DNA from: Oscillospiraceae bacterium
Lineage (GTDB): Bacteria; Bacillota; Clostridia; Oscillospirales; Oscillospiraceae
Direction: 5' to 3'
Length of the DNA: 57,053 nt
Assembly: GCA_017403885.1 (NCBI GenBank)
Contig: JAFRDM010000040.1
Span: 1-57,053, forward strand
Shown: positions 1 to 57,053 of the stretch, one piece after another
How positions within the stretch are numbered: the first letter of the stretch is position 1
Layout: every line of letters begins with the position of its first letter
Notes under the pieces: generated by a model
The model's database searches: none
What the model was told of the DNA's origin: nothing
The model's input: the letters and a program-made list of their open reading frames with translations, nothing else
Translations under genes and position numbers: made by a program

Positions 1-680
1 AACCGGGCTCTCGCTCGGGAAGGTAATGCTCCCCGTCACCACCGCGCTGATCGCGTCGCTGCCGACAAGGCCCGAAACTGAGTACTCCGGCCAGCTCTGA
101 GCCGTACCGTTGTACGTGAATTCATGATCCTGCGCCGTGACCGCCACGGCCTTCGGATTGATCGTCAGCGTGCCGGCGGCGGGCGTGATCACATAGTTCG
201 CCGTCACGTCCTCCGTGCCGTGCATGATCTTCCAGCCGTCCGCGACCGGGTTGTTCCCCTCTGCCGTGTCGGCTACGTTCGTCGCGCTGCCCGTGGCCGT
301 CGCAACGAGGGTGTCGCCGTCCAGCAGCGAGCCCTCCGTGACCGTGACAGTCGTGTTTGTCAGCGCCGTGCCGTCATAAGGCTTTCCGTCGGACGCCGCC
401 GTGATCGTGATCGCCACCGAGGCGTTCGTCATCGTCAGCTGGCCGTTCACCGGGGTAACGGCGTAGTTGTCCGCGTCGCCAGACGTGAACTCATAGCTCT
501 CGAGCACATTCACAACCGGGCTCTCGCTCGGGAAGGTAATGCTCCCCGTCACCACCGCGCTGATCGCGTCGCTGCCGACAAGGCCGGCAACCGAATACTG
601 CGGCCAGCTCTGAGCCGTACCGTTGTACGTGAATTCATGATCCTGCGCCGTGACCGTCACGGCCTTCGGATTGATCGTCA
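1..680 (-). repeat. 513-bp tandem repeat within the surface protein (partial second copy)
   Basis: Bases 1 to about 165 recur almost identically from 514 to about 678, giving a unit of 513 bp (171 codons) that keeps the reading frame. The unit encodes an MBG/YDG-like module. Only one full unit and the start of the next are visible, so the array probably continues beyond position 1. Confidence 0.85.
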
Positions 681-3600
681 AGGAGAGAGTCGCGCTTGAG
701 GTCTCGGTGCTGACCGCGTAGCCCTCGGCTTCGCCCGAAAGCGCGGCGGTGATCGCGGCGGTATAGGTTCCGGCGTCGGTGCCGGAGGCCGCGATGGAAT
801 AGGGCTCTTCCGCTGCGGTGTCGTTGCAGGTGACCGTGACGGAGATCCCCTCGGGCAGCGCGGAAACGACCTCGCCGCCTACCTTGAAGGTCAGGCTCCA
901 GTCGGAATTGCTCTGCTCGGTCCCGTCATAGGGAACGCTGCTTTCCGTGGCGGCGACCGACACTTCGACAAGCTGCATCCATTGGGCGTAGAGCGTCACG
1001 CTGCCGATCCCCTTGCGGAGGTTTTTCACATTCTGTCTGTCGGAATAGGACGTGCCGCTGCCGTCCTCGGCCGTGTTCCAGCCGGTAAAGATATAGCCCT
1101 CGCGCGTGAAGGCGTTTTCGCTCAGTTCCTTTTCAACGCCGAAGATCATCGGCAGTTCGTCCATCACGCCCTCACCGCCGTTCGGGTCGAATTCGACGGT
1201 GTAGTGGCTGGCGAGCGTGCCGTTGATATTCCAGCCGTCTCCGCTGCTGGCCTGGTACTTGACCTGGAACCAGAGGATGGAATAGTTCTCCGGCGTGAGG
1301 TCCGCCGCCGGGATCACGGCTCCGCTTTCATCCCTGACGGTGGTCTCGCCGTTTTCGACCTTCTCTCTGAGAAGACCAAGCACGTCCGGGAGCATGTAGA
1401 GCTTCCAGGTGACGGGGCCGGATTCGGAGTCGTCCGTATAATACCCGTCCGAGGCAAGGCTTCTGACCGCGCTGTCGGCGCTCGAGATCGAGGAGCCGAG
1501 GTAGGAGATCATCATGTACCTGCCCGCGGCCGGCGCGTCGGCGATATAGTTTTCGTAGATGGTTCCCACGTTTCTGTTGCTGCTGCCGGAAGGAGCGCGG
1601 AGCTCGTCGGGATAGATCAGTCCGTTTTCCCCGACCGCGCAAATGATCGAGCCGCCGAGCGTCGGCGTATAGTACGAGTGGTCCTCGGGCGGGATCGTGC
1701 CGGAAGCGATGCAGTCCGCGGCTGTTTTGGCGCTTTTCACCAGCGAGAAGTTGGCGGAGGGAGTGCCCTTGCCGCTGCTCCAGCGGCCGCACCACACGGC
1801 CCGGAAAGTGACGACGCCGTCCGTATCGTCCTGATTGACCGCAGAGAGAAGCAGCTCCGTACCGGGGGCGTAGATCTCACCGTCCTCGGCAAGCCAGCCT
1901 TTGAAGATGTAAGTGTAGAACGGGAAATGCTGGTTGTTGCGGATCGACTGACAGATCCGTTCGGTCAGATCCTGGAGGGAATGTCGCTCGCTGCTGATGA
2001 GCCCTTCTATCTCGCTCTCGCCGTCCACCTCGGGCAGGGTCTGGAGTACGCTGTCGCCGATCGTCTCGGGCGCTTCGACAAGGTAGACGACCTTTACCGC
2101 ATAGCCCAGCCCGGTCTTGCGGAAGGCGTTCTCCCCGACGACGTTTTCACCGAAAAATGCAATAGCCCCTTCGACGGTGGTGGTCTCCTCTTCGCCGGAG
2201 AACACCTTTGTCAGCGTCGCGACGCCCTCAAAGGCGCTTGCGCCGATCGAGGCGATCTGCGCGGCGTTCTCGAAGCGGACCGTCTGAAGCGCCGGAGCCC
2301 TGGTAAAGGCGGAAGGCGCGACGGTTGTCACCGGATAGCCCGTGCCGTCCGGCGCGGTGATCGAGGCCGGCACGGTGTAGTCGGCGATCTCGTAGGGAGA
2401 GAAATAGGCAAGCTGAGCCGTGCCGTCTATGAGCTCGTAGACCGCGCCGTACTCGTCCACGTAGCAGTTGTTCTTAATGCTTTCGATCATGGGGACGCCG
2501 GCCGCCTGGGTAGTATTCGACGTCATCGCGATGACATGGCCCGGCGCGCCGCCGCCTTCAAAAAAGACCTCGCCGGCCTTGCTCGCGGCCTTGAAGAAGT
2601 TTTTGGGCAGTTTCCTGACGCCGGAACCGATCGTCAGTCTGAAACCGTTGGCAGAAGTAAACTCGTTTCCGTTCAGACCGTCATTGAACTGTTCGACGTT
2701 CCACGTCAGCTCCCTGATCCCGCTGCATCTGCTGAACGCGCTGTTCGCCAGCCTGCTCAGGTTTTTCGGGAAGGTCACGCTTTCAAGCGCCGTGCAGTTT
2801 TCGAAGGCCGTTTCCAGAATGCTCGTCAGCGAATCGGGAAAACTGACGCTCGTGAGCGAGCGGCAGTTTTTGAAAGCCTGTTTGCCGATCTCTGTAAGCG
2901 AATCGGAGAAGCTGACGCTCTCCAGCGCGCCGCAGCCTTCAAACGCGCCTGTGCCGAGCGTCGTGAGCGAATCGGGGAGGCTGACGGACGTCAGCGCGCC
3001 GCAGCTCCGGAAGGCCGTGTTTTTGATCTCGGTGAGCGTCTCGGGAAACACGATCTCCGTCAGCGCACCGCAGTTGCGGAACGTATCGTTCGCGATCGCG
3101 GACAGGCTCGTCCCGCTCAGATCGACGGTCTCGATCCCCGTGCTTCTGAACGCAGACTGACCGATGAAAGAGATCGCCCCGCCGCCGGCGGGCAGCGTGA
3201 TCTTATAATTGGCGTTGAAACTGTCTCCCTGGCTGAACGCGCTCGCTCCGATATAGCGCAGCGAGGAACAGCCGGACAGATCGACGGTCCCCATGCTGGT
3301 CGTGGGGTTGAAGGCCTGGTTGTTGATCAGCTCGAGATTGGGGCAGGCCGCAAAGTTGAAGCTCGACAGCGCGCTGCACTGGCGGAAGGCGCTCCAGCCG
3401 ATCTGTCTGAGAGAGGAGCAGGGCACGACTGTCCTGAGACTTGTATAGGCCTGGAAGGTGTCTACCCCCTGCGCTCCGGAATACACGCCCGGATTTTCGG
3501 TCCAGCCGACGCCGGTGATCCCCTCTTCGAGGATGATCTTCGTGACGCGGCCGGGCAGTCCCTCTTCACGGCGGAAGGACTTCGTGATCGCGCAGGCCGA

Positions 3601-4806
3601 GCCGCCGAGGCTCGGATCCAGGACGCGGAAAACCAGGACGTCCTCGTCGCCGTTGGTGAACTCCTGCCAGACGACGTTCTGGTTGTCGTTGGCGTATTTG
3701 ATCTCGTCGTCGACGGGCGTTCCGTATTCTTCGGGCCAGCTTATGCCCTCTCTGGTCTCTTCATCCTCTTCTTCGTCGTCAGTCTCCGCGTCCGGGTCGT
3801 CCGCATCGGGAGCTTTCCTGGCGTCGGTATTATCTTCTTCCGCGTTCTCGGCGGGGGCTTTCTTTTCCCCGTCCGTTTCTTCGGACACTTTCTTTTCCTC
3901 GTCTGCTTTCTTTTCCTCGTCCTTCTTCTCGGGTTCTTTTATCTCCTCGTCCTTGCTTGCAGACGCTTTCTTATCCTCTTCCTTTTCCTCGGGTTCCTTG
4001 ATCTCCTCGTCCTTGCCTGCGGACGTTTCTTTCTCCTCGTCCTTCTTTTCAGGCTCTTCTGTCTCTTCGTCTTTCTCTTCGGGCTCCGCCGGTTCCTCGT
4101 CTTTCTTTTCGGGCTCTGCCTCTTCTTCGGCCTTTTCTTCAGGCTCCGTCGGCTCTTCGTCCTTTTCTCCGGGCTCCGTCGGCTCTTCGTCCTTTTCTCC
4201 GGGCTCCGTCGGCCCTTCGGCCTTTTCTTCGGGCTCCGTCGGCTCTTCGGCCTTTTCTTCGGGCTCCGTCGGCTCTTCGGCCTTTTCTTCAGGCTCCGAC
4301 TCTTTCTCGGCCTTCTCTTCGGGCTCTTTTATCTCCTCGTCCTCTTCTTCGGACGCTTTCTCTTCCTCGCTCTTCTCTTCGGGCTTTGCTGTTTCCCCGT
4401 CCTCCTCTTCGGACGGTTCCTCTTCTCCCTGCTCCGCCGCGGGTCCTTCGGCCTCGTCGGTCTCCTTTTCGGAGCTCTCAGCCCCGGCGCCCGCGTTTTC
4501 GGGCTCATATTCCTCATCGGCTTCGTTTCCGGCTCCCGCGTTCTCCGGCTCCTCCGCCGCGTCATCCTTTTCTTCCTCTTCGAAGGCAACAGCATCCGGG
4601 GACAGCTCCGGAGCCGGGTCCTCGTCCGTCTCCTCCCTGTCCTTTTCCTCCGTATTCGGCTGTACGGCCGCGCTCTCCCCGGCCTCGCCGGGCTCGGCGG
4701 CGGGTGCGGCGGTATCCGCAAAGGCCTGCGAGCAGTTCCCCATCAGGATCATCACGATCAGCAGCAGGGACAGCAGCCTCTTTCCTACGGTATTTCTTTT
4801 CATCAT
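1..4806 (-). CDS. Secreted BspA-like leucine-rich-repeat surface protein, C-terminus outside window
   Basis: The frame is open for 1602 codons from the ATG at 4806 to the window edge, so the C-terminus is missing. An AGGAGG lies 5 bases before this ATG (8 before the next ATG at 4803). Residues 1-30 are a signal peptide ending in SQAFA. About residues 31-365 are an E/K/P-rich low-complexity stalk. About 400-850 hold LRR_5/BspA-type repeats with the recurring pattern 'F..C..L..V.FP.SLT.I...AF'. Near residues 1195-1265 is an InlB B-repeat (YTVEFDPNGGEG ... GYIFTGWNTAEDG). From about 1280 on there are MBG/YDG-like Ig-type repeats (PYDGT, FTYNGTAQ). These families are cell-surface adhesins that contact host or matrix. 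Anchoring cannot be judged because the end is cut. Transcribed from the promoter at 5038-5066. Confidence 0.9.
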   Translation of the reverse strand, partial: MMKRNTVGKRLLSLLLIVMILMGNCSQAFADTAAPAAEPGEAGESAAVQPNTEEKDREETDEDPAPELSPDAVAFEEEEKDDAAEEPENAGAGNEADEEYEPENAGAGAESSEKETDEAEGPAAEQGEEEPSEEEDGETAKPEEKSEEEKASEEEDEEIKEPEEKAEKESEPEEKAEEPTEPEEKAEEPTEPEEKAEGPTEPGEKDEEPTEPGEKDEEPTEPEEKAEEEAEPEKKDEEPAEPEEKDEETEEPEKKDEEKETSAGKDEEIKEPEEKEEDKKASASKDEEIKEPEKKDEEKKADEEKKVSEETDGEKKAPAENAEEDNTDARKAPDADDPDAETDDEEEDEETREGISWPEEYGTPVDDEIKYANDNQNVVWQEFTNGDEDVLVFRVLDPSLGGSACAITKSFRREEGLPGRVTKIILEEGITGVGWTENPGVYSGAQGVDTFQAYTSLRTVVPCSSLRQIGWSAFRQCSALSSFNFAACPNLELINNQAFNPTTSMGTVDLSGCSSLRYIGASAFSQGDSFNANYKITLPAGGGAISFIGQSAFRSTGIETVDLSGTSLSAIANDTFRNCGALTEIVFPETLTEIKNTAFRSCGALTSVSLPDSLTTLGTGAFEGCGALESVSFSDSLTEIGKQAFKNCRSLTSVSFPDSLTSILETAFENCTALESVTFPKNLSRLANSAFSRCSGIRELTWNVEQFNDGLNGNEFTSANGFRLTIGSGVRKLPKNFFKAASKAGEVFFEGGGAPGHVIAMTSNTTQAAGVPMIESIKNNCYVDEYGAVYELIDGTAQLAYFSPYEIADYTVPASITAPDGTGYPVTTVAPSAFTRAPALQTVRFENAAQIASIGASAFEGVATLTKVFSGEEETTTVEGAIAFFGENVVGENAFRKTGLGYAVKVVYLVEAPETIGDSVLQTLPEVDGESEIEGLISSERHSLQDLTERICQSIRNNQHFPFYTYIFKGWLAEDGEIYAPGTELLLSAVNQDDTDGVVTFRAVWCGRWSSGKGTPSANFSLVKSAKTAADCIASGTIPPEDHSYYTPTLGGSIICAVGENGLIYPDELRAPSGSSNRNVGTIYENYIADAPAAGRYMMISYLGSSISSADSAVRSLASDGYYTDDSESGPVTWKLYMLPDVLGLLREKVENGETTVRDESGAVIPAADLTPENYSILWFQVKYQASSGDGWNINGTLASHYTVEFDPNGGEGVMDELPMIFGVEKELSENAFTREGYIFTGWNTAEDGSGTSYSDRQNVKNLRKGIGSVTLYAQWMQLVEVSVAATESSVPYDGTEQSNSDWSLTFKVGGEVVSALPEGISVTVTCNDTAAEEPYSIAASGTDAGTYTAAITAALSGEAEGYAVSTETSSATLSLTINPKAVTVTAQDHEFTYNGTAQSWPQYSVAGLVGSDAISAVVTGSITFPSESPVVNVLESYEFTSGDADNYAVTPVNGQLTMTNASVAITITAASDGKPYDGTALTNTTVTVTEGSLLDGDTLVATATGSATNVADTAEGNNPVADGWKIMHGTEDVTANYVITPAAGTLTINPKAVAVTAQDHEFTYNGTAQSWPEYSVSGLVGSDAISAVVTGSITFPSESPV
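3740..4716 (-). repeat. E/K/P-rich stalk with 30-bp internal repeats
   Basis: In the first gene this stretch encodes an almost purely acidic/lysine/proline segment built from motifs such as EPTEPEEKAE (10 residues, 30 bp). These are nearly identical between about 4140 and 4300 and looser elsewhere (DEEIKEPEEK). This is a typical extended stalk between signal peptide and LRR domain. The 30-bp units could change in number by slippage. Confidence 0.85.
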
Positions 4807-4860
4807 GCTTGCCTCCTCATCCTCTATCGGTCAGGCAACTGTATCGTTTCAAGCACGCGC

Positions 4861-4878
4861 GCCCGGAAAACCGGGCAG
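4861..4878 (-). other. Small leader hairpin upstream of the LRR protein
   Basis: On the minus strand GCCCGG-TTTT-CCGGGC forms a 6-bp stem with a TTTT loop, in the roughly 225-nt leader between the promoter and the start codon. No T-run follows, so it is not a standard terminator. I saw no recognisable riboswitch core in this leader. Confidence 0.4.
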
Positions 4879-5037
4879 TTATCCATACTCGGTCATACCA
4901 TATCACGCGCAGCGTCAACAAGACCGTCAACAAGCGGCTGTTTTTTGCGTCTTTGTTTCGTTTTCTTTGACTGCCGCTGGGTTTGGGCTGCTGCCGAACG
5001 TTTTATTCGTATAACAACCCATAATACATTACATTAA

Positions 5038-5066
5038 ATAATAACATTTCTTTTCCTCCGCGTCAA
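5038..5066 (-). promoter_or_regulatory. Promoter for the LRR surface protein
   Basis: On the minus strand TTGACG (5061-5066), a 17-bp spacer and TATTAT (5038-5043) match the housekeeping sigma-A pattern. Transcription would start near 5031, leaving a long leader of about 225 nt before the ATG at 4806. The 386-base gap 4807-5192 holds this promoter, the leader, the upstream terminator and no gene. Confidence 0.75.
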
Positions 5067-5099
5067 CGGATTTTGACAGAACAGATCGCGCTCTGAGCG

Positions 5100-5142
5100 A
5101 AAAAATGCACCCGAAAAGCCGTTTTGCGGCGTATTCGGGTGC
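5100..5142 (-). terminator. Terminator after the PIG-L deacetylase
   Basis: On the minus strand GCACCCGAA (from 5142) pairs with TTCGGGTGC (ending 5107), with a nested GCCG/CGGC stem, followed by ATTTTTT. This is a classical rho-independent terminator ending the transporter/deacetylase operon. Confidence 0.85.
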
Positions 5143-5192
5143 TGTTGATCGAATTTTGTCGGGACGGGATCCGTTTCCCGGGGAAAGGGCTG

Positions 5193-5966
5193 TTATCGTC
5201 CCGCTTCGGGCAAGCAGTGCATCTGCGTCCGTCCGAGCACGCGGAAGCCCTCGGCCGCGCCGCAGAGCGCGCGAAGGCCGAAGTCCGCCGAGCGCAGGCG
5301 CAGATAGAGCGCGATGCTCTTCGCCTCGCCGCAGCCCGCCGGGAACTGGCTGCGGTGGCAGTCGAAGATCGCCTCAAGCTGCCGCTGCAGCAGCCCGCGG
5401 GTCTCGACGAAGCGGTTGGGCCGCGCCGTCATGTAGAAGGCCAGCGCCTCCACCGGCGCGCTCTCGGCGCCGCAGCGCGCCATGATCTGCGCGAAGGGGG
5501 CGAAGAAAGCGAGCTGCTTCGCGCACTCTCCCACGCGGCGGTGGTCGACGTGGCACTCGCTCGTGACGTCGGGGTCCGGGGCGAAGACGACCTGCGCCTT
5601 CGTCTCGCCCATCACGCGCGCCACGCCCCGCCGCAGCTCGTCACAGTCGTAAAAGCCTCCGTCGCAGAGCCCGAGGAAGCGCACGTCCTCCACGCCCAGC
5701 GCCTTCGCCGAGGCGACGGCCTCGGCCTTTCGCCACTCGACAAGCCATTCGGGCGCAGTGCCCGCGGGGGCGTTCTCAAGCCCGTAGCGGCCGTCCGTGC
5801 AGATGAGGAAGGTCACCTGTTTGCCCGCGGCGGCGAGCCTGGCCGCCGTGGCCCCGGCCCCGATCTCGATGTCGTCGGGGTGCGGGCCGAGGAAGAGATA
5901 TCTGTCATACCGCTCGAGCTTCGGCGGCGGCGCCGCAAGGCGCAGAACGCCTCCCGTGAAGCTCAT
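5193..5966 (-). CDS. PIG-L family zinc-dependent deacetylase
   Basis: 257 residues, a normal length for the LmbE/PIG-L family, which removes N-acetyl groups from amino-sugar-containing small molecules or glycolipids. Sequence evidence is the HPDD metal motif at residues 29-32 (GPHPDDIEIGAG) and the second zinc ligand region HVDH at 139-142. There is no signal peptide, so it is cytoplasmic. Its ATG overlaps the stop of the upstream GPH transporter by 4 bases (ATGA), which implies translational coupling and a shared substrate, probably an imported N-acetylated glycoside or conjugate (inference). The actual substrate cannot be read from sequence. Confidence 0.88.
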   Translation of the reverse strand: MSFTGGVLRLAAPPPKLERYDRYLFLGPHPDDIEIGAGATAARLAAAGKQVTFLICTDGRYGLENAPAGTAPEWLVEWRKAEAVASAKALGVEDVRFLGLCDGGFYDCDELRRGVARVMGETKAQVVFAPDPDVTSECHVDHRRVGECAKQLAFFAPFAQIMARCGAESAPVEALAFYMTARPNRFVETRGLLQRQLEAIFDCHRSQFPAGCGEAKSIALYLRLRSADFGLRALCGAAEGFRVLGRTQMHCLPEAGR

Positions 5967-7465
5967 GCCTTTTTCTGAGCGCGGCGGGCGCTCAGCTCCT
6001 CGCAGATGCGGTCATATTCCGGCTCGTCAAGCTTGTAGCGCCTGAGGTACATGAAATAGCTCGCGACCATCAGCGCGCAGGGCAGCACCGTCATGACCAG
6101 CAGCAGGCCCAGCGACTGGCCGTGGGATACGCCGCGCAGCAGCTCGTGGATCGCGGAGAGCTTCTCCGCCTCGGTGATGCTGCCCGAAGCGGCCGCGTTT
6201 TCGAGCGTGGATATCTCGTTGGTGTAGTGCGTCACGCCCGTGAGCAGATAGGTGCCCGAGGCGATCACGACCGTCAGCGCCGAGGCGAGCTTGGTCAGGA
6301 AGGGACGCAGCGAGGTGATGATGCCCTCGTCGCGCGTGCCGTGGAGATATTCGTTGTATTCCACCGTGTTGATGACGGAGATCATCAGGATCAGGTAGAA
6401 GCCGTACTGGCCGAAGTTGGCCAGCATGTAGCCGATCGTGATGAGCAGGAACTTCAGATCCATGCCGCCGAGCATCACCGTCCCGGCCCGCAGCGCGAGC
6501 GCGGGGCCGATCATCAGCACATAGCCCGCGAGCGCGACCTTCATCAGCACCCCCATGAGCCGCTTGCGCGGCAGCTTGCGGGAGATGGCCGGATAGAAGA
6601 TCATCAGCAGGGCCGTGACGGACATGCCCACGGTGGTGAAGAGCGAGTAGAGCCCGCCCTCATAGCCGAACTCGAAATAGATGTAGGTCGAGCCGATGCC
6701 GGACATGACCACGCCGTTGCCGATCTCGTGCACGAGGAAGATCAGCGCGATCCACAGCAGCTGGTCGTTGCCGGTGATCGTGCTCCAGATCTTTTTGAAG
6801 CTGACCGGGGGCACGGGCTCGTCGTTGTAGGCCCGGTTCTCCTTTACGCCGAAGAGCACGAAGCACAGAAACGCCGGCGCGAGGAAGGCGATCGCCAGCG
6901 CGATGCGGCCGTAGGCGATGCTGGTGCTGCCGCCGATGGCGTTCGCGCCGGTGGTCAGCATCGGGATGAAGATGCTGGCCGCGGTGCCGCCGATGCCCGC
7001 GAAGAGCGTGGTGCGCGCGGTGAAGGTGTTGCGCGCGTCGCCGTCGGAGCTCAGCGCCGGGATCATGCCCCAGTAGGAGATGTCGCCCATCGTGTAGGTG
7101 ATGCTGTAGAGGAAGTAGATCACGCCGAAGAACCACACGAAGCTCCAGCCCTGCAGCCCGGTATTGAAGGCGGCGTAGATCACCGCCGAGGTGGAGAACA
7201 TGCCGATGAGGATCCAGGGCTTGAACTTGCCCCATTTCGTGCGCGTGCGCTCGATGATGTTGCCCATGATCGGGTCGTTGAGCGCGTCGAAGATGCGCGC
7301 GCCGACCATGATCGCCGTGATGGCCGAGAGCTGGGCTGCCGTGAGCGAACGCGTGAAGAGCACGAAGGTGAGCAGAAAGTTGGTGACAAGAGAATAGACC
7401 ATGTCGCGCCCCACGGTGCCGAGGGGGAACATGATCAGATTTCTGCGCTTGGTCTTTTCATCCAT
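5963..7465 (-). CDS. GPH-family (MelB-like) cation-coupled sugar transporter
   Basis: 500 residues with about twelve hydrophobic segments. The hallmark loop FDALNDPIMGNIIERTRTKW after the second helix marks the glycoside-pentoside-hexuronide:cation symporter family. The frame stays open to 7528, but MDEKTKRR at 7465 is chosen because it immediately precedes the conserved N-terminus and has GGAG upstream; an ATG 12 bases earlier is possible. It is coupled by a 4-base overlap to the PIG-L deacetylase, suggesting uptake of an N-acetylated sugar compound. A promoter lies just upstream at 7500-7528. Confidence 0.88.
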   Translation of the reverse strand: MDEKTKRRNLIMFPLGTVGRDMVYSLVTNFLLTFVLFTRSLTAAQLSAITAIMVGARIFDALNDPIMGNIIERTRTKWGKFKPWILIGMFSTSAVIYAAFNTGLQGWSFVWFFGVIYFLYSITYTMGDISYWGMIPALSSDGDARNTFTARTTLFAGIGGTAASIFIPMLTTGANAIGGSTSIAYGRIALAIAFLAPAFLCFVLFGVKENRAYNDEPVPPVSFKKIWSTITGNDQLLWIALIFLVHEIGNGVVMSGIGSTYIYFEFGYEGGLYSLFTTVGMSVTALLMIFYPAISRKLPRKRLMGVLMKVALAGYVLMIGPALALRAGTVMLGGMDLKFLLITIGYMLANFGQYGFYLILMISVINTVEYNEYLHGTRDEGIITSLRPFLTKLASALTVVIASGTYLLTGVTHYTNEISTLENAAASGSITEAEKLSAIHELLRGVSHGQSLGLLLVMTVLPCALMVASYFMYLRRYKLDEPEYDRICEELSARRAQKKA

Positions 7466-7499
7466 ATGCAGGATCATCTCCGTTCTTTCGGATAGGGAT

Positions 7500-7528
7500 A
7501 CTTTACCATTTTCACGCAAAAAGCGCAA
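7500..7528 (-). promoter_or_regulatory. Promoter for the GPH transporter/deacetylase operon
   Basis: Minus strand: TTGCGC (7523-7528), 17-bp spacer, then TAAAGT (7500-7505) preceded by TGG, which gives an extended -10. It lies just beyond the terminator of the preceding gene and 35 bases before the transporter start. Confidence 0.6.
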
Positions 7529-7563
7529 GAAAAAAGCGAAGGGGCGGAAAACGCCGCCCCTTC
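7529..7563 (-). terminator. Terminator after the Lar-like zinc-ribbon gene
   Basis: Minus strand: GAAGGGGCGG pairs perfectly with CCGCCCCTTC around a short loop, followed by GCTTTTTTCTT. A strong rho-independent terminator separating this gene from the transporter operon. Confidence 0.9.
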
Positions 7564-7570
7564 ACGCGCT

Positions 7571-7795
7571 TTATTCGCCGATGTCGCCGCGCACGACCTT
7601 GCCGATGTTCCAGATGTGCGCCGCGCTGCGCGCCGCCTCGGCGCGCTTTTCGGGCGTTTTGTATTCAAAGTGAGCGGTCTGTGCGCCGCAGTCGAGACAC
7701 ATCACATACCAGCACCAGCCGTTCTCCTCCTCCAGCAGGCCCGCTCCGCCGCAGAAGGGGCAGTCCTGCAGCTCCAGCTCGTCGCGAATGTCCAT
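7571..7795 (-). CDS. Lar-like restriction-alleviation-type zinc ribbon protein
   Basis: 74 residues. The layout DCPFCGGAG ... YVMCLDCGAQT ... AHIWN matches the small Lar_restr_allev zinc-ribbon family: two CxxC knuckles, then a conserved A..xWN end. The start at 7795 is supported by GGAGGGG 5-8 bases upstream; the longer open frame to 7888 runs through the promoter and is not used. Phage Lar proteins modulate type I restriction, but many chromosomal copies have no known role, and no restriction genes are nearby. It is a single-gene unit with its own promoter and terminator. Confidence 0.7.
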   Translation of the reverse strand: MDIRDELELQDCPFCGGAGLLEEENGWCWYVMCLDCGAQTAHFEYKTPEKRAEAARSAAHIWNIGKVVRGDIGE

Positions 7796-7826
7796 GGTTT
7801 CCCCTCCGTTTCGTTTTCTCGAAAGG

Positions 7827-7849
7827 ATTATAGCACATTTCCCGGGAAA
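7827..7849 (-). promoter_or_regulatory. Extended -10 promoter with a palindrome, upstream of the Lar-like gene
   Basis: Minus strand TGC-TATAAT (-10 at 7827-7832) is an extended -10. No good -35 is visible at the correct distance. A perfect 12-bp palindrome TTTCCCGGGAAA (7838-7849) sits in the spacer position and could be an operator, but this is only suggestive. Confidence 0.5.
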
Positions 7850-7855
7850 GGAAAA

Positions 7856-7893
7856 CAAAAAGATGCAGCCGCGTTCCCACGGCTGCACCTTTT
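7856..7893 (-). terminator. Terminator after hypA
   Basis: Minus strand: GTGCAGCCG pairs with CGGCTGCAT around a short loop, followed by TTTTTGTTTT. It ends the flavoprotein-hypA operon directly upstream of the Lar-like promoter. Confidence 0.85.
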
Positions 7894-8243
7894 TATCCCT
7901 CCTCGGGCACGATGATCTCGCGGATCGTGAAATCCTTCCCGCTCAGCACGGTCTTGTTGAAGCTGCCGCAGCCGGGACAGTAGCCCTTGTGTTCGATCAC
8001 GTTGAAGATCTCGTCGCAGTCGTCGCACTCCGCGAGACCGGGGATCACGTTGATCGTCAGCTTTGCGTCCTGCAGAAGGCTGTCCTTCGCCGCCACGGGA
8101 TAGAGCTCGCTGAGGTATTCCGGGATCACGAGCGAGAGCTCGCCGCAGTCAACGACCACCTCGCGGATCTCGCTGACGCCGTTTTCCGCGGCGAAGTCCG
8201 TGACCGTCCGCACGAGCTGGCGGAGCAGCCCGATCTCATGCAT
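7893..8243 (-). CDS. hypA: HypA-family nickel metallochaperone
   Basis: 116 residues, normal HypA length. It begins MHE, the invariant nickel-binding N-terminus, and carries the structural zinc site CDDC (73-76) and CPGC (89-92). HypA hands nickel to [NiFe]-hydrogenase or urease assembly. No hypB-F or hydrogenase subunit lies in the window. Instead the start overlaps by 8 bases the end of a large GltD-like iron-sulfur flavoprotein, so the two are translationally coupled. Nickel delivery to a distant enzyme, or a zinc/redox role with the flavoprotein, are both possible. Family assignment is firm; the role is uncertain. Confidence 0.88.
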   Translation of the reverse strand: MHEIGLLRQLVRTVTDFAAENGVSEIREVVVDCGELSLVIPEYLSELYPVAAKDSLLQDAKLTINVIPGLAECDDCDEIFNVIEHKGYCPGCGSFNKTVLSGKDFTIREIIVPEEG

Positions 8244-10917
8244 CCTTTCCGCCGACCTTTCCGATGTGCTTCTTTACGACGTTCAGACCGATCTTCGGCA
8301 CGTTCTTCACCACACGTCCCAGCGTGCGGAAATAGGTCTGGTTGTCCGCATCGTGGATCTTTTCCAGGCGGATCGCGTCGAATTTGCACTTGGTCGTGCA
8401 CACGCCGCAGCCGACGCACATGTACTCGTCCACGACCGCCGTGCCGCAGCCGAGGCAGCGGGCGCATTCGGCCTGCATTTGCTCGGCGGTGAAGCCCGCG
8501 CGCAGATCGTTGAAGCTGCTCTTCGCCTCCTCGCCGGAGACGCGCGCGGGCTTCTGCCGCGGCGCGCTGTCGAAGCCGCCGGGCGTGATCTGCGCCGCGG
8601 CCCTGTCGAAGGGCCTGTAGTCGCGCCGGTCGCGGCCGAGCGTCAGCGTCTGGCCCTCGTGCACGAAGCGGTGGATCGACACCGCGGCCTCCTTGCCGGC
8701 GGCGATGGCGTCGATGACGAACTGCGGCCCGGTGACGACGTCGCCGCCCGCGAACACGTCCGGCACGGCGGTCTGGCAGGTGACGGGGTCTGCCTCGACG
8801 GCGCCCCTCTTCCCCGCCGGCACGCCGATGCCGCCGAGCTCGACCCGCTGCCCGGTGGCGCTGAGCACCGCCGTGACGGGGACGCTCTCGAATTCGCCGG
8901 CGCCGCTGACGCTGCGGCGGCCCTTTTCATCCGGCTCGCCGAGCGTCATCTTTTCTATCTTCAGCTCGGAGACCCGGCCATCGCCGCAGAGCTCGACGGG
9001 CGCGCAGAGGAAACGGAAGGCAACGCCTTCTGCTTTCGCCTCCTCCAGCTCGTCGCGGTCGGCGGGCATCTCGGCTTCGCCGCGGCGGTAATACACGGTG
9101 ACGGCAGCGCCGAGGCGGACGGCAGCGCGCGCCACGTCCATCGCGACGTTGCCGCCGCCGATGACCGCTACCCTGTCCCCGATCTCCGGCCGCTCGCCGC
9201 GGTTGACGCGGCGCAGGAAGTCGATACCGGTGGAAACGCCCGCAAGCTCCTCGCCCGGGATCGAGAGCTTCGCGCCCTGCGAGGCGCCGACCGCGAGATA
9301 GAAGGCCTTGTAGCCGTCGGCGCGCAGGCTCTCGAGCGTCACGTCCTTCCCGACCTCGACGCCGGTTTTGAATTCCACGCCCAGCTCGCGCAGCACGTCG
9401 ATCTCGGCCCTGATGACGTCCTTCTCCAGTCGGAACGAGGGGATGCCCAGCGTGAGCATGCCGCCGAGCTGCTCTTCCTTTTCAAACACGGTGACGGGAT
9501 AGCCCTTGAGCGCGAGATAGTACGCACAGCTCAGTCCCGCGGGGCCCGCGCCGATGACGGCGATCTTTTCCGGATAGGGCCGGCCGATTTGGTTGACCAT
9601 CCTCGGCACGTAATGCGCTTCGCCGGAGAGCTCCTTTTCCGCGATGAAGCGCTTGATCTCGTCGATGGCGACGGGGGCGTCCATCGCGGCGCGGGTGCAG
9701 GCCTCCTCGCACTTCTTGTTGCAGATGCGGCCGCAGACCGCCGGGAAGGGCAGCTCCTTGCGGATGAGCTCGAGCGCCTCGTCGAAGCGGCCTTCGGAGG
9801 CCAGCTTGATATAGCCCTGCACCGGTACATGCGCGGGGCAGGCCGCCTTGCAGGGCGCGGTGCCCTCGGGCATGACGTTCGTGCGGTCGACGCGGAAGTC
9901 GGGGTCGTAGTATTTGCTCGTCCACAGCGAGTTGCGCGGCGTTTCGGCGGGGCGCTCCTCCGCGGTGGGGCGGCTGCAGAGCTTCATGCCCAGCTTGACG
10001 GCGTTGAGCTGGCAGTTCTCCACGCACTGGCCGCAGGCGACGCACTTGTCCCTGTCCACCCGCGCGATGTAGTTCGAGCGGATCGCGTCCGGCGCGCGGA
10101 AGTACGAGGCGATGCGCAGCGAGAAGCAGGAGCAGCTGCAGCAGTTGCAGATCGCCGTCGTGTCCTCGAAGCCGGGGGTGACGTTCAGCTCGTGCACGAG
10201 GCCGTTGTCCTCGGCGCGCTTGAGTATCTCATAGGCCTCCTCTTTGGAGATCAGGCGGTGCGCGCCCGTCTCGGAGAAGTTGACGGCGTTGTCGTTGAGG
10301 TACATGCACATGTCCTCTTCGAGATGACCGCAGCCCTCGCCCATCAGGCGGCGGGTACGCCGGCAGGAGCAGGGGCCGACCGAGACGGCCCAGGCGTCGT
10401 CGAGGAGCCTGGCGACCTCGTCGTAGCTCGCCCTGCGGCTGTCGTTTTCGATCGCGCTCTGCACGGGGACGACGCGCACGAGGTTCATGCCCGCGTCCAG
10501 GAAGGGTGCCAGCATCGACACGCGCACGCGGGTATATTCTTCAAAGCATTCTCCGAGCACGGGGTATTTTTCGCAGTTCTCGCGGTTGGTGAGCACGCCC
10601 TCCATGATGCCGGGCACCCAGATCGGATAGTACCAGCAGAGCTTGCCGTCGACGATGCGGCTGCGGCAGACGCCGGCGTCCTTGAGCTTGCCCAACTGCT
10701 CGAGCGTGAAATCCACGTCCTTCTTTGCGCGGCGGGCGATCTCCTCCGCCGTGCGGTTGGCCTCGAGACGCATGTGCAGCATGATATGGCACATGTCGTC
10801 GTCCACGATGGGTTCGAGGACCTTGTATTCCGGGTCGTTGTAGGTGATGCCCGTGTAGGTCAGGCTTTCGAGGCTGATCTTGGTCGCGAGCTTGAGTATG
10901 TTTGGTCTGTGGGCCAT
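8236..10917 (-). CDS. GltD-like NAD(P)H/FAD oxidoreductase with multiple 4Fe-4S sites
   Basis: 893 residues, about twice the length of plain GltD. In order: an N-terminal region of about 250 residues with a winged-helix-like segment and Cys motifs (VGPCSCRR; CNCCSCSC near 256); a ferredoxin motif CVACGQCVENC (about 291-301); the GltD-type cysteine region (CKAACP about 357; CGRICNKKCEEAC about 393-406); the FAD dinucleotide fold GAGPAG (about 453); the NAD(P) fold GGGNVAMDVAR (about 585); and C-terminal cysteine clusters CARCLGCG and CVGCGVCTTKC (about 816-843). The start at 10917 is chosen because AGGAGGG lies 5 bases upstream. It probably shuttles electrons between NAD(P)H and a ferredoxin-like partner in the cytoplasm; the acceptor is unknown. 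It overlaps hypA. Confidence 0.85.
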   Translation of the reverse strand: MAHRPNILKLATKISLESLTYTGITYNDPEYKVLEPIVDDDMCHIMLHMRLEANRTAEEIARRAKKDVDFTLEQLGKLKDAGVCRSRIVDGKLCWYYPIWVPGIMEGVLTNRENCEKYPVLGECFEEYTRVRVSMLAPFLDAGMNLVRVVPVQSAIENDSRRASYDEVARLLDDAWAVSVGPCSCRRTRRLMGEGCGHLEEDMCMYLNDNAVNFSETGAHRLISKEEAYEILKRAEDNGLVHELNVTPGFEDTTAICNCCSCSCFSLRIASYFRAPDAIRSNYIARVDRDKCVACGQCVENCQLNAVKLGMKLCSRPTAEERPAETPRNSLWTSKYYDPDFRVDRTNVMPEGTAPCKAACPAHVPVQGYIKLASEGRFDEALELIRKELPFPAVCGRICNKKCEEACTRAAMDAPVAIDEIKRFIAEKELSGEAHYVPRMVNQIGRPYPEKIAVIGAGPAGLSCAYYLALKGYPVTVFEKEEQLGGMLTLGIPSFRLEKDVIRAEIDVLRELGVEFKTGVEVGKDVTLESLRADGYKAFYLAVGASQGAKLSIPGEELAGVSTGIDFLRRVNRGERPEIGDRVAVIGGGNVAMDVARAAVRLGAAVTVYYRRGEAEMPADRDELEEAKAEGVAFRFLCAPVELCGDGRVSELKIEKMTLGEPDEKGRRSVSGAGEFESVPVTAVLSATGQRVELGGIGVPAGKRGAVEADPVTCQTAVPDVFAGGDVVTGPQFVIDAIAAGKEAAVSIHRFVHEGQTLTLGRDRRDYRPFDRAAAQITPGGFDSAPRQKPARVSGEEAKSSFNDLRAGFTAEQMQAECARCLGCGTAVVDEYMCVGCGVCTTKCKFDAIRLEKIHDADNQTYFRTLGRVVKNVPKIGLNVVKKHIGKVGGKDA

Positions 10918-10971
10918 GTGTTTCCCTCCTGTCAGATGGCGTCTCTCCCTGCTTCGTTCCCTCTGCTTCAT

Positions 10972-11000
10972 ATTGTAGAAGAAAGGAAGAAAAAGCTCAA
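10972..11000 (-). promoter_or_regulatory. Promoter of the flavoprotein-hypA operon
   Basis: Minus strand TTGAGC (10995-11000), 17-bp spacer, TACAAT (10972-10977). The predicted leader is about 50 nt. Confidence 0.75.
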
Positions 11001-11084
11001 CGGCAATTCTTTTCCGGCCGGTATTTTCGTAGATTTGCCTATTCCCGGCCGTATGTACTTGGGCAGTTTGATGAAAGGAAGCGC

Positions 11085-11113
11085 AAACGGGCGATCCCGA
11101 AGATCGCCCGTTT
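11085..11113 (-). terminator. Hairpin terminator after acylphosphatase
   Basis: A perfect 12-bp inverted repeat (AAACGGGCGATC / GATCGCCCGTTT) with a 5-base loop lies 5 bases after the acylphosphatase stop. The downstream tract is only weakly T-rich (GCGCTTCCTTTC), so it may be a less efficient terminator or an mRNA-end stabiliser. Confidence 0.65.
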
Positions 11114-11118
11114 GGTAC

Positions 11119-11397
11119 TCAGTCCGCGTAACGGAAGCCCCTCTCGTTCTCCGCGGGCGGGAGGGACCGCGCGTCGACGCTCTCGATGCGGACGTAAGTC
11201 CCGCGTTCGACGGCCGCGATCACGCCCGCGATCTGCGCCTCCGTGCCCTGGATCTCCATCGTCACGGTGCCGCAGCCGTCGTTGCGCACCCAGCCGGTCG
11301 CGCCGAGGGCCTCGGCCGCGCGGCGGGCGCGCCAGCGAAAGCCCACGCCCTGCACGGCGCCTGAGAAGACCATGTGTTTTCTGATCAAGCCTGTCAT
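11119..11397 (-). CDS. acyP: Acylphosphatase
   Basis: 92 residues, the standard length. The active-site segment VQGVGFR supplies the catalytic Arg21 and GWVRN supplies Asn39. The enzyme hydrolyses acyl phosphates such as acetyl phosphate in the cytoplasm. It starts one base after the stop of the alpha/beta hydrolase, so the two form a bicistronic unit. Confidence 0.93.
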
Positions 11398-11398
11398 G

Positions 11399-12205
11399 TC
11401 AGCCCTCCAGGAAAGAGAACACCCGTTCGTTGAAGTCCTTCGCCTCCTCGTAGACGGCGTGGCCGAGACCGGGATACAGATACAGCTCGCTGCCGCCGAC
11501 GGCCTCGTGCAGCGCGCGGGAGGCGTCCGCCCCGACGATCCGGTCCTCCTCGCCGCCGAGGATCAGCGTCGGGCAGGAGATCCCTCCAAGCTCGCCGCGC
11601 GCGTCGAAGGCGAGGCACGCGCGGGCGTTGGCGAGAAAGCGCTCATAGCTCTCCGGTCTGCCGACCGCGCCGAGCATCGGGTAGAGCCTGCGGTAGCTCC
11701 TGAGGCGAGCCTCCGAATAGCTGTTCTCCGCCGTGTCGATCATCAGACCCCTGTGATCGCCGCGCTCGGCGAAGCCGATCCAGTCTCCGAGGCGCGCGCG
11801 GAGCGTGTCGTTCACGCAGGGCGCCGTCACCGCGAGGATCAGCGTCTCGGTCATCTCGCCGTATTCGGCGGCGAAAAGCTGGGCGATCATGCCGCCCTGC
11901 GACACGCCCATCACGGCCGCCTTTTCAAGGCCGAGCGCGTGCAGGGCCGCCGCCTGATCCGCCGCCATATCGCGGATCGTGAAGCCAGGCCGCAGCGGGT
12001 CGCGGCGGCTGAACATCCAGACGGTGTATCGTTCAAAAAACCGCTTATAGGGCGGCGCGAGCAGCAGGGCCTTCCCCTTCACGCTCGCCAGACCGTCCGA
12101 GAGACCGGGCAGGATGATCAGGTTCTTCCCCCCGCCGCCGAAGCGGACGTATTCCATGCGCGCACCGTCGAGACGGACGCTCCCGCCCTTTGCGTTCCAA
12201 AGCAT
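11399..12205 (-). CDS. Alpha/beta-fold hydrolase
   Basis: 268 residues. The nucleophile elbow GVSQGG places Ser102, GGEEDRI supplies the likely acidic residue and GLGHAVY the catalytic His, in the normal order of the fold. The open frame continues upstream across the riboswitch to 13327, but the ATG at 12205 with GGAGAG upstream begins the conserved domain. No signal peptide. Esterase, lipase-like or C-C hydrolase activity cannot be distinguished. Confidence 0.85.
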
Positions 12206-12230
12206 GTTTTTCTCTCCTTTTCGATTACGC

Positions 12231-12260
12231 TTGACTAACCGCCCGCTCCTCTGATAGAGT
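12231..12260 (+). promoter_or_regulatory. Likely promoter of the riboswitch-controlled CDF gene
   Basis: TTGACT (12231-12236), 18-bp spacer, TAGAGT (12255-12260). It sits immediately before the NiCo aptamer, so the transcript would begin at about the first aptamer base. The -10 is imperfect; position relative to the aptamer is the main support. Confidence 0.5.
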
Positions 12261-12348
12261 AACGGCGAACAGGCCGGGGCCCCATGCGCCCGGAGCCGGG
12301 TCACGAGCAGTGACAGTGGAGCACACCCACGGGACAGAGCTTTCCGTT
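12261..12348 (+). promoter_or_regulatory. NiCo riboswitch (czcD RNA), nickel/cobalt sensor
   Basis: The conserved NiCo core elements occur in order: ACAGGC (12269-12274), a GC-rich hairpin, AGCCGGG (12294-12300), a GTCAC/GTGAC hairpin followed by AG, a GTGG/CCAC hairpin, then GGGACAG (12331-12337). A closing stem AACGG (12261-12265) pairs with CCGTT (12344-12348). The CCGTT strand is shared with the terminator at 12323-12364, so aptamer and terminator folds exclude each other. Known NiCo RNAs turn CDF exporters on when Ni2+ or Co2+ binds, and this arrangement fits. Recognised from memory of the published motif, not a model search. Confidence 0.82.
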
Positions 12349-12364
12349 CGGGTGTTGTTTTTTT
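12323..12364 (+). terminator. Riboswitch-controlled intrinsic terminator
   Basis: ACACCC plus CGG pair with CCG plus GGGTGT, followed by TTGTTTTTTT. The 5' arm overlaps the last aptamer helix and the GGGACAG region, and the 3' arm overlaps the closing aptamer stem. Ligand binding would therefore block termination and allow read-through into the exporter gene. Confidence 0.8.
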
Positions 12365-12388
12365 ATCCTTTCGGGGAGGGATCTCTTC

Positions 12389-13270
12389 ATGTCCGCAGAC
12401 ATGGATTTTGAAAAGACCGCCACGCGGGTCTCTCTGGTGAGCATCGCGGGCAACGCCGTTCTTTCGCTCTTCAAGCTGCTGGCGGGCGTGCTCGCGCACT
12501 CCGGCGCGATGATCAGCGACGCGGTGCACTCGGCCTCCGACGTGCTGAGCAGCATCATCGTCATCATCGGCGTGAAGCTCTCCGTGCGCGCGCCGGACAA
12601 GGAGCATCCCTACGGCCACGAGCGCTTTGAATGCGTCGCGGCCATCGTGCTCGCCGTCGTGCTGGCCGTCACGGGCCTGCTGATCGGCTACAAGGCCTTC
12701 GACAGCATCGAGGGCCGCGGCACGCAGCCCATACCGGGGCTGCTCGCTCTCGTCGCGGCGGCGGTATCCATCGTCGTGAAAGAGGCGATGTACTGGTACA
12801 CGCGGCACTACGGCAAGCGCCTGAACTCCGCCTCGCTGATGGCGAGCGCCTGGGATCACCGCAGCGACGCGCTCTCCTCGATCGGTGCGCTCATCGGCAT
12901 CGCCGGGGCGCGTCTGGGGCATCCGGTCATGGAGCCGATCGCAAGTCTCGTGATCTGTCTGTTCATTCTCAAGGCCGCCTACGACATCTTCCGCGACGCG
13001 ATGAGCAAGATGGTCGACCGCGCCTGCGACGCGGAAACGGAGAAGAGCCTGAGCGACTGCGTCCTCTCGGAGAAGGAGGTGCGCGGCATCGACCGGCTTC
13101 GGACGCGCGAGTTCGGCAGCCGCATCTACGTCGATCTCGAGATCCGTCTCGACGGCACGCTCTCGCTCTATGAGGCGCACGCGATCGCCGAGCGGGTACA
13201 CGACCGCATCGAGCATGAGTTCCCCATGGTCAAGCACATCATGGTGCACGTCAACCCGGACGGGAAATGA
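12389..13270 (+). CDS. Cation diffusion facilitator (Co/Ni/Zn efflux)
   Basis: 293 residues, the typical CDF length, and the only plus-strand gene. The metal site in the second helix is SDAVHSASD (D44, H47, D51), and the fifth-helix site is WDHRSDAL. A hydrophilic C-terminal domain of about 90 residues ending HIMVHVNPD is the cytoplasmic metal-sensing fold. The ATG has GGAGGG 8 bases upstream. It exports divalent metals by proton antiport in the cell membrane. The upstream NiCo riboswitch points to cobalt and nickel as physiological substrates. Confidence 0.92.
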   Translation: MSADMDFEKTATRVSLVSIAGNAVLSLFKLLAGVLAHSGAMISDAVHSASDVLSSIIVIIGVKLSVRAPDKEHPYGHERFECVAAIVLAVVLAVTGLLIGYKAFDSIEGRGTQPIPGLLALVAAAVSIVVKEAMYWYTRHYGKRLNSASLMASAWDHRSDALSSIGALIGIAGARLGHPVMEPIASLVICLFILKAAYDIFRDAMSKMVDRACDAETEKSLSDCVLSEKEVRGIDRLRTREFGSRIYVDLEIRLDGTLSLYEAHAIAERVHDRIEHEFPMVKHIMVHVNPDGK

Positions 13271-13345
13271 CAGGTATGCGCAGGCGTGTTTCGGCCGGGA
13301 AACCGACGCAGTTTTGATATTTGACAAAAACCGTTTCGTTCCGCT

Positions 13346-13386
13346 GCAGAAATGGGCCCTTGATCATGTCAGGGGCCCATTTCTGC
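13346..13386. terminator. Long perfect hairpin between convergent genes
   Basis: An 18-bp helix (one G-T pair) with a 5-base loop, centred on GCAGAAATGGGCCC and its complement, in the gap between the CDF stop (13270) and the stop of the minus-strand cyclase (13462). Position between converging genes suggests a two-way terminator, although neither side carries a clean T-run. Confidence 0.55.
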
Positions 13387-13461
13387 TGCCTGTATTCGCG
13401 GCCGGAGAAAGCACGGAAGGAAAAGACCTCCCCTTTCTCCGCCCGTTTGAGTTCCGTCACG

Positions 13462-14826
13462 TCAATAGAACTCACAGCCGCCCAGACAAACGCTCTTTGT
13501 GCGATACAGGGCGGTGTCGGCGTCCTTGAAGATGTCGCCGCTCGGGTTTTCTCTGTCGCCGAAAGCCACGCCCACGCTCAGCGAAATGGGCGGAAGTCCG
13601 TCCTCGGGCGTCTGCAAACGCTCGTTGATCCGGCGGATCTTGCCCTCCACCAGTCCGCGCAGCGCAGAGTCCGTGTGTACCATGATGACCACGAACTCGT
13701 CCCCGCCGATACGGCAGATATAGTCCTCCGCGCGGAAGCTCTCCTGCAGCAGCGCCGCCACATAGCACAGCGCCCTGTCGCCGATGTCGTGGCCGTTTTG
13801 ATCGTTTATCTGTTTGAAACGGTCTATATCGACGATCAGAAGGGCGTTGTCGCGGCCCTCGCAGCGCGTGCGCAGCTTTTCGAAAACGCTGCGGTTGAAC
13901 ACGCCGGTGAGCGCATCGTGCGTCGCGTCGTATCTGAGCTGCTCGCGGCGGCGCAGATTCTGCTCGCGCACCTGGTTATAGGTGCGGGCAAGGAAGCGCA
14001 GCTCGCTCGCCCCCTCTTCGGGCAGCGTCTCGTCGCTGCGGATATGGCTGATATAATTCTGCAGCGGCCTCGTGACCAGCCGCAAGGTCGACAGCACCAG
14101 GAGCACCATCATCAGCAGCATGACGATGACAAGGAAATCCTCCCAACGGATCTGCCGCAGCAGCTGCTCCGAGCTATCCCTTTGCTGTGTGCGCGTCTCG
14201 TCCATGAGGATCTCCACGCTCATGGACACGTTTTCGCTGATCGTATCCTTGTTGCCCTGATAGGTCTCGTCAAAGACCATCAACAGCGCTTTGTCACGCT
14301 GCTCTTCCGCCGAGAGACGCAGGTCCGCGTCCTCCAGCGTCACCGTGCGAAGCTTCTCGGGCAGCTCCGTCAGTTCGCAGCCGTAGCTCTCCGCGGCGAG
14401 CCGCATCGCATAGCACTCGATCTCCAGCAGTTCGTTGGAGCTGTCCATCGCTGCGCTCAGGTAGCCGTAGCTGGAAGGGCTGTCGAGAATACTCCTGATG
14501 TCGTCAAGGGCGCGGTCACGTCTTTGGGTGACGTTCGCCTCCTCAAAGAAGCCCGCTACATGTTCGGTCTCGCCCGTGGCGATGAAGGTCCTTGCCTCCG
14601 CCGTCAGATAATCTGACGCGGCCTGCATATTCGCCGCCGCCTGCTGAGCCGTGAAATAGCGCTCGGTCGTTTCCGTCACGCGGGCGTAGCCCTTGCTCAC
14701 ATGATAGGACGAAATCAGCAATACCAGTGCAAGCACGGCAAACAACGCTGCGGCCGCAGCGTGAAAGCGGCCAAGGCGGATCCCATCCCGCCCTTTCCGG
14801 TCCTGCTCAGCGTTATTTTGATTCAT
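13462..14826 (-). CDS. Membrane diguanylate cyclase (GGDEF) with extracytoplasmic sensor
   Basis: 454 residues. First membrane helix about 22-40; an extracytoplasmic, mostly helical sensor region 41-228; second helix about 231-249 followed by a HAMP-like linker; GGDEF domain from about 290. The active motif GGDEF is intact at 374-378. An RAED inhibitory site (365-368) lies five residues before it, so product feedback inhibition is expected. It makes cyclic-di-GMP from GTP. It is the last gene of the pilus block, 33 bases after a small gene, so it may be co-expressed with the pilus proteins. Confidence 0.93.
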   Translation of the reverse strand: MNQNNAEQDRKGRDGIRLGRFHAAAAALFAVLALVLLISSYHVSKGYARVTETTERYFTAQQAAANMQAASDYLTAEARTFIATGETEHVAGFFEEANVTQRRDRALDDIRSILDSPSSYGYLSAAMDSSNELLEIECYAMRLAAESYGCELTELPEKLRTVTLEDADLRLSAEEQRDKALLMVFDETYQGNKDTISENVSMSVEILMDETRTQQRDSSEQLLRQIRWEDFLVIVMLLMMVLLVLSTLRLVTRPLQNYISHIRSDETLPEEGASELRFLARTYNQVREQNLRRREQLRYDATHDALTGVFNRSVFEKLRTRCEGRDNALLIVDIDRFKQINDQNGHDIGDRALCYVAALLQESFRAEDYICRIGGDEFVVIMVHTDSALRGLVEGKIRRINERLQTPEDGLPPISLSVGVAFGDRENPSGDIFKDADTALYRTKSVCLGGCEFY

Positions 14827-14859
14827 CTCCTCACCTCCGCCGACTCTGCGTTTCCCCGT

Positions 14860-15336
14860 CTACCAGCTCGGAGTCTCCTCTCCGTCTTCTTCCGTGCAGA
14901 CGGTGTCCACGGCGCTTTCAATGAGCTTGACCATCTCCCATACCGAACGGAAGGAAATGGTCTTATCCTGCTCCATCCATGTGATCCGTCCCTGCCAGCT
15001 GCTGTTCTGCCGGTGCTGGACGCGAACGATAAAGGTACCGAGGTCTCCGTGCTTGCTCAACAACGCTTCGTCTTTCATGATTCTGTCCCTTTCCGTATAG
15101 TGCGCTTCCGCTTTTTTCGCGGAGGTGAAGCTCCTCTCGTTTGTGCCGGGGTGCGGGAAATTCAGTGCGTTGAATAGTTCTTCCATATGGAAGACCATCT
15201 GATCGGCGCCGTCAAAAGGAATGCCGTCCGTCTGGTAACTGTGGAACAGCCGGCCCGCCGGACCTCCGCTGCCCATCGCGTCCACACAAAGGATCACGCC
15301 GTTGGGCGCGCCGATATACCACTGTGTTTTACTCAT
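14860..15336 (-). CDS. Uncharacterised 158-residue protein coupled to the BTAD regulator
   Basis: No family recognised. It is soluble with no signal peptide; the N-terminus is MSKTQWYIGAPNG and the middle contains LFNALNFPHPGTNERSF. Its ATG overlaps the regulator stop by 4 bases (ATGA), so the two are translationally coupled. This suggests a partner or accessory subunit of the BTAD/degenerate-GGDEF protein. The coding frame is well supported by the overlap; function is unknown. Confidence 0.75.
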   Translation of the reverse strand: MSKTQWYIGAPNGVILCVDAMGSGGPAGRLFHSYQTDGIPFDGADQMVFHMEELFNALNFPHPGTNERSFTSAKKAEAHYTERDRIMKDEALLSKHGDLGTFIVRVQHRQNSSWQGRITWMEQDKTISFRSVWEMVKLIESAVDTVCTEEDGEETPSW

Positions 15337-16577
15337 GGGCGCTTCTCCTTCTTTTCCCGCTGAGCACCGGAGGGCTCCCAAAACATGCTGTTGACGTAGT
15401 ATTGAATGGATGAGCGCTGGCGGCCGATGATAAAGCGGTCGTTGATGCGCTTCTGGATGATGACGCAGTTTTCGCGCGTGGTATTCACCAACAGGACCAG
15501 ATACTGCCCCTTGCCGTACTGCGTCAGGGCGTCGCTCCTGCGTATCGTGCGCCGGATCGCGTCGCCCATCCGCTTGCTGAGCTCCTCGAGCATCGGGCCC
15601 GAGCGTATGGGATTGCCCTTGCCGTCCACCACCGTGCAAAGCATCAGATACACCGACTGGCCGCCGCGCTCGAGCATGCGCTCGACCATGCGGTAGATGC
15701 CCTGAAAGACCGGATAGGTGCAGAAAAACCCGCCCGGGCTGTCGTCGTTTCTGCCGGAGAGCTCTTCCTGGATCTGATCGAGCACGGCGTAGCGATGCAT
15801 CATTTCCTCGCCCAGCCGCTCGAACTGCGCCATCAGCTTTTTCGACGGGCGCAGTCCCTGCTCGTTGAAGTAGTAATCCACGGTATCCTCATAGAGCTTT
15901 CGCGCCTCGTCATAACGGCCCATGGAGGCCAGCGCCTCCATCGTCACAGGCTCCCAGTCGGCGAGGGGATCGACCTTGGAGGCATACACGCCCAGCTCCT
16001 CCATCTGGAAGAAGTCCTGCCGCAGCCGCAGCAGCAGCGCGGCCTTCTCCACGCAGTCGCAGAACATCTCCCTGTAGCGGCGCGCCTCATGCGCGGCCCA
16101 GATGACGGCGGCCTGCATGGGCAGAAATTCGCCGCTGTACCAGTGGCAGGCGTCGAGATACAGCGCGATGCGTTCGTTCTCATCCTCTGCGCTCTCCGCC
16201 TTGCGGTACAGCTCCTCGAACCCGGCCGCATCCTCTACCAGCGGGATCTCCCCGGTCCAGAAAAACACGCCCTTGCGCTGCTCGATGTAATTCACGGGCG
16301 GCAACCCCGCATGCTCGAGTTTTTTCTTTGTGTTGTAGATCACGCTCTGCAGCGCGTGATGGATGTTGCTCATGTCGCGGTCCTCGAAGAGCAGCTCCTC
16401 GAGCCGATCGCGCGTCACGCCCTTGTCCCGGTTGTGGATCAGGATCTGCAGCAGATAGGCGAACTGAGAGTTGTTGGCCTTGGAGCCGCCCGCGATCAGC
16501 TTTCCGTTCCACTGAACGGAAAAGCCGCCGAGCATCCGCACATACAGCACGTTTTCCCGCATGTCTGTCATTCTCAT
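15333..16577 (-). CDS. BTAD-type regulator with C-terminal degenerate GGDEF domain
   Basis: 414 residues. An N-terminal winged helix (MLGGFSVQWNGK ... RDRLEELLF) is followed by the helical BTAD region (YLDACHWYSGEFLP ... EPVTMEALASMGRYDEA) typical of SARP/AfsR-like activators. The last 150 residues have GGDEF-fold features, but the active motif is replaced by YGKGQY, so it probably cannot make cyclic-di-GMP and may bind it or act structurally (inference). The start at 16577 is chosen because GAGGG lies 7 bases upstream; it overlaps the PilT end by a few codons downstream of the longer open frame. It sits between pilT and a small coupled gene, and may regulate the pilus operon. Confidence 0.8.
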   Translation of the reverse strand: MRMTDMRENVLYVRMLGGFSVQWNGKLIAGGSKANNSQFAYLLQILIHNRDKGVTRDRLEELLFEDRDMSNIHHALQSVIYNTKKKLEHAGLPPVNYIEQRKGVFFWTGEIPLVEDAAGFEELYRKAESAEDENERIALYLDACHWYSGEFLPMQAAVIWAAHEARRYREMFCDCVEKAALLLRLRQDFFQMEELGVYASKVDPLADWEPVTMEALASMGRYDEARKLYEDTVDYYFNEQGLRPSKKLMAQFERLGEEMMHRYAVLDQIQEELSGRNDDSPGGFFCTYPVFQGIYRMVERMLERGGQSVYLMLCTVVDGKGNPIRSGPMLEELSKRMGDAIRRTIRRSDALTQYGKGQYLVLLVNTTRENCVIIQKRINDRFIIGRQRSSIQYYVNSMFWEPSGAQREKKEKRP

Positions 16578-16587
16578 GTCGCTGCCC

Positions 16588-17646
16588 TCACATCCTGAGG
16601 CGCTTGGCCATCGTTTCATAGTTGACGCAGGACAAAAGCGCGGTATCGCGCGTGATCCTGCCTTCCATACAGAGCTTCAGCAGGCTTCCGTCCATCGTAC
16701 ACATCCCCTCGGCCGCGCCGGCCTGCATGGCGGATTCCAGCTGGTGGAGCTTGTCCTCCCGGATCATGTTCTGGATGGCGACAGTGGGCTTCAGGATCTC
16801 GAAAACCGGGATCTGGGCCCCGTCGACGGAGGGCACGAGCTGCTGGCACACTACGCCCTTGAGAATCTGCGCGAGCTGGATCTTCACCTGCTTCTGCTGC
16901 GCGGCTGGGAAAACGTCGAGGATGCGGCTGATCGTGTTGGCCGCAGAGCTCGTGTGCAGAGTGCTCAGCAGCAGAACGCCCGTCTCCGCCGCCGTGATGG
17001 CCGCGGAAATGGTGTCATAATCCCGCATCTCGCCGAGCAGGATCACATCGGGGCTCTCGCGCAGCGCCGATCGCAGCGATTCGAGGTAGCCGGGCGTGTC
17101 GATGGATATCTCGCGCTGCGTGACGATGGCTTTGTCATGCCGGTGGATGTACTCGATGGGATCCTCCATCGTGATGATGTGACAGTCGCGGGTTTTGTTG
17201 ATCCGATCGATCATACAGGCCAGGGTCGTGGATTTGCCCGTGCCGGCCGAGCCCGTGATCAGAACAAGGCCCTTTTTATTCTCCGCAAGCGAAAGCACGC
17301 TTTCGGGGATGCCGAGTCTGGCGGGATCCGGCAGGCCGAAACGGATCACGCGGATCACCGCCGCAGGCGAGCCGCGCTGCCGGAAGATGTTGACGCGGAA
17401 GCGTCCCAGTCCGGGAACGGCGAAGGAGAAGTCGTCGTCCGCCCCGCGCTCGAAATTGGCGCGGCTGCGTTTGCTGAGGGCGTAGACCTCCTCCGCGAGA
17501 GCGCCGATCTCGTCGGGCATCAGCACGCCGTTCTCCATCCGCTGCTGCCGGCCGCCGCATTTGAAGGTCACGGGAAGGCCGGCGATGAGAAATACGTCCG
17601 CCGCGTCGAGCGCGACTGCCTTTTGCAGGATCTCCGGAATATTCAT
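16588..17646 (-). CDS. pilT: PilT-type hexameric pilus retraction ATPase
   Basis: 352 residues, PilT rather than PilB length. Walker A GSAGTGKST at 132-140, Asp box around 160, Walker B VILLGEMRD at 201-209, His box STLHT at 228-232. The PilT-specific AIRNLIRE signature appears as AIQNMIRE (290-297). It powers pilus retraction or pseudopilus movement at the cytoplasmic face of the membrane, working on the PilC platform. No PilB-type extension ATPase is present in the window. Confidence 0.93.
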   Translation of the reverse strand: MNIPEILQKAVALDAADVFLIAGLPVTFKCGGRQQRMENGVLMPDEIGALAEEVYALSKRSRANFERGADDDFSFAVPGLGRFRVNIFRQRGSPAAVIRVIRFGLPDPARLGIPESVLSLAENKKGLVLITGSAGTGKSTTLACMIDRINKTRDCHIITMEDPIEYIHRHDKAIVTQREISIDTPGYLESLRSALRESPDVILLGEMRDYDTISAAITAAETGVLLLSTLHTSSAANTISRILDVFPAAQQKQVKIQLAQILKGVVCQQLVPSVDGAQIPVFEILKPTVAIQNMIREDKLHQLESAMQAGAAEGMCTMDGSLLKLCMEGRITRDTALLSCVNYETMAKRLRM

Positions 17647-17649
17647 GGA

Positions 17650-18048
17650 TCATCCTCCCTTTCCGAAGCTGCCGCTCCAGAGATTATCGATCGTTTCTTT
17701 CTGCTCCCAGGTCTTTTCCTGACGCCAGGAGATCACATCCCAGCCGCCGCGGCCGTCGTCGGCAAGAGCGATATGGAGCATATAGCCGCCGCGCTCCATG
17801 TCGGTGCGGAGCACGCCGTCCTCATCCGGCTCCGGCGCAGCCTCGCGTCCGGCGTTCAGTCCGGCCAGATATGCCTGCCCGTCTTCTTCGATCGCATAGC
17901 GCGCCCGCACGGTATCGGCGTACTTCTGTGCCAGACGGAGATCCGCCCTCGCAGTCGTAAAGGCCAGGATCGCCAGGATCGTCAGGCAGATGCTGATCAC
18001 CGTCAGCAGCAGCGCCATCGGTCCGAGGCGGATCGGCGCCTTGTTCAT
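17650..18048 (-). CDS. Pilus-operon membrane-anchored small protein (132 aa)
   Basis: No named family recognised. One N-terminal hydrophobic helix (about residues 11-31, ALLLTVISICLTILAILAF), then a short extracytoplasmic domain containing GGYMLHIALADDG and a Trp-rich end. This is a pseudopilin-like layout without a visible class III leader-peptide site. The ATG overlaps the upstream gene stop by 4 bases, and the stop lies 3 bases before pilT. Confidence 0.72.
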   Translation of the reverse strand: MNKAPIRLGPMALLLTVISICLTILAILAFTTARADLRLAQKYADTVRARYAIEEDGQAYLAGLNAGREAAPEPDEDGVLRTDMERGGYMLHIALADDGRGGWDVISWRQEKTWEQKETIDNLWSGSFGKGG

Positions 18049-18488
18049 GCCGCCGCCCCCTTTCGGAAACACGCCGTCTCCAGCGTATAGACGACCGCCT
18101 GCGTATCCGCGGAAAAGACGGCGATCCGATTCACGACAAGCGCGGCATCCTCCGGAGAGGGTTCCCAGCTCACCGTCAGGCGCAGCGCGCCGCTTCCGTC
18201 AGGACAGGGGCTCCCGTCGGCGTGATAGGCAGCCTCTATCTGTCCCGCCGCGAGACGGACATTGCCGCCCTCGTCGAGCAGGGCCGCCGCCTGTTCAAGA
18301 CTGTCTGCGGCGGACACGGCCTCGGCCGCGTTGGCTGCGAGCGTGACGGCGCGGGTGAGTCGATACGCCTCGACGCTCTTGGCGCGCGCCGTGCCGAAGA
18401 CCGCCGTCAGCACAAGGACCATCGCCACAAAAGCCGCAATGAGCAGCAGCGCCTCGACATAGAAGGAAGTCAACAGCTGTTTTTTCAT
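18045..18488 (-). CDS. Pilus-operon pseudopilin-like protein (147 aa)
   Basis: N-terminal helix YVEALLLIAAFVAMVLVLTA follows a short basic leader (MKKQLLTSF), and the rest is extracytoplasmic. Its shape resembles a minor pseudopilin, including a Glu near the start of the helix, but the residue before the helix is not the usual Gly. Overlaps both neighbours by 4 bases. Confidence 0.72.
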   Translation of the reverse strand: MKKQLLTSFYVEALLLIAAFVAMVLVLTAVFGTARAKSVEAYRLTRAVTLAANAAEAVSAADSLEQAAALLDEGGNVRLAAGQIEAAYHADGSPCPDGSGALRLTVSWEPSPEDAALVVNRIAVFSADTQAVVYTLETACFRKGAAA

Positions 18489-18952
18489 GACGCCGCCCCC
18501 TCCGTGCTGCGCGTATGCAGCAAGATCCTTCCCGCGTCGGTGATCACCGTAACGAGCCCGTTATCGCCGCGTTCGACGGAAAAAAGCTCTGTCGGCCCGA
18601 TGCGTTGCGCCTCTTCGGGCGCAAGCGGCGTCCCGTCGCGGGCATAGTCCTCCACAAGCTGTCCCTCATAACGATAATAGCGCAGCGCCCAGCCGCTCCC
18701 GGCGTCGGCCACAACGAGCACCTGCCCGCAGTCGGAGTCTTCCACGCGCAGTGCGCCGCGGCTGTCGTTGGCCTTTACGCTCGCGGCGATATACGCGCTC
18801 AGCGCGCGTTCGTCCATATTGCCGTACTGGCTGTCCACCATGTCGCGGTAAGTCCTTGCGCCGAAGGCGACCAGCAGCAGAAAGCCCAGGAGGAACAGCG
18901 CGGCGATGCCGACAGACAGGAGCAGGATCGGGTTTTTCTCGTTTTGCTTCAA
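18485..18952 (-). CDS. DUF4860-like pilus-operon protein (155 aa)
   Basis: One N-terminal membrane helix (about 9-30) and an extracytoplasmic domain starting GARTYRDMVDSQYGNMDERALSAYI; this resembles the DUF4860 family found beside type II secretion/type IV pilus genes in Clostridia. Recurrent features are the ALRYYRYEGQLVEDY segment and a C-terminal beta-rich part. Likely a structural or scaffold component on the outer face of the membrane. Family assignment is from memory of the pattern. Confidence 0.7.
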   Translation of the reverse strand: MKQNEKNPILLLSVGIAALFLLGFLLLVAFGARTYRDMVDSQYGNMDERALSAYIAASVKANDSRGALRVEDSDCGQVLVVADAGSGWALRYYRYEGQLVEDYARDGTPLAPEEAQRIGPTELFSVERGDNGLVTVITDAGRILLHTRSTEGAAS

Positions 18953-18966
18953 GCTCTTCTCCTCCC

Positions 18967-19284
18967 TTACATTCCGCGGACGATCACGCGGATCGACGGC
19001 GGCAGATTGGAGGCGAAGCAGTCATAGACCACCAGGTAATCCCCTGTATTCACCTGGAGTCCGTAGTTCTTCTCCAGATATTGCAGGTCGGGCGGAAAGA
19101 CGCCCTCTACGACATAGCACTGCAGCGCGCTGCGGCGCACCGTCTCGCGGATGGCCGCCGCGCCCTCTTCGCTGACGTCGCGTCCCATATGGCTGAAGGA
19201 AAAGGCCGTCAGCGCGAAAAGGAAAAGGACCACGAGGACGGCCGCGAGAAGGCCGGTCTTCTTTTTTGTACGATCGGAATACAT
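18967..19284 (-). CDS. Pilin-like small protein (105 aa)
   Basis: Basic leader MYSDRTKKKTG, hydrophobic helix (about 11-30), then an extracytoplasmic stretch with SALQCYVVEGVFPPDLQYLE and a C-terminal beta segment. The CYVVEG.FPPDLQYLE region resembles pilin/pseudopilin beta-sheet starts. It is the first small protein after PilC and could be the main subunit, but no prepilin peptidase site is evident. Confidence 0.7.
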   Translation of the reverse strand: MYSDRTKKKTGLLAAVLVVLFLFALTAFSFSHMGRDVSEEGAAAIRETVRRSALQCYVVEGVFPPDLQYLEKNYGLQVNTGDYLVVYDCFASNLPPSIRVIVRGM

Positions 19285-19294
19285 CGCAGCCTCC

Positions 19295-20338
19295 TCATCC
19301 GATGGCGTTCATCATGCCGATCAAAGGCAGCATCACGCTGATGAGCGTCAGACCGATGGTCACCATCAGGATGCCGGAGAGCGCCGGGGAGACGATCCCG
19401 ACAAGGCGATCGACCTGATGGCCGCTGTCTTCCTCCAGGAGCCGGCACAGCCGTTCGAGCACATGCTCCAGAGAGCCGCTGCGCTCGCCCGCGAGCAGCA
19501 TGCGGCCGTATACCGGCTCAAAAAGCTCTTCGTCGTAGGCCGCCTGCGCGATGCTGTGGCCTTCCTTCATGCGGGCCGAAACATTGCGGAGTTTTTTCTC
19601 CAGCAGCGCCGAGTCCGCCATCGGGATGCTTGCGAGCACAGCCTCGTCCTGCATCTCTCCGCTCGCGAGGAAGGTCGCCGCAGCGGAGGTGAAGCGATAG
19701 AGCGCATTGGTTTCCAGAATGGAGCGGCTTTGCGGGAATTTCTCCAGCACGGCGAGCACGGCGCCGCGTCTGCCGCTCTTCCAGAGCAGCAGACCGGCAA
19801 GCAGCGCGAGCGCCAGCAGCGCCATCACGACGAGCGCCGCGGCGCAGAACACCCCGGCCCAGCGGATATAGGCGTAGGAGGAGGCGGCAAGGCTGCCCGT
19901 GAGACGGTCGTAGACCGCCCGGAAGGCCGGCAGTACGATGGTAAGCATGACGGAAAGCACCGCGATGATGAGCACCAGCATGGCGGCCGGATAGGTCACC
20001 GCGCCGCGCAGCTTTTCCGAGACGGTCTTCTGCCCGGCGTAGTAGCGCGCGAGCCGGAACAGAACATCCTCCAGCCGTCCGGAGCTCTCGCCCGCGCCGA
20101 TCATCTGCACGGCGAAGTCCGGAAAGATGCCCGTGGTTTTCATGGCTTCGGCCAGGGAGCTCCCCTGCTCCGTCTGCGCTTTCATCTCGCCGAGAGCCTG
20201 AGCGAGGGGGCCTCCCTCGTGCTTCCCGCTCTGCAGCAGCGCGATCGCCTCGTCGGTCCGGATGCCGGACTGCACCATCATTGCCATGCTCTCGCAAAAG
20301 GCGCTGACGCCAAGTTCATCCAATTTCCTGTTGCTCAT
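19295..20338 (-). CDS. PilC/GspF-family inner-membrane platform protein
   Basis: 347 residues, close to the short Gram-positive (ComGB-like) form. Two T2SSF domains each contain the helical bundle with GESSG-type turns (GAGESSGRLEDVLFRLA near 96; AGERSGSLEHVLERL near 278), and three membrane helices (about 123-145, 165-190 and the C-terminus). It anchors the pilus machine and couples to PilT. It lies between the transglutaminase lipoprotein and the pilin-like genes. Confidence 0.92.
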   Translation of the reverse strand: MSNRKLDELGVSAFCESMAMMVQSGIRTDEAIALLQSGKHEGGPLAQALGEMKAQTEQGSSLAEAMKTTGIFPDFAVQMIGAGESSGRLEDVLFRLARYYAGQKTVSEKLRGAVTYPAAMLVLIIAVLSVMLTIVLPAFRAVYDRLTGSLAASSYAYIRWAGVFCAAALVVMALLALALLAGLLLWKSGRRGAVLAVLEKFPQSRSILETNALYRFTSAAATFLASGEMQDEAVLASIPMADSALLEKKLRNVSARMKEGHSIAQAAYDEELFEPVYGRMLLAGERSGSLEHVLERLCRLLEEDSGHQVDRLVGIVSPALSGILMVTIGLTLISVMLPLIGMMNAIG

Positions 20339-20351
20339 GTTTTCCCTCCTG

Positions 20352-21284
20352 TCAGTATGAATACAGGTCCAGGTAATTGCTGCCGTCTCCCACGAATTCG
20401 ACGGGGGCGCCGCCGGCGGAAAAGGTCAGGTCCATGCGCGTCCATTCCGCGGCGCTGACCTCGAAGCTGACCGTGACCCAGCCGCTCTCTTCCGTGTAAA
20501 ACATGTTCCATGCATGATACAGATCGTCCGGCGCCACATAGCCGAAAATCAGCTTGGTCGGGATCCCCTGGCTGCGCAGCATGGCAGCCGCCAGAGCCGC
20601 ATAGTCGAAGCATATGCCCATGCCCGTCTGCATCGTTTCGTCGGGAGAGGGCAGATATCCGGACTTCACGGAGGCCGCCTTGCCGGAGTCGTAACGCACG
20701 GTCCGGCAGACGAATTCATACACCGCCCCGACGACGTCCAGCGCGCTGCCGCAGCCGTTCGCGAGCTCCGCGGCCTTTTTCACGCAGGCGGAGTCGGGCG
20801 AATAGCTGGCGTAATCGCTCGGCCGCAGGAAAGGCTGGAATTCGTCGAGCAGGACCACATCCCGTTCCGTGATGTAGATCTGCGCGTACTTGTTTTCGGT
20901 CACGTTCTCCATGACGCGGAACGTATATCGGCCGTTCCCGCACTGGAGCGGATAGATGGAGGGCGTCCCGTCGGACGCAAGGTCGTAGTTGTAGGTCTCT
21001 CCGTCCTTGAGGACCTGGAATTTCAGTCTCTTGTCGGACTTCACCGAAACCGCCACATAGCCCTCGCTTACGGCCGAGAGGTCGATGCGCGTATCGTCCT
21101 CGCCCTCGGCCAGGTCTTCGTGATACTGCGAGGAGGCGAAGGGCGGCGCCGTATACGGGGTGAAGTCCTCGCTCACGGCACGGGAGAGAGATTCTCCGCC
21201 CGGCGGGGCCATCGCGCCGCCGCAGCCGCACAGAAGCATACAAAACGCCAGCAGAAGCGGCGTCAAGCGCTTTTTTCGCTGCAA
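20352..21284 (-). CDS. Transglutaminase-fold lipoprotein, TTG start
   Basis: 310 residues. A lipoprotein signal with lipobox LCGC lies near residue 20. The catalytic transglutaminase/cysteine-protease triad is visible as GMGICFDYA (Cys), DLYHAWN (His) and WTRMD (Asp). It acts outside the membrane, as a protease, peptidase or cross-linker. The start is TTG because GAGGTGA lies 6 bases before it and codons upstream are outside the signal; a GTG at 21293 is the alternative. First gene of the pilus-like operon, so it may process or cross-link pilus subunits (inference). Confidence 0.82.
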   Translation of the reverse strand: MQRKKRLTPLLLAFCMLLCGCGGAMAPPGGESLSRAVSEDFTPYTAPPFASSQYHEDLAEGEDDTRIDLSAVSEGYVAVSVKSDKRLKFQVLKDGETYNYDLASDGTPSIYPLQCGNGRYTFRVMENVTENKYAQIYITERDVVLLDEFQPFLRPSDYASYSPDSACVKKAAELANGCGSALDVVGAVYEFVCRTVRYDSGKAASVKSGYLPSPDETMQTGMGICFDYAALAAAMLRSQGIPTKLIFGYVAPDDLYHAWNMFYTEESGWVTVSFEVSAAEWTRMDLTFSAGGAPVEFVGDGSNYLDLYSY

Positions 21285-21313
21285 GGATCTCACCTCACTT
21301 GCCTGTAGGATGA

Positions 21314-21346
21314 CTGCTTCGCGCCGGGAAAAGCGGCGCGAAGCAG
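21314..21346 (-). terminator. Hairpin between the broken kinase and the pilus operon
   Basis: A perfect 13-bp stem (CTGCTTCGCGCCG / CGGCGCGAAGCAG) with a 7-base loop. No T-run follows, so it is either a weak terminator for the broken kinase gene or a leader structure of the pilus operon. A TTGACA hexamer lies upstream at 21395-21400 but no convincing -10 accompanies it. Confidence 0.45.
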
Positions 21347-21428
21347 CGCGGAAGGAGCGCAAAGCTTCGGATGCTGCACCGCATGGAATGAGAATGTCAA
21401 ATGCGCCTTTTTCAAGAGACGCCGTCCA

Positions 21429-22299
21429 TCACGGACGCTTCAGAACGGAGCTCAGGGCTTCCGTCAGCTTGCCGACGTCAACGGGCTTTGCGATATGCGC
21501 CTGCATGCCCGCGTCCATCGCGGCCTTCACGTCCTCCTGAAAGGCGTTTGCCGTCATGGCGAGGATCGGGATGTCCGCCAGCGCTTTGTCGTCCAGAGCC
21601 CGGATCGCCCTTGCGGCGGAGTAGCCGTCCATGACGGGCATTTGAATATCCATCAGGATGGCGTCGTAATACCCGGGCTCCGAAGCGGCGACCATATCCA
21701 GGGCGAGCTTTCCGTTTTCCGCGGTCTCCACCGAAAAGCCCATCTGCGTGAGGATCAGGCAGGCGATCTCCATAAAGCAGACGAACAGCGGTTTCCCTTC
21801 GATCCGGAACCCGTACTCGCGGATGGGGACCGCGATAACGACCTTTTTTCGGCCATGTCCAGGTTTTTTACGGAGATCTCCGGGGCGGCAAGCGTTTCCT
21901 GATCAAAGGAATACTGCCCGATTTCTTCCTTTATGCCTTCGTCCGCCGTATAGATCAGCCCGTCCGAATCAACGAAGGCAAAGCGTTCCAGATTGAAAAG
22001 CTGCTTCATTTTCCGCTGATAGGCGCGCATGTGCTCCAGATCGCTCAGATCCTCCCGGTCGATCATGCTGACGGCGATGTGGATGATATCGATGTTGTCG
22101 TTCAGGTTGTCCTCGACGACCTGCTCGCGCCGTCCGACCAGCTCGTCCAGATACAGCAGGCTCACGGAGCGCGCGGCCTCGACCGTATCTTTTTGCGCGC
22201 TTCGGCTTGTCCAAATCGTCCCCAGTATCAGGACCGCCACCACCAGGGCAATGCCGGCCGCCGTGATCAGGACTGTCTGATTGATTCGCTTTTTTCCAT
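21429..22299 (-). pseudogene. Broken hybrid sensor histidine kinase (kinase core deleted, two frameshifts)
   Basis: Begins ATG at 22299 with AGGAGG upstream. Reading needs one extra A at the A6 run at 22290-22295 and again at 21844-21849. The corrected product starts MEKKRINQTVLI, has a membrane helix and an extracytoplasmic sensor (residues of the type NIDIIHIAVSMIDRE ... FAFVDSDGLIYTADEG), then passes straight from VCFMEI into the middle of a receiver domain (ACLILTQMGFSVETAENG ... ILMDIQMPVMDG). The HisKA/HATPase core and the first strand of the receiver, with its acidic pocket, are missing. The join is at about 21765-21773. It follows an intact hybrid kinase. Confidence 0.82.
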
Positions 22300-22353
22300 T
22301 GGGGCGCCTCCTGTTTTCGCTGCGCAGTCTTCTGGCCGCCGTCCCGCTGAGGC

Positions 22354-25300
22354 TCAGCTGATCAGCCTCTCAAGCGTTTCCATGATCGCGGGGATGTCAT
22401 AGGGCTTCGCCAGGTGGCCGTTCATGCCCGACTCCATCGCGGTTTTCCGGTCCTCCTCAAAGGCGTTCGCCGTAACGGCGACGATGGGGATACCGGCCTT
22501 GCGGGGATCCTCCAGCGCGCGGATCTGCCTTGCGGCCTCATATCCGTCCATGCGCGGCATCTGTACGTCCATCAGGACGATATCGTAATGGCCCGCCGGC
22601 GCGGCGCTCATCTTTTCGACCGCCTCCACGCCGTCCTTCGCGATCTCGATGGCAAAGCCCGCTTCCTCCAGGATCGCCGCGGCGATCATCTGGTTCATCT
22701 CGTTGTCCTCGGCCAGAAGGATCCTTTTTCCCTTGAAATCGCACGCCGCCGCTTTTTTCTTCTCCGTATCCGCGGCCGCGCGGAAGGGCCGGGATAAAAC
22801 GCTCCTCAGCTCAGACATGAACAGCGGCTTGGAGCAGAAGTCCGTGACGCCCGCTTCCCTTGCTTCCTCTTCGATGTCCGCCCAGTCGTAGGCCGTGAGG
22901 ATGATGATCGGCGCGCTGTCGCCGATCACCTTCCGGATCCGGCGGACAGTTTCGATCCCGTTGAGATCCGGCATCAGCCAGTCGATGATATATGTCTTGA
23001 ACTCGTCCGCGCTGTCCAGCGCGTCCTTGGCGCGGATGACGGCTTCCTTCCCGTAATTCGTCCAGTCCGGGCGCATCCCGATCTCGCGCAGCATGGCGCA
23101 CACGGACAGGCAGGTGTTGGTGTCGTCGTCGGCAACCAGCGCCCGCAGCCCCAGCAGCTCGGGAAGCGGTTCGTCCTTTGCGGCGCCTCCGCTGATCCTG
23201 AAGGGAAGCTCAACTATGAATTCGCTGCCCTTTTGCTCCTCGGAGCGGACCGTGATCGTGCCGCCCATCATATCCACGATGTTTTTGGTGATCGCCATGC
23301 CGAGGCCGGTGCCCTGGATGCCGCTGACCGTGCTGCTCTTTTCGCGGGTAAAGGCCTCGAAGATCGTCTTTTGGAACGCCTCGCTCATGCCGATGCCGTT
23401 GTCCTTGATCCGAAATTCAAAAACGGCCTTATCCGCGGAGGAGGACGGCTTTTCGATCACGCGGAAGCTGATCGTTCCGCCGTTCGGCGTGAACTTGATC
23501 GCGTTGGACAGGATATTGAGCAGGATCTGGTCCAGCCGCAGCTTGTCCGTGACGATATCCTCGTGCGCCACGTCCTGTGTGTCGATGAACAGCTCCAGCT
23601 GTTTGTCGCTGATGCTGGACTGGATGATCGTTCTGAGATCGTGGACGACGTCGGGAAGATGGACGTCGCTCTCGTCGATGGTCACCTTCCCGCTCTCGAT
23701 GCGGCTCATATCCAGAACGTCGTTGATCAGCGAAAGAAGGTGCCGGCTGGATACCGAGATCTTTGCCAGATAGTCCTGCACCTGCGCTTTGTTGTCGATA
23801 TGCGAGGCAGCCAGCGCGGTAAAGCCGACGATGGCGTTCATCGGCGTGCGGATGTCGTGAGACATGTTGTTCAAAAAGGCCGTCTTGGCCCGGTTTGCAT
23901 GCTCCGCCGCGGCCAGCGCGTCCGAAAGAGCCTCCTTGCTCTCGGCCAGCTCGCGGTTTTTTTCTTCCAGCTCGATCCGCGCGGATTCCTTTTCTATGTT
24001 CTCCTTCCTGGTCCTCCTCGAGTCCCTGACGAGGAAGAAGATCACCAGCACCGCGACGGCAAGGATCAGCGAGCCGAACAGCGCCATGTGGTCCCGGAGC
24101 ACGTCGGCAAAGCTGTAGGAGTACAGCCCGCCGGTATAGCGATAAGAGAGATTCTGCGCAAAATCGCTTCCGATCACGTTGATGCCGCGGTTCAGGAGCT
24201 TCAGAAGCCCCTCGTTGCCGATCTCCACGCCGAAGCAGCGGTCGTCGCTCCGCCCGGTCTGGCGCAGGGAAAGCCCCTTGTATCTGCTGTTTTTCAGAAT
24301 GTCGTTGGCGCGCAGTCCGTTCAGCGTCGTGCAGCTCGCCTCTCCGGAGAGGACGGCGGCGAGGCAGTCGTCAATGGACGGGTAGAAGGATATCTCCGCG
24401 TCCGGGAAGTTCGTCCGGATATAGTAATACTGCATCCGGTTGTTCTCGTTGACCGCGAAACGGGAGACCGTGTCTTCGCTGTACGTCCCCTTAAACACGA
24501 TCTCCGTCGAGGCCGACGCGACGGCGGTGGACTGGTAGATCCCGTTCTCCTCGGAATAGTACAGGCCGCCGCCCACCGGGAACGCCACGTCAATGGCGCC
24601 CGCGGCCATGTCCGCCACCATGTCGTCATAGCGTCCGTAGCCGCAGTAGCTTACGGAAATATCCGATATGGCGAGCGCGTCAAGGATTGCCGGGATGATA
24701 TCTCTGATGAGACCCGTCGCATGCCCCTGCTCATCCGTGTCGCTGTATGGGAGATAGTTTTCCAGATACCCGATGCGGAGCGTGTCGTGCGTCTCCATCC
24801 ATTCTCTCTCGGCGGCGGAAAAAGCGCGCGCCGTGACGCTGACGGAATAATACTTCGAGCTCAGCGAGCTGAGATAATTCGGCTCCTCCGCAGCCAGCAG
24901 CGTCTGCGCCTCGTTCAGCTCCGCAAGCAGATCGGGCCGCCCTGCGCTGACGCAGAGATAGTAATCCGAAGCGCCGAAGGCGCAGAGCACCTCGGCATGC
25001 TCTCTGGCATACGAGCCGTCGCTCTCGGCGGCAAAAACGTCCAGCTCCCGCGAGTCGAACGCTGACAGAAGCTGCGCGTGTTCCGGATAGGCGATGACCT
25101 CGGCCGTCACGCCGTGCTCCTCCAGATAGCGGTTGAGAACGCTTACCATGGCGCTGTCCAGAACGCCGATCTTCTTGCCGTTCAGCGTGGAGGGATCGGC
25201 CGTGATATCCGTCTGTGAGTCCTGCTTGACCAGATAGTATGCCTCGCTGCCCATGACGGCTTCCGGGTAGCTGATCAATCCGGCGCGCTCCTCCCGCCAG

Positions 25301-25620
25301 GCCAGACCGGCCAGCAGGTCGATCCTGCCGTCCAGGAGCATTTGGTAGAGCTCGCCGAAGCCTCCGTACACGTATTCGTACTTCCAGCCCGTGTACTCGG
25401 ACAGCTTGCGGTAATACTCATAGGCGTAGCCCGTCTTGACCGCGCCTTCCTCCGCGCCCTCCTGGAAGACCTCGTTTTCGTAATAACCGACGCGGACAAG
25501 CTCCGATCCGCTCTCGGCGTGAGCCGGAACAGGCCGGAACAGCCCTATGACGCACAGAAGGCACAGGATGATCGCGATCCTTCCTGAGATTCTTTTATGA
25601 TCAAACGGTCTTCGGGACAT
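22354..25620 (-). CDS. Hybrid sensor histidine kinase with two periplasmic-binding sensor domains and two receivers
   Basis: 1088 residues. Signal/helix 1; two SBP_bac_3-type ligand-binding domains (VRVGYYENEVF ... ; LRIGYLENYLPYSD ...) outside the membrane; a second helix; a coiled linker; HisKA with the phospho-His in NNMSHDIRTPMN (about residue 585); HATPase with DNGIGM; then two receivers, one with IIDWLMPD and one with LMDVQMPRMDG. Start 25620 is chosen because AGGAGG lies 8 bases upstream and a signal peptide follows; an in-frame ATG overlapping the HPt stop (25683) is possible. Probably senses an amino acid or similar solute and passes phosphate via HPt to the EAL protein (inference). 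Confidence 0.9.
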   Translation of the reverse strand: MSRRPFDHKRISGRIAIILCLLCVIGLFRPVPAHAESGSELVRVGYYENEVFQEGAEEGAVKTGYAYEYYRKLSEYTGWKYEYVYGGFGELYQMLLDGRIDLLAGLAWREERAGLISYPEAVMGSEAYYLVKQDSQTDITADPSTLNGKKIGVLDSAMVSVLNRYLEEHGVTAEVIAYPEHAQLLSAFDSRELDVFAAESDGSYAREHAEVLCAFGASDYYLCVSAGRPDLLAELNEAQTLLAAEEPNYLSSLSSKYYSVSVTARAFSAAEREWMETHDTLRIGYLENYLPYSDTDEQGHATGLIRDIIPAILDALAISDISVSYCGYGRYDDMVADMAAGAIDVAFPVGGGLYYSEENGIYQSTAVASASTEIVFKGTYSEDTVSRFAVNENNRMQYYYIRTNFPDAEISFYPSIDDCLAAVLSGEASCTTLNGLRANDILKNSRYKGLSLRQTGRSDDRCFGVEIGNEGLLKLLNRGINVIGSDFAQNLSYRYTGGLYSYSFADVLRDHMALFGSLILAVAVLVIFFLVRDSRRTRKENIEKESARIELEEKNRELAESKEALSDALAAAEHANRAKTAFLNNMSHDIRTPMNAIVGFTALAASHIDNKAQVQDYLAKISVSSRHLLSLINDVLDMSRIESGKVTIDESDVHLPDVVHDLRTIIQSSISDKQLELFIDTQDVAHEDIVTDKLRLDQILLNILSNAIKFTPNGGTISFRVIEKPSSSADKAVFEFRIKDNGIGMSEAFQKTIFEAFTREKSSTVSGIQGTGLGMAITKNIVDMMGGTITVRSEEQKGSEFIVELPFRISGGAAKDEPLPELLGLRALVADDDTNTCLSVCAMLREIGMRPDWTNYGKEAVIRAKDALDSADEFKTYIIDWLMPDLNGIETVRRIRKVIGDSAPIIILTAYDWADIEEEAREAGVTDFCSKPLFMSELRSVLSRPFRAAADTEKKKAAACDFKGKRILLAEDNEMNQMIAAAILEEAGFAIEIAKDGVEAVEKMSAAPAGHYDIVLMDVQMPRMDGYEAARQIRALEDPRKAGIPIVAVTANAFEEDRKTAMESGMNGHLAKPYDIPAIMETLERLIS

Positions 25621-25682
25621 CCCTGCGGCCTCCTTTTCTGCGGCGCTCCGTCCGCCCTTTTCCTCCGGGGATCCCCGCTTCA

Positions 25683-26027
25683 TCAGCCTTCGCACAGCGC
25701 GAGCAGCGCGCCGCGCTGCAGAAGGATCGTTTCGAGCATCGCCTTATAGTCGGCGTCCTGCCCGCCGCGCAGCAATTCTGTCAGCTCCGCGACCGGCGTG
25801 TAGATCGGCGTGAGCGCCAGATTGCCCAGCGAGCCCTTGAGGGCGTGGGCGGCCTCAAAGGCGGCCTTCCTGTCGCCGCTTTCGACGGCGGCGGCGAGCT
25901 TGTCAAATCCCGCGTCATGCAGCGACATGTTGACGAGCCGCAGATAGAAGGCCTCGTTGTTCAGGCAGCGGCCAAGGCCCTCTTCGGTATTCGCGCCGAG
26001 ACGGCGCAGAGCATCGATAGTCAGCAT
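25683..26027 (-). CDS. HPt phosphotransfer protein
   Basis: 114 residues, one all-helical HPt domain. The phospho-acceptor motif is AAHALKGSLGNL. It is the usual shuttle between a hybrid kinase receiver and a final response regulator, and here it lies between the hybrid kinase gene and the receiver-GGDEF-EAL gene, which supports a relay between them. Confidence 0.9.
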   Translation of the reverse strand: MLTIDALRRLGANTEEGLGRCLNNEAFYLRLVNMSLHDAGFDKLAAAVESGDRKAAFEAAHALKGSLGNLALTPIYTPVAELTELLRGGQDADYKAMLETILLQRGALLALCEG

Positions 26028-26087
26028 AGTGTTACCTCGATCGTGTTGATGATTGATGTGATGACCGGGCGCCTTTGCCGTTCGGCT

Positions 26088-27782
26088 TCACGGCCTCCGG
26101 CACTTTTCCCGCACGAAGGTCTCAAACTCTTCGGCGGGCAGCGGTTTCGAAAAATAATAGCCCTGCACCACGTCGCAGCCCAAGGCTTTGAGCGTCAGCA
26201 TCTGCTCCGCCGTTTCCACGCCCTCGGCGACCGTGGAAAGCCCCAGGGACTGCGCCAGTCTGATGACTGTCTCGAGCAGTCTCGTGTCCTTTCTGTCGCG
26301 GAAAGCCGTGCGGATGAACTGCATGTCCAGCTTCAGTGCGTCGATGGGCAGCGTGGCGATCATGTTCAGAGAGGAATAACCCGTTCCGAAGTCGTCCATC
26401 TCAATGAAAAAACCGTTTTTCCGCAGAGATCTTACGACGCTGATGATCTGCTCGGCGTTTTCCGTATAGGCCGACTCCGTGATCTCCAGCAGGAAGCTCT
26501 CGCGTCCGACTCCCGCCTCATCCACAATCTTTTCCAGCATCTTCAAAAGCGGAGGATCGTTCAGATCGATGCGGGATACATTGACCGACACCGGGATCCG
26601 GCGTCCCAGACGCTCCTCCCATGCGCGGATCTGGGCGGCTGCCTCTCTCCAGACGTAGGAATCCAGCTCCCGGATCAGACCGTTTTGCTCGAAGAGCGGG
26701 ATAAAGACGCCCGGGCTGATCAGGCCGAGCCGCGGATGCCGCCAACGGACAAGCGCTTCCGCGCTGTTCAAAACGGGTTCCTCGGGACGGACGTCGAACT
26801 TTGGCTGGTAATACACCGTGAATTGCTTTTCTCGAATCGCCGTGTGGAAGTCCTCAAGCAGCTGCTCCATGAAAAGCTCCTTCTCATGCATGGCGTCGTC
26901 ATAGAAGCCCACCGACTGAGAATAGCTGTTTTTTACGGAGTCCGCCGCCTGCTTGGCACGGTCGAAGCGGCGTTCCATTTCTATGCTGCGGTCCACGTCC
27001 TGGTAAACGCCCATTCTGGCCCGTATCTGATAATCCGTGCCCATCTGCATGCAGACGCCGTCGAGGATCTGTCTGTAATCGCTGCGGTGCAGGCAGTAAA
27101 TCAGGAAGGTGTCGTCCTCCCTGCGGCAGACGATACCGTCGGAATCGCCCACCTTTGCCAGCAGCTTTTCAGCGACCAGCTTGAGCACCCTGTCGCCGAA
27201 GTCCCTGCCGTAGCGCTCGTTGATCATATGGAAGTGGTTGATGTCCAGCATGATCGCGTCGGTCGGCTCTTCCGGATGATACTCGTCATGCTGGGCGGCA
27301 TACCGATAGAAGAATTCGCGGTTATACAGCCCCGTCAGTTGATCGCGTTCGGTCCGGCGGATCAGATCCCTGTCCTCGAACAGCTCGATGGTGCGCCGGA
27401 TCCGCGCCAGCACGATCTCCTGCTTCGGATAGGGCTTGGAGATAAAGTCCGTTGCGCCGAGCGTGAGACATTCGACCTCCGCGTCCTGATCCGCCGTCAT
27501 CACGATGACCGGGAGACGCGCGGTGAGCGCGTTCCCTTTGATGCGGCGCAGGATATCGATCCCCTTCAGATCCGGAAGGTTCAGATCCAGCAGCATGAGA
27601 CTCAGCGTACCGCAATCCTTTTCCAGCAGCTCAAGCGCCTGTCTGCCCGTCTCCGCGGTCAAAACATCGTAGGTATCCCGGAGCATGAGGGAAAGGATCT
27701 CCCGGTTGATCAGGTCGTCCTCAACCGCGAGGATCCTTCGTCTTCCGTGGTCAAATTTTGCTTCCTGATAGCCGTCCAGCAT
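26088..27782 (-). CDS. Receiver-GGDEF(degenerate)-EAL cyclic-di-GMP phosphodiesterase
   Basis: 564 residues. A receiver domain has the phospho-acceptor at Asp66 (LLDLNLPD) and the acidic pair EDD near 21. A GGDEF domain follows whose motif is replaced by RREDDTF, so it should not synthesise cyclic-di-GMP. The EAL domain has the expected catalytic residues: EALVRW, NVSR, EITES, DDFGTGYSS, VAEGVE. It is predicted to hydrolyse cyclic-di-GMP under control of the phosphorelay. First large gene of the signalling block after the small HTH gene. Confidence 0.92.
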   Translation of the reverse strand: MLDGYQEAKFDHGRRRILAVEDDLINREILSLMLRDTYDVLTAETGRQALELLEKDCGTLSLMLLDLNLPDLKGIDILRRIKGNALTARLPVIVMTADQDAEVECLTLGATDFISKPYPKQEIVLARIRRTIELFEDRDLIRRTERDQLTGLYNREFFYRYAAQHDEYHPEEPTDAIMLDINHFHMINERYGRDFGDRVLKLVAEKLLAKVGDSDGIVCRREDDTFLIYCLHRSDYRQILDGVCMQMGTDYQIRARMGVYQDVDRSIEMERRFDRAKQAADSVKNSYSQSVGFYDDAMHEKELFMEQLLEDFHTAIREKQFTVYYQPKFDVRPEEPVLNSAEALVRWRHPRLGLISPGVFIPLFEQNGLIRELDSYVWREAAAQIRAWEERLGRRIPVSVNVSRIDLNDPPLLKMLEKIVDEAGVGRESFLLEITESAYTENAEQIISVVRSLRKNGFFIEMDDFGTGYSSLNMIATLPIDALKLDMQFIRTAFRDRKDTRLLETVIRLAQSLGLSTVAEGVETAEQMLTLKALGCDVVQGYYFSKPLPAEEFETFVREKCRRP

Positions 27783-27932
27783 ATCGTCTTCCTCCTGTTT
27801 TCGGCTTGCTGTCCCGTCAAGATGTCGTCTGTCTGAAAAAACGGCGGATCCCTGTCGAAGGAGACGGCCGACTGTTTTTATCGGACCTCTTCTTCAAAAA
27901 ACGGATCTGCAGCTCGGCACGGGCGGCCGGGA

Positions 27933-28142
27933 TCATTCCCGTTTGACATACCGCAGCTCGATATCATAGCCCAGGGCCTCCATCATGCTGACGAAGGTTT
28001 TGTTGATGATCTTTCCGGGGCTTTTGATCAGCCTGTTGACATAGGATTTGGTGGTCTGTATGCTCTCTGCCACTTTGGCCTGCGTAGTGTCGGCTTCGAT
28101 GCATTTGACCTTGACGTCTATTTCAACATTGTTGATGAGCAT
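27933..28142 (-). CDS. Small HTH (XRE-like) DNA-binding protein
   Basis: 69 residues. The core TQAKVAESIQTTKSYVNRLI fits a helix-turn-helix of the XRE type. The start at 28142 is preferred over the longer frame because AGGAG lies 10 bases upstream. It has its own strong promoter and is followed 150 bases later by the EAL gene, so it is probably the local regulator or the first gene of the signalling operon. No prophage genes are near. Confidence 0.72.
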   Translation of the reverse strand: MLINNVEIDVKVKCIEADTTQAKVAESIQTTKSYVNRLIKSPGKIINKTFVSMMEALGYDIELRYVKRE

Positions 28143-28251
28143 GTTCCGTATTCTCCTGTCCGTATCGGATCGTATTGTCTGCATGCCGGGCCGCGGCCGT
28201 CGCCTGGACCGTCGTTGGAGTCAATAAGAGATTGTCTTTACAGCACAATTA

Positions 28252-28280
28252 ATTATACTCTGTATCTGGCCGTTTTTCAA
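28252..28280 (-). promoter_or_regulatory. Strong promoter for the HTH/signalling block
   Basis: Minus strand TTGAAA (28275-28280), 17-bp spacer, consensus TATAAT (28252-28257). The gap 28143-28473 (331 bases) holds this promoter and the terminator of the ZIP gene and nothing else I can recognise. This promoter could drive the block down to the pilus genes. Confidence 0.82.
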
Positions 28281-28324
28281 GCGCAAGCTGACAGAAAAAC
28301 CAACGGGGACCTGCGCCGCCGGCC

Positions 28325-28380
28325 GGAAAAAGACAGAGGCTGCGGATACCGCCGGTCTCGACGGTCCCGCAGCCTCTGTC
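28325..28380 (-). terminator. Terminator after the ZIP transporter
   Basis: Minus strand: GACAGAGGCTGCGG pairs perfectly over 14 bp with its complement around a 21-base loop, followed by TTTTTCC. It ends the phosphatase-thpR-ZIP operon. Confidence 0.8.
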
Positions 28381-28473
28381 CGGTGCGCGGCCGGACCCTG
28401 ATCCGCACGAACGACAGGCCTGCGTCTGCCGGCGGGCGGCTGTCCGCCGCCCTTCATACGCGGATGGATCCTA

Positions 28474-29328
28474 TTACAGATAAATGATGATCAGGCCCGT
28501 CAGCAGCCCCAGGACGGCCATGGCCGCGGGCAGCTTCGATTTCCACATCAGGATCGATTCGGGCAGCAGCTCGCCGAACACCACGTACAGCATCGCGCCG
28601 GAGGCGAAGCTCAGCGAGATCACCAGCGCGGTGGGGCTGATGGTGCCGATGAGGAAGCCCATCAGGGCCCCCAGGATGGTGGGCGCGCCGGACAGGGCCG
28701 TTACCGCGACGGAGTGCCGTTTTTTCATGCCGCCGGAGATCAGCGGGACGGCCACGGCCATCCCCTCCGGGATATTGTGCAGGCCGATCACCAGCGCCAT
28801 GATCATGCCGCCCCGGTTGCTCAAGAGCCTGTCCGCCGTGGTGGCGAAGGACGCGCCGATCACCATGCCCTCGGGCACGTTGTGCAGCGCGATGGCGGCA
28901 GCCATCACCAGACCGGCCAGGAAAAGCCCGCTGCGGGGCTGGCGGCCCTCCATATGCTCGTGCAGATGGTTCGCGTGGGTCAGCTCCTCGAGAGAGTCCG
29001 CCGTGCGCGGATGGTTCTCGTCGATATGCGCCACCTCATGGTCCGTCGCCTTGTCGATCCAGGCGTTCAGCCCCGCGATCACCGCGAAACCGACGATCAC
29101 CCCGGCGATCACAAACCAGACGGGACAGGCCACGCCCTCGGCGTTCAGCGCTTCCGTCAGAAGGTCGAAGCAAACCACGGCCGTCATCACGCCGGCCGCA
29201 AAGGAAAGCAGCAGGCTGACGGTCTTATCGGAATCCTTTCGGAACAGGCAGGCGATGACGCCGCCCATACCCGTGCCGCCTACGCCGGCGACGGCCGTGA
29301 TCTCCGCCAGCAGCCAGATCGAACTCAT
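28474..29328 (-). CDS. ZIP-family divalent metal importer
   Basis: 284 residues, about eight helices. The transport motifs ALHNVPEGM and LHNIPEGM in helices 4 and 5 carry the metal-binding His/Glu residues. A His-rich loop (ANHLHEHMEG) lies between helices 3 and 4, as expected. Imports zinc or iron. AGAAACGGAG precedes the ATG. Third gene after the phosphatase and thpR; the metal link with those is not obvious. Confidence 0.92.
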   Translation of the reverse strand: MSSIWLLAEITAVAGVGGTGMGGVIACLFRKDSDKTVSLLLSFAAGVMTAVVCFDLLTEALNAEGVACPVWFVIAGVIVGFAVIAGLNAWIDKATDHEVAHIDENHPRTADSLEELTHANHLHEHMEGRQPRSGLFLAGLVMAAAIALHNVPEGMVIGASFATTADRLLSNRGGMIMALVIGLHNIPEGMAVAVPLISGGMKKRHSVAVTALSGAPTILGALMGFLIGTISPTALVISLSFASGAMLYVVFGELLPESILMWKSKLPAAMAVLGLLTGLIIIYL

Positions 29329-29362
29329 TTCTCTTCTCCGTTTCTCTTTCTATACCGGATCT

Positions 29363-29884
29363 CTATCCGTTTTCCCGCGCGGGGACGGAGCCCAGCTCGG
29401 TGTAGATCATGCCGTTTTTCCCCCGCGTGGAGAGCATCAGGCTGATGCGGCCGACCGTCGTTTCCGCCTGCGGCACGGCAAGGCTGCCGAGCCGCGGATC
29501 GTTTTTGTACGTCGGCTTGCGGATGATCGTGACGTGCGGGCGGAAGGCCTTGCGGTCAAAGGGGATCGAAGCGTCCGCGAGCGCACGGCGCAGCCGCCGC
29601 ACGAGCGCGTCGAGCTCGGCGCTCTCCTCCAGACCGGCCCACCAGAGCTCGCCGAAGGCGCCCAGGCCCGCAAGCTTCAGCGTGAAGGGCTCAAAGTCTG
29701 CGCCCGCCATCGCCTCGAGCACCGCGTCGGGATCATGATATTCTCCGATGAAGGCCAGCGTCAGGTGCAGATTTTCCACCCGGGTATAGTTCCCCTCGAC
29801 GCCGCGGCGGCGCAGCTCGTTCTGCACGGCGCGCAGCGCGTCCCTCATGTCTTTATCCGGCTGTATCGCAGCAAACAGTCTCAT
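29363..29884 (-). CDS. thpR: RNA 2',3'-cyclic phosphodiesterase (LigT/2H family)
   Basis: 173 residues. The two HxT motifs of the 2H superfamily are present: HLTLAF at 40 and HVTIIR near 120. It opens 2',3'-cyclic phosphates to 2'-phosphates on RNA. The start overlaps the phosphatase stop by 4 bases (ATGA). Confidence 0.92.
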   Translation of the reverse strand: MRLFAAIQPDKDMRDALRAVQNELRRRGVEGNYTRVENLHLTLAFIGEYHDPDAVLEAMAGADFEPFTLKLAGLGAFGELWWAGLEESAELDALVRRLRRALADASIPFDRKAFRPHVTIIRKPTYKNDPRLGSLAVPQAETTVGRISLMLSTRGKNGMIYTELGSVPARENG

Positions 29885-30774
29885 TCGATATACCGCGCGC
29901 GCAGCGCGTCAAGCTCGTCGTTCGACACGCCGCAGGCCTCCCGCAGATAGCCCGCCGCGCCGCCGAACTCTTTCTCCATATACTTCCATGCGTTTTCCAG
30001 CATCGGCGCGTTGACGCCCGCAAAGCCGCACAGCGGCGGCAGCAGCTCCTCCTCCACGCCGCGGCGGCGCAGCATCTGCTCAAATTCCTCGATATCGCTC
30101 CGAAAGAAGAGATTGGAGGTCTCATAGTCGCGCAGGATCGTGTCCCAGTCCGCGCCGAGCACGTCCAGAACCAGCCCGGCGGCGATGCCGGTGCGGTCCT
30201 TGCCCGAGTGGCAGTGCCAAAGCGCCGAGCCGCTTTTATTGGCGGCGAGCTCGCGGAAAAAGAGGCCGATGCTTTTTCTTCCGACCGCCCCGGCGAGGTA
30301 TGCGGCGTAGGCCGCGCCGAGACCGAGATCGCTGCGGCCGAGACGATAGCCCTCGCGCGCGGCCTCGGTCATCCACAGCAGGATCGACTCGCGGTCAAAG
30401 CGCTCCGGATCGAAGCCCTCCCCTTTTCCGTCGGCCTGCGCGCGGATCTGTTCGCGCAGAAAGGCAAAGTCAATGACGGGTATGTGCAGCCACTTCGCGC
30501 CGGGGATCTCGGGGTCCGGCCTGCGCTCGACCTCGCTTTTCTCGCGCATGTCGAAGATCAGGGACAGACGATAGGTCTCGCGCAGCGTGCGCAGGTCCTC
30601 TTCCGTCGCGTCGAAGAGCCTCGTCGTGCGCAGCAGCACGCCTCTTTTGACCCGCCGTCCGTCCCGCAGGACGATGCCGCCGAGCTCGCGGGCGTTGTTG
30701 AGCGAGAGCGGAAGGCGCGTCAGCGCGCGATGCCGCTCCAGCTCCGGGAGCGGCGTGGCGTTCATCTCGACCAT
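29881..30774 (-). CDS. Tyrosine phosphatase-family protein (Y_phosphatase3)
   Basis: 297 residues. The CX5R active site is HCHSGKDRTG with Cys188 and Arg194. NARELGG near the N-terminus is the conserved family segment. Cytoplasmic; substrates may be phosphotyrosine or phosphoinositide. It is the first gene of a three-gene operon, with a promoter embedded in the upstream terminator (30807-30835). Confidence 0.9.
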   Translation of the reverse strand: MVEMNATPLPELERHRALTRLPLSLNNARELGGIVLRDGRRVKRGVLLRTTRLFDATEEDLRTLRETYRLSLIFDMREKSEVERRPDPEIPGAKWLHIPVIDFAFLREQIRAQADGKGEGFDPERFDRESILLWMTEAAREGYRLGRSDLGLGAAYAAYLAGAVGRKSIGLFFRELAANKSGSALWHCHSGKDRTGIAAGLVLDVLGADWDTILRDYETSNLFFRSDIEEFEQMLRRRGVEEELLPPLCGFAGVNAPMLENAWKYMEKEFGGAAGYLREACGVSNDELDALRARYIE

Positions 30775-30806
30775 GCGGCCTTCCTCCTTTGCTCTTCTCT
30801 GCAGTC

Positions 30807-30835
30807 AGCATAGCAAAACTCAAATCAAAAAGCAA
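30807..30835 (-). promoter_or_regulatory. Promoter of the phosphatase-thpR-ZIP operon
   Basis: Minus strand TTGCTT (30830-30835), 17-bp spacer, TATGCT (30807-30812). The -35 lies within the T-rich tail of the terminator of the preceding DUF362 gene. Confidence 0.6.
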
Positions 30836-30860
30836 CAGCTCTCAAGCATGGCTGTTGCTT
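30824..30860 (-). terminator. Terminator after the DUF362 gene
   Basis: Minus strand AAGCAACAGC pairs with GCTGTTGCTT around an 11-base loop, followed by TTTGATTTG. It ends the flavodoxin-DUF362 unit. Confidence 0.8.
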
Positions 30861-30872
30861 TCTGCCTTGCCG

Positions 30873-31907
30873 TCAGGCGCGTTTGTTCCGCCCCCAGAAG
30901 ACGTTGTAGCGGTCGGGCTTCCATTCCGGCGCGACGTCTTTGACCGCCTCGGCAGCGGTGACGACGGCGTCGCCGTTGTCGATGTCGATGAGCGTATAGC
31001 GGTCGTTGCCCATGCCGAGCTCCTTCATATAGCTCAGCTGGCGCAGGCCGTGGCGGCTCTCGACCCGCTCGATGAGCGCCCTGCCGCCTCCGCCGGGCAG
31101 CGCGTAGATCAGATCGATGCAGGCGCTGTCCGCCGCGAGGATGTCGAGCGAGGCGACGATGCCGACGTCCGGCGTGACGACCGGCTCGGCCCCCGGTCCC
31201 TCGCAGTCGCAGGAGACGGACATGTTGCGCATCGTGTTGATATAGCAGATATGCGGCGCGAAATAGTCGATCGTAGCCTTGCTGCTCTCGGAGATCTTCT
31301 CCATCAGCTCTTCCTTGCGGGTGTCCCACATGACCGTGCGGGTGTGGATGTCGCGCTTGCCGATCCGGCCGTCGGCGCAGCCGATGCCGATGTTCTTGTT
31401 GCTGCCGCCGAAGCCGCCCTGCACGTGGCCCTTGAAATGCGTCAGCACGAGGAGCGAGTCGTAATCGAGCATGCTCCTGCCGACGTGCATCTCTTCAAAC
31501 CACTTGCCGCCCCTGACCGGAAGCGCCGCGACGCCATCCGCGTCGGTGATGTCCACAGGGCAGAAGGTCCAGCCGTTGATCTCCAGCGTCCTGCGGTGCT
31601 CCTCGGTGGTGTAGCGGCTGCCCTCGTAATAGGTGTTGGTCTCGATGATCGCCGCGTCCGGCAGACGGGAGGCGAGCAGCTCCTTCACCCAGGGGCGCGG
31701 GAGGATATTCGGGCCCTCGGCCTCGCCGGTGTGCAGCTTGACGGCCACTTTCCCGCAGAGCACGGAGGAGACGCGGTCATAGATCTTCTTCAATCCCTCC
31801 TCGGAGAGATCGCGCGTGAAGAACACCACGGAGCTCTCGCCCGTGCGTTCGTCAAAAGGTACGTATTTGTTTCCGTCCCCGCCGGGGACCGGTCTGTTTT
31901 TTTCCAT
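30873..31907 (-). CDS. DUF362-family protein
   Basis: 344 residues. It matches the DUF362 domain pattern: VAVKLHTGEAEGPNILP, FKGHVQGGFGGSNKNIGIGC and a C-terminal ALPGGGG segment. No C-terminal ferredoxin clusters are present, unlike many fused relatives. Family function is not established, but a redox or iron-sulfur role is usually assumed. It is 12 bases downstream of a flavodoxin gene, supporting a redox context. Confidence 0.85.
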   Translation of the reverse strand: MEKNRPVPGGDGNKYVPFDERTGESSVVFFTRDLSEEGLKKIYDRVSSVLCGKVAVKLHTGEAEGPNILPRPWVKELLASRLPDAAIIETNTYYEGSRYTTEEHRRTLEINGWTFCPVDITDADGVAALPVRGGKWFEEMHVGRSMLDYDSLLVLTHFKGHVQGGFGGSNKNIGIGCADGRIGKRDIHTRTVMWDTRKEELMEKISESSKATIDYFAPHICYINTMRNMSVSCDCEGPGAEPVVTPDVGIVASLDILAADSACIDLIYALPGGGGRALIERVESRHGLRQLSYMKELGMGNDRYTLIDIDNGDAVVTAAEAVKDVAPEWKPDRYNVFWGRNKRA

Positions 31908-31919
31908 TCTCTCTCCTCC

Positions 31920-32390
31920 TCAAAGCGTGCGGATCCAGTCCTTCAGTTCTTCCTCTCCCGCTCCGGCCGCAAAGCGGCGGCCGGGCAGCACCTTCGCGCC
32001 AGCGGCCAGCTTTTCGATGCGCGCCTGCCCCTCGCCCAGCCGGCTGCCGCCGGAGGTGAAGAAGGGCACGAGCGTTTTGCCGGAGAAGTCGTAGGCTTCC
32101 AGAAAGCTGTCGATGATGCTCGGCTCACGGTACCACCAGATCGGGAAGCCGAGAAAGACCGTATCTGCTCCGGCGACGGGCGCGTCGGCGTCCGCCAGCT
32201 CCGGGCGGCAGTCCGGGTCCTGCATCTCCAGCGTGCTGCGGCTTTTTTTGTCCATCCAGTTGAGATCGCGCCGCTCATAGGCAACGGCGGGACGGATCTC
32301 GTACAGCTCCGCTTCGGCGGCGGAGGCCAGCGTTTTGGCGAGCCTTGCCGTGCTGCCGCTTGCGGAGAAATATGCTACGAGTGTTTTCAT
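31920..32390 (-). CDS. Flavodoxin
   Basis: 156 residues. The FMN phosphate loop YFSASGSTARLAK is at the N-terminus and the aromatic FMN-flanking loop GFPIWWYREPS follows; the fold is a normal long/intermediate flavodoxin. Electron carrier in the cytoplasm. First gene of the flavodoxin-DUF362 operon, with a near-consensus promoter. Confidence 0.92.
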   Translation of the reverse strand: MKTLVAYFSASGSTARLAKTLASAAEAELYEIRPAVAYERRDLNWMDKKSRSTLEMQDPDCRPELADADAPVAGADTVFLGFPIWWYREPSIIDSFLEAYDFSGKTLVPFFTSGGSRLGEGQARIEKLAAGAKVLPGRRFAAGAGEEELKDWIRTL

Positions 32391-32428
32391 GGCGCTCTCC
32401 GTTTCTCTGCGAATAATCTTCTGCGTCT

Positions 32429-32457
32429 ATTATAACGGCTCCTGCTTCGTTCGTCAA
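32429..32457 (-). promoter_or_regulatory. Promoter of the flavodoxin-DUF362 operon
   Basis: Minus strand TTGACG (32452-32457), 17-bp spacer, TATAAT (32429-32434). Near-consensus and immediately downstream of the sortase-operon terminator. Confidence 0.85.
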
Positions 32458-32458
32458 A

Positions 32459-32503
32459 GGGTAAAAATAACAGCTGCGGCCCTCCGATCAAGGAGGGCCG
32501 CAG
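32459..32503 (-). terminator. Terminator of the surface-fibre operon
   Basis: Minus strand: CTGCGGCCCTCC pairs with GGAGGGCCGCAG around TTGATC, followed by CTGTTATTTTTAC. It lies 34 bases after the sortase stop and closes the whole surface-protein operon. Confidence 0.88.
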
Positions 32504-32536
32504 TTGTCCTGACAGGCAGCCGCAGCGCGGATACGG

Positions 32537-33364
32537 TCACGCAAGCAGCGTGCCGCCGGCGCTGTCGACGGGGACCATCTTTCCGTGGATGACCGAGCGG
32601 GCCAGCGAAAAGACGTAGGCGCAGGTGGAGAGCATCACGTATTTCGCTTCTCCGTCGAGTTCTACGTCCGCCGTTACCGCAGAGCGCTGCTTTGTAAGCG
32701 CCAGATACTCGTCCAGCTCCGGCGACGGGCCCTGAAAGACCGTGTAGGCGTCGCTGGTGGCGGAGATGTAGTAGGCGGCAAAAAGCTCGACGCGGTAATC
32801 CCGCTCCGGCGTGAGGATCCACATGACAGGATGCTCGTCGAAATAGTCCTGCTTCGCCCACTTCTCCAGCGAGGCGAACATCGAGCCGTCTATCAGATGG
32901 TGGCCGTAGACGATCGTATTGCTGTCGGCGAAGTCCCTTCTGTTCAGGCATTCCGCAAACAGCGCCCCGCAGGGGTTGCTCCGGCGGTCATAGCTGTGGT
33001 CGATGTAGAAGTCGTTGTCGTTCGCCTGCGCGATCGGATAGTTGATCACCGTGTCCTCGCAGTAGATCCAGCCGATGATCTCGGGATTGTAAGCCCTCAG
33101 CTTTTCAAAGTCGACCGTGATGGGCGCGCAGATCCTTTCCGCTTTCCCGCTCCCGGTCTTGTCGCCGGGGCCGGGGTCGGCAGGCGCGGCGGAGCCGCTC
33201 TCCGCCGTCTCCGTCCGCTGGGTCGTGAATTCCCTCACGGCCGTCCGGTTGAGGCGCTTGTTCACGATATACTTGTAGTTGACGGAAACGACGATACCGG
33301 CGCAGAACAGAAACGCGCAGGCCAGAAGGATCATCATGATCCTGCGAAAGGTCCGTTTTTCCAT
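32537..33364 (-). CDS. srtB: Class B sortase
   Basis: 275 residues. An N-terminal membrane anchor lies at about 8-28. The catalytic residues are His155 (VYGHH), Cys248 (LSTC) and Arg256 (SLARSVIHG), with the C-to-R distance of class B enzymes. It attaches secreted proteins to the wall or polymerises pilus subunits on the outer membrane face. It is the last gene of the operon, 15 bases after the SipW-type peptidase. The likely local substrate is the 239-residue protein with a VVKTGD sorting signal; further substrates in the operon are less clear. Confidence 0.92.
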   Translation of the reverse strand: MEKRTFRRIMMILLACAFLFCAGIVVSVNYKYIVNKRLNRTAVREFTTQRTETAESGSAAPADPGPGDKTGSGKAERICAPITVDFEKLRAYNPEIIGWIYCEDTVINYPIAQANDNDFYIDHSYDRRSNPCGALFAECLNRRDFADSNTIVYGHHLIDGSMFASLEKWAKQDYFDEHPVMWILTPERDYRVELFAAYYISATSDAYTVFQGPSPELDEYLALTKQRSAVTADVELDGEAKYVMLSTCAYVFSLARSVIHGKMVPVDSAGGTLLA

Positions 33365-33379
33365 GTGGTCTCCCTCTTC

Positions 33380-33946
33380 TTATCTTCCCGGCTGCTGTTT
33401 TTCCTGCTCCGACCGGCGGCGTGCGCGCAGCCGCGAGCCGACCATGCGGAACAGCAGTCCGCTCACCGCGAAAACAGCCAGCGCGGCCTTTCCCTCCCGG
33501 GCGGAATAGAGCGTCAGCAGTCGGCCCAGCAGCGGGACGCACAGCCTGACGCGTCCGATCAGCTTCCAGTATGGCGTCGGATTGATGTCCGTCGATTTGT
33601 TGGCGTCGCCTTTGGTGATGAACACGCTCTCCTGCGGGCGGTTCTCTATCACCCGGTGCGTCACGACCGTTCCGTCGTCGTCAAAGGCGATGATATCGCC
33701 CGCGCGGATCTGTGAGATCCCGGCCGGCTCCACGTAAACGACGCTGCCGACCGGCAGGGCGGGCTCCATACTGCCGCTGACGACGCTGTAGGCCCGGTAG
33801 CCGAACAGGCGCGGCAGGGCCAAAGGCAGCGCGCTGAGGATCACGGCCAAAAGGATCAGCGTCCCCAAGACGGAGCAAAGGGCGGGAATGATGTTCCCGC
33901 CCCTTTTTTCCGGACGTTTTTGCACTTTAGGATCGTCCTGTGTCAT
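33380..33946 (-). CDS. SipW-type signal peptidase I
   Basis: 188 residues. Catalytic Ser59 lies in VSGSMEP after a membrane helix, and the general-base position carries His97 (VVTHRV) instead of Lys, which marks the ER/SipW (S26B) type. A second helix is near the C-terminus. In Bacillus, SipW cuts the TasA and TapA fibre proteins. Here two TasA-like proteins are encoded just upstream in the same operon, which are the obvious substrates. Start overlaps the preceding stop by 4 bases. Confidence 0.92.
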   Translation of the reverse strand: MTQDDPKVQKRPEKRGGNIIPALCSVLGTLILLAVILSALPLALPRLFGYRAYSVVSGSMEPALPVGSVVYVEPAGISQIRAGDIIAFDDDGTVVTHRVIENRPQESVFITKGDANKSTDINPTPYWKLIGRVRLCVPLLGRLLTLYSAREGKAALAVFAVSGLLFRMVGSRLRARRRSEQEKQQPGR

Positions 33947-35112
33947 TGTCCCTTTTTGTCTTCTTTCTTTTTCTTCGTGACAAGAAAGGCGATGGGTGTT
34001 GCGATGAGTCCCGCGAGGATCAGACCTCCGATGATCTTGACGAGGACAGGCAGCTTGCTGAACGCGTTGCCCTCCGTCTCGGACTGGGAACCCGGTCCGG
34101 CCTGAGGTACGTCAAGGTCGATGATCTCTTCGGGCTGTGCGGGGACCGTGGTTCCGGGTTCTGTGCCGCCCTGGTTCTCACCGGTCGCGCCGCCCTGGCT
34201 GCCGCCCTGGTTCTCGCCGGTCGCGCCGCCCTGATTGGCGCCCTGGTTCTCGCCGGTCGCGCCGCCCTGGTTGGCTCCCTGGTTCTCGCCGGTCGCGCCG
34301 CCCTGATTGGCGCCCTGGTTCTCGCCGGTCGCGCCGCCTTGGTTGGCTCCCTGGTTCGCACCCTGGTTGCCGCCCTGGTTGGCCCCCTGGTTCGCACCCT
34401 GGTTGCCGCCCTGGTTAGCTCCCTGGTTGCCGCCCTGGTTAGCTCCCTGGTTGCCGCCCTGGTTGGCTCCCTGGTTGCCGCCCTGATTGGCTCCCTGGTT
34501 GCCGCCCTGGTTGCCGCCCGGGTTGACAGGAACAACCGCAGCTCCGCCGCCCTGAGGGATCGGCTCGTAACGGAAGACCAGCTCGTTTTGAGACTCGTCG
34601 GCAGAGAGCGTCTTGGTCAGGTTATAGGCCTGCGGCATATAACCCTCGATGTAGAGGAACGCGACGACGGGCTTATCGCCTACATTGCCGTAGAACGTCT
34701 GCGCAGCGAGAAGATCGGCTCCCGTTGTGGCGTGCTGATAGCGCACCGTGTAGGTAACAGCCGTGCTCTTCATGCCGTAAGCGACCACGAAGTCAATGTC
34801 TCTCGTTACCGCGATCGAGGTACCGAAGGTGTAGACCGGATTGTTGTCATGACCGGCCTCGCGGAATCCTTTGGCATAGAAGCGGTCGTCCACGACCTTG
34901 ACCTGGTCGGCGGAAAAGCTGACGCTTCCGCCGCTCGGCACAGTAAGCGAGTAGACCGAACCGTTGCCGACCGTGAGTATGCCGACCGTGCCGTCGCCGC
35001 CGTAAAGGCGAACGGTGTAGCTGCTCGTGTTTTCGGCAAAAACAGATACGCACAGGCTGAAGATCAGCATCAGCGCGAAGGCGAGAGCCGCGATCTTTTT
35101 CATCTTTTTCAT
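33943..35112 (-). CDS. Membrane-anchored surface protein with MucBP-like domain and GNQ repeats
   Basis: 389 residues. Signal peptide 1-26 (ends SVFA). A beta-rich part follows with a MucBP-like segment near 120-185 (YTVRYQHATTGADLL ... YIEGYMPQAYNL). Then about 140 residues of G-N-Q repeats, the membrane helix VKIIGGLILAGLIATPIAFL and a Lys-rich tail. No LPXTG-type motif sits at the usual distance from the helix (VPQAGP lies about 20 residues before it), so anchoring by membrane helix is more likely than by sortase. Stop and start overlap both neighbours by 4 bases. Its role in the fibre operon is unknown. Confidence 0.85.
   Translation of the reverse strand: MKKMKKIAALAFALMLIFSLCVSVFAENTSSYTVRLYGGDGTVGILTVGNGSVYSLTVPSGGSVSFSADQVKVVDDRFYAKGFREAGHDNNPVYTFGTSIAVTRDIDFVVAYGMKSTAVTYTVRYQHATTGADLLAAQTFYGNVGDKPVVAFLYIEGYMPQAYNLTKTLSADESQNELVFRYEPIPQGGGAAVVPVNPGGNQGGNQGANQGGNQGANQGGNQGANQGGNQGANQGGNQGANQGANQGGNQGANQGANQGGATGENQGANQGGATGENQGANQGGATGENQGANQGGATGENQGGSQGGATGENQGGTEPGTTVPAQPEEIIDLDVPQAGPGSQSETEGNAFSKLPVLVKIIGGLILAGLIATPIAFLVTKKKKEDKKGQ
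34180..34530 (-). repeat. GGNQ/GANQ and GGATGENQGANQ coding repeats
   Basis: In the 389-residue protein, roughly 19 tetrapeptide units (GGNQ or GANQ, 12 bp) precede four to five 12-residue units GGATGENQGANQ (36 bp). The DNA copies are nearly identical, so the array is prone to length change. Gly/Asn/Gln-rich segments are typical flexible or self-associating spacers. Confidence 0.85.
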
Positions 35113-35828
35113 TTGCTCTCACCACCCTGTTTTTTTCTCTGGAGAATGCCGTCCACGGCGAGGGCCATGAAGAGCAGACCGCTGACTGCCATCCCGATGT
35201 AGAACGGAGAGATGTTCATTCTTTCGTCACCCGTCTTGACGACGTTGGTGGGCGTGACCTCGACCGCGAAGCGCATGCGAAGATCCGCCATCGAGTCCTG
35301 ATAGCCGTTGCCCTGCGTCTCGCCGTCGAGCGAGACCTTCAGCGTAACGACGCCGGTCTTTCCGTTCGCCATGGACTCGAGCGCGATGTAATTCTTCAGC
35401 GCGCTGTCAACGCCGTGCAGGCCTTCGGGCTCCGTGCCGTTCAGCTCGCCGCCGACCGTTTCACTGTCGTAGATCGTGACCGTCGAGCCGGCGGAGGGCG
35501 CATACGTCAGCACATAGGTGTAGGCGCCGCCGTTGGCCTTCGCCTGGCTGTCTTCAAGGGAGCGGACGATCTCGTTGAGGATGTACCAGTCGGCCGTCTT
35601 GCCGCTGGTGTTCCTGAGCGTGATCGTAAAGGTGACGTCGTCGCCGGGCTGCAGGCCGCTGGCAATGTCCGCAATGCTGGAGCTGCTGAAGTTGCTCACC
35701 AGCTTTTCATCTTTGGTGAACTCCACAAGCCAGCCGTCGCCTCCGGAGAGGTGTTCAGCGGACACGGAGAGGGGCAGTGCCAGCAGCAGGGAGAGGATCA
35801 GTACGAAAGCAAACAATGACTTTTTCAT
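35109..35828 (-). CDS. Sortase substrate with VVKTGD sorting signal
   Basis: 239 residues. Signal peptide 1-23 (ends SVSA). A beta-rich body contains GDDVTFTITLRNTSGKTADWY, a DUF11/CARDB-like fibre subunit pattern. The C-terminus has VVKTGD (196-201), eight residues, a membrane helix (about 210-230) and RKKQGG: a complete cell-wall sorting signal with a non-LPXTG motif. It is the only protein of the operon with an unambiguous sorting signal, so it is the likely target of the class B sortase. Confidence 0.85.
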   Translation of the reverse strand: MKKSLFAFVLILSLLLALPLSVSAEHLSGGDGWLVEFTKDEKLVSNFSSSSIADIASGLQPGDDVTFTITLRNTSGKTADWYILNEIVRSLEDSQAKANGGAYTYVLTYAPSAGSTVTIYDSETVGGELNGTEPEGLHGVDSALKNYIALESMANGKTGVVTLKVSLDGETQGNGYQDSMADLRMRFAVEVTPTNVVKTGDERMNISPFYIGMAVSGLLFMALAVDGILQRKKQGGESK

Positions 35829-35839
35829 TTTCCCTCACC

Positions 35840-36568
35840 TCACTTGTTGTTGATGCCCCAGGCGCTGAGCTTTGCCTGATCGGCGTTGTGGTCCTGCACG
35901 CTGTCGGCAATGACTTCGATGCAGAACTGCTTGCCGTTGTAGATAAAGCTCGTCCTGATGACGGTGACGCCGTTTTGGACGGAACTCGACTGGCTGACCT
36001 TCGTGAGGATCACGTCGTTGATTCTGACCGATTCGAGGAACGGGGTCGTATCCTCGCCGGGCGCGATGGGATTGCCGTAGTACAGGACCGTGCGCTCTTC
36101 GGTGGAAGAGCTTTCGTCAATGTGCCAGCCGTTGCCGGTCACAAAGCCCAACTCGATCCAGTCGGAGTTCATCTCCGGGAACTTGTTTCCGTTTTCATCC
36201 AGCCAGTACTTGAACACCGAAACACGGACGTACTCGTTGATGTCCGCGACGTTGCGGATCGCAAGGACCTCGGGATAGGTCTTGCCCGGAAGAAGCTTCG
36301 TATCGGCCTCGATCTGCTTGGCGATCGGGGTCTCGCTGCCCATCAGGGCATTCTTGCCCGCTACCGGGACAAATACGTCTTTGGCATTCTTCTCGATCAG
36401 GGCGAGGCCGATGTTGTAGACCTCCACCTCCGAGTTGTAGTACTCGGACTGGATGTTCAGCGCGGCCCGGGCTCCGCCCACGGTGCTGCTCCCGAGAAGG
36501 AGCAGCGCCAGGGCGAAGAGCACAGCCGTGACGGCGGGCTTGCTGAGGAATTTTCTAAAGTTTTTCAT
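35840..36568 (-). CDS. SipW-dependent TasA/camelysin-like secreted protein (242 aa)
   Basis: Long basic leader and hydrophobic segment (VLFALALLLLGSSTVGGARA) followed by ALNIQSEYYNSEVEVYNIGL. This is the form of SipW-type signal peptides on TasA/CalY relatives. The body is beta-rich (YPEVLAIRNVADINEYVRVSV) and ends without anchor. Likely cleaved by the SipW-type peptidase two genes further on. It could be a fibre subunit or an adaptor. Confidence 0.78.
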   Translation of the reverse strand: MKNFRKFLSKPAVTAVLFALALLLLGSSTVGGARAALNIQSEYYNSEVEVYNIGLALIEKNAKDVFVPVAGKNALMGSETPIAKQIEADTKLLPGKTYPEVLAIRNVADINEYVRVSVFKYWLDENGNKFPEMNSDWIELGFVTGNGWHIDESSSTEERTVLYYGNPIAPGEDTTPFLESVRINDVILTKVSQSSSVQNGVTVIRTSFIYNGKQFCIEVIADSVQDHNADQAKLSAWGINNK

Positions 36569-36586
36569 CTCAGTTTCCTCCCTCCG

Positions 36587-37123
36587 TTAAGGCTGCCCGC
36601 TGGTGTCCAAGACGATCGACCAGTCGGGGGCTTTGAGCGAACCGTCTGCGTTGTAATGCACAAGCGTGCTCTCGTAGACGACCGCTACGTTGAAGCTGGT
36701 GAACATGTGATCCTCGGCATCCTTCTCGGGGATGTTGGTGATCTCAAAGGTGATGGGCCCGGTCAGCTCGCCGGCTGCGAGGGGAAGCTGGTATTCCCAC
36801 CAGCCGTCCTTGAGCACCCAGGAGGCGTTCCCCTCTTTGTTTTCCACCAGCGGGTAGGTCTCGCCGGAGAAGGCCTTTACGCGGACCCAGATCGGGTCGC
36901 TTTCGACCTCGGGGTCTCCGGTCGGGTTTTTGACGTTTTCGATCTGTACCGTCTTCAGCCAGTCCTTGAAGTCCTCATGGATCTCGGTCTGGTATTGGAA
37001 GGTCACCGGGATCGCGCCCGTCGCGGCCGTGTTGTCTGTGAAGTACGCCACCGCCGGATTGAGTACGGCACAGGCGATCAGCAGCAACGCGAAAATGCTC
37101 AATACAAGATTTTTACGTTTCAT
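36587..37123 (-). CDS. SipW-dependent TasA-like secreted protein (178 aa)
   Basis: Signal LVLSIFALLLIACAVLNPAVAYFTDN: cleavage after AVA or AYF gives the (A)YFTD start seen in TasA-type fibre proteins. The body is short and beta-rich (PVTFQYQTEIHEDF ... ITFEITNIPEKDAEDHMFTSFNVAVVYEST). No membrane anchor. It is the gene directly after the giant adhesin (18 bases) and is probably a fibre-forming subunit (inference). Confidence 0.8.
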   Translation of the reverse strand: MKRKNLVLSIFALLLIACAVLNPAVAYFTDNTAATGAIPVTFQYQTEIHEDFKDWLKTVQIENVKNPTGDPEVESDPIWVRVKAFSGETYPLVENKEGNASWVLKDGWWEYQLPLAAGELTGPITFEITNIPEKDAEDHMFTSFNVAVVYESTLVHYNADGSLKAPDWSIVLDTSGQP

Positions 37124-37141
37124 TTTCTCGACCTCCTGTCC

Positions 37142-40100
37142 TTAGTCTTCCGGGGTGCCTCCGGAGGTTTCTCCGGAGGCGTTCCCATCGGTGGGTTTAT
37201 CGTCCCCTTCGCCGTCCTCGTCCTCGTCTCCCGAGCGTACGGGAGGCGGGGGCGGAAGCGCGGCTTCGGTATTCGGGGTGTTGTCGGACTTGCTCCAGTG
37301 CCAGCCAAGATCGCTGTCGTCGGGCTCGAACATGTTCACGATGCCGTGGCCGCCCTTCTCCTCAGGCACGTAGTCGTTGGAGAATTCGACGCCGACCGTG
37401 ACGTTCGCTTCGATGACAGTGGTCTGGTTCGCTTCGGAGGTAAGCACGTAGTGCGAGCCGGAGTAGGCTTCGGTGACCGTCACCTCAGCGCCGGCGGGGA
37501 TGTAGTTGAGGACCGTGCTCATCACGCCGCTCGGGTCGGAGGCGCTGCACGTGAGCACCGCGGTGTTGGAGTACACCGTCTTGCCGTCGATCTTGCCTAC
37601 GACCGTGAACACGAAGGTCGCATCCTCGCTGAGCTCGAAGCGCTCGAGCAGCTTGGTGATCCTCAGGTTGCCGTACTTGGGCGTATCCTCGATCGTCACT
37701 TCGATCGTCGGGACCTCGCCCTTCTCCTGCTCGTAATCCTTGGTCACGTCAACGACCGTGGACTCGCCGTCCTTGATGAGCGTGATACGGTAGCTGACCG
37801 TGATCAGGCCCTTCCTGACGATGATCTCCACCGGCTCGTCCAGCTTGCAGTAGCCGTCCGGAGCCTTGGTCTCGACGAGGTAGTAGGTGCCGGGCAGCAG
37901 ATCGCCCAGATCGACCTTGCCTTCCTCGTCGGTGACAAGAGACTCGGTGTTGAGCTTGCTGTAGGCGCTTACTTCTTCCACGGTGGGCAGCTCGAGAGCC
38001 TCGGGCTCTTCGGCCTCCTCGGCAGGATCCGCGTCGGGCGCTCTGTACAGATCGAACTCCGCGCCCTCGATCAGCTTGGTCTCGTCGGTGTAATCCTTCT
38101 TGACCAGCTTGATCTCGTAGTGGACCAGATCGTTCTCGATCTTGTCGCCGTCCAGCTTGCCGGTGTAGGCCTTGCCTTCGAAGGTCACAGCGCTGTCGTC
38201 GGCAACCGCGATTTCGACCTTGGCGGCCGTCTCGCCGTCGCGCGGCGTGGCGACGACCGTGTAGAGCGTGTCGTTGTCCCAGTAGCTGTCTTCGCTGCCT
38301 TCGCCGAGCTTGGTCTCCTTCAGGTAGTAGGTCTTCGGCTCGACGCTGACCGTGCCGTCCTCGGCCTTCGTGATCTCGAAGCTGATCTGACCGAAGTCGA
38401 CCAGACCGTTCTCGTCGGAGGTCACGACCGCCGGGACCTTGCTGCAGTTGCCCTCCGCGTCGACGAGGATCATCTCGGCGATCTCGGTGCACGCCTCATC
38501 CGTGTAGAGCGTGAATTCCACACCCTGCAGCGGCTCGGCGACTTCCTTGATCTTGCCGTCCTCGGCGACCTGGCCGAGCTTGTAGAGGCTGAACGGGATG
38601 GCTTCGGGCTCATGGAAGTTGGTCACTTCGATGGACCAGTAGCCAAGCTGCATCTCGCCGTTCTCGTCCTCGGCCGGAGCCGTGAACACAGGATCGCTGT
38701 AGATCACCGTGTAGCCGGACTCGAAGACGTCGGGAACTGTGATCGCCGCCTCGGAGAAGGTGTAGACGATGTTCTCGCCCTGCTTGCCTTCTCTGAATCT
38801 GGGCAGGTTCTCGAAGCTCCACTTGAACTCGCCGTTCTCGTCGGCCCTGACCGTTACGCTGTCGATCTCGACGCCGTCGGCCAGGAGCGCGATCGTGATG
38901 CTCTCCGGACGGATCATATCCTGATCGTCCGCGTCGTCCCAGATCTTCAGGCCGTTGATGTCGACCAGCTCGGGAACGTACTTGTTCGTGACTTCGATGT
39001 ACCAGTAAGCCTTCTGCAGCTCGCCGTTCTCATCAACGGCGGGAGGATTGTACTTGGGTTCGGTGTAGCTCACCGTGTAGCCGGCGACGAAGCCTGCGGG
39101 ACGCCTGATCTCAGCTTCGGAGAAGGTGTAGACAACCTCGACGCCCTGCTCGCCCGCCTTGAATCTCGGCAGATCCTTGAAGCTCCACTTGAACTCGCCG
39201 TTCTCGTCGGGCTCGACCGTTACGCTGTCGATCTCGACGCCGTCGGCCAGAAGCGCGATCGTGATGCTCTCCGGACGGACGCCGTCCTGATTATCCTTGT
39301 CGTCCCAGATCTTCAGGCCGTTGATGTCGACCAGCTCGGGCACGTGCTTGTTCGTGACCTCGATGGTCCAGTAGCCGTCCTCGTAGACGGGCTCGGCGTA
39401 GCTCACCGTGTAGCCGGCGACAAAGTCGGCGGGGTACTCGATCTCCGCTTCGGAGAAGCTGTACTCGTACTCGTTCTCCGCCATCGATTCGGCCGTGTTC
39501 AGCGTGCTAGGCGCGTAGACGGGCAGATCCGTGAAGCTCCACTTGAACTCGCCGTCCTCGTCAGCCGTGACAGTCACGCTGGCGATGCTGACGGGCTCGT
39601 CGTCGGAGTTCTTGATCTTGCGCAGCAGGTCGATCTGGATGCTCTCGGGACGGATATTGTCCTGATTCTCCGCGTCGTCCCAGATCTTCAGGCCGTCGAC
39701 GTGCGTGAACACAGGCGTGTTGATGAACTCGACGTCCTCAAGCTCTTTATCCTTCACGACGTTCAGCGTGCCGTCGCCGTTGTCGGTGACCGTGACCGTG
39801 ATCAGGAAGGTCTGCACCGAGTAGACGACGCCCTCGATGCCCTCGGCCGGGACATACTCCTTGACGAGGTAGTAGAAGTCCTTGCCGTTGAAGACATTCT
39901 TGGAATCGAGCGTCTCGGTGGAGAGGAATGTCTTACCGAAGTACTCGGTCACAACGATGTAACCGTCGTCGTCGGTCGTGAGCTTGTAGTTGAGCCTGGT
40001 CTCGTCCGTCGTGTTGAAGCGGATACTGCCGTCCGCGTCGTTGGCGACGGTCTGCAGAGGATCGTCGATGGCGCTGCCGCTTGCGTCGGCCTGGTAGAGC

Positions 40101-43100
40101 TCAAAGCTGAACTCGCCGCCTTCCAGCGTCTCGCCCTTCAGCGTCTTCTTGGCCTCGACCGTGATCTCGCCCTCGGCCTCGTAGGTGTTGGTGAGCTTGA
40201 GCTCAGCCGCTGTCTCGGGATCCTTCGTGACAGTCAGCTCACCGGTGCTCCTGTCGTAGGTCACCGTGACAAAGAACACTGCGGTCTCGGGATCGTACGT
40301 CACGCCGGGAACCTTGTTCTCGTCATCGGGAATGACCTCTTCCACATAGTAGTCGAAGGTGATTTCAAAGACGTCTCCGTCGAAGAGATCAACCGTCGAA
40401 CTCTTGATTACGGTCGTGCTCAGCTCTCTGCCGACCGCCGCGCTCAGATCTTCCTTGTAGGTCTCCGTGAGCGTGATCGTGCCGTCCGTCGCGGCGGCGA
40501 TCTTGTAGTCGAAGCCGCCGAAGTCGAAGATGCCGTCGGCCGCGTTCGTCACGCTGTCGTTGAGCACCCCGTCGTCATTCGAGAGCTTGAAGGTGAACTC
40601 GCCCTCGGCCAGCTCACGACCGTTCAGGATCTTCAGGCCGTTGGCCGGGACATCCTTCTCTACCTCGTAGGTGTTGATGAAATCGATCTCAGCGGCAAGC
40701 GCGGGATCCTTCGTGACAGTCAGCACGCCGGTGCTCTTGTCATAGCTCACCGTGACCGTGACCGTCCTGGTTTCGGTGGTGTAGCCGATTCCGGTCAGGC
40801 CGGGATCGGGGATGATCTCCTCCACGACATACTCGAAGGTCGTCGTGCAGACATCGCCGTCGAACTCGCCGGTGATGTCCGTCGTACTCAGGACCTCGGC
40901 AGTATCTCCGCTCAGGTCGGCCTTGTAGCTTTCCGTCAGCGTGATCGTGCCGTCCACGGCGCCCGCGATATGATACTCGAAGCCGCCGAAGTCGAAGCTG
41001 CCGTCAGCCGCGTTCGTCACGCTGTCGTTGAGCACCCTGTCGTCCTTCGAGAGCTTGAAGGTGAACTCGCCCTCGTTCAGCTTGCGGCCGTGCAGGATCT
41101 TCAGACCCTGGATATCGATGGGCTCGGACACCTCGTAGGTGTTGATGAAGTCGATCTCCACAGCGGTCTCGGGGCTCTTCGTGACCGTCATCTCGCCGGT
41201 ATCCTTGTTATAGGTGACCGTGACCGTGATGGTATGCGGCGTGTTGTTGTAGGTCACGCCGGGCAGCTTGTCCGCGTCATCGGGTACGATCTCTTCCACG
41301 ACGTATTCAAAGGTCGTGGTGTAGACGTCGTTTTCGAAGAGATCGACCGTCGAGCTCTTGAGCACCGTCGTGGACAGCGGCGTGCCGCCGGTGGCGCTCA
41401 GGTCGGACTTGTAGGTCTCCTTCAGGGTGATCGTGCCGTCCACGGCGCTGGCGATCTCATACTCGAAGCCGCCGAAGTCGAAGGTTCCGTCAAGCATGTT
41501 CGTCACGCTGTCGTTGAGCACATCATCACCCTTCAAGAGCTTGAAGGTGAACTCGTCCGGATCCAGCTCACGTCCGTGCAGGATCTTCAGACCCTGGATG
41601 TCGATGGGCTTGACCGCGCTGAAGGTGTTGATGAAGTCGATCTCTGCCGCGAGCTCGGGGCTCTTCGTGACAGTCAGCTCGCCGGTATCCCTGTTGTAGG
41701 TGACCGTGACCGTGATGTCGTGCGGCGTGTTGTTGTAGGTCACGCCGGGCAGCTTGTCCGCGTCATCGGGTACGATCTCTTCCACCGTGTAGGTGAAGGT
41801 CGTGGTGTAGACGTCGTTCACGAACGCGTTGGGATCGACGGTCGCCGTGCTCACCTGCGTGGCGGAATTCGCGCCGGCGGCCTTGTAGCTTTCCGTCAGC
41901 GTGATCGTGCCGTCTACTGCGTTGGCGATCTTGTACACGAAGCCGCCGAAGTCGAAGGTTCCGTCAAGCTTGTTCGTCACGCTGTCGTTGAGCACCTCAT
42001 TGCCCTTCGAGAGCTTGAAGGTGAACTCGCCTGCTGCCAGTGTGCGGCCACGCAGGATCTTCAGGCCGGTGACCGGGATGTTGTTCTCCACCTCGTAGGT
42101 GTTGATAAAGTCGATCTCTGCCGCGAGCGCGGGGCTCTTCGTGACCGTCAGCTCGCCGGTGCTCTTGTCGTAGGTCACCGTGACCGTGATATCGTGCGGT
42201 GTGTTGTTGTAGATCACGCCGGTCAGGCCGGGATCGGGTACGATCTCTTCCACCGTGTAGGTGAAGGTCGTCGTGTAGATGTTGCCAACGAAAGCGTCGG
42301 CAGGAACGACCATCGAACTCACCAGTGCGGCGGAATCGGCGTCAGCGGCCTTGTAGCTTTCCGTCAGCGTGATGGTGCCGTCTGTCGCGGCGGCGATCTT
42401 GTACACGAAGCCGCCGAAGTCGAAGCTGCCGTCAGCCGCGTTCGTCACGCTGTCGTTGAGCACGGCAGTTCCCTTCGAGAGCTTGAAGGTGAACTCGCCC
42501 GCAGCCAGCGTACGGCCGCGCAGGATCTTAAGGCCGGTGACCGGGATGTTGTTCTCCACCTCGTAGGTGTTGATGAAGTCGATCTCCAGATCAGTCAGCG
42601 GATCTCTGACGACGCTCAGTTCGCCGGTGCTTCTGTTGTACTCGACTGTGACGGTGACCGTCTGCGTATCGGTGGTGTACGCAACGCCGGGCAGCCTGTT
42701 CGCCTCCGCGGGAACGATCTCTTCCACGGTGTAGGTGAAGTCCGTGGTGTAGATGTCGTTCACGAAGAGATCGGTCGTCGAGTCCTTGAGCACCGTCGTG
42801 GACAGCAGCGTGCCGCCGGTGCCGCCCAGATCGGCCTTGTAGGTCTCCTTCAGGGTGATCGTGCCGTCCGTCGCGCTGACGATCTCATACACGATGCCGC
42901 CGAAGTCGAAGCTGCCGTCGGCGCTGTTGGTGACCGTCGGGCCGAGCTTCGTCGTTCCCTTCGAGAGCTGGAAGGAGAATTCGCCCTCCTTCAGCAGACG
43001 GCCGTGCAGGATCTTCATGCCGCCGATCGGAACGGGCTTGATCGCTCCGAAGGTGTTGATGAACTTGATGGCAGGCGTGCCCTGCGTCTTCACGGCGCTG

Positions 43101-46100
43101 AGCGTTCCGTCGCCGTTGTCCGTCACCGTGACGGAGAAGTCGACGGGATCCTGTGCGTAGGTGACGCCATCGATCGGATTGGTCTCGGGCTTGATCTCCT
43201 TGACGCGGTAGTACCAGACCTTGACGTCGTTGCGGTCGGTCTCACCGGCCGGGATCTCCTTGTGCAGGTAGTACTTGATCTCGGGGAAGCTGAAGTTGCC
43301 GTTGCCGTCGTTGGTGACGGTAAAGGCGTCGCCCAGCGGGATCTCGGTCTCGCCGTCGAGCCGGACAAGCTGGAAGGTGAACTGCATGTCGCCGAGCGGC
43401 TTGCCGACCATTTCCTTCTTACCGGAGATCACGATGCCGCCCTCAGCCTTGTAGGTGTTGGTCACCGTGCTGGCGTAAACCGTGTTGTTCTCGGCGATCG
43501 TGCCGTTGTCGGGCTGGATGCTGACCAGCGACCAGCCGTTGGCGTTCGCCGGGACCTCACTGATCGTGTAGCTCGCGCCCTTGGGCAGGCCATAGATCAT
43601 CCAGGTCTCATCCTTCTGGATGGTGAAGGTGGCCTCACCATTGCTGTCGAAGGTGATATCCTGCAGGCTGCCAACCGGCGTCGGGACCGTCCGCTGCAGC
43701 TTGAAGGTGCCGGTGACAGGCACGGTCTGATCGCCCTCGCCGGGTTTCTCCAGCTTGACCTTGATCGTGAAGGTCTTTTCGGTGGCGAACTCGTCGTCCT
43801 TCTCAACCACCTTGGAGATCTTCAGCACCCCGTTGACCGTGTTGACCACGATGTAGCTGTTGGACGTGGTACCGTTCTGCACCTCGAAGGTGTAGTACGG
43901 GATCTCAGACTCGTCGACGGTGTAATTGATCTCCGTTGCGGTGATCGTACCGGTGGAGTCGATCGTGTAGCTGTACTTGATGAGACCCGTGAAGCTCCAC
44001 TTCCAGCTGTTGGTGTAGGAAGCGGTCGTGGTCTGGATGGGATCGAGGTTTTCGGTCGCGGTCTTGTTCTTGTACAGACGGATCGTGACCTGCTGGTCCT
44101 CGGGACGGAGGACGCTGCCGATATCGTCGTTCTCGACCCACTGCTTCTCACCGTCGACACTGATCCGCTGGATCTTGTTGAGGATGGTGTAGCCCTGGTA
44201 ATTCGGGTCGTCGCTGGCTACGAGCATACCGGTCTGCTCCGGGTCGGTGTCGGGAAGCAGCGCGTCGCCGCTCTCCGCCGTGATCGTCACGGTGTTGTCG
44301 TGGTTGACCACGACTTTGTAAATGGTTTCGTTGCTCCAGAAGATCGTGTTGTCGCCGAGGCTGATTTCCTTCATGTAGTAGGTGCCGTAAGGAATCTCCT
44401 CAAACTCGACCTTGCCGGTAACGTCAGACTCGGCAATAACATTGCTGCCGTTCTGCTGGAAGGGAACCAGATTCGCGTTGGTGAGCGCGCTGCCTTCGGG
44501 GAGCGTGAAGAGAGCGAACTTGATGCCCTTGAGCGGAGCTCTCGTCTCGGAGCCGTCTTCCGCATACTGTTCGCCGACCTTCTGGAAGGAGAAGCCGGTG
44601 CCGCTCGGGTTCGCGACGGTGACGGACATCGTGTTGTTCGCAATGCCTCTCTGCGTATGCGGGAGCTTCACGCGGAAGGTGAATTCGGTTGCGGAGGCCG
44701 TGAGGACACTGTACTCCGCATAACCAGACTGGTAGCCGTCGTTGTCATCTCCGCCGGTGAGCGCATCGCGGCCGATCAGGTCGGTCTGGTTCTGCGTGTC
44801 GGTGGTCAGCGTCGCGCCGGCAATGCTGTACTGATCCGGCGTATAGGTCTCTTTGACCACATACTCCTTCCACCAGTTCAGTCCGGTGATCGTGATCTTA
44901 CCTTCGCTGTTCGTGACAAGCTCGGTCACGCCCGTCGCGCCGCCTTCGTAGGCGTACACGCCGTCGGAAACCTTGGTGAACTTCAGCGCGTTGCCGCTTG
45001 CGGCAGTTCCGGCGAATTCATCGAAGGGACCGTAGATCGAGAACTTGGCGTCCTGGATCGGCAGGCTCGTGTCCTTCTCGACCTTGTTGATCACCAGCGA
45101 ACGCACCATTCTGAAGCCGATGTCCTTGGTCTGATCGATGACCGCGGCATACGGGATGAAGAAGGGCTTCATGACGAAGCTGGTGTCGCTTCCGTTGTCA
45201 GAGAGGAAGTTGTTGTCGCGGAAGCTGACGGAGCCGGTCGTAAGGGTGCCGGGATCTTCGGAGTGGAAGTAGTTGGGGCTCTTGTTGCCCGTCAGCTTGA
45301 AGACATTGGCAAGGCTGGCATTCTTGAACTCAGCCTTCAGGTGGTAGTTGTACGGATCCTGTCCGGACAGGGCGTTGACGTTCAGCTGGTCGCCGTTGTA
45401 GAGCGGCGAGCTTTCGACGCGCGCTGCGCCGAGGCCGCCCTTCGTCACGCCGTTGGCATCCTGATACGAACCGAATCTGAAGTGCTGGATCGACTCGGCG
45501 CCGCTGTGCTGCGACATCGCGCCGGTGTCGTCCGTACGCACGCCGATGCTGTTCTCGGGGCTGCGGTCGTCGAAGATGCTGAACTTGACGTTGCTGTTCT
45601 CCGGGGTTCCGTCGAGGCCGACGAGCTCCTGGATGACCTTATACTTCTCGTACGGACGGCGGTTGCCGCTCGCCAGCTGCAGGTCGGTCCAATCCTCGTC
45701 GATCCACACGTCGCCCTGGATCTCGACCGGCTTGTCCATCAGCGTGACGGAAACCGGGTTGGAGCGCATGAACATGGGTCTGCCGAGGTAGTAATAATTG
45801 CTGTAGAAGTCGTTGTTGGCGTTCAGGAACGCGACCTGATCGAAGACCTCGTTGCTCTCGATGTTCACGACCTCGGATTCGTAGGTCACGATCAGGGTGT
45901 GGTGCTTCTGGATCTGGTAATCCGGATCGAACACCATGACGAACGCGTAGACGGTAGACAGGTCGGACGGCTTGGTCGTCGTCCAGCCGTTGGCCTCCGT
46001 CAGCTGCGTGGTGTCGGAGGTGGCGTTGATGACGGCCGTTCTCGCCGAGGCCGTGTCGACCGTGTAGTAGTACACGGTGTAGTCGCTTGCGGGGACTTCG

Positions 46101-49100
46101 TCCGTCTCCTGGTTGTTGTAGACCAGGATGATGTGATCGAAGATCGTCTCCCACTTGGAGTTCTTGTAGACGTCGCCGAAGTCGCCGGGCTTGGAGATCA
46201 CGTCGCCGATGACGATGTGATCGATGTAGTCCTGCTGCGAGAAGCCGTTGGTGACGGCGAGCATCCACTTGACCCAGCCGTGGGTGGGCGCGGGCGTGGC
46301 CGCCAAGTTGGTACGGGTGCTGGTGCCGAGACCGTCATGGTAGCCGGCATCCTGGTCGCCGTAGACCTGCTTCTTCAGCGTAACGGTGGTCATGTTGCCG
46401 ACCGAGACTTTCTTGGAGGCGCTCACCCATCCGTAGTAATCGGTGGAATACGGATCGAGAGCGGCATCCAGGGCGCCTTCCCTTGCGACGGCGGTGCCCT
46501 GACGCTCGATCGCCTCATCGGAGAGCTTGTCGCCGAGCTGGCCGGAGTCGTCCGTAAAGGTCAGGCCGCGCGGGTTGTCCGTGGTGAAGTAGCGGTCGGT
46601 CGAGGTGGAGGACAGATATACGTCGTTCTGCAGCTCGGAGCCGGAGAAGTAGGTCGCCGTGATCTTCACTCTGGCCGTGTAGCTGAGCGTGACCGTGGAG
46701 TGCGGCTTCAGCGTGCCGTCCAGGTAGAAGATGACTGCGGTTTCAGGCTCGGAAACCGGCTCGTCGTTGTGGAAAATGATGCTGGGATTGCCCTGGACCG
46801 TGACAGGCTCGGGATTCAGATCGAAGGTCTCGGCCTGCGCGCTGCCGGTGCCGACGCTCGCGGAATTCGCGACGTAATCCACGCCGGTGGGCAGAATGTC
46901 GAGCAGGACGGGATAATCGAAGTCATAGTCGCTGACGTTCTTGATCTCGAGCGTGTAGGTGATGTCCGCGTACTCCTGGGAGCCGAACTGCACCGTCATG
47001 GTGCTGGCGTTCTTTTCGACCATGACCTTGGGCAGCTTGATGGGATCCACGATGACGGAGGCCGAAGCATTGGGCTTGACGGTCACGGGCGTGGTCCCGG
47101 AGCCGTCGTCGCTCCACTTCGGGTACTTCAGCACCGTCTTGGCGGCGTTGTTGATCTTCGTGATCGGCGTCACGCCGTTCTTGAAGGTGCCGTTGGCCTG
47201 CTGCGTGACGGTGGCGTAGACTCTGGTGGTCTGGGCGCGGAAGACCTCGCCCAGGGAGTAGCGGTCATGGAAGCCCGTGCCTTCCGCAGTCTTGTTGATG
47301 ACCTGCTGGCTGTAGTAGGTGATCTTGAAGCTGCGGGCGTTCTGCGGGATCTGCGAGGCCTGGACCGTGTAGCCGGACTCGACGTTGTTGATCACCACGT
47401 CGCGGCCGCTGATCTTCATGGCCTCGATCTGCTCGTCGGTCATGTCGGCCGTGATGAGGCCCGTATAGAAGCTCACCTTCGCGCTGATCGTAGCCGTGAA
47501 GTTCTCGCCGAAGAGATCCACGTTCTGGCTGGCTCCGCCGACGTCGATCTGCGTGAACTTGTAGACCAGATCCAGGCCGTCCACGTCACAGGTCAGACCG
47601 TTCTCGTAAACCTCGAAGGTCTCGAGCATCTGGTTCTTGCCGGTGACGGTGGGCTTGATGTCGAAGACCACCTTTCGGTCGCCGGTCATCAGCGATTCGA
47701 CATGGCCGTCGCGGATGTCGTTCGTCACGTCGCCGGCCTGGCCGTTGACCGCAGACTTCGTCAGCGTGACAGTGGCGTTGCCGTAGACGTTCTTCAGCTG
47801 CCAGACAAGGCTGTCGGGATTGGCCGGGACCACGACGAACCACTCGACGCGCGGGTCGTCCTTGCGCAGCGTGTTGTATTCGCCGCCGGACTTTTTGCCC
47901 ACCTTGGTCTCGACGATCAGGTAGGACTTGTCCGGATTCCAGCGCTTGGTCACGGTATCGGTGGTCCACAGACCGTAGGTACCGTTGGCCAGGTTGTTGT
48001 CAATGGTGTCCGCCTTGCCGGTGAGCAGGTAGGGATGATGCTCGGTATCGGCGATGAAGGCCTCGACCTGAGCGGCGGTGGCGGCAGTCGTCAGCTCGCC
48101 GTTCGGGATCTCGTAGATGGCGTAGTTCGCCGTGGCCTTGACCGCGCTGTTGTCCTCGTTGCCCTGATAGCCGCCGACGTCGATCTTTTCGATGCGCGGC
48201 GTGACGTACTTCTCGTTGTAGACCTTGATCGTCACGTCGTCGGTGCTGGCGCCGAGGTCGTAGCGGAGGACGGGCTGGCCGTAGAGCATGACGGTCGCGC
48301 CGTCAACCTTCAGCTCCACGCCGTGCAGCTCGGTCTCGCCCTGCCAGACGCTGTCGATGCCGGAGTACTTGTCCAGTCTGTAGTTGGTCTCGGCGATGGC
48401 GTAGACCACACCCGGAACGGTCAGGAAGCTGATCTGGGCTTCCACGCCCTCGGTGTTCTTGATGGACTTGGTCTCGACGGCCTCCCAGGTCATGCCGGTA
48501 GACTCGTCGCCGGTCAGGCGGTAGAGGGTGAAGGCCGCATCGTCGTCCCCGGCTCTGCTGTAGTTGGTACCATACGCACTATCATATTTAATAATGTTGA
48601 TATGGTTGCCCTTGCTGTTGACGAGAGAGGTGCTGGCCGTGACCTTGTTGTTCTCCTTGGAGAGCTGGACCTCGATATAGGAGGTGGTATCCAGGATGAA
48701 GTCGGCAGGCGCCTTCGTCTCGTAGATGCGGTAGGTGGTGTTCTCGACGGAGTGCAGCGGGAAGTAGAAGCTGTAATAGCCGGGATGGGCCGGATCTTCC
48801 GTCAGCACGGCCTCATCGATCTTGACCCACTGGCCGTTCTCTTCGTAGCAGATCTTGAATTCGGCGCCGCTCATGGCGGTACTGGGCTGCGGAGGATTGT
48901 AGGTCTTATCCAGCTTCAGGAAGTCGACCTGGCCGTAGATCCATTCGTTGGTCGCGTTGACCTTCAGCTTGCAGTAGTTCGCGTTCGAGCTGTTCGAGCC
49001 GACCTGCTCGGAGTCGACGGAATTGATTCTGAACTTGTAGCGTCCGTTCGACAGACGCGTGAGCGTGACGCCGTCAAACTCGATCGTGCCGAGCGTGAAG

Positions 49101-52100
49101 TTGGCCGAAACAGGCGAGTTGATGACTTCTTCGAGATAGTAGTCCTGCCCGACCACGAACCACTGGGCTTTGTTGGTGTTGCCGGAGGTGGTCTGCTTGA
49201 ACGTGATATCCATCACGTTGTTGGCGTTATTCTGCCTCGTCTCGTTGGTGATCGTGACCGAGGCAAACTTGGTCGTCGTGGTCTGAGACGAGTAGACGTT
49301 GAAGGTGACGGACCAGGCCTCGGTACTCGGCAGATCGCCGATCATGCTGGTGGCGATCGTCTTGGTCGCTCTGAGCTTGACCTTCGGGCGGTTCTCGGCG
49401 GTCACGCCTACCGTCTGGCCGTTGGTGCTGGCGGCGTATAGCGTCGTGATCTCGCGGGTATCGCCCTCGACGTTGGGCAGATAGTTCTTGACGGTGGCCT
49501 TTTTGAGGCTGTCGGGGGCGTTGACCGTGACGGGCAGACCGCCGGTGACGACCACCGTGTAGAAGATATTGCGGTTGTTCGAATCCTTGATGATGCTGTA
49601 ATTGGTGGGCGCAGTGGTCTCGTAGAAGACGTAGATGCCGGGCTTGAGGTTCTTGAGCGAGATCACGCCCTGTCCTGCCGTGCCGCCGCTCGCATTCGTG
49701 ACCGTATCAGTGACTAAACCGTTCGTGTCAGGTGTTCCTTCCGCGAAGGTGTAGATCCTGCCGGTGTTATACTGGTACGTGCTGCTTGAGACGTACCTGT
49801 AATAGCCGGCGCCGGTCATCGCGGTGGTCACGTTGCTGGTGCTCGTCGCCGTATACGCCGCATCGGGGATGCTGACGGTTACTTCGTTGCTCGCGGCGCT
49901 GAAGTCCACGGTGAAGGGCTTGTAGTAGAGGGCGAAGGTGGCGGCGGTGTTGATTTTGTTCCCGGTCAGCTCGTCGATCTTCGTGAGCGTGACGTCCGTC
50001 ATCTTCGGGTTCTTGACCGTCAGCTCAAGCGAAGCCTTGCCGGTGAGGATGTTGGGCTTGCCCTCGCCGGTGGCCGGGTTGATCGAGATGACCGACTCTT
50101 CGTCCGTGCCTTCGACGTTAGCGGTGGAAGCGGACCAGGTGTAGCCGACCGTCGTGCCGTCAACAAGCGCGCCCAGGCCGTAGACCGACTGCAGATACTC
50201 CTTCAGATAGGCTCTGGAGTATCCGGCCTTGGACTCGACCAGCGTATAGGTGCCGGAGTCGATGAGCGTGCTGCCGGCGGTGTTGGTGAAGACGTAGGTG
50301 CCGGGATTCTCCCCGCTCTCCACTCCGGTGTACATCACCGTGTTGCCCTGCTTGAGCTGGAAGGTGACACCGGTCAGCGGAGTACCGGAGAAGTCCGTCT
50401 TATGGATGGTGAAGTCAATCTTCTTGGGGTTGTAGATGCTGAGGTGGAGCGTGGCCTTGGTCACGGTGAAGACCCTGTTGCGCCCGGCGGGATAGGCCAT
50501 CTCATACGCGGTGTTCTCGTTGAGATTGTCCTCCCAGATCTGATAGGTGCCCTCGGGCAGGCCGTCCGGGAACTGGAAGGTTCCGTCGGGAAGGGTCGTG
50601 AACTTGGCTTCGGCGATCTCGCCGGGGATGTTCTCCCGGTAATCCCAGTAATCCCAGCCGCCGTTGTCGTTCTTCTTCTGGATGACCATGGTGACGTTGC
50701 CGAGGCTGACGCGGTTGATCGCAGACTGGCTGAGCGTATCCAGATGTGCAGCCGTGGAATTCTGTCCAAGAGTATCCTTCGTCGGGGTGTAGCCGTACTT
50801 GTGGACCGTGACCATGGTGTTGTGCATCGGGTAGTCGACGATACGCACGAAGCTGGGCTCTTCCTTGTAGAGCAGGCCCGTGTAGTACGAGTCGGAGGTG
50901 TAGGCAGAATTGACGCGCGCGGTGGTCTGGCTGCCCTGATCCGTCAGAAGGATCTCATGGTAATTGGGATCCGTGGTGTTGGGGACCTTGTTTCTGACGT
51001 AGTAGGCGTCGTTGAACACCCAGGAGGCGCCGGACGAACTGCCCACGCGGGCGTTGAGGAAGCACAGCCACATCGGATACCAGCTGTTGTCATAGCCGTA
51101 GCCGTCGGGAGCCCAGGTCTCCTTGATGTAGACCAGGACCTTGTAGCCGGTGCGGGTGACCGCGTTCTCGCCTTCGCCGACCGTGTATTCGAAAGTCACG
51201 GGCGTAATGTTGTCGGCGATCGTCTCTTCTGTCTCGTAGTCGTAGATGTCGCAGGTTCCGTCGTCGTTGAACGACAGCAGATAGGTGCCGGTCTGGGCGA
51301 CCGAGGGCCTGATGTCGTTGGGATCGGAACTGCTGCCGCCCGAGTAGTTGGCGTCGAGGCCGACCGTCAGATTGGCCATGACGGCGCCGGTCGGGCTGCC
51401 GACACGGATCTCGAACTGGGCGCCGGGCAGAGGCTGATAATCGTTGGTCAGCTGTCCCGTGGTCTCGTTGTAGCTGTCGCGCCACTTGGCGATACGGATG
51501 CTGGCAAGATAGATGACGCCGCCGCCGTCGCCGGACGGCCTGGTGTTCATGATATCGTCATGCTTGACCTTATCCATCTCGTAGGTGTTGTCTCTCGGCG
51601 AGTAGCCGGGGACAGTGACCGTAAAGTCGGTGCCCAAGGCATGGAAGAAGGTGTACTTGAAGCTGGGCACCATGATGCCGCCGTTCGGGCCGGCGTTCTT
51701 CTCCACCAGCAGGTAGATGTAGCGCTCGTTGATGTCCGAGTCGGCGTCGGTGAGGAATTCGCCCTCCATACGCTCGCCGTCCCAGGTATACAGGGTGCCG
51801 CTGGAGTAGACGCCGAGCGACTTCCAGTTATGGAGCTCGTCGTCCGCGGGGTAATTCCAGCCGGTCTCTTTGAAGTTGACCGTGTCCACGCCCTCGGGCA
51901 GAACGATGCGCCAGAGCTCGAACACCGCGTTGTCCAGCGGGGAGTCGCCCTCGCTGGCATTCGGAGTCGCCGTTCCGGGCAGATCCATATAAGGATACTT
52001 ACCGGTCACGGGATCCTTGGTGGCGTCGATCCACTTCTTGATGTGGAACTGGACCCAGTGGTTGGAGTTGATGACATCGCCCAGATCGAAGAGCGTCTGA

Positions 52101-55100
52101 GGCTTGTTGTCCGTATCGGTCCCGGTCCCGCTGCCGCTGCCGCTGCCGGAGTTGGAGACGGCAATCTCCTCCGCCGTGATCACAAGGGCGTTGTAATTGC
52201 CGATCTGGGAATTGGGGAAGGTGGTGCAGCCGGCGCCGCCTTCGGGATAATCCTTGAAGGAGCCGTCCTTCCACGGGAACATGTTGTCATGGCCGGAGGC
52301 AAGCTCGACGAGGGCGTAGTCCTTGCCGCGCTCGAGATGCTGGAACTCCACAAGGCCGTTCGTGTCGCTCGTCTTCGGGTTTTGCAGGCCTTCCTTCTGG
52401 ACCAGGACCCAGTTGTCCCCTTCCCTGACGAAGAGACCGATGGTGGCGCCCTCAACGGCGGGCGGGGTCGTCCAGCCGGCCTGCCAGGCGTTGCGGAAGA
52501 CCTTGCGCGCCTTAAGGTCGACGCGGGTGGCGTTCTCGACCTTGAGCGGGTTGCCCTGCTTGTCCTTGTCGGTCACGTTGCTGCCGGTCGTGTTCAGGGT
52601 AAGCTCCGCCGTCTGACCGTCGGAGACCTTGTAGTAGGTCGTGGCTGCGGTGCCGGTCAGCGTTTCGGTAACGGTATAGGTGATATAGTCCCCCTGCGCG
52701 TCCTTCACGGGCAGATTCTCAAAGGTGACGGTGCCGTCCGCGCCGGTGTTCAGCGTGGTGGATTCCGCGCCGTTCACGCCCGGGGTGATGGTGATGGGGA
52801 AGCTGACGGACTTGGAGATCTCGCCGTCGAGATACTTGGTGACCTTCAGCTTGGCCCTGTTGGGGATGTTCTTGAAGGTGAAGGTCGCGTAGTTGTAGTT
52901 GGGCGAATTCTCCGCGCGCGGCGCCGAGGGCTGGTTATTGCTCGTCGTCACCGGATAGAAGGTGAGCGTCCGCCCGTTGTAGCGACCGCCGACCACCTGA
53001 CCCTGGACGTAAGCGCTGTCCATCTGATGATAGAGGTCGTAGTTGGTGTTGGGATCCAGATAGTCATCGGACGGCTTCTGGACCTCGGCGAAGTAATAGG
53101 TCGTGCCCGTCGGGAAATACATGTCGCTGACCATGGTGTTCGTCGCGTCGAGGACGTACTGGTCGCCAGCGTTCGGGTAAGGCACGTATTTTCCGTCCGC
53201 GTTTTTGGTGAACGCGGCAAACTTGGCGTTGCTGATATGGGTGCCGGTCGCGGCGCTGCTGACCTTCTTGATCGCGACCCGAGGATCATACTGGTTCAGG
53301 CACGTGATGTGATACACATAGGCGCTGCCGTCCTCGCTGATCACCGGGTTTCTGAGGTCGATCACGCCCACGGTCGTGGCCACGTCGCCGGTCACGCGGT
53401 TGCTCGCGTTCTGATACTCGCTCGCGCTCAGGGCGGCGTTGCCCAAAGCCTTGAAGTGCGTATTGTCGGGAACCTTGGTCTCTTTGAAGTAATAGATCTG
53501 GCCCGGCTTGAGATAGAACAGCGTGCCGCCGGATACCACCGAAACGCCGCTCAGATCAGCATCCTTCGCGATGTCGTAGGTGACGTTTCCGCCGCTGTTC
53601 GAGGTGTGGGCGACCTTGGCGTTCTTGGCGACATGGGTGCATTCCGGATCGGTGTAGACCGTGATCTCGGCGCCGGGGATGACCGAAGCGGGTCTGTTCC
53701 AGTCGCGCTTCCAGGCCCTGACCAGGACCACCTGTTCGTAGTTCTTCAGCAGCGTGCTGAAGGTGACCTGGTCGGAGCTGTTGCCAGTAGTGGGAATAAC
53801 GTAATAGGTCTTAGTCGTGCCGGCGGGATATTCGACGTCCTTGGTCGTCAGACCGGAACCGTCGGAATAGCCGGTCACCTCGGCCTCATCGAGGAGATAG
53901 GTGATCTTTCTGCCGTTCTCGTCCCATGTACGCAGACCTTCCCAGGTCGCGGTTTTGAGCGTGCCGCTCGTCTCGCTGCCGACGGGCTTGGCCCCGCCGG
54001 TGACCGGCGTCATGGTGTAATGGGTTTCGCCGTTCTCCACGTACTCCACATACTGGTAGAGCGTGACGTCGACCGTCTTGCCGGTCACGTAGTTCCAGTC
54101 GTTGTTGGAGGTGCCGTTGTTGTCGTAGAAGTTCTTGTTGACAGTGACCTTGATGTACTGGCGGTTGTAGAGGGATACCGCCTTGTCGGTCGCCGCGCCG
54201 TTCGAATCGACCAGCTGGATGGGATCGGTGTAGACCTTCTGGCCGGCTTCCTTGTTGCTGAGAGGATCATAATAGCCGGTGGGGATCGTCTCTTCGAAGC
54301 GGTACCAGTAGGTCTGCGGGTCCGCGCCGTCGGTGAAGGCGGGGAGCAGGGCCTGGATCTGGCCGTTGACGTTCACGGAGCTGTCAACGTCGGCCACAGT
54401 TTCCCAGTTAGTCGCATTCGGGTCAAGGCTGCGCTGCAGCACGAAGGTGCCGGGGAAGTCATAGGTCGCGGCAGCGGCCGGTTTGGCGTTGCTGCCTTCC
54501 GCGGTGCCGACGTACTTGGTCAGCGTCAGCGTGGCGTTCAGGCGCTTGTCGTGGATGTCCTTCTTCAGCTGCAGAGTGCCGTCCGTGATATCGTCGGGCA
54601 GGTTGATCGTCCAGGGGCTGTCGTCGGAGACCGCGAAGTTGGTGGGCGCGTGCGTCTCTTTCAGAACATAGGTGCCCTGCGGCAGACGCTCGAAGAAGGC
54701 GAAGCCGGCATCGGTAGACGTGTCGCTGCCGACAAGCTTCTCGGTCGCACCGTCTTTGAAGTAGAGTTCAAATGTGGCGCCGCCGACCGTCTGGTTGCCG
54801 TCGTCGTACTTGGTGATCTTGATGGAGTAGACAGTTTCCTGGTTCTTCATGTTGACCGCCCAGGTACTGTCCGCGGCGGGTGTGTAGTTCGTCATGGCCG
54901 CGAGCTCTGCCGCGGAATTGTACTGGGTCATGACGAGCTGCTGCTTCGGCGTAAGATTCTCCGTCACGGTATAGGGGATGCCCGGAACGAGGAGGTAATC
55001 CTTGTGCGTCTTGATCGTGTAGCTGGCCGCACCGGTCATGTCGTTGCCGTTGTCATCCTTCGCGATCTTGAAGCCGGTCGTCTCGTCCGGCTCGTAGACC

Positions 55101-57053
55101 GTGAAAGCGGCCGTGGAGGAGAGAGTATATTCGATCTCGCCGTAGTAGTCCGGGAAGATTGCGGAGTTCTTGGGCGTGGTCTGGTCGGTATCGTAATCGA
55201 TCTCGTTGTTGCCGTAGTCCTTCAGCGTCTTGGTAAGCGTGAGCGTGGCAGCGCCCGTGTACGGGAGCGTAACGTCGTCGCCGGCCTCGCCGCTGTTGTT
55301 CTGGTCGGGCAGATTGGCAAGCTCGGCGTGCATGGCCATCGTGTTTTCGACGTCCAGCGTATAGCCAGCGCTCTCCGGGAAGTGGGCGATCCATGTGCTG
55401 TCCACCGGGTACTTCATCGTGACCTTGTACTTGGTGTAGGTGGGCGTCCAGGTGTCGCCGTTCAGGTCGCCGTCGGAGTCGATGGACTGATAGTGGTCCA
55501 TCACCAGCAGGTTGGTCGTGGAATCCATATCGAACTCGTCATCCGAGCTCCAGATGGTCACGGCAGTCCCGGCCGTCAGGTTCGCGCCGGCGTTGGGCGC
55601 GTCGTTGTCATACCTCTGGATCGTGAAGAGCTCCGGATCACCTATGGTGAGGCCGGCCTTGCTGAGTTCCTTGGTAAAGGTGTCCGTCAGGGTGATGAGG
55701 TCAACCTGATCGCGGCCCGGGTTGCTGTAGTAGTTCGCGTTCTTGTTGATATCGGTGCCGGAGAGCAGGCCGACGCCGACGTCCCACGTGAAGGTGACGT
55801 ACGTGTCGTTGTCGGTGAGGCTGGCGGAGGTCAGGTCCTTCGTCACCTTCCACTGGTCGGTGGAAACGGTGGTGAGATTCTGCAGGGGCATGACGATGCT
55901 CTGCTCGTAGGTCTTGACCTCATAGGAGGGCGCCTGCTTCTGACGGTCGACAACGGTGAACTGCGTGGAGAAGGTCACCGCGTCAGCCGGGAAGACGATG
56001 GGATTCTCGGAATCTCTGACCGCGTCTTCCGTGCCGTTGCCGCAGATAAAGAACTTCAACGTCATGAAGAAGTCCGCCTGCGCGGCGTTCACCGGATCGA
56101 TGCTGATGGTGTAAATTCTGGAGCCGTCTTCCTGCACCGCCGTGTCGTAATTCAGACCGCCGCCGGCGTCGTTGAGGATGAGCTCCTTGGGCAGGTGCAG
56201 AGTAACCTTGCTGGGACCGTAGCTGTCGTACATGGCGGCCACGGGGTTCCACTGCTGGCCCCAGGTATCGGGATCAAGGAAGCCGTAGTACAGCGAGTAC
56301 TCGACCAGCTGACCCGCTCTGAGAGGATGGTCGGCGTCGTAGGGGGTGGTCATCGTGATGTCCGACGCGATCTTCGAGGTATAGTGTTCGGCGCCGGGGA
56401 GATAGTGATCGTCGGACCAATCCAGGATCATCTGGTGGATGGTCGCGGGGGGCAGAAGGTCGTCGCCGCCTTCGCCTTCGCCGTCACGGTCGCCTTCTTC
56501 GCCCTCGCTGCCCTCGCCCTGCGTGGTGAACGTCAGGATGGAGCAGCTATCCAATGAGAAAAAAGCTTCGTCCCCCTCCACATTGGAAGCGACGATCTCC
56601 TGCTCCACTTTCGTGGTCTCGGCGATCCTCAGCTGGTCGGCGTCAAGCGCGCCGTTCTCGTTCGTGACGTCGATCTTGACGTGCAGTACGTCGACGGGCT
56701 GTTCCACCGCCAGGTTCTTGACCTTGACGGAAATGCTGTCGCCGTAGTCTTCAAGATCGTACTTTTCGCCGCCGGAGAGGATGCAGACGTCGTAAGCGTA
56801 GACGACGGTCGTCTCTCCGCTCGCGTCGCCGGTCTGCGTCTCATAGATCCTCTGCGCTACCTCCAGCGGGATGGCCACGACCTGAAGCTCGGCGTCGCTC
56901 GGAAGCATGCCGCTGACTTCAAAGACCTGACCGCCGCAGGAAGCGGAGATCGTATGCGCATAGCGCTCCGGCTCGGCGGGCTGCTCGGGCTCGGCGGGCT
57001 GCTCCGGTTCGGCGGGCTGCTCCGGTTCGGCGGGCTGCTCGGGCTCGGCGGGC
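37142..57053 (-). CDS. Giant multi-domain isopeptide surface adhesin, N-terminus outside window
   Basis: The frame is open across 6636 visible residues; the true start and signal peptide lie beyond position 57053. From N to C: PAEPEQ repeats; an adhesin-type region (about 56900-54900); about twenty SpaA/Cna-B-like prealbumin domains (patterns such as GATFELY, YVLKETHAPTNF), with a DUF11-like part about 46900-45000; eight Spy0128/FctA pilin isopeptide-linkage domains (about 43450-39715); three Cna-B domains (about 39715-38590); two SpaA domains; then a tail rich in P, D, E and G with no LPXTG or membrane helix. These folds form internal Lys-Asn cross-links and make rigid stalks. Followed 18 bases later by the TasA-like genes. 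Confidence 0.93.
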   Translation of the reverse strand, partial: PAEPEQPAEPEQPAEPEQPAEPEQPAEPERYAHTISASCGGQVFEVSGMLPSDAELQVVAIPLEVAQRIYETQTGDASGETTVVYAYDVCILSGGEKYDLEDYGDSISVKVKNLAVEQPVDVLHVKIDVTNENGALDADQLRIAETTKVEQEIVASNVEGDEAFFSLDSCSILTFTTQGEGSEGEEGDRDGEGEGGDDLLPPATIHQMILDWSDDHYLPGAEHYTSKIASDITMTTPYDADHPLRAGQLVEYSLYYGFLDPDTWGQQWNPVAAMYDSYGPSKVTLHLPKELILNDAGGGLNYDTAVQEDGSRIYTISIDPVNAAQADFFMTLKFFICGNGTEDAVRDSENPIVFPADAVTFSTQFTVVDRQKQAPSYEVKTYEQSIVMPLQNLTTVSTDQWKVTKDLTSASLTDNDTYVTFTWDVGVGLLSGTDINKNANYYSNPGRDQVDLITLTDTFTKELSKAGLTIGDPELFTIQRYDNDAPNAGANLTAGTAVTIWSSDDEFDMDSTTNLLVMDHYQSIDSDGDLNGDTWTPTYTKYKVTMKYPVDSTWIAHFPESAGYTLDVENTMAMHAELANLPDQNNSGEAGDDVTLPYTGAATLTLTKTLKDYGNNEIDYDTDQTTPKNSAIFPDYYGEIEYTLSSTAAFTVYEPDETTGFKIAKDDNGNDMTGAASYTIKTHKDYLLVPGIPYTVTENLTPKQQLVMTQYNSAAELAAMTNYTPAADSTWAVNMKNQETVYSIKITKYDDGNQTVGGATFELYFKDGATEKLVGSDTSTDAGFAFFERLPQGTYVLKETHAPTNFAVSDDSPWTINLPDDITDGTLQLKKDIHDKRLNATLTLTKYVGTAEGSNAKPAAAATYDFPGTFVLQRSLDPNATNWETVADVDSSVNVNGQIQALLPAFTDGADPQTYWYRFEETIPTGYYDPLSNKEAGQKVYTDPIQLVDSNGAATDKAVSLYNRQYIKVTVNKNFYDNNGTSNNDWNYVTGKTVDVTLYQYVEYVENGETHYTMTPVTGGAKPVGSETSGTLKTATWEGLRTWDENGRKITYLLDEAEVTGYSDGSGLTTKDVEYPAGTTKTYYVIPTTGNSSDQVTFSTLLKNYEQVVLVRAWKRDWNRPASVIPGAEITVYTDPECTHVAKNAKVAHTSNSGGNVTYDIAKDADLSGVSVVSGGTLFYLKPGQIYYFKETKVPDNTHFKALGNAALSASEYQNASNRVTGDVATTVGVIDLRNPVISEDGSAYVYHITCLNQYDPRVAIKKVSSAATGTHISNAKFAAFTKNADGKYVPYPNAGDQYVLDATNTMVSDMYFPTGTTYYFAEVQKPSDDYLDPNTNYDLYHQMDSAYVQGQVVGGRYNGRTLTFYPVTTSNNQPSAPRAENSPNYNYATFTFKNIPNRAKLKVTKYLDGEISKSVSFPITITPGVNGAESTTLNTGADGTVTFENLPVKDAQGDYITYTVTETLTGTAATTYYKVSDGQTAELTLNTTGSNVTDKDKQGNPLKVENATRVDLKARKVFRNAWQAGWTTPPAVEGATIGLFVREGDNWVLVQKEGLQNPKTSDTNGLVEFQHLERGKDYALVELASGHDNMFPWKDGSFKDYPEGGAGCTTFPNSQIGNYNALVITAEEIAVSNSGSGSGSGTGTDTDNKPQTLFDLGDVINSNHWVQFHIKKWIDATKDPVTGKYPYMDLPGTATPNASEGDSPLDNAVFELWRIVLPEGVDTVNFKETGWNYPADDELHNWKSLGVYSSGTLYTWDGERMEGEFLTDADSDINERYIYLLVEKNAGPNGGIMVPSFKYTFFHALGTDFTVTVPGYSPRDNTYEMDKVKHDDIMNTRPSGDGGGVIYLASIRIAKWRDSYNETTGQLTNDYQPLPGAQFEIRVGSPTGAVMANLTVGLDANYSGGSSSDPNDIRPSVAQTGTYLLSFNDDGTCDIYDYETEETIADNITPVTFEYTVGEGENAVTRTGYKVLVYIKETWAPDGYGYDNSWYPMWLCFLNARVGSSSGASWVFNDAYYVRNKVPNTTDPNYHEILLTDQGSQTTARVNSAYTSDSYYTGLLYKEEPSFVRIVDYPMHNTMVTVHKYGYTPTKDTLGQNSTAAHLDTLSQSAINRVSLGNVTMVIQKKNDNGGWDYWDYRENIPGEIAEAKFTTLPDGTFQFPDGLPEGTYQIWEDNLNENTAYEMAYPAGRNRVFTVTKATLHLSIYNPKKIDFTIHKTDFSGTPLTGVTFQLKQGNTVMYTGVESGENPGTYVFTNTAGSTLIDSGTYTLVESKAGYSRAYLKEYLQSVYGLGALVDGTTVGYTWSASTANVEGTDEESVISINPATGEGKPNILTGKASLELTVKNPKMTDVTLTKIDELTGNKINTAATFALYYKPFTVDFSAASNEVTVSIPDAAYTATSTSNVTTAMTGAGYYRYVSSSTYQYNTGRIYTFAEGTPDTNGLVTDTVTNASGGTAGQGVISLKNLKPGIYVFYETTAPTNYSIIKDSNNRNIFYTVVVTGGLPVTVNAPDSLKKATVKNYLPNVEGDTREITTLYAASTNGQTVGVTAENRPKVKLRATKTIATSMIGDLPSTEAWSVTFNVYSSQTTTTKFASVTITNETRQNNANNVMDITFKQTTSGNTNKAQWFVVGQDYYLEEVINSPVSANFTLGTIEFDGVTLTRLSNGRYKFRINSVDSEQVGSNSSNANYCKLKVNATNEWIYGQVDFLKLDKTYNPPQPSTAMSGAEFKICYEENGQWVKIDEAVLTEDPAHPGYYSFYFPLHSVENTTYRIYETKAPADFILDTTSYIEVQLSKENNKVTASTSLVNSKGNHINIIKYDSAYGTNYSRAGDDDAAFTLYRLTGDESTGMTWEAVETKSIKNTEGVEAQISFLTVPGVVYAIAETNYRLDKYSGIDSVWQGETELHGVELKVDGATVMLYGQPVLRYDLGASTDDVTIKVYNEKYVTPRIEKIDVGGYQGNEDNSAVKATANYAIYEIPNGELTTAATAAQVEAFIADTEHHPYLLTGKADTIDNNLANGTYGLWTTDTVTKRWNPDKSYLIVETKVGKKSGGEYNTLRKDDPRVEWFVVVPANPDSLVWQLKNVYGNATVTLTKSAVNGQAGDVTNDIRDGHVESLMTGDRKVVFDIKPTVTGKNQMLETFEVYENGLTCDVDGLDLVYKFTQIDVGGASQNVDLFGENFTATISAKVSFYTGLITADMTDEQIEAMKISGRDVVINNVESGYTVQASQIPQNARSFKITYYSQQVINKTAEGTGFHDRYSLGEVFRAQTTRVYATVTQQANGTFKNGVTPITKINNAAKTVLKYPKWSDDGSGTTPVTVKPNASASVIVDPIKLPKVMVEKNASTMTVQFGSQEYADITYTLEIKNVSDYDFDYPVLLDILPTGVDYVANSASVGTGSAQAETFDLNPEPVTVQGNPSIIFHNDEPVSEPETAVIFYLDGTLKPHSTVTLSYTARVKITATYFSGSELQNDVYLSSTSTDRYFTTDNPRGLTFTDDSGQLGDKLSDEAIERQGTAVAREGALDAALDPYSTDYYGWVSASKKVSVGNMTTVTLKKQVYGDQDAGYHDGLGTSTRTNLAATPAPTHGWVKWMLAVTNGFSQQDYIDHIVIGDVISKPGDFGDVYKNSKWETIFDHIILVYNNQETDEVPASDYTVYYYTVDTASARTAVINATSDTTQLTEANGWTTTKPSDLSTVYAFVMVFDPDYQIQKHHTLIVTYESEVVNIESNEVFDQVAFLNANNDFYSNYYYLGRPMFMRSNPVSVTLMDKPVEIQGDVWIDEDWTDLQLASGNRRPYEKYKVIQELVGLDGTPENSNVKFSIFDDRSPENSIGVRTDDTGAMSQHSGAESIQHFRFGSYQDANGVTKGGLGAARVESSPLYNGDQLNVNALSGQDPYNYHLKAEFKNASLANVFKLTGNKSPNYFHSEDPGTLTTGSVSFRDNNFLSDNGSDTSFVMKPFFIPYAAVIDQTKDIGFRMVRSLVINKVEKDTSLPIQDAKFSIYGPFDEFAGTAASGNALKFTKVSDGVYAYEGGATGVTELVTNSEGKITITGLNWWKEYVVKETYTPDQYSIAGATLTTDTQNQTDLIGRDALTGGDDNDGYQSGYAEYSVLTASATEFTFRVKLPHTQRGIANNTMSVTVANPSGTGFSFQKVGEQYAEDGSETRAPLKGIKFALFTLPEGSALTNANLVPFQQNGSNVIAESDVTGKVEFEEIPYGTYYMKEISLGDNTIFWSNETIYKVVVNHDNTVTITAESGDALLPDTDPEQTGMLVASDDPNYQGYTILNKIQRISVDGEKQWVENDDIGSVLRPEDQQVTIRLYKNKTATENLDPIQTTTASYTNSWKWSFTGLIKYSYTIDSTGTITATEINYTVDESEIPYYTFEVQNGTTSNSYIVVNTVNGVLKISKVVEKDDEFATEKTFTIKVKLEKPGEGDQTVPVTGTFKLQRTVPTPVGSLQDITFDSNGEATFTIQKDETWMIYGLPKGASYTISEVPANANGWSLVSIQPDNGTIAENNTVYASTVTNTYKAEGGIVISGKKEMVGKPLGDMQFTFQLVRLDGETEIPLGDAFTVTNDGNGNFSFPEIKYYLHKEIPAGETDRNDVKVWYYRVKEIKPETNPIDGVTYAQDPVDFSVTVTDNGDGTLSAVKTQGTPAIKFINTFGAIKPVPIGGMKILHGRLLKEGEFSFQLSKGTTKLGPTVTNSADGSFDFGGIVYEIVSATDGTITLKETYKADLGGTGGTLLSTTVLKDSTTDLFVNDIYTTDFTYTVEEIVPAEANRLPGVAYTTDTQTVTVTVEYNRSTGELSVVRDPLTDLEIDFINTYEVENNIPVTGLKILRGRTLAAGEFTFKLSKGTAVLNDSVTNAADGSFDFGGFVYKIAAATDGTITLTESYKAADADSAALVSSMVVPADAFVGNIYTTTFTYTVEEIVPDPGLTGVIYNNTPHDITVTVTYDKSTGELTVTKSPALAAEIDFINTYEVENNIPVTGLKILRGRTLAAGEFTFKLSKGNEVLNDSVTNKLDGTFDFGGFVYKIANAVDGTITLTESYKAAGANSATQVSTATVDPNAFVNDVYTTTFTYTVEEIVPDDADKLPGVTYNNTPHDITVTVTYNRDTGELTVTKSPELAAEIDFINTFSAVKPIDIQGLKILHGRELDPDEFTFKLLKGDDVLNDSVTNMLDGTFDFGGFEYEIASAVDGTITLKETYKSDLSATGGTPLSTTVLKSSTVDLFENDVYTTTFEYVVEEIVPDDADKLPGVTYNNTPHTITVTVTYNKDTGEMTVTKSPETAVEIDFINTYEVSEPIDIQGLKILHGRKLNEGEFTFKLSKDDRVLNDSVTNAADGSFDFGGFEYHIAGAVDGTITLTESYKADLSGDTAEVLSTTDITGEFDGDVCTTTFEYVVEEIIPDPGLTGIGYTTETRTVTVTVSYDKSTGVLTVTKDPALAAEIDFINTYEVEKDVPANGLKILNGRELAEGEFTFKLSNDDGVLNDSVTNAADGIFDFGGFDYKIAAATDGTITLTETYKEDLSAAVGRELSTTVIKSSTVDLFDGDVFEITFDYYVEEVIPDDENKVPGVTYDPETAVFFVTVTYDRSTGELTVTKDPETAAELKLTNTYEAEGEITVEAKKTLKGETLEGGEFSFELYQADASGSAIDDPLQTVANDADGSIRFNTTDETRLNYKLTTDDDGYIVVTEYFGKTFLSTETLDSKNVFNGKDFYYLVKEYVPAEGIEGVVYSVQTFLITVTVTDNGDGTLNVVKDKELEDVEFINTPVFTHVDGLKIWDDAENQDNIRPESIQIDLLRKIKNSDDEPVSIASVTVTADEDGEFKWSFTDLPVYAPSTLNTAESMAENEYEYSFSEAEIEYPADFVAGYTVSYAEPVYEDGYWTIEVTNKHVPELVDINGLKIWDDKDNQDGVRPESITIALLADGVEIDSVTVEPDENGEFKWSFKDLPRFKAGEQGVEVVYTFSEAEIRRPAGFVAGYTVSYTEPKYNPPAVDENGELQKAYWYIEVTNKYVPELVDINGLKIWDDADDQDMIRPESITIALLADGVEIDSVTVRADENGEFKWSFENLPRFREGKQGENIVYTFSEAAITVPDVFESGYTVIYSDPVFTAPAEDENGEMQLGYWSIEVTNFHEPEAIPFSLYKLGQVAEDGKIKEVAEPLQGVEFTLYTDEACTEIAEMILVDAEGNCSKVPAVVTSDENGLVDFGQISFEITKAEDGTVSVEPKTYYLKETKLGEGSEDSYWDNDTLYTVVATPRDGETAAKVEIAVADDSAVTFEGKAYTGKLDGDKIENDLVHYEIKLVKKDYTDETKLIEGAEFDLYRAPDADPAEEAEEPEALELPTVEEVSAYSKLNTESLVTDEEGKVDLGDLLPGTYYLVETKAPDGYCKLDEPVEIIVRKGLITVSYRITLIKDGESTVVDVTKDYEQEKGEVPTIEVTIEDTPKYGNLRITKLLERFELSEDATFVFTVVGKIDGKTVYSNTAVLTCSASDPSGVMSTVLNYIPAGAEVTVTEAYSGSHYVLTSEANQTTVIEANVTVGVEFSNDYVPEEKGGHGIVNMFEPDDSDLGWHWSKSDNTPNTEAALPPPPPVRSGDEDEDGEGDDKPTDGNASGETSGGTPED
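38590..39715 (-). repeat. Three Cna-B coding repeats (about 366 bp period)
   Basis: Three near-identical copies of a Cna-B module, each starting with GLKIWDD (near 39690, 39330, 38960) and containing RPESI, FKWSF and FSEAEI motifs. Spacing is about 366 bp (122 codons). Confidence 0.85.
39715..43450 (-). repeat. Tandem array of eight FctA/Spy0128-type pilin domains
   Basis: Eight consecutive modules with pattern GEF.F.L..DG.FDFGG ... VEEI.P ... GVTY ... TVTVTY ... EIDFINTY. Copies 2-7 are very alike, with GLKIL codons near 43020, 42535, 42062, 41588, 41103 and 40630, a spacing of about 471-484 bp. Copies 1 and 8 are more diverged. DNA similarity between copies makes homologous copy-number change likely. 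Confidence 0.87.
56945..57053 (-). repeat. PAEPEQ coding repeats (18 bp)
   Basis: Four PAEPEQ units and one PAEPER unit are visible at the edge, continuing outside the window. Proline/glutamate spacer in the N-terminal part of the giant adhesin. Confidence 0.85.

What the first reader, a model, noticed from the sequence alone, without database searches (positions are those of the whole stretch)
32459..57053. Self-contained surface-fibre operon: giant isopeptide adhesin, TasA-like subunits, SipW peptidase and class B sortase
Seven minus-strand genes lie within 0-18 bases of one another (several with 4-base overlaps) and share one terminator. They encode a protein of more than 6600 residues built from Cna-B/SpaA/FctA modules, two SipW/TasA-type secreted proteins, a VVKTGD sortase substrate, a GNQ-repeat membrane protein, a SipW-type peptidase and a class B sortase. 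SipW/TasA systems build Bacillus biofilm fibres and sortase systems build pili; combining both with a giant adhesin in one operon looks like an uncommon hybrid fibre machine. That the two chemistries act on the same fibre is inference.
Basis: partly seen in the sequence, partly recalled or inferred. Interest (0 to 1): 0.85.

Follow-up and report, generated by a model that had tools for sequence, protein, structure and literature searches.

The report
Giant adhesin on shared fibre base
A bacterium related to gut species carries a seven-gene cluster, kept in nearly the same order in many other bacteria, that appears to build a wall-anchored base for either an assembled hair-like fibre or, as here, one enormous single protein in its place.

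Summary
In detail: seven minus-strand genes (giant, two SipW-type secreted proteins, VVKTGD protein, GNQ protein, SipW-like peptidase, class B sortase) lie end to end with one terminator; the giant's N-terminus is lost at the contig end. The single-system reading is strongly supported: in 80 named loci found by the second SipW-type protein alone, neighbours recur in order (80/80, 78/78, 79/79, 79/79; peptidase 66/72) in Lachnospiraceae, Oscillospiraceae, Erysipelotrichaceae and Coriobacteriia. (1) The giant has no sortase signal; it sits where most relatives have a 333-518-residue secreted protein X and shares X's C-terminal domain and tail. (2) In 70 of 71 short-X loci a class C sortase lies within about 1.1 kb upstream; four giant-X loci with readable flanks have none nearby. 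So the giant seems to replace a sortase-built pilus on a shared base, though shared descent leaves only 2-3 independent contrasts. (3) Class B sortase is optional (adjacent in 19/69), mostly its own lineage, sometimes fused to SipW. The subunits are distant BsaA relatives, not TasA. Docking of X onto them is inferred. Ten paper searches listed no description.

The parts
37142..57052 (-). giant surface protein, at least 6,636 residues, N-terminus cut by the contig end; stalk of SpaA/Cna_B/FctA/DUF7601 modules; occupies the X position of the cassette
37370..37630 (-). DUF5979 domain of the giant, shared with the one short X protein scanned (L054)
   Evidence: PF19407, 30.2 and 32.5 bits, cut-off 25; blastp 38.6% over 233 columns to the 359-residue X of L139
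37328..37354 (-). C-terminal tail motif GGHGIVNMF, followed by a low-complexity acidic end; no sortase motif, no membrane segment; proposed docking tail
   Evidence: related tail in 57 of 80 X-domain proteins by the first pattern, 79 of 80 by a pattern loosened after seeing the misses
36587..37123 (-). P0006 (called TasA here for short): SipW-type secreted protein, distant BsaA relative
35840..36568 (-). P0005 (called TasB here): second SipW-type secreted protein, distant BsaA relative; the marker used for searches
35109..35828 (-). P0004 (KTGD): secreted protein with C-terminal VVKTGD (35226-35243), hydrophobic segment and basic tail; predicted sortase substrate
33943..35112 (-). P0003 (GNQ): protein with GNQ repeats and a C-terminal hydrophobic segment; no Pfam or NCBIfam family
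33380..33946 (-). P0002: SipW-like signal peptidase with SGSMEP and THRV motifs
32537..33364 (-). P0001: class B sortase with GHH, LSTC and RSV motifs; groups with other cassette sortases
32474..32503 (-). intrinsic-terminator-like site after the sortase gene

Best explanation
The seven genes are one surface-fibre system, a form of a cassette found in many Bacillota and Coriobacteriia: X - TasA - TasB - KTGD - GNQ - SipW (- SrtB). Shown by sequence: gene order, shared domains, motifs, grouping of the sortase. Inferred: the SipW-like peptidase processes the two BsaA-like proteins; these assemble outside the membrane into a short chain or fibre; the KTGD protein is attached to the wall by the class B sortase (or another sortase in the genome) and ties that assembly to the wall, with GNQ as membrane partner; X, through its C-terminal domain and conserved tail, docks onto the assembly. 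In most relatives X is short and is thought to be the base of a class C sortase pilus encoded just upstream. Here X has become a giant chain of isopeptide-type modules, so one polypeptide serves as shaft and base, and no pilus polymerase is needed.
For: 80 named loci found by TasB alone: TasA adjacent in 80/80, X 78/78, KTGD 79/79, GNQ 79/79, SipW 66/72; models trained only on ten loci of the window's genus find TasA, KTGD, GNQ, SipW, X within 7 kb in 80, 79, 79, 70, 74 of 80. All 80 TasA-TasB and all 79 TasB-KTGD gaps are at most 50 bp, overlaps included. Giant and short X share the C-terminal domain and tail. 70 of 71 short-X loci have a class C sortase within about 1.1 kb upstream (class by match to solved class C sortases); of the 60 with at least 4 kb upstream, 52 also hold an LPXTG-type protein there and 38 both a large and a mid-sized one. 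Six genomes with giant X, the window's included, have no match to that sortase family in the assembly; a seventh has one, beside its other, short-X copy. On a quick tree 22 of 26 non-cassette class B sortases form one branch (97% SH-aLRT) that excludes the window's, which falls among cassette sortases. SipW-SrtB is one ORF in 7 loci needing 4-5 changes on that tree; KTGD-GNQ and GNQ-SipW fusions occur too. KTGD members match the sortase B sorting-signal model TIGR03063 in 7/70.
Against: No structure could be predicted, so docking is untested. Profile comparison links TasA with TasB (96.6%) and with KTGD (91.5%), but both alignments include the signal peptide; TasB with KTGD gives 4.5%. The giant/pilus exclusion is confounded by descent: about 5 switches, 2 forced by supported branches, 2-3 independent contrasts, sign test not significant. 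The flank of the window's giant is missing and the assembly is 77.5% complete. The closest relative G041, whose X is cut at a contig end, has class C sortase matches on another contig, with in-frame stops in the better one. In G405 and G480 the copies with X of 1,072-1,087 residues have no class C sortase upstream but do have a pair downstream in the same run of genes. The sortase tree is not clean: 4 of 38 cassette rows (L127, L130, L133, L213) sit on the non-cassette side and one contig counted as non-cassette (L119 = L194) sits on the cassette side. In C. perfringens an srtB beside sipW-bsaA was deleted without effect on BsaA polymer (PMC7395162, passages). Link between KTGD motif and SrtB presence is not significant (p = 0.31).
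Confidence: 0.55

Rival explanations
1. Two independent products share one operon: the BsaA-like pair makes a separate matrix fibre, as BsaA does in C. perfringens, while the giant is an ordinary fibrillar adhesin held some other way. Co-location reflects common regulation only.
For: C. perfringens BsaA polymerises by itself, even when made in E. coli (PMC7395162, passages). Both SipW-type proteins are sub-threshold BsaA relatives. In one training set of fibrillar adhesins a known anchor was found in 846 of 1,666 (PMC9210967, passages).
Against: X and TasA are adjacent in 78/78 loci with sequence for it; the X C-terminal domain is kept when what precedes it differs (short protein, giant, LRR-headed giant), as expected if it has a partner in the cassette; no recognisable sortase signal in the 80 X-domain proteins scanned.
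Confidence: 0.27
2. The class B sortase polymerises or attaches fibre subunits directly, as Spy0129 does in S. pyogenes with the signal-peptidase-like SipA, so this is an FCT-type pilus in which the giant is backbone.
For: The FCT operon also pairs a class B sortase with a signal-peptidase-like protein (PMC3019223, passages); the giant has 8 FctA (Spy0128-like) modules; P0001 matches the solved Spy0129 chain 3psq, though as the weakest of 15.
Against: The giant and 80 of 80 X-domain proteins (one regular expression, last 55 residues) lack a sortase motif; SrtB is adjacent in only 19/69 cassettes (23/80 within 7 kb), so it cannot be the general polymerase.
Confidence: 0.1
3. The giant is an assembly or expansion artefact of repeated modules, and the real gene is a short X.
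For: Repeated modules can be misassembled; the window's genome is fragmented (91 contigs).
Against: Open for 6,636 codons with modules of several families; giants of 1,928 to 4,669 residues occur in four other genomes at the same position, two of them in tandem in one genome.
Confidence: 0.04

Closest known systems
Clostridium perfringens sipW-bsaABCRSD locus with srtB in its 5' flank (PMC7395162, passages read)
   Same: SipW-type peptidase, SipW-dependent secreted matrix protein, further putative secreted proteins, a putative sortase gene named srtB next to them
   Different: No giant or pilus genes in the passages read; two-component regulator in the operon; srtB deletion had no effect; window proteins match BsaA only below the curated cut-off. 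Homology of bsaB/C/D to KTGD/GNQ was not tested
Streptococcus pyogenes pilus operon with Spy0129 and SipA (PMC3019223, passages read)
   Same: Class B sortase with a signal-peptidase-like protein; Spy0128-like (FctA) fold
   Different: There the sortase polymerises pilins with EVPTG-type motifs; here the FctA modules lie in one chain with no sorting signal, and SipW-type BsaA-like proteins are present
Class C sortase pili (general knowledge recalled; class C sortases seen upstream of the cassette in relatives)
   Same: Isopeptide-domain shaft, wall anchoring
   Different: The window's assembly has no match to that sortase family; the shaft is a single polypeptide
Fibrillar adhesins (PMC9210967, passages read)
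   Same: Very long, stalk of repeated domains
   Different: No known anchor; proposed anchor is the X tail on a dedicated base
Bacillus cereus TasA/CalY/CapP filaments (PMC13082335, passages read)
   Same: SipW-processed fibre proteins
   Different: No match to the Peptidase_M73 family in the window's genome; sortases are part of the locus, whereas that system is described as sortase-independent

Membership tests
TasA/CalY (Pfam Peptidase_M73) | match to PF12389 | tested here: not met
   no match in the window's genome, while the control B. subtilis rings; 0 of 69 TasB members match any Pfam family at E 0.01
BsaA (TIGR04090) | score above the curated cut-off of 60 bits | tested here: not met
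   21.6 and 17.1 bits in the window; 55/69 TasB and 38/72 TasA members match at E 0.01, so distant kinship is likely
SipW-dependent secreted proteins | SipW-type signal peptide (TIGR04088) | tested here: inconclusive
   7/72 TasA members match TIGR04088; an AYFT-type junction in 86/90 by pattern; the window's P0006 has AYFTDN but was not among the TIGR04088 matches shown for it
SipW-like signal peptidase | signal peptidase model and Ser/His motifs | tested here: met
   TIGR02228 passed, Bacillus SipW model NF046067 not passed (79.2 vs 190); both motifs present in the window; in 79 relatives trimmed to the model match the Ser motif is found in 73, the His motif in 53
Class B sortase | TIGR03064 and His/Cys/Arg motifs | tested here: met
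   172.6 bits vs 153.75; GHH, LSTC, RSV in the window; solved SrtB chains match
Sortase-assembled pilus | LPXTG-type signal on the shaft protein and a class C polymerase | tested here: not met
   giant lacks a signal; no match to the A7 class C family in the 77.5% complete genome; upstream flank unseen
S. pyogenes FCT-type pilus | class B sortase polymerising an FctA pilin with an EVPTG-type motif | tested here: not met
   FctA modules present but no such C-terminal motif in the giant
Fibrillar adhesin | long stalk of repeated domains | tested here: met
Fibrillar adhesin | adhesive head domain | not testable with these tools
   N-terminus lies beyond the contig end
Fibre of BsaA-like subunits | polymerisation | not testable with these tools
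   needs biochemistry; structure prediction was off

The most novel reading that the evidence does not exclude
A new way to mount surface fibres: a dedicated base of SipW-processed BsaA-like proteins plus a wall-anchored KTGD protein receives, through a conserved X domain and tail, either a class C sortase pilus or a single giant 'pre-polymerised' pilus. The X tail would be one of the unknown anchors of fibrillar adhesins that lack a sortase signal.
Probability: 0.35. Interest if true: 0.82.

Novelty: new variant of a known kind. Interest (0 to 1): 0.66.

Why it matters
It joins two surface chemistries usually studied apart (SipW-dependent matrix proteins and sortase pili) in one conserved cassette. 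It suggests that a pilus can be replaced by one giant protein on the same base. It offers a concrete candidate for the missing anchors of fibrillar adhesins, which PMC9210967 names as an open point (passages). Several carriers are named strains, so it is testable.

Tried and rejected
TasA membership was tested and dropped. PDB sequence searches with the TasA, TasB and KTGD profiles gave no believable hit. Looking for the giant's head: the first 660 residues of the internal-ATG ORF match no Pfam family at E 0.1. The N-terminal parts of five giants elsewhere were scanned: one has BspA-type LRR repeats, the other four nothing above cut-off. Homology of nine giants to 21 large and 49 mid-sized LPXTG-type proteins is limited to a few short stalk stretches, so I do not claim that the giant is a fusion of those genes. 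A KTGD-motif/SrtB association is not significant. The short/giant versus class C sortase association (Fisher p 4e-6, 70/71 against 0/4) ignores descent; with descent only 2-3 contrasts remain. 'Bindosome' (weak BasC hit) led, in the listing, to archaeal structures and was dropped. Plasmid search by P0005: no match. Passages on pili in a Bulleidia paper concern Tad and competence pili. A survey of isopeptide domains was looked at in passages (PMC12617251) and not used.

Rows dropped and limits of the sets: one search found 105 stretches and kept 80; several assemblies give two or three of these, and at least seven contigs equal, by length, contigs of the unnamed genus set (for example L168 and G138), so the two sets overlap. 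X is not visible in L201 and L205 and is cut in L176; of the remaining 77, 71 are short and 6 long. Of the 6 long, upstream flanks were read for L136, L156, L161 and L193; L166 and L192 end at or near contig ends. One short-X locus, L211, has no class C sortase in the locus. The second-round models used were trained partly on the loci they count; one search repeats the count with first-round models. The KTGD pattern count of 62/88 was on sequences trimmed to the model match and is an undercount; one search used whole proteins. The tree took its non-cassette rows from the best-matching loci, a capped list, and holds some contigs twice. The sequences were run with the quick method.

Full report
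WHAT IS THERE. The seven minus-strand genes are real and correctly placed, nearly touching, with one terminator-like site. The contig ends inside the giant, so its start and everything upstream are unknown. The peptidase and class B sortase pass curated models; P0003 has no family; the two SipW-type proteins are weak BsaA relatives and not TasA. Over ten pieces the giant shows FctA in 8 stretches, SpaA in 9, Cna_B in 6 (one below cut-off), DUF7601, DUF11 (just under cut-off) and a C-terminal DUF5979. It ends in a low-complexity acidic tail with no sortase motif or membrane segment.

IS IT ONE SYSTEM? P0006 was found in 11 of 99 genomes, the own one included, all of the same genus. The P0005 profile was found in 22 of 102 genomes of the genus, 19 of them strongly. 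I read the loci of all 19: the order TasA-TasB-KTGD-GNQ holds in each, with TasB split over frames in one (G116) and KTGD fused to GNQ in another (G001). A search by P0005 profile in named genomes gave 80 loci (some from the same assembly, and overlapping the genus set). Chosen by P0005 only, they show its neighbours almost without exception: TasA 80/80, X 78/78, KTGD 79/79, GNQ 79/79, SipW 66/72, SrtB adjacent 19/69. First-round models, trained on ten loci of the window's genus, agree. By NCBI names: 39 Lachnospiraceae, 15 Oscillospiraceae, 7 Erysipelotrichaceae, 7 Coriobacteriaceae/Atopobiaceae, 12 other or unplaced. 16 of 80 titles name a body site, each of them in an animal gut. In 393 genomes of the class 21 had a match, the own one included.

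WHAT IS THE GIANT? In most relatives the gene before TasA is a secreted protein X of 333-518 residues (71 of 77 loci). The giant's last part aligns with X (38.6% over 233 columns, E 1.6e-28); both the giant and the one short X scanned pass DUF5979. X proteins share a tail of the type G-x-G-[IV]-x-N-x-F: 57 of 80 by the first pattern against 7 of 1,347 other ORFs; 79 of 80 by a pattern loosened after seeing the misses, against 79 of 1,347. Upstream of short X, 70 of 71 loci have a class C sortase within about 1.1 kb; its profile matches solved class C sortases far better than class A ones. Of 60 such loci with 4 kb or more upstream, 52 hold an LPXTG-type protein there. Giant X occurs at 1,928, 3,685, 3,996 and 4,669 + 3,010 residues in four other genomes with readable flanks; none has that sortase in the stretch read. 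Genome-wide, the window's genome and five others with giant X have no match to that family; a seventh has one beside its second, short-X copy. Against a clean picture: G041, the window's nearest relative, has class C matches on another contig, the better one with in-frame stops; G405 and G480 have copies with X of 1,072-1,087 residues, no class C sortase upstream, but a pair downstream in the same run, just before the next copy in G405. The reading that one long polypeptide can stand in for the polymerised pilus is limited by descent: parsimony counts 5 switches, 2 forced by supported branches, and 2-3 independent contrasts.

THE SORTASE. On a quick tree 22 of 26 non-cassette class B sortases form one branch (97% SH-aLRT); the window's lies outside it, among cassette sortases. 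Exceptions: four cassette rows (L127, L130, L133, L213) lie on the non-cassette side, mostly on long branches, and L119 (= L194), near but not in the cassette, lies on the cassette side. SipW and SrtB form one ORF in 7 loci (three of the genus, two of another family, two named loci); the tree asks for 4-5 changes. Such fusions suggest that the two enzymes work on one pathway. The KTGD protein is the plausible substrate: TGD is nearly invariant in the alignment of 70; 7/70 members match the sortase B sorting-signal model and 12/70 another sortase-dependent family; a T-[GS]-[DE] pattern is present in 20 of 20 loci with SrtB and 44 of 49 without, not a significant difference.

MECHANISM. Shown: order, domains, motifs, grouping. 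Inferred: SipW processing, assembly of the BsaA-like pair, wall attachment of KTGD, docking of X. In C. perfringens BsaA polymerises alone and does not need the neighbouring srtB (PMC7395162, passages); this supports polymerisation of such proteins and warns against giving the sortase that job. In S. pyogenes a class B sortase, with a signal-peptidase-like protein in the operon, does build a pilus (PMC3019223, passages).

NOVELTY. Ten paper searches in an open-access library showed no title or abstract start describing this cassette or a SipW-sortase fusion. I saw listings, several of them cut short, plus passages of the papers named; subscription papers and preprints are not covered. The parts are known; the composite and the giant/pilus exchange look new, so I call it a new variant of a known kind.

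Noticed in passing
window 13462-27782: Next to the fibre operon lie a type II/IV secretion ATPase (16588-17646), a T2SSF protein (19295-20338), GGDEF and response-regulator-GGDEF-EAL proteins and a hybrid histidine kinase: a type IV filament and cyclic-di-GMP neighbourhood. ATPase-like ORFs, judged by eye only, also lie near the cassette in L043, L054 and L216.
   Followed up: partly
window 1-4806: A second large surface-type protein, cut by the contig end, with BspA-type leucine-rich repeats, Flg_new and MBG_2 domains.
   Followed up: no
window 35777-49441 (+): A 4,554-codon open frame runs antisense to the giant; probably a by-product of composition, not examined.
   Followed up: no
L043:13694-15163, L046:5315-6739, L050:3324-4778, L127:3679-4974, L130:10437-11675, and one ORF each in L164 and L204: Single ORFs combining a SipW-like signal peptidase and a class B sortase.
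   Followed up: partly
L217:4614 to L218:7832 (G530): Two giants of 4,669 and 3,010 residues in tandem with the same X tail before TasA; the same genome has a second cassette (L223) with an X of at least 2,800 residues.
   Followed up: partly
L192:670-9444: A 2,924-residue giant X whose N-terminal part has BspA-type LRR repeats; the same genome has a short-X copy with class C sortase (L222).
   Followed up: partly
L136, L174: Further large proteins with the X domain, 2,019 and 2,356 residues, lie inside or just after the cassette.
   Followed up: no
L056:4357-6402: KTGD and GNQ proteins fused into one 681-residue ORF in a cassette without class B sortase; similar fusions in L136, L145, L151.
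   Followed up: no
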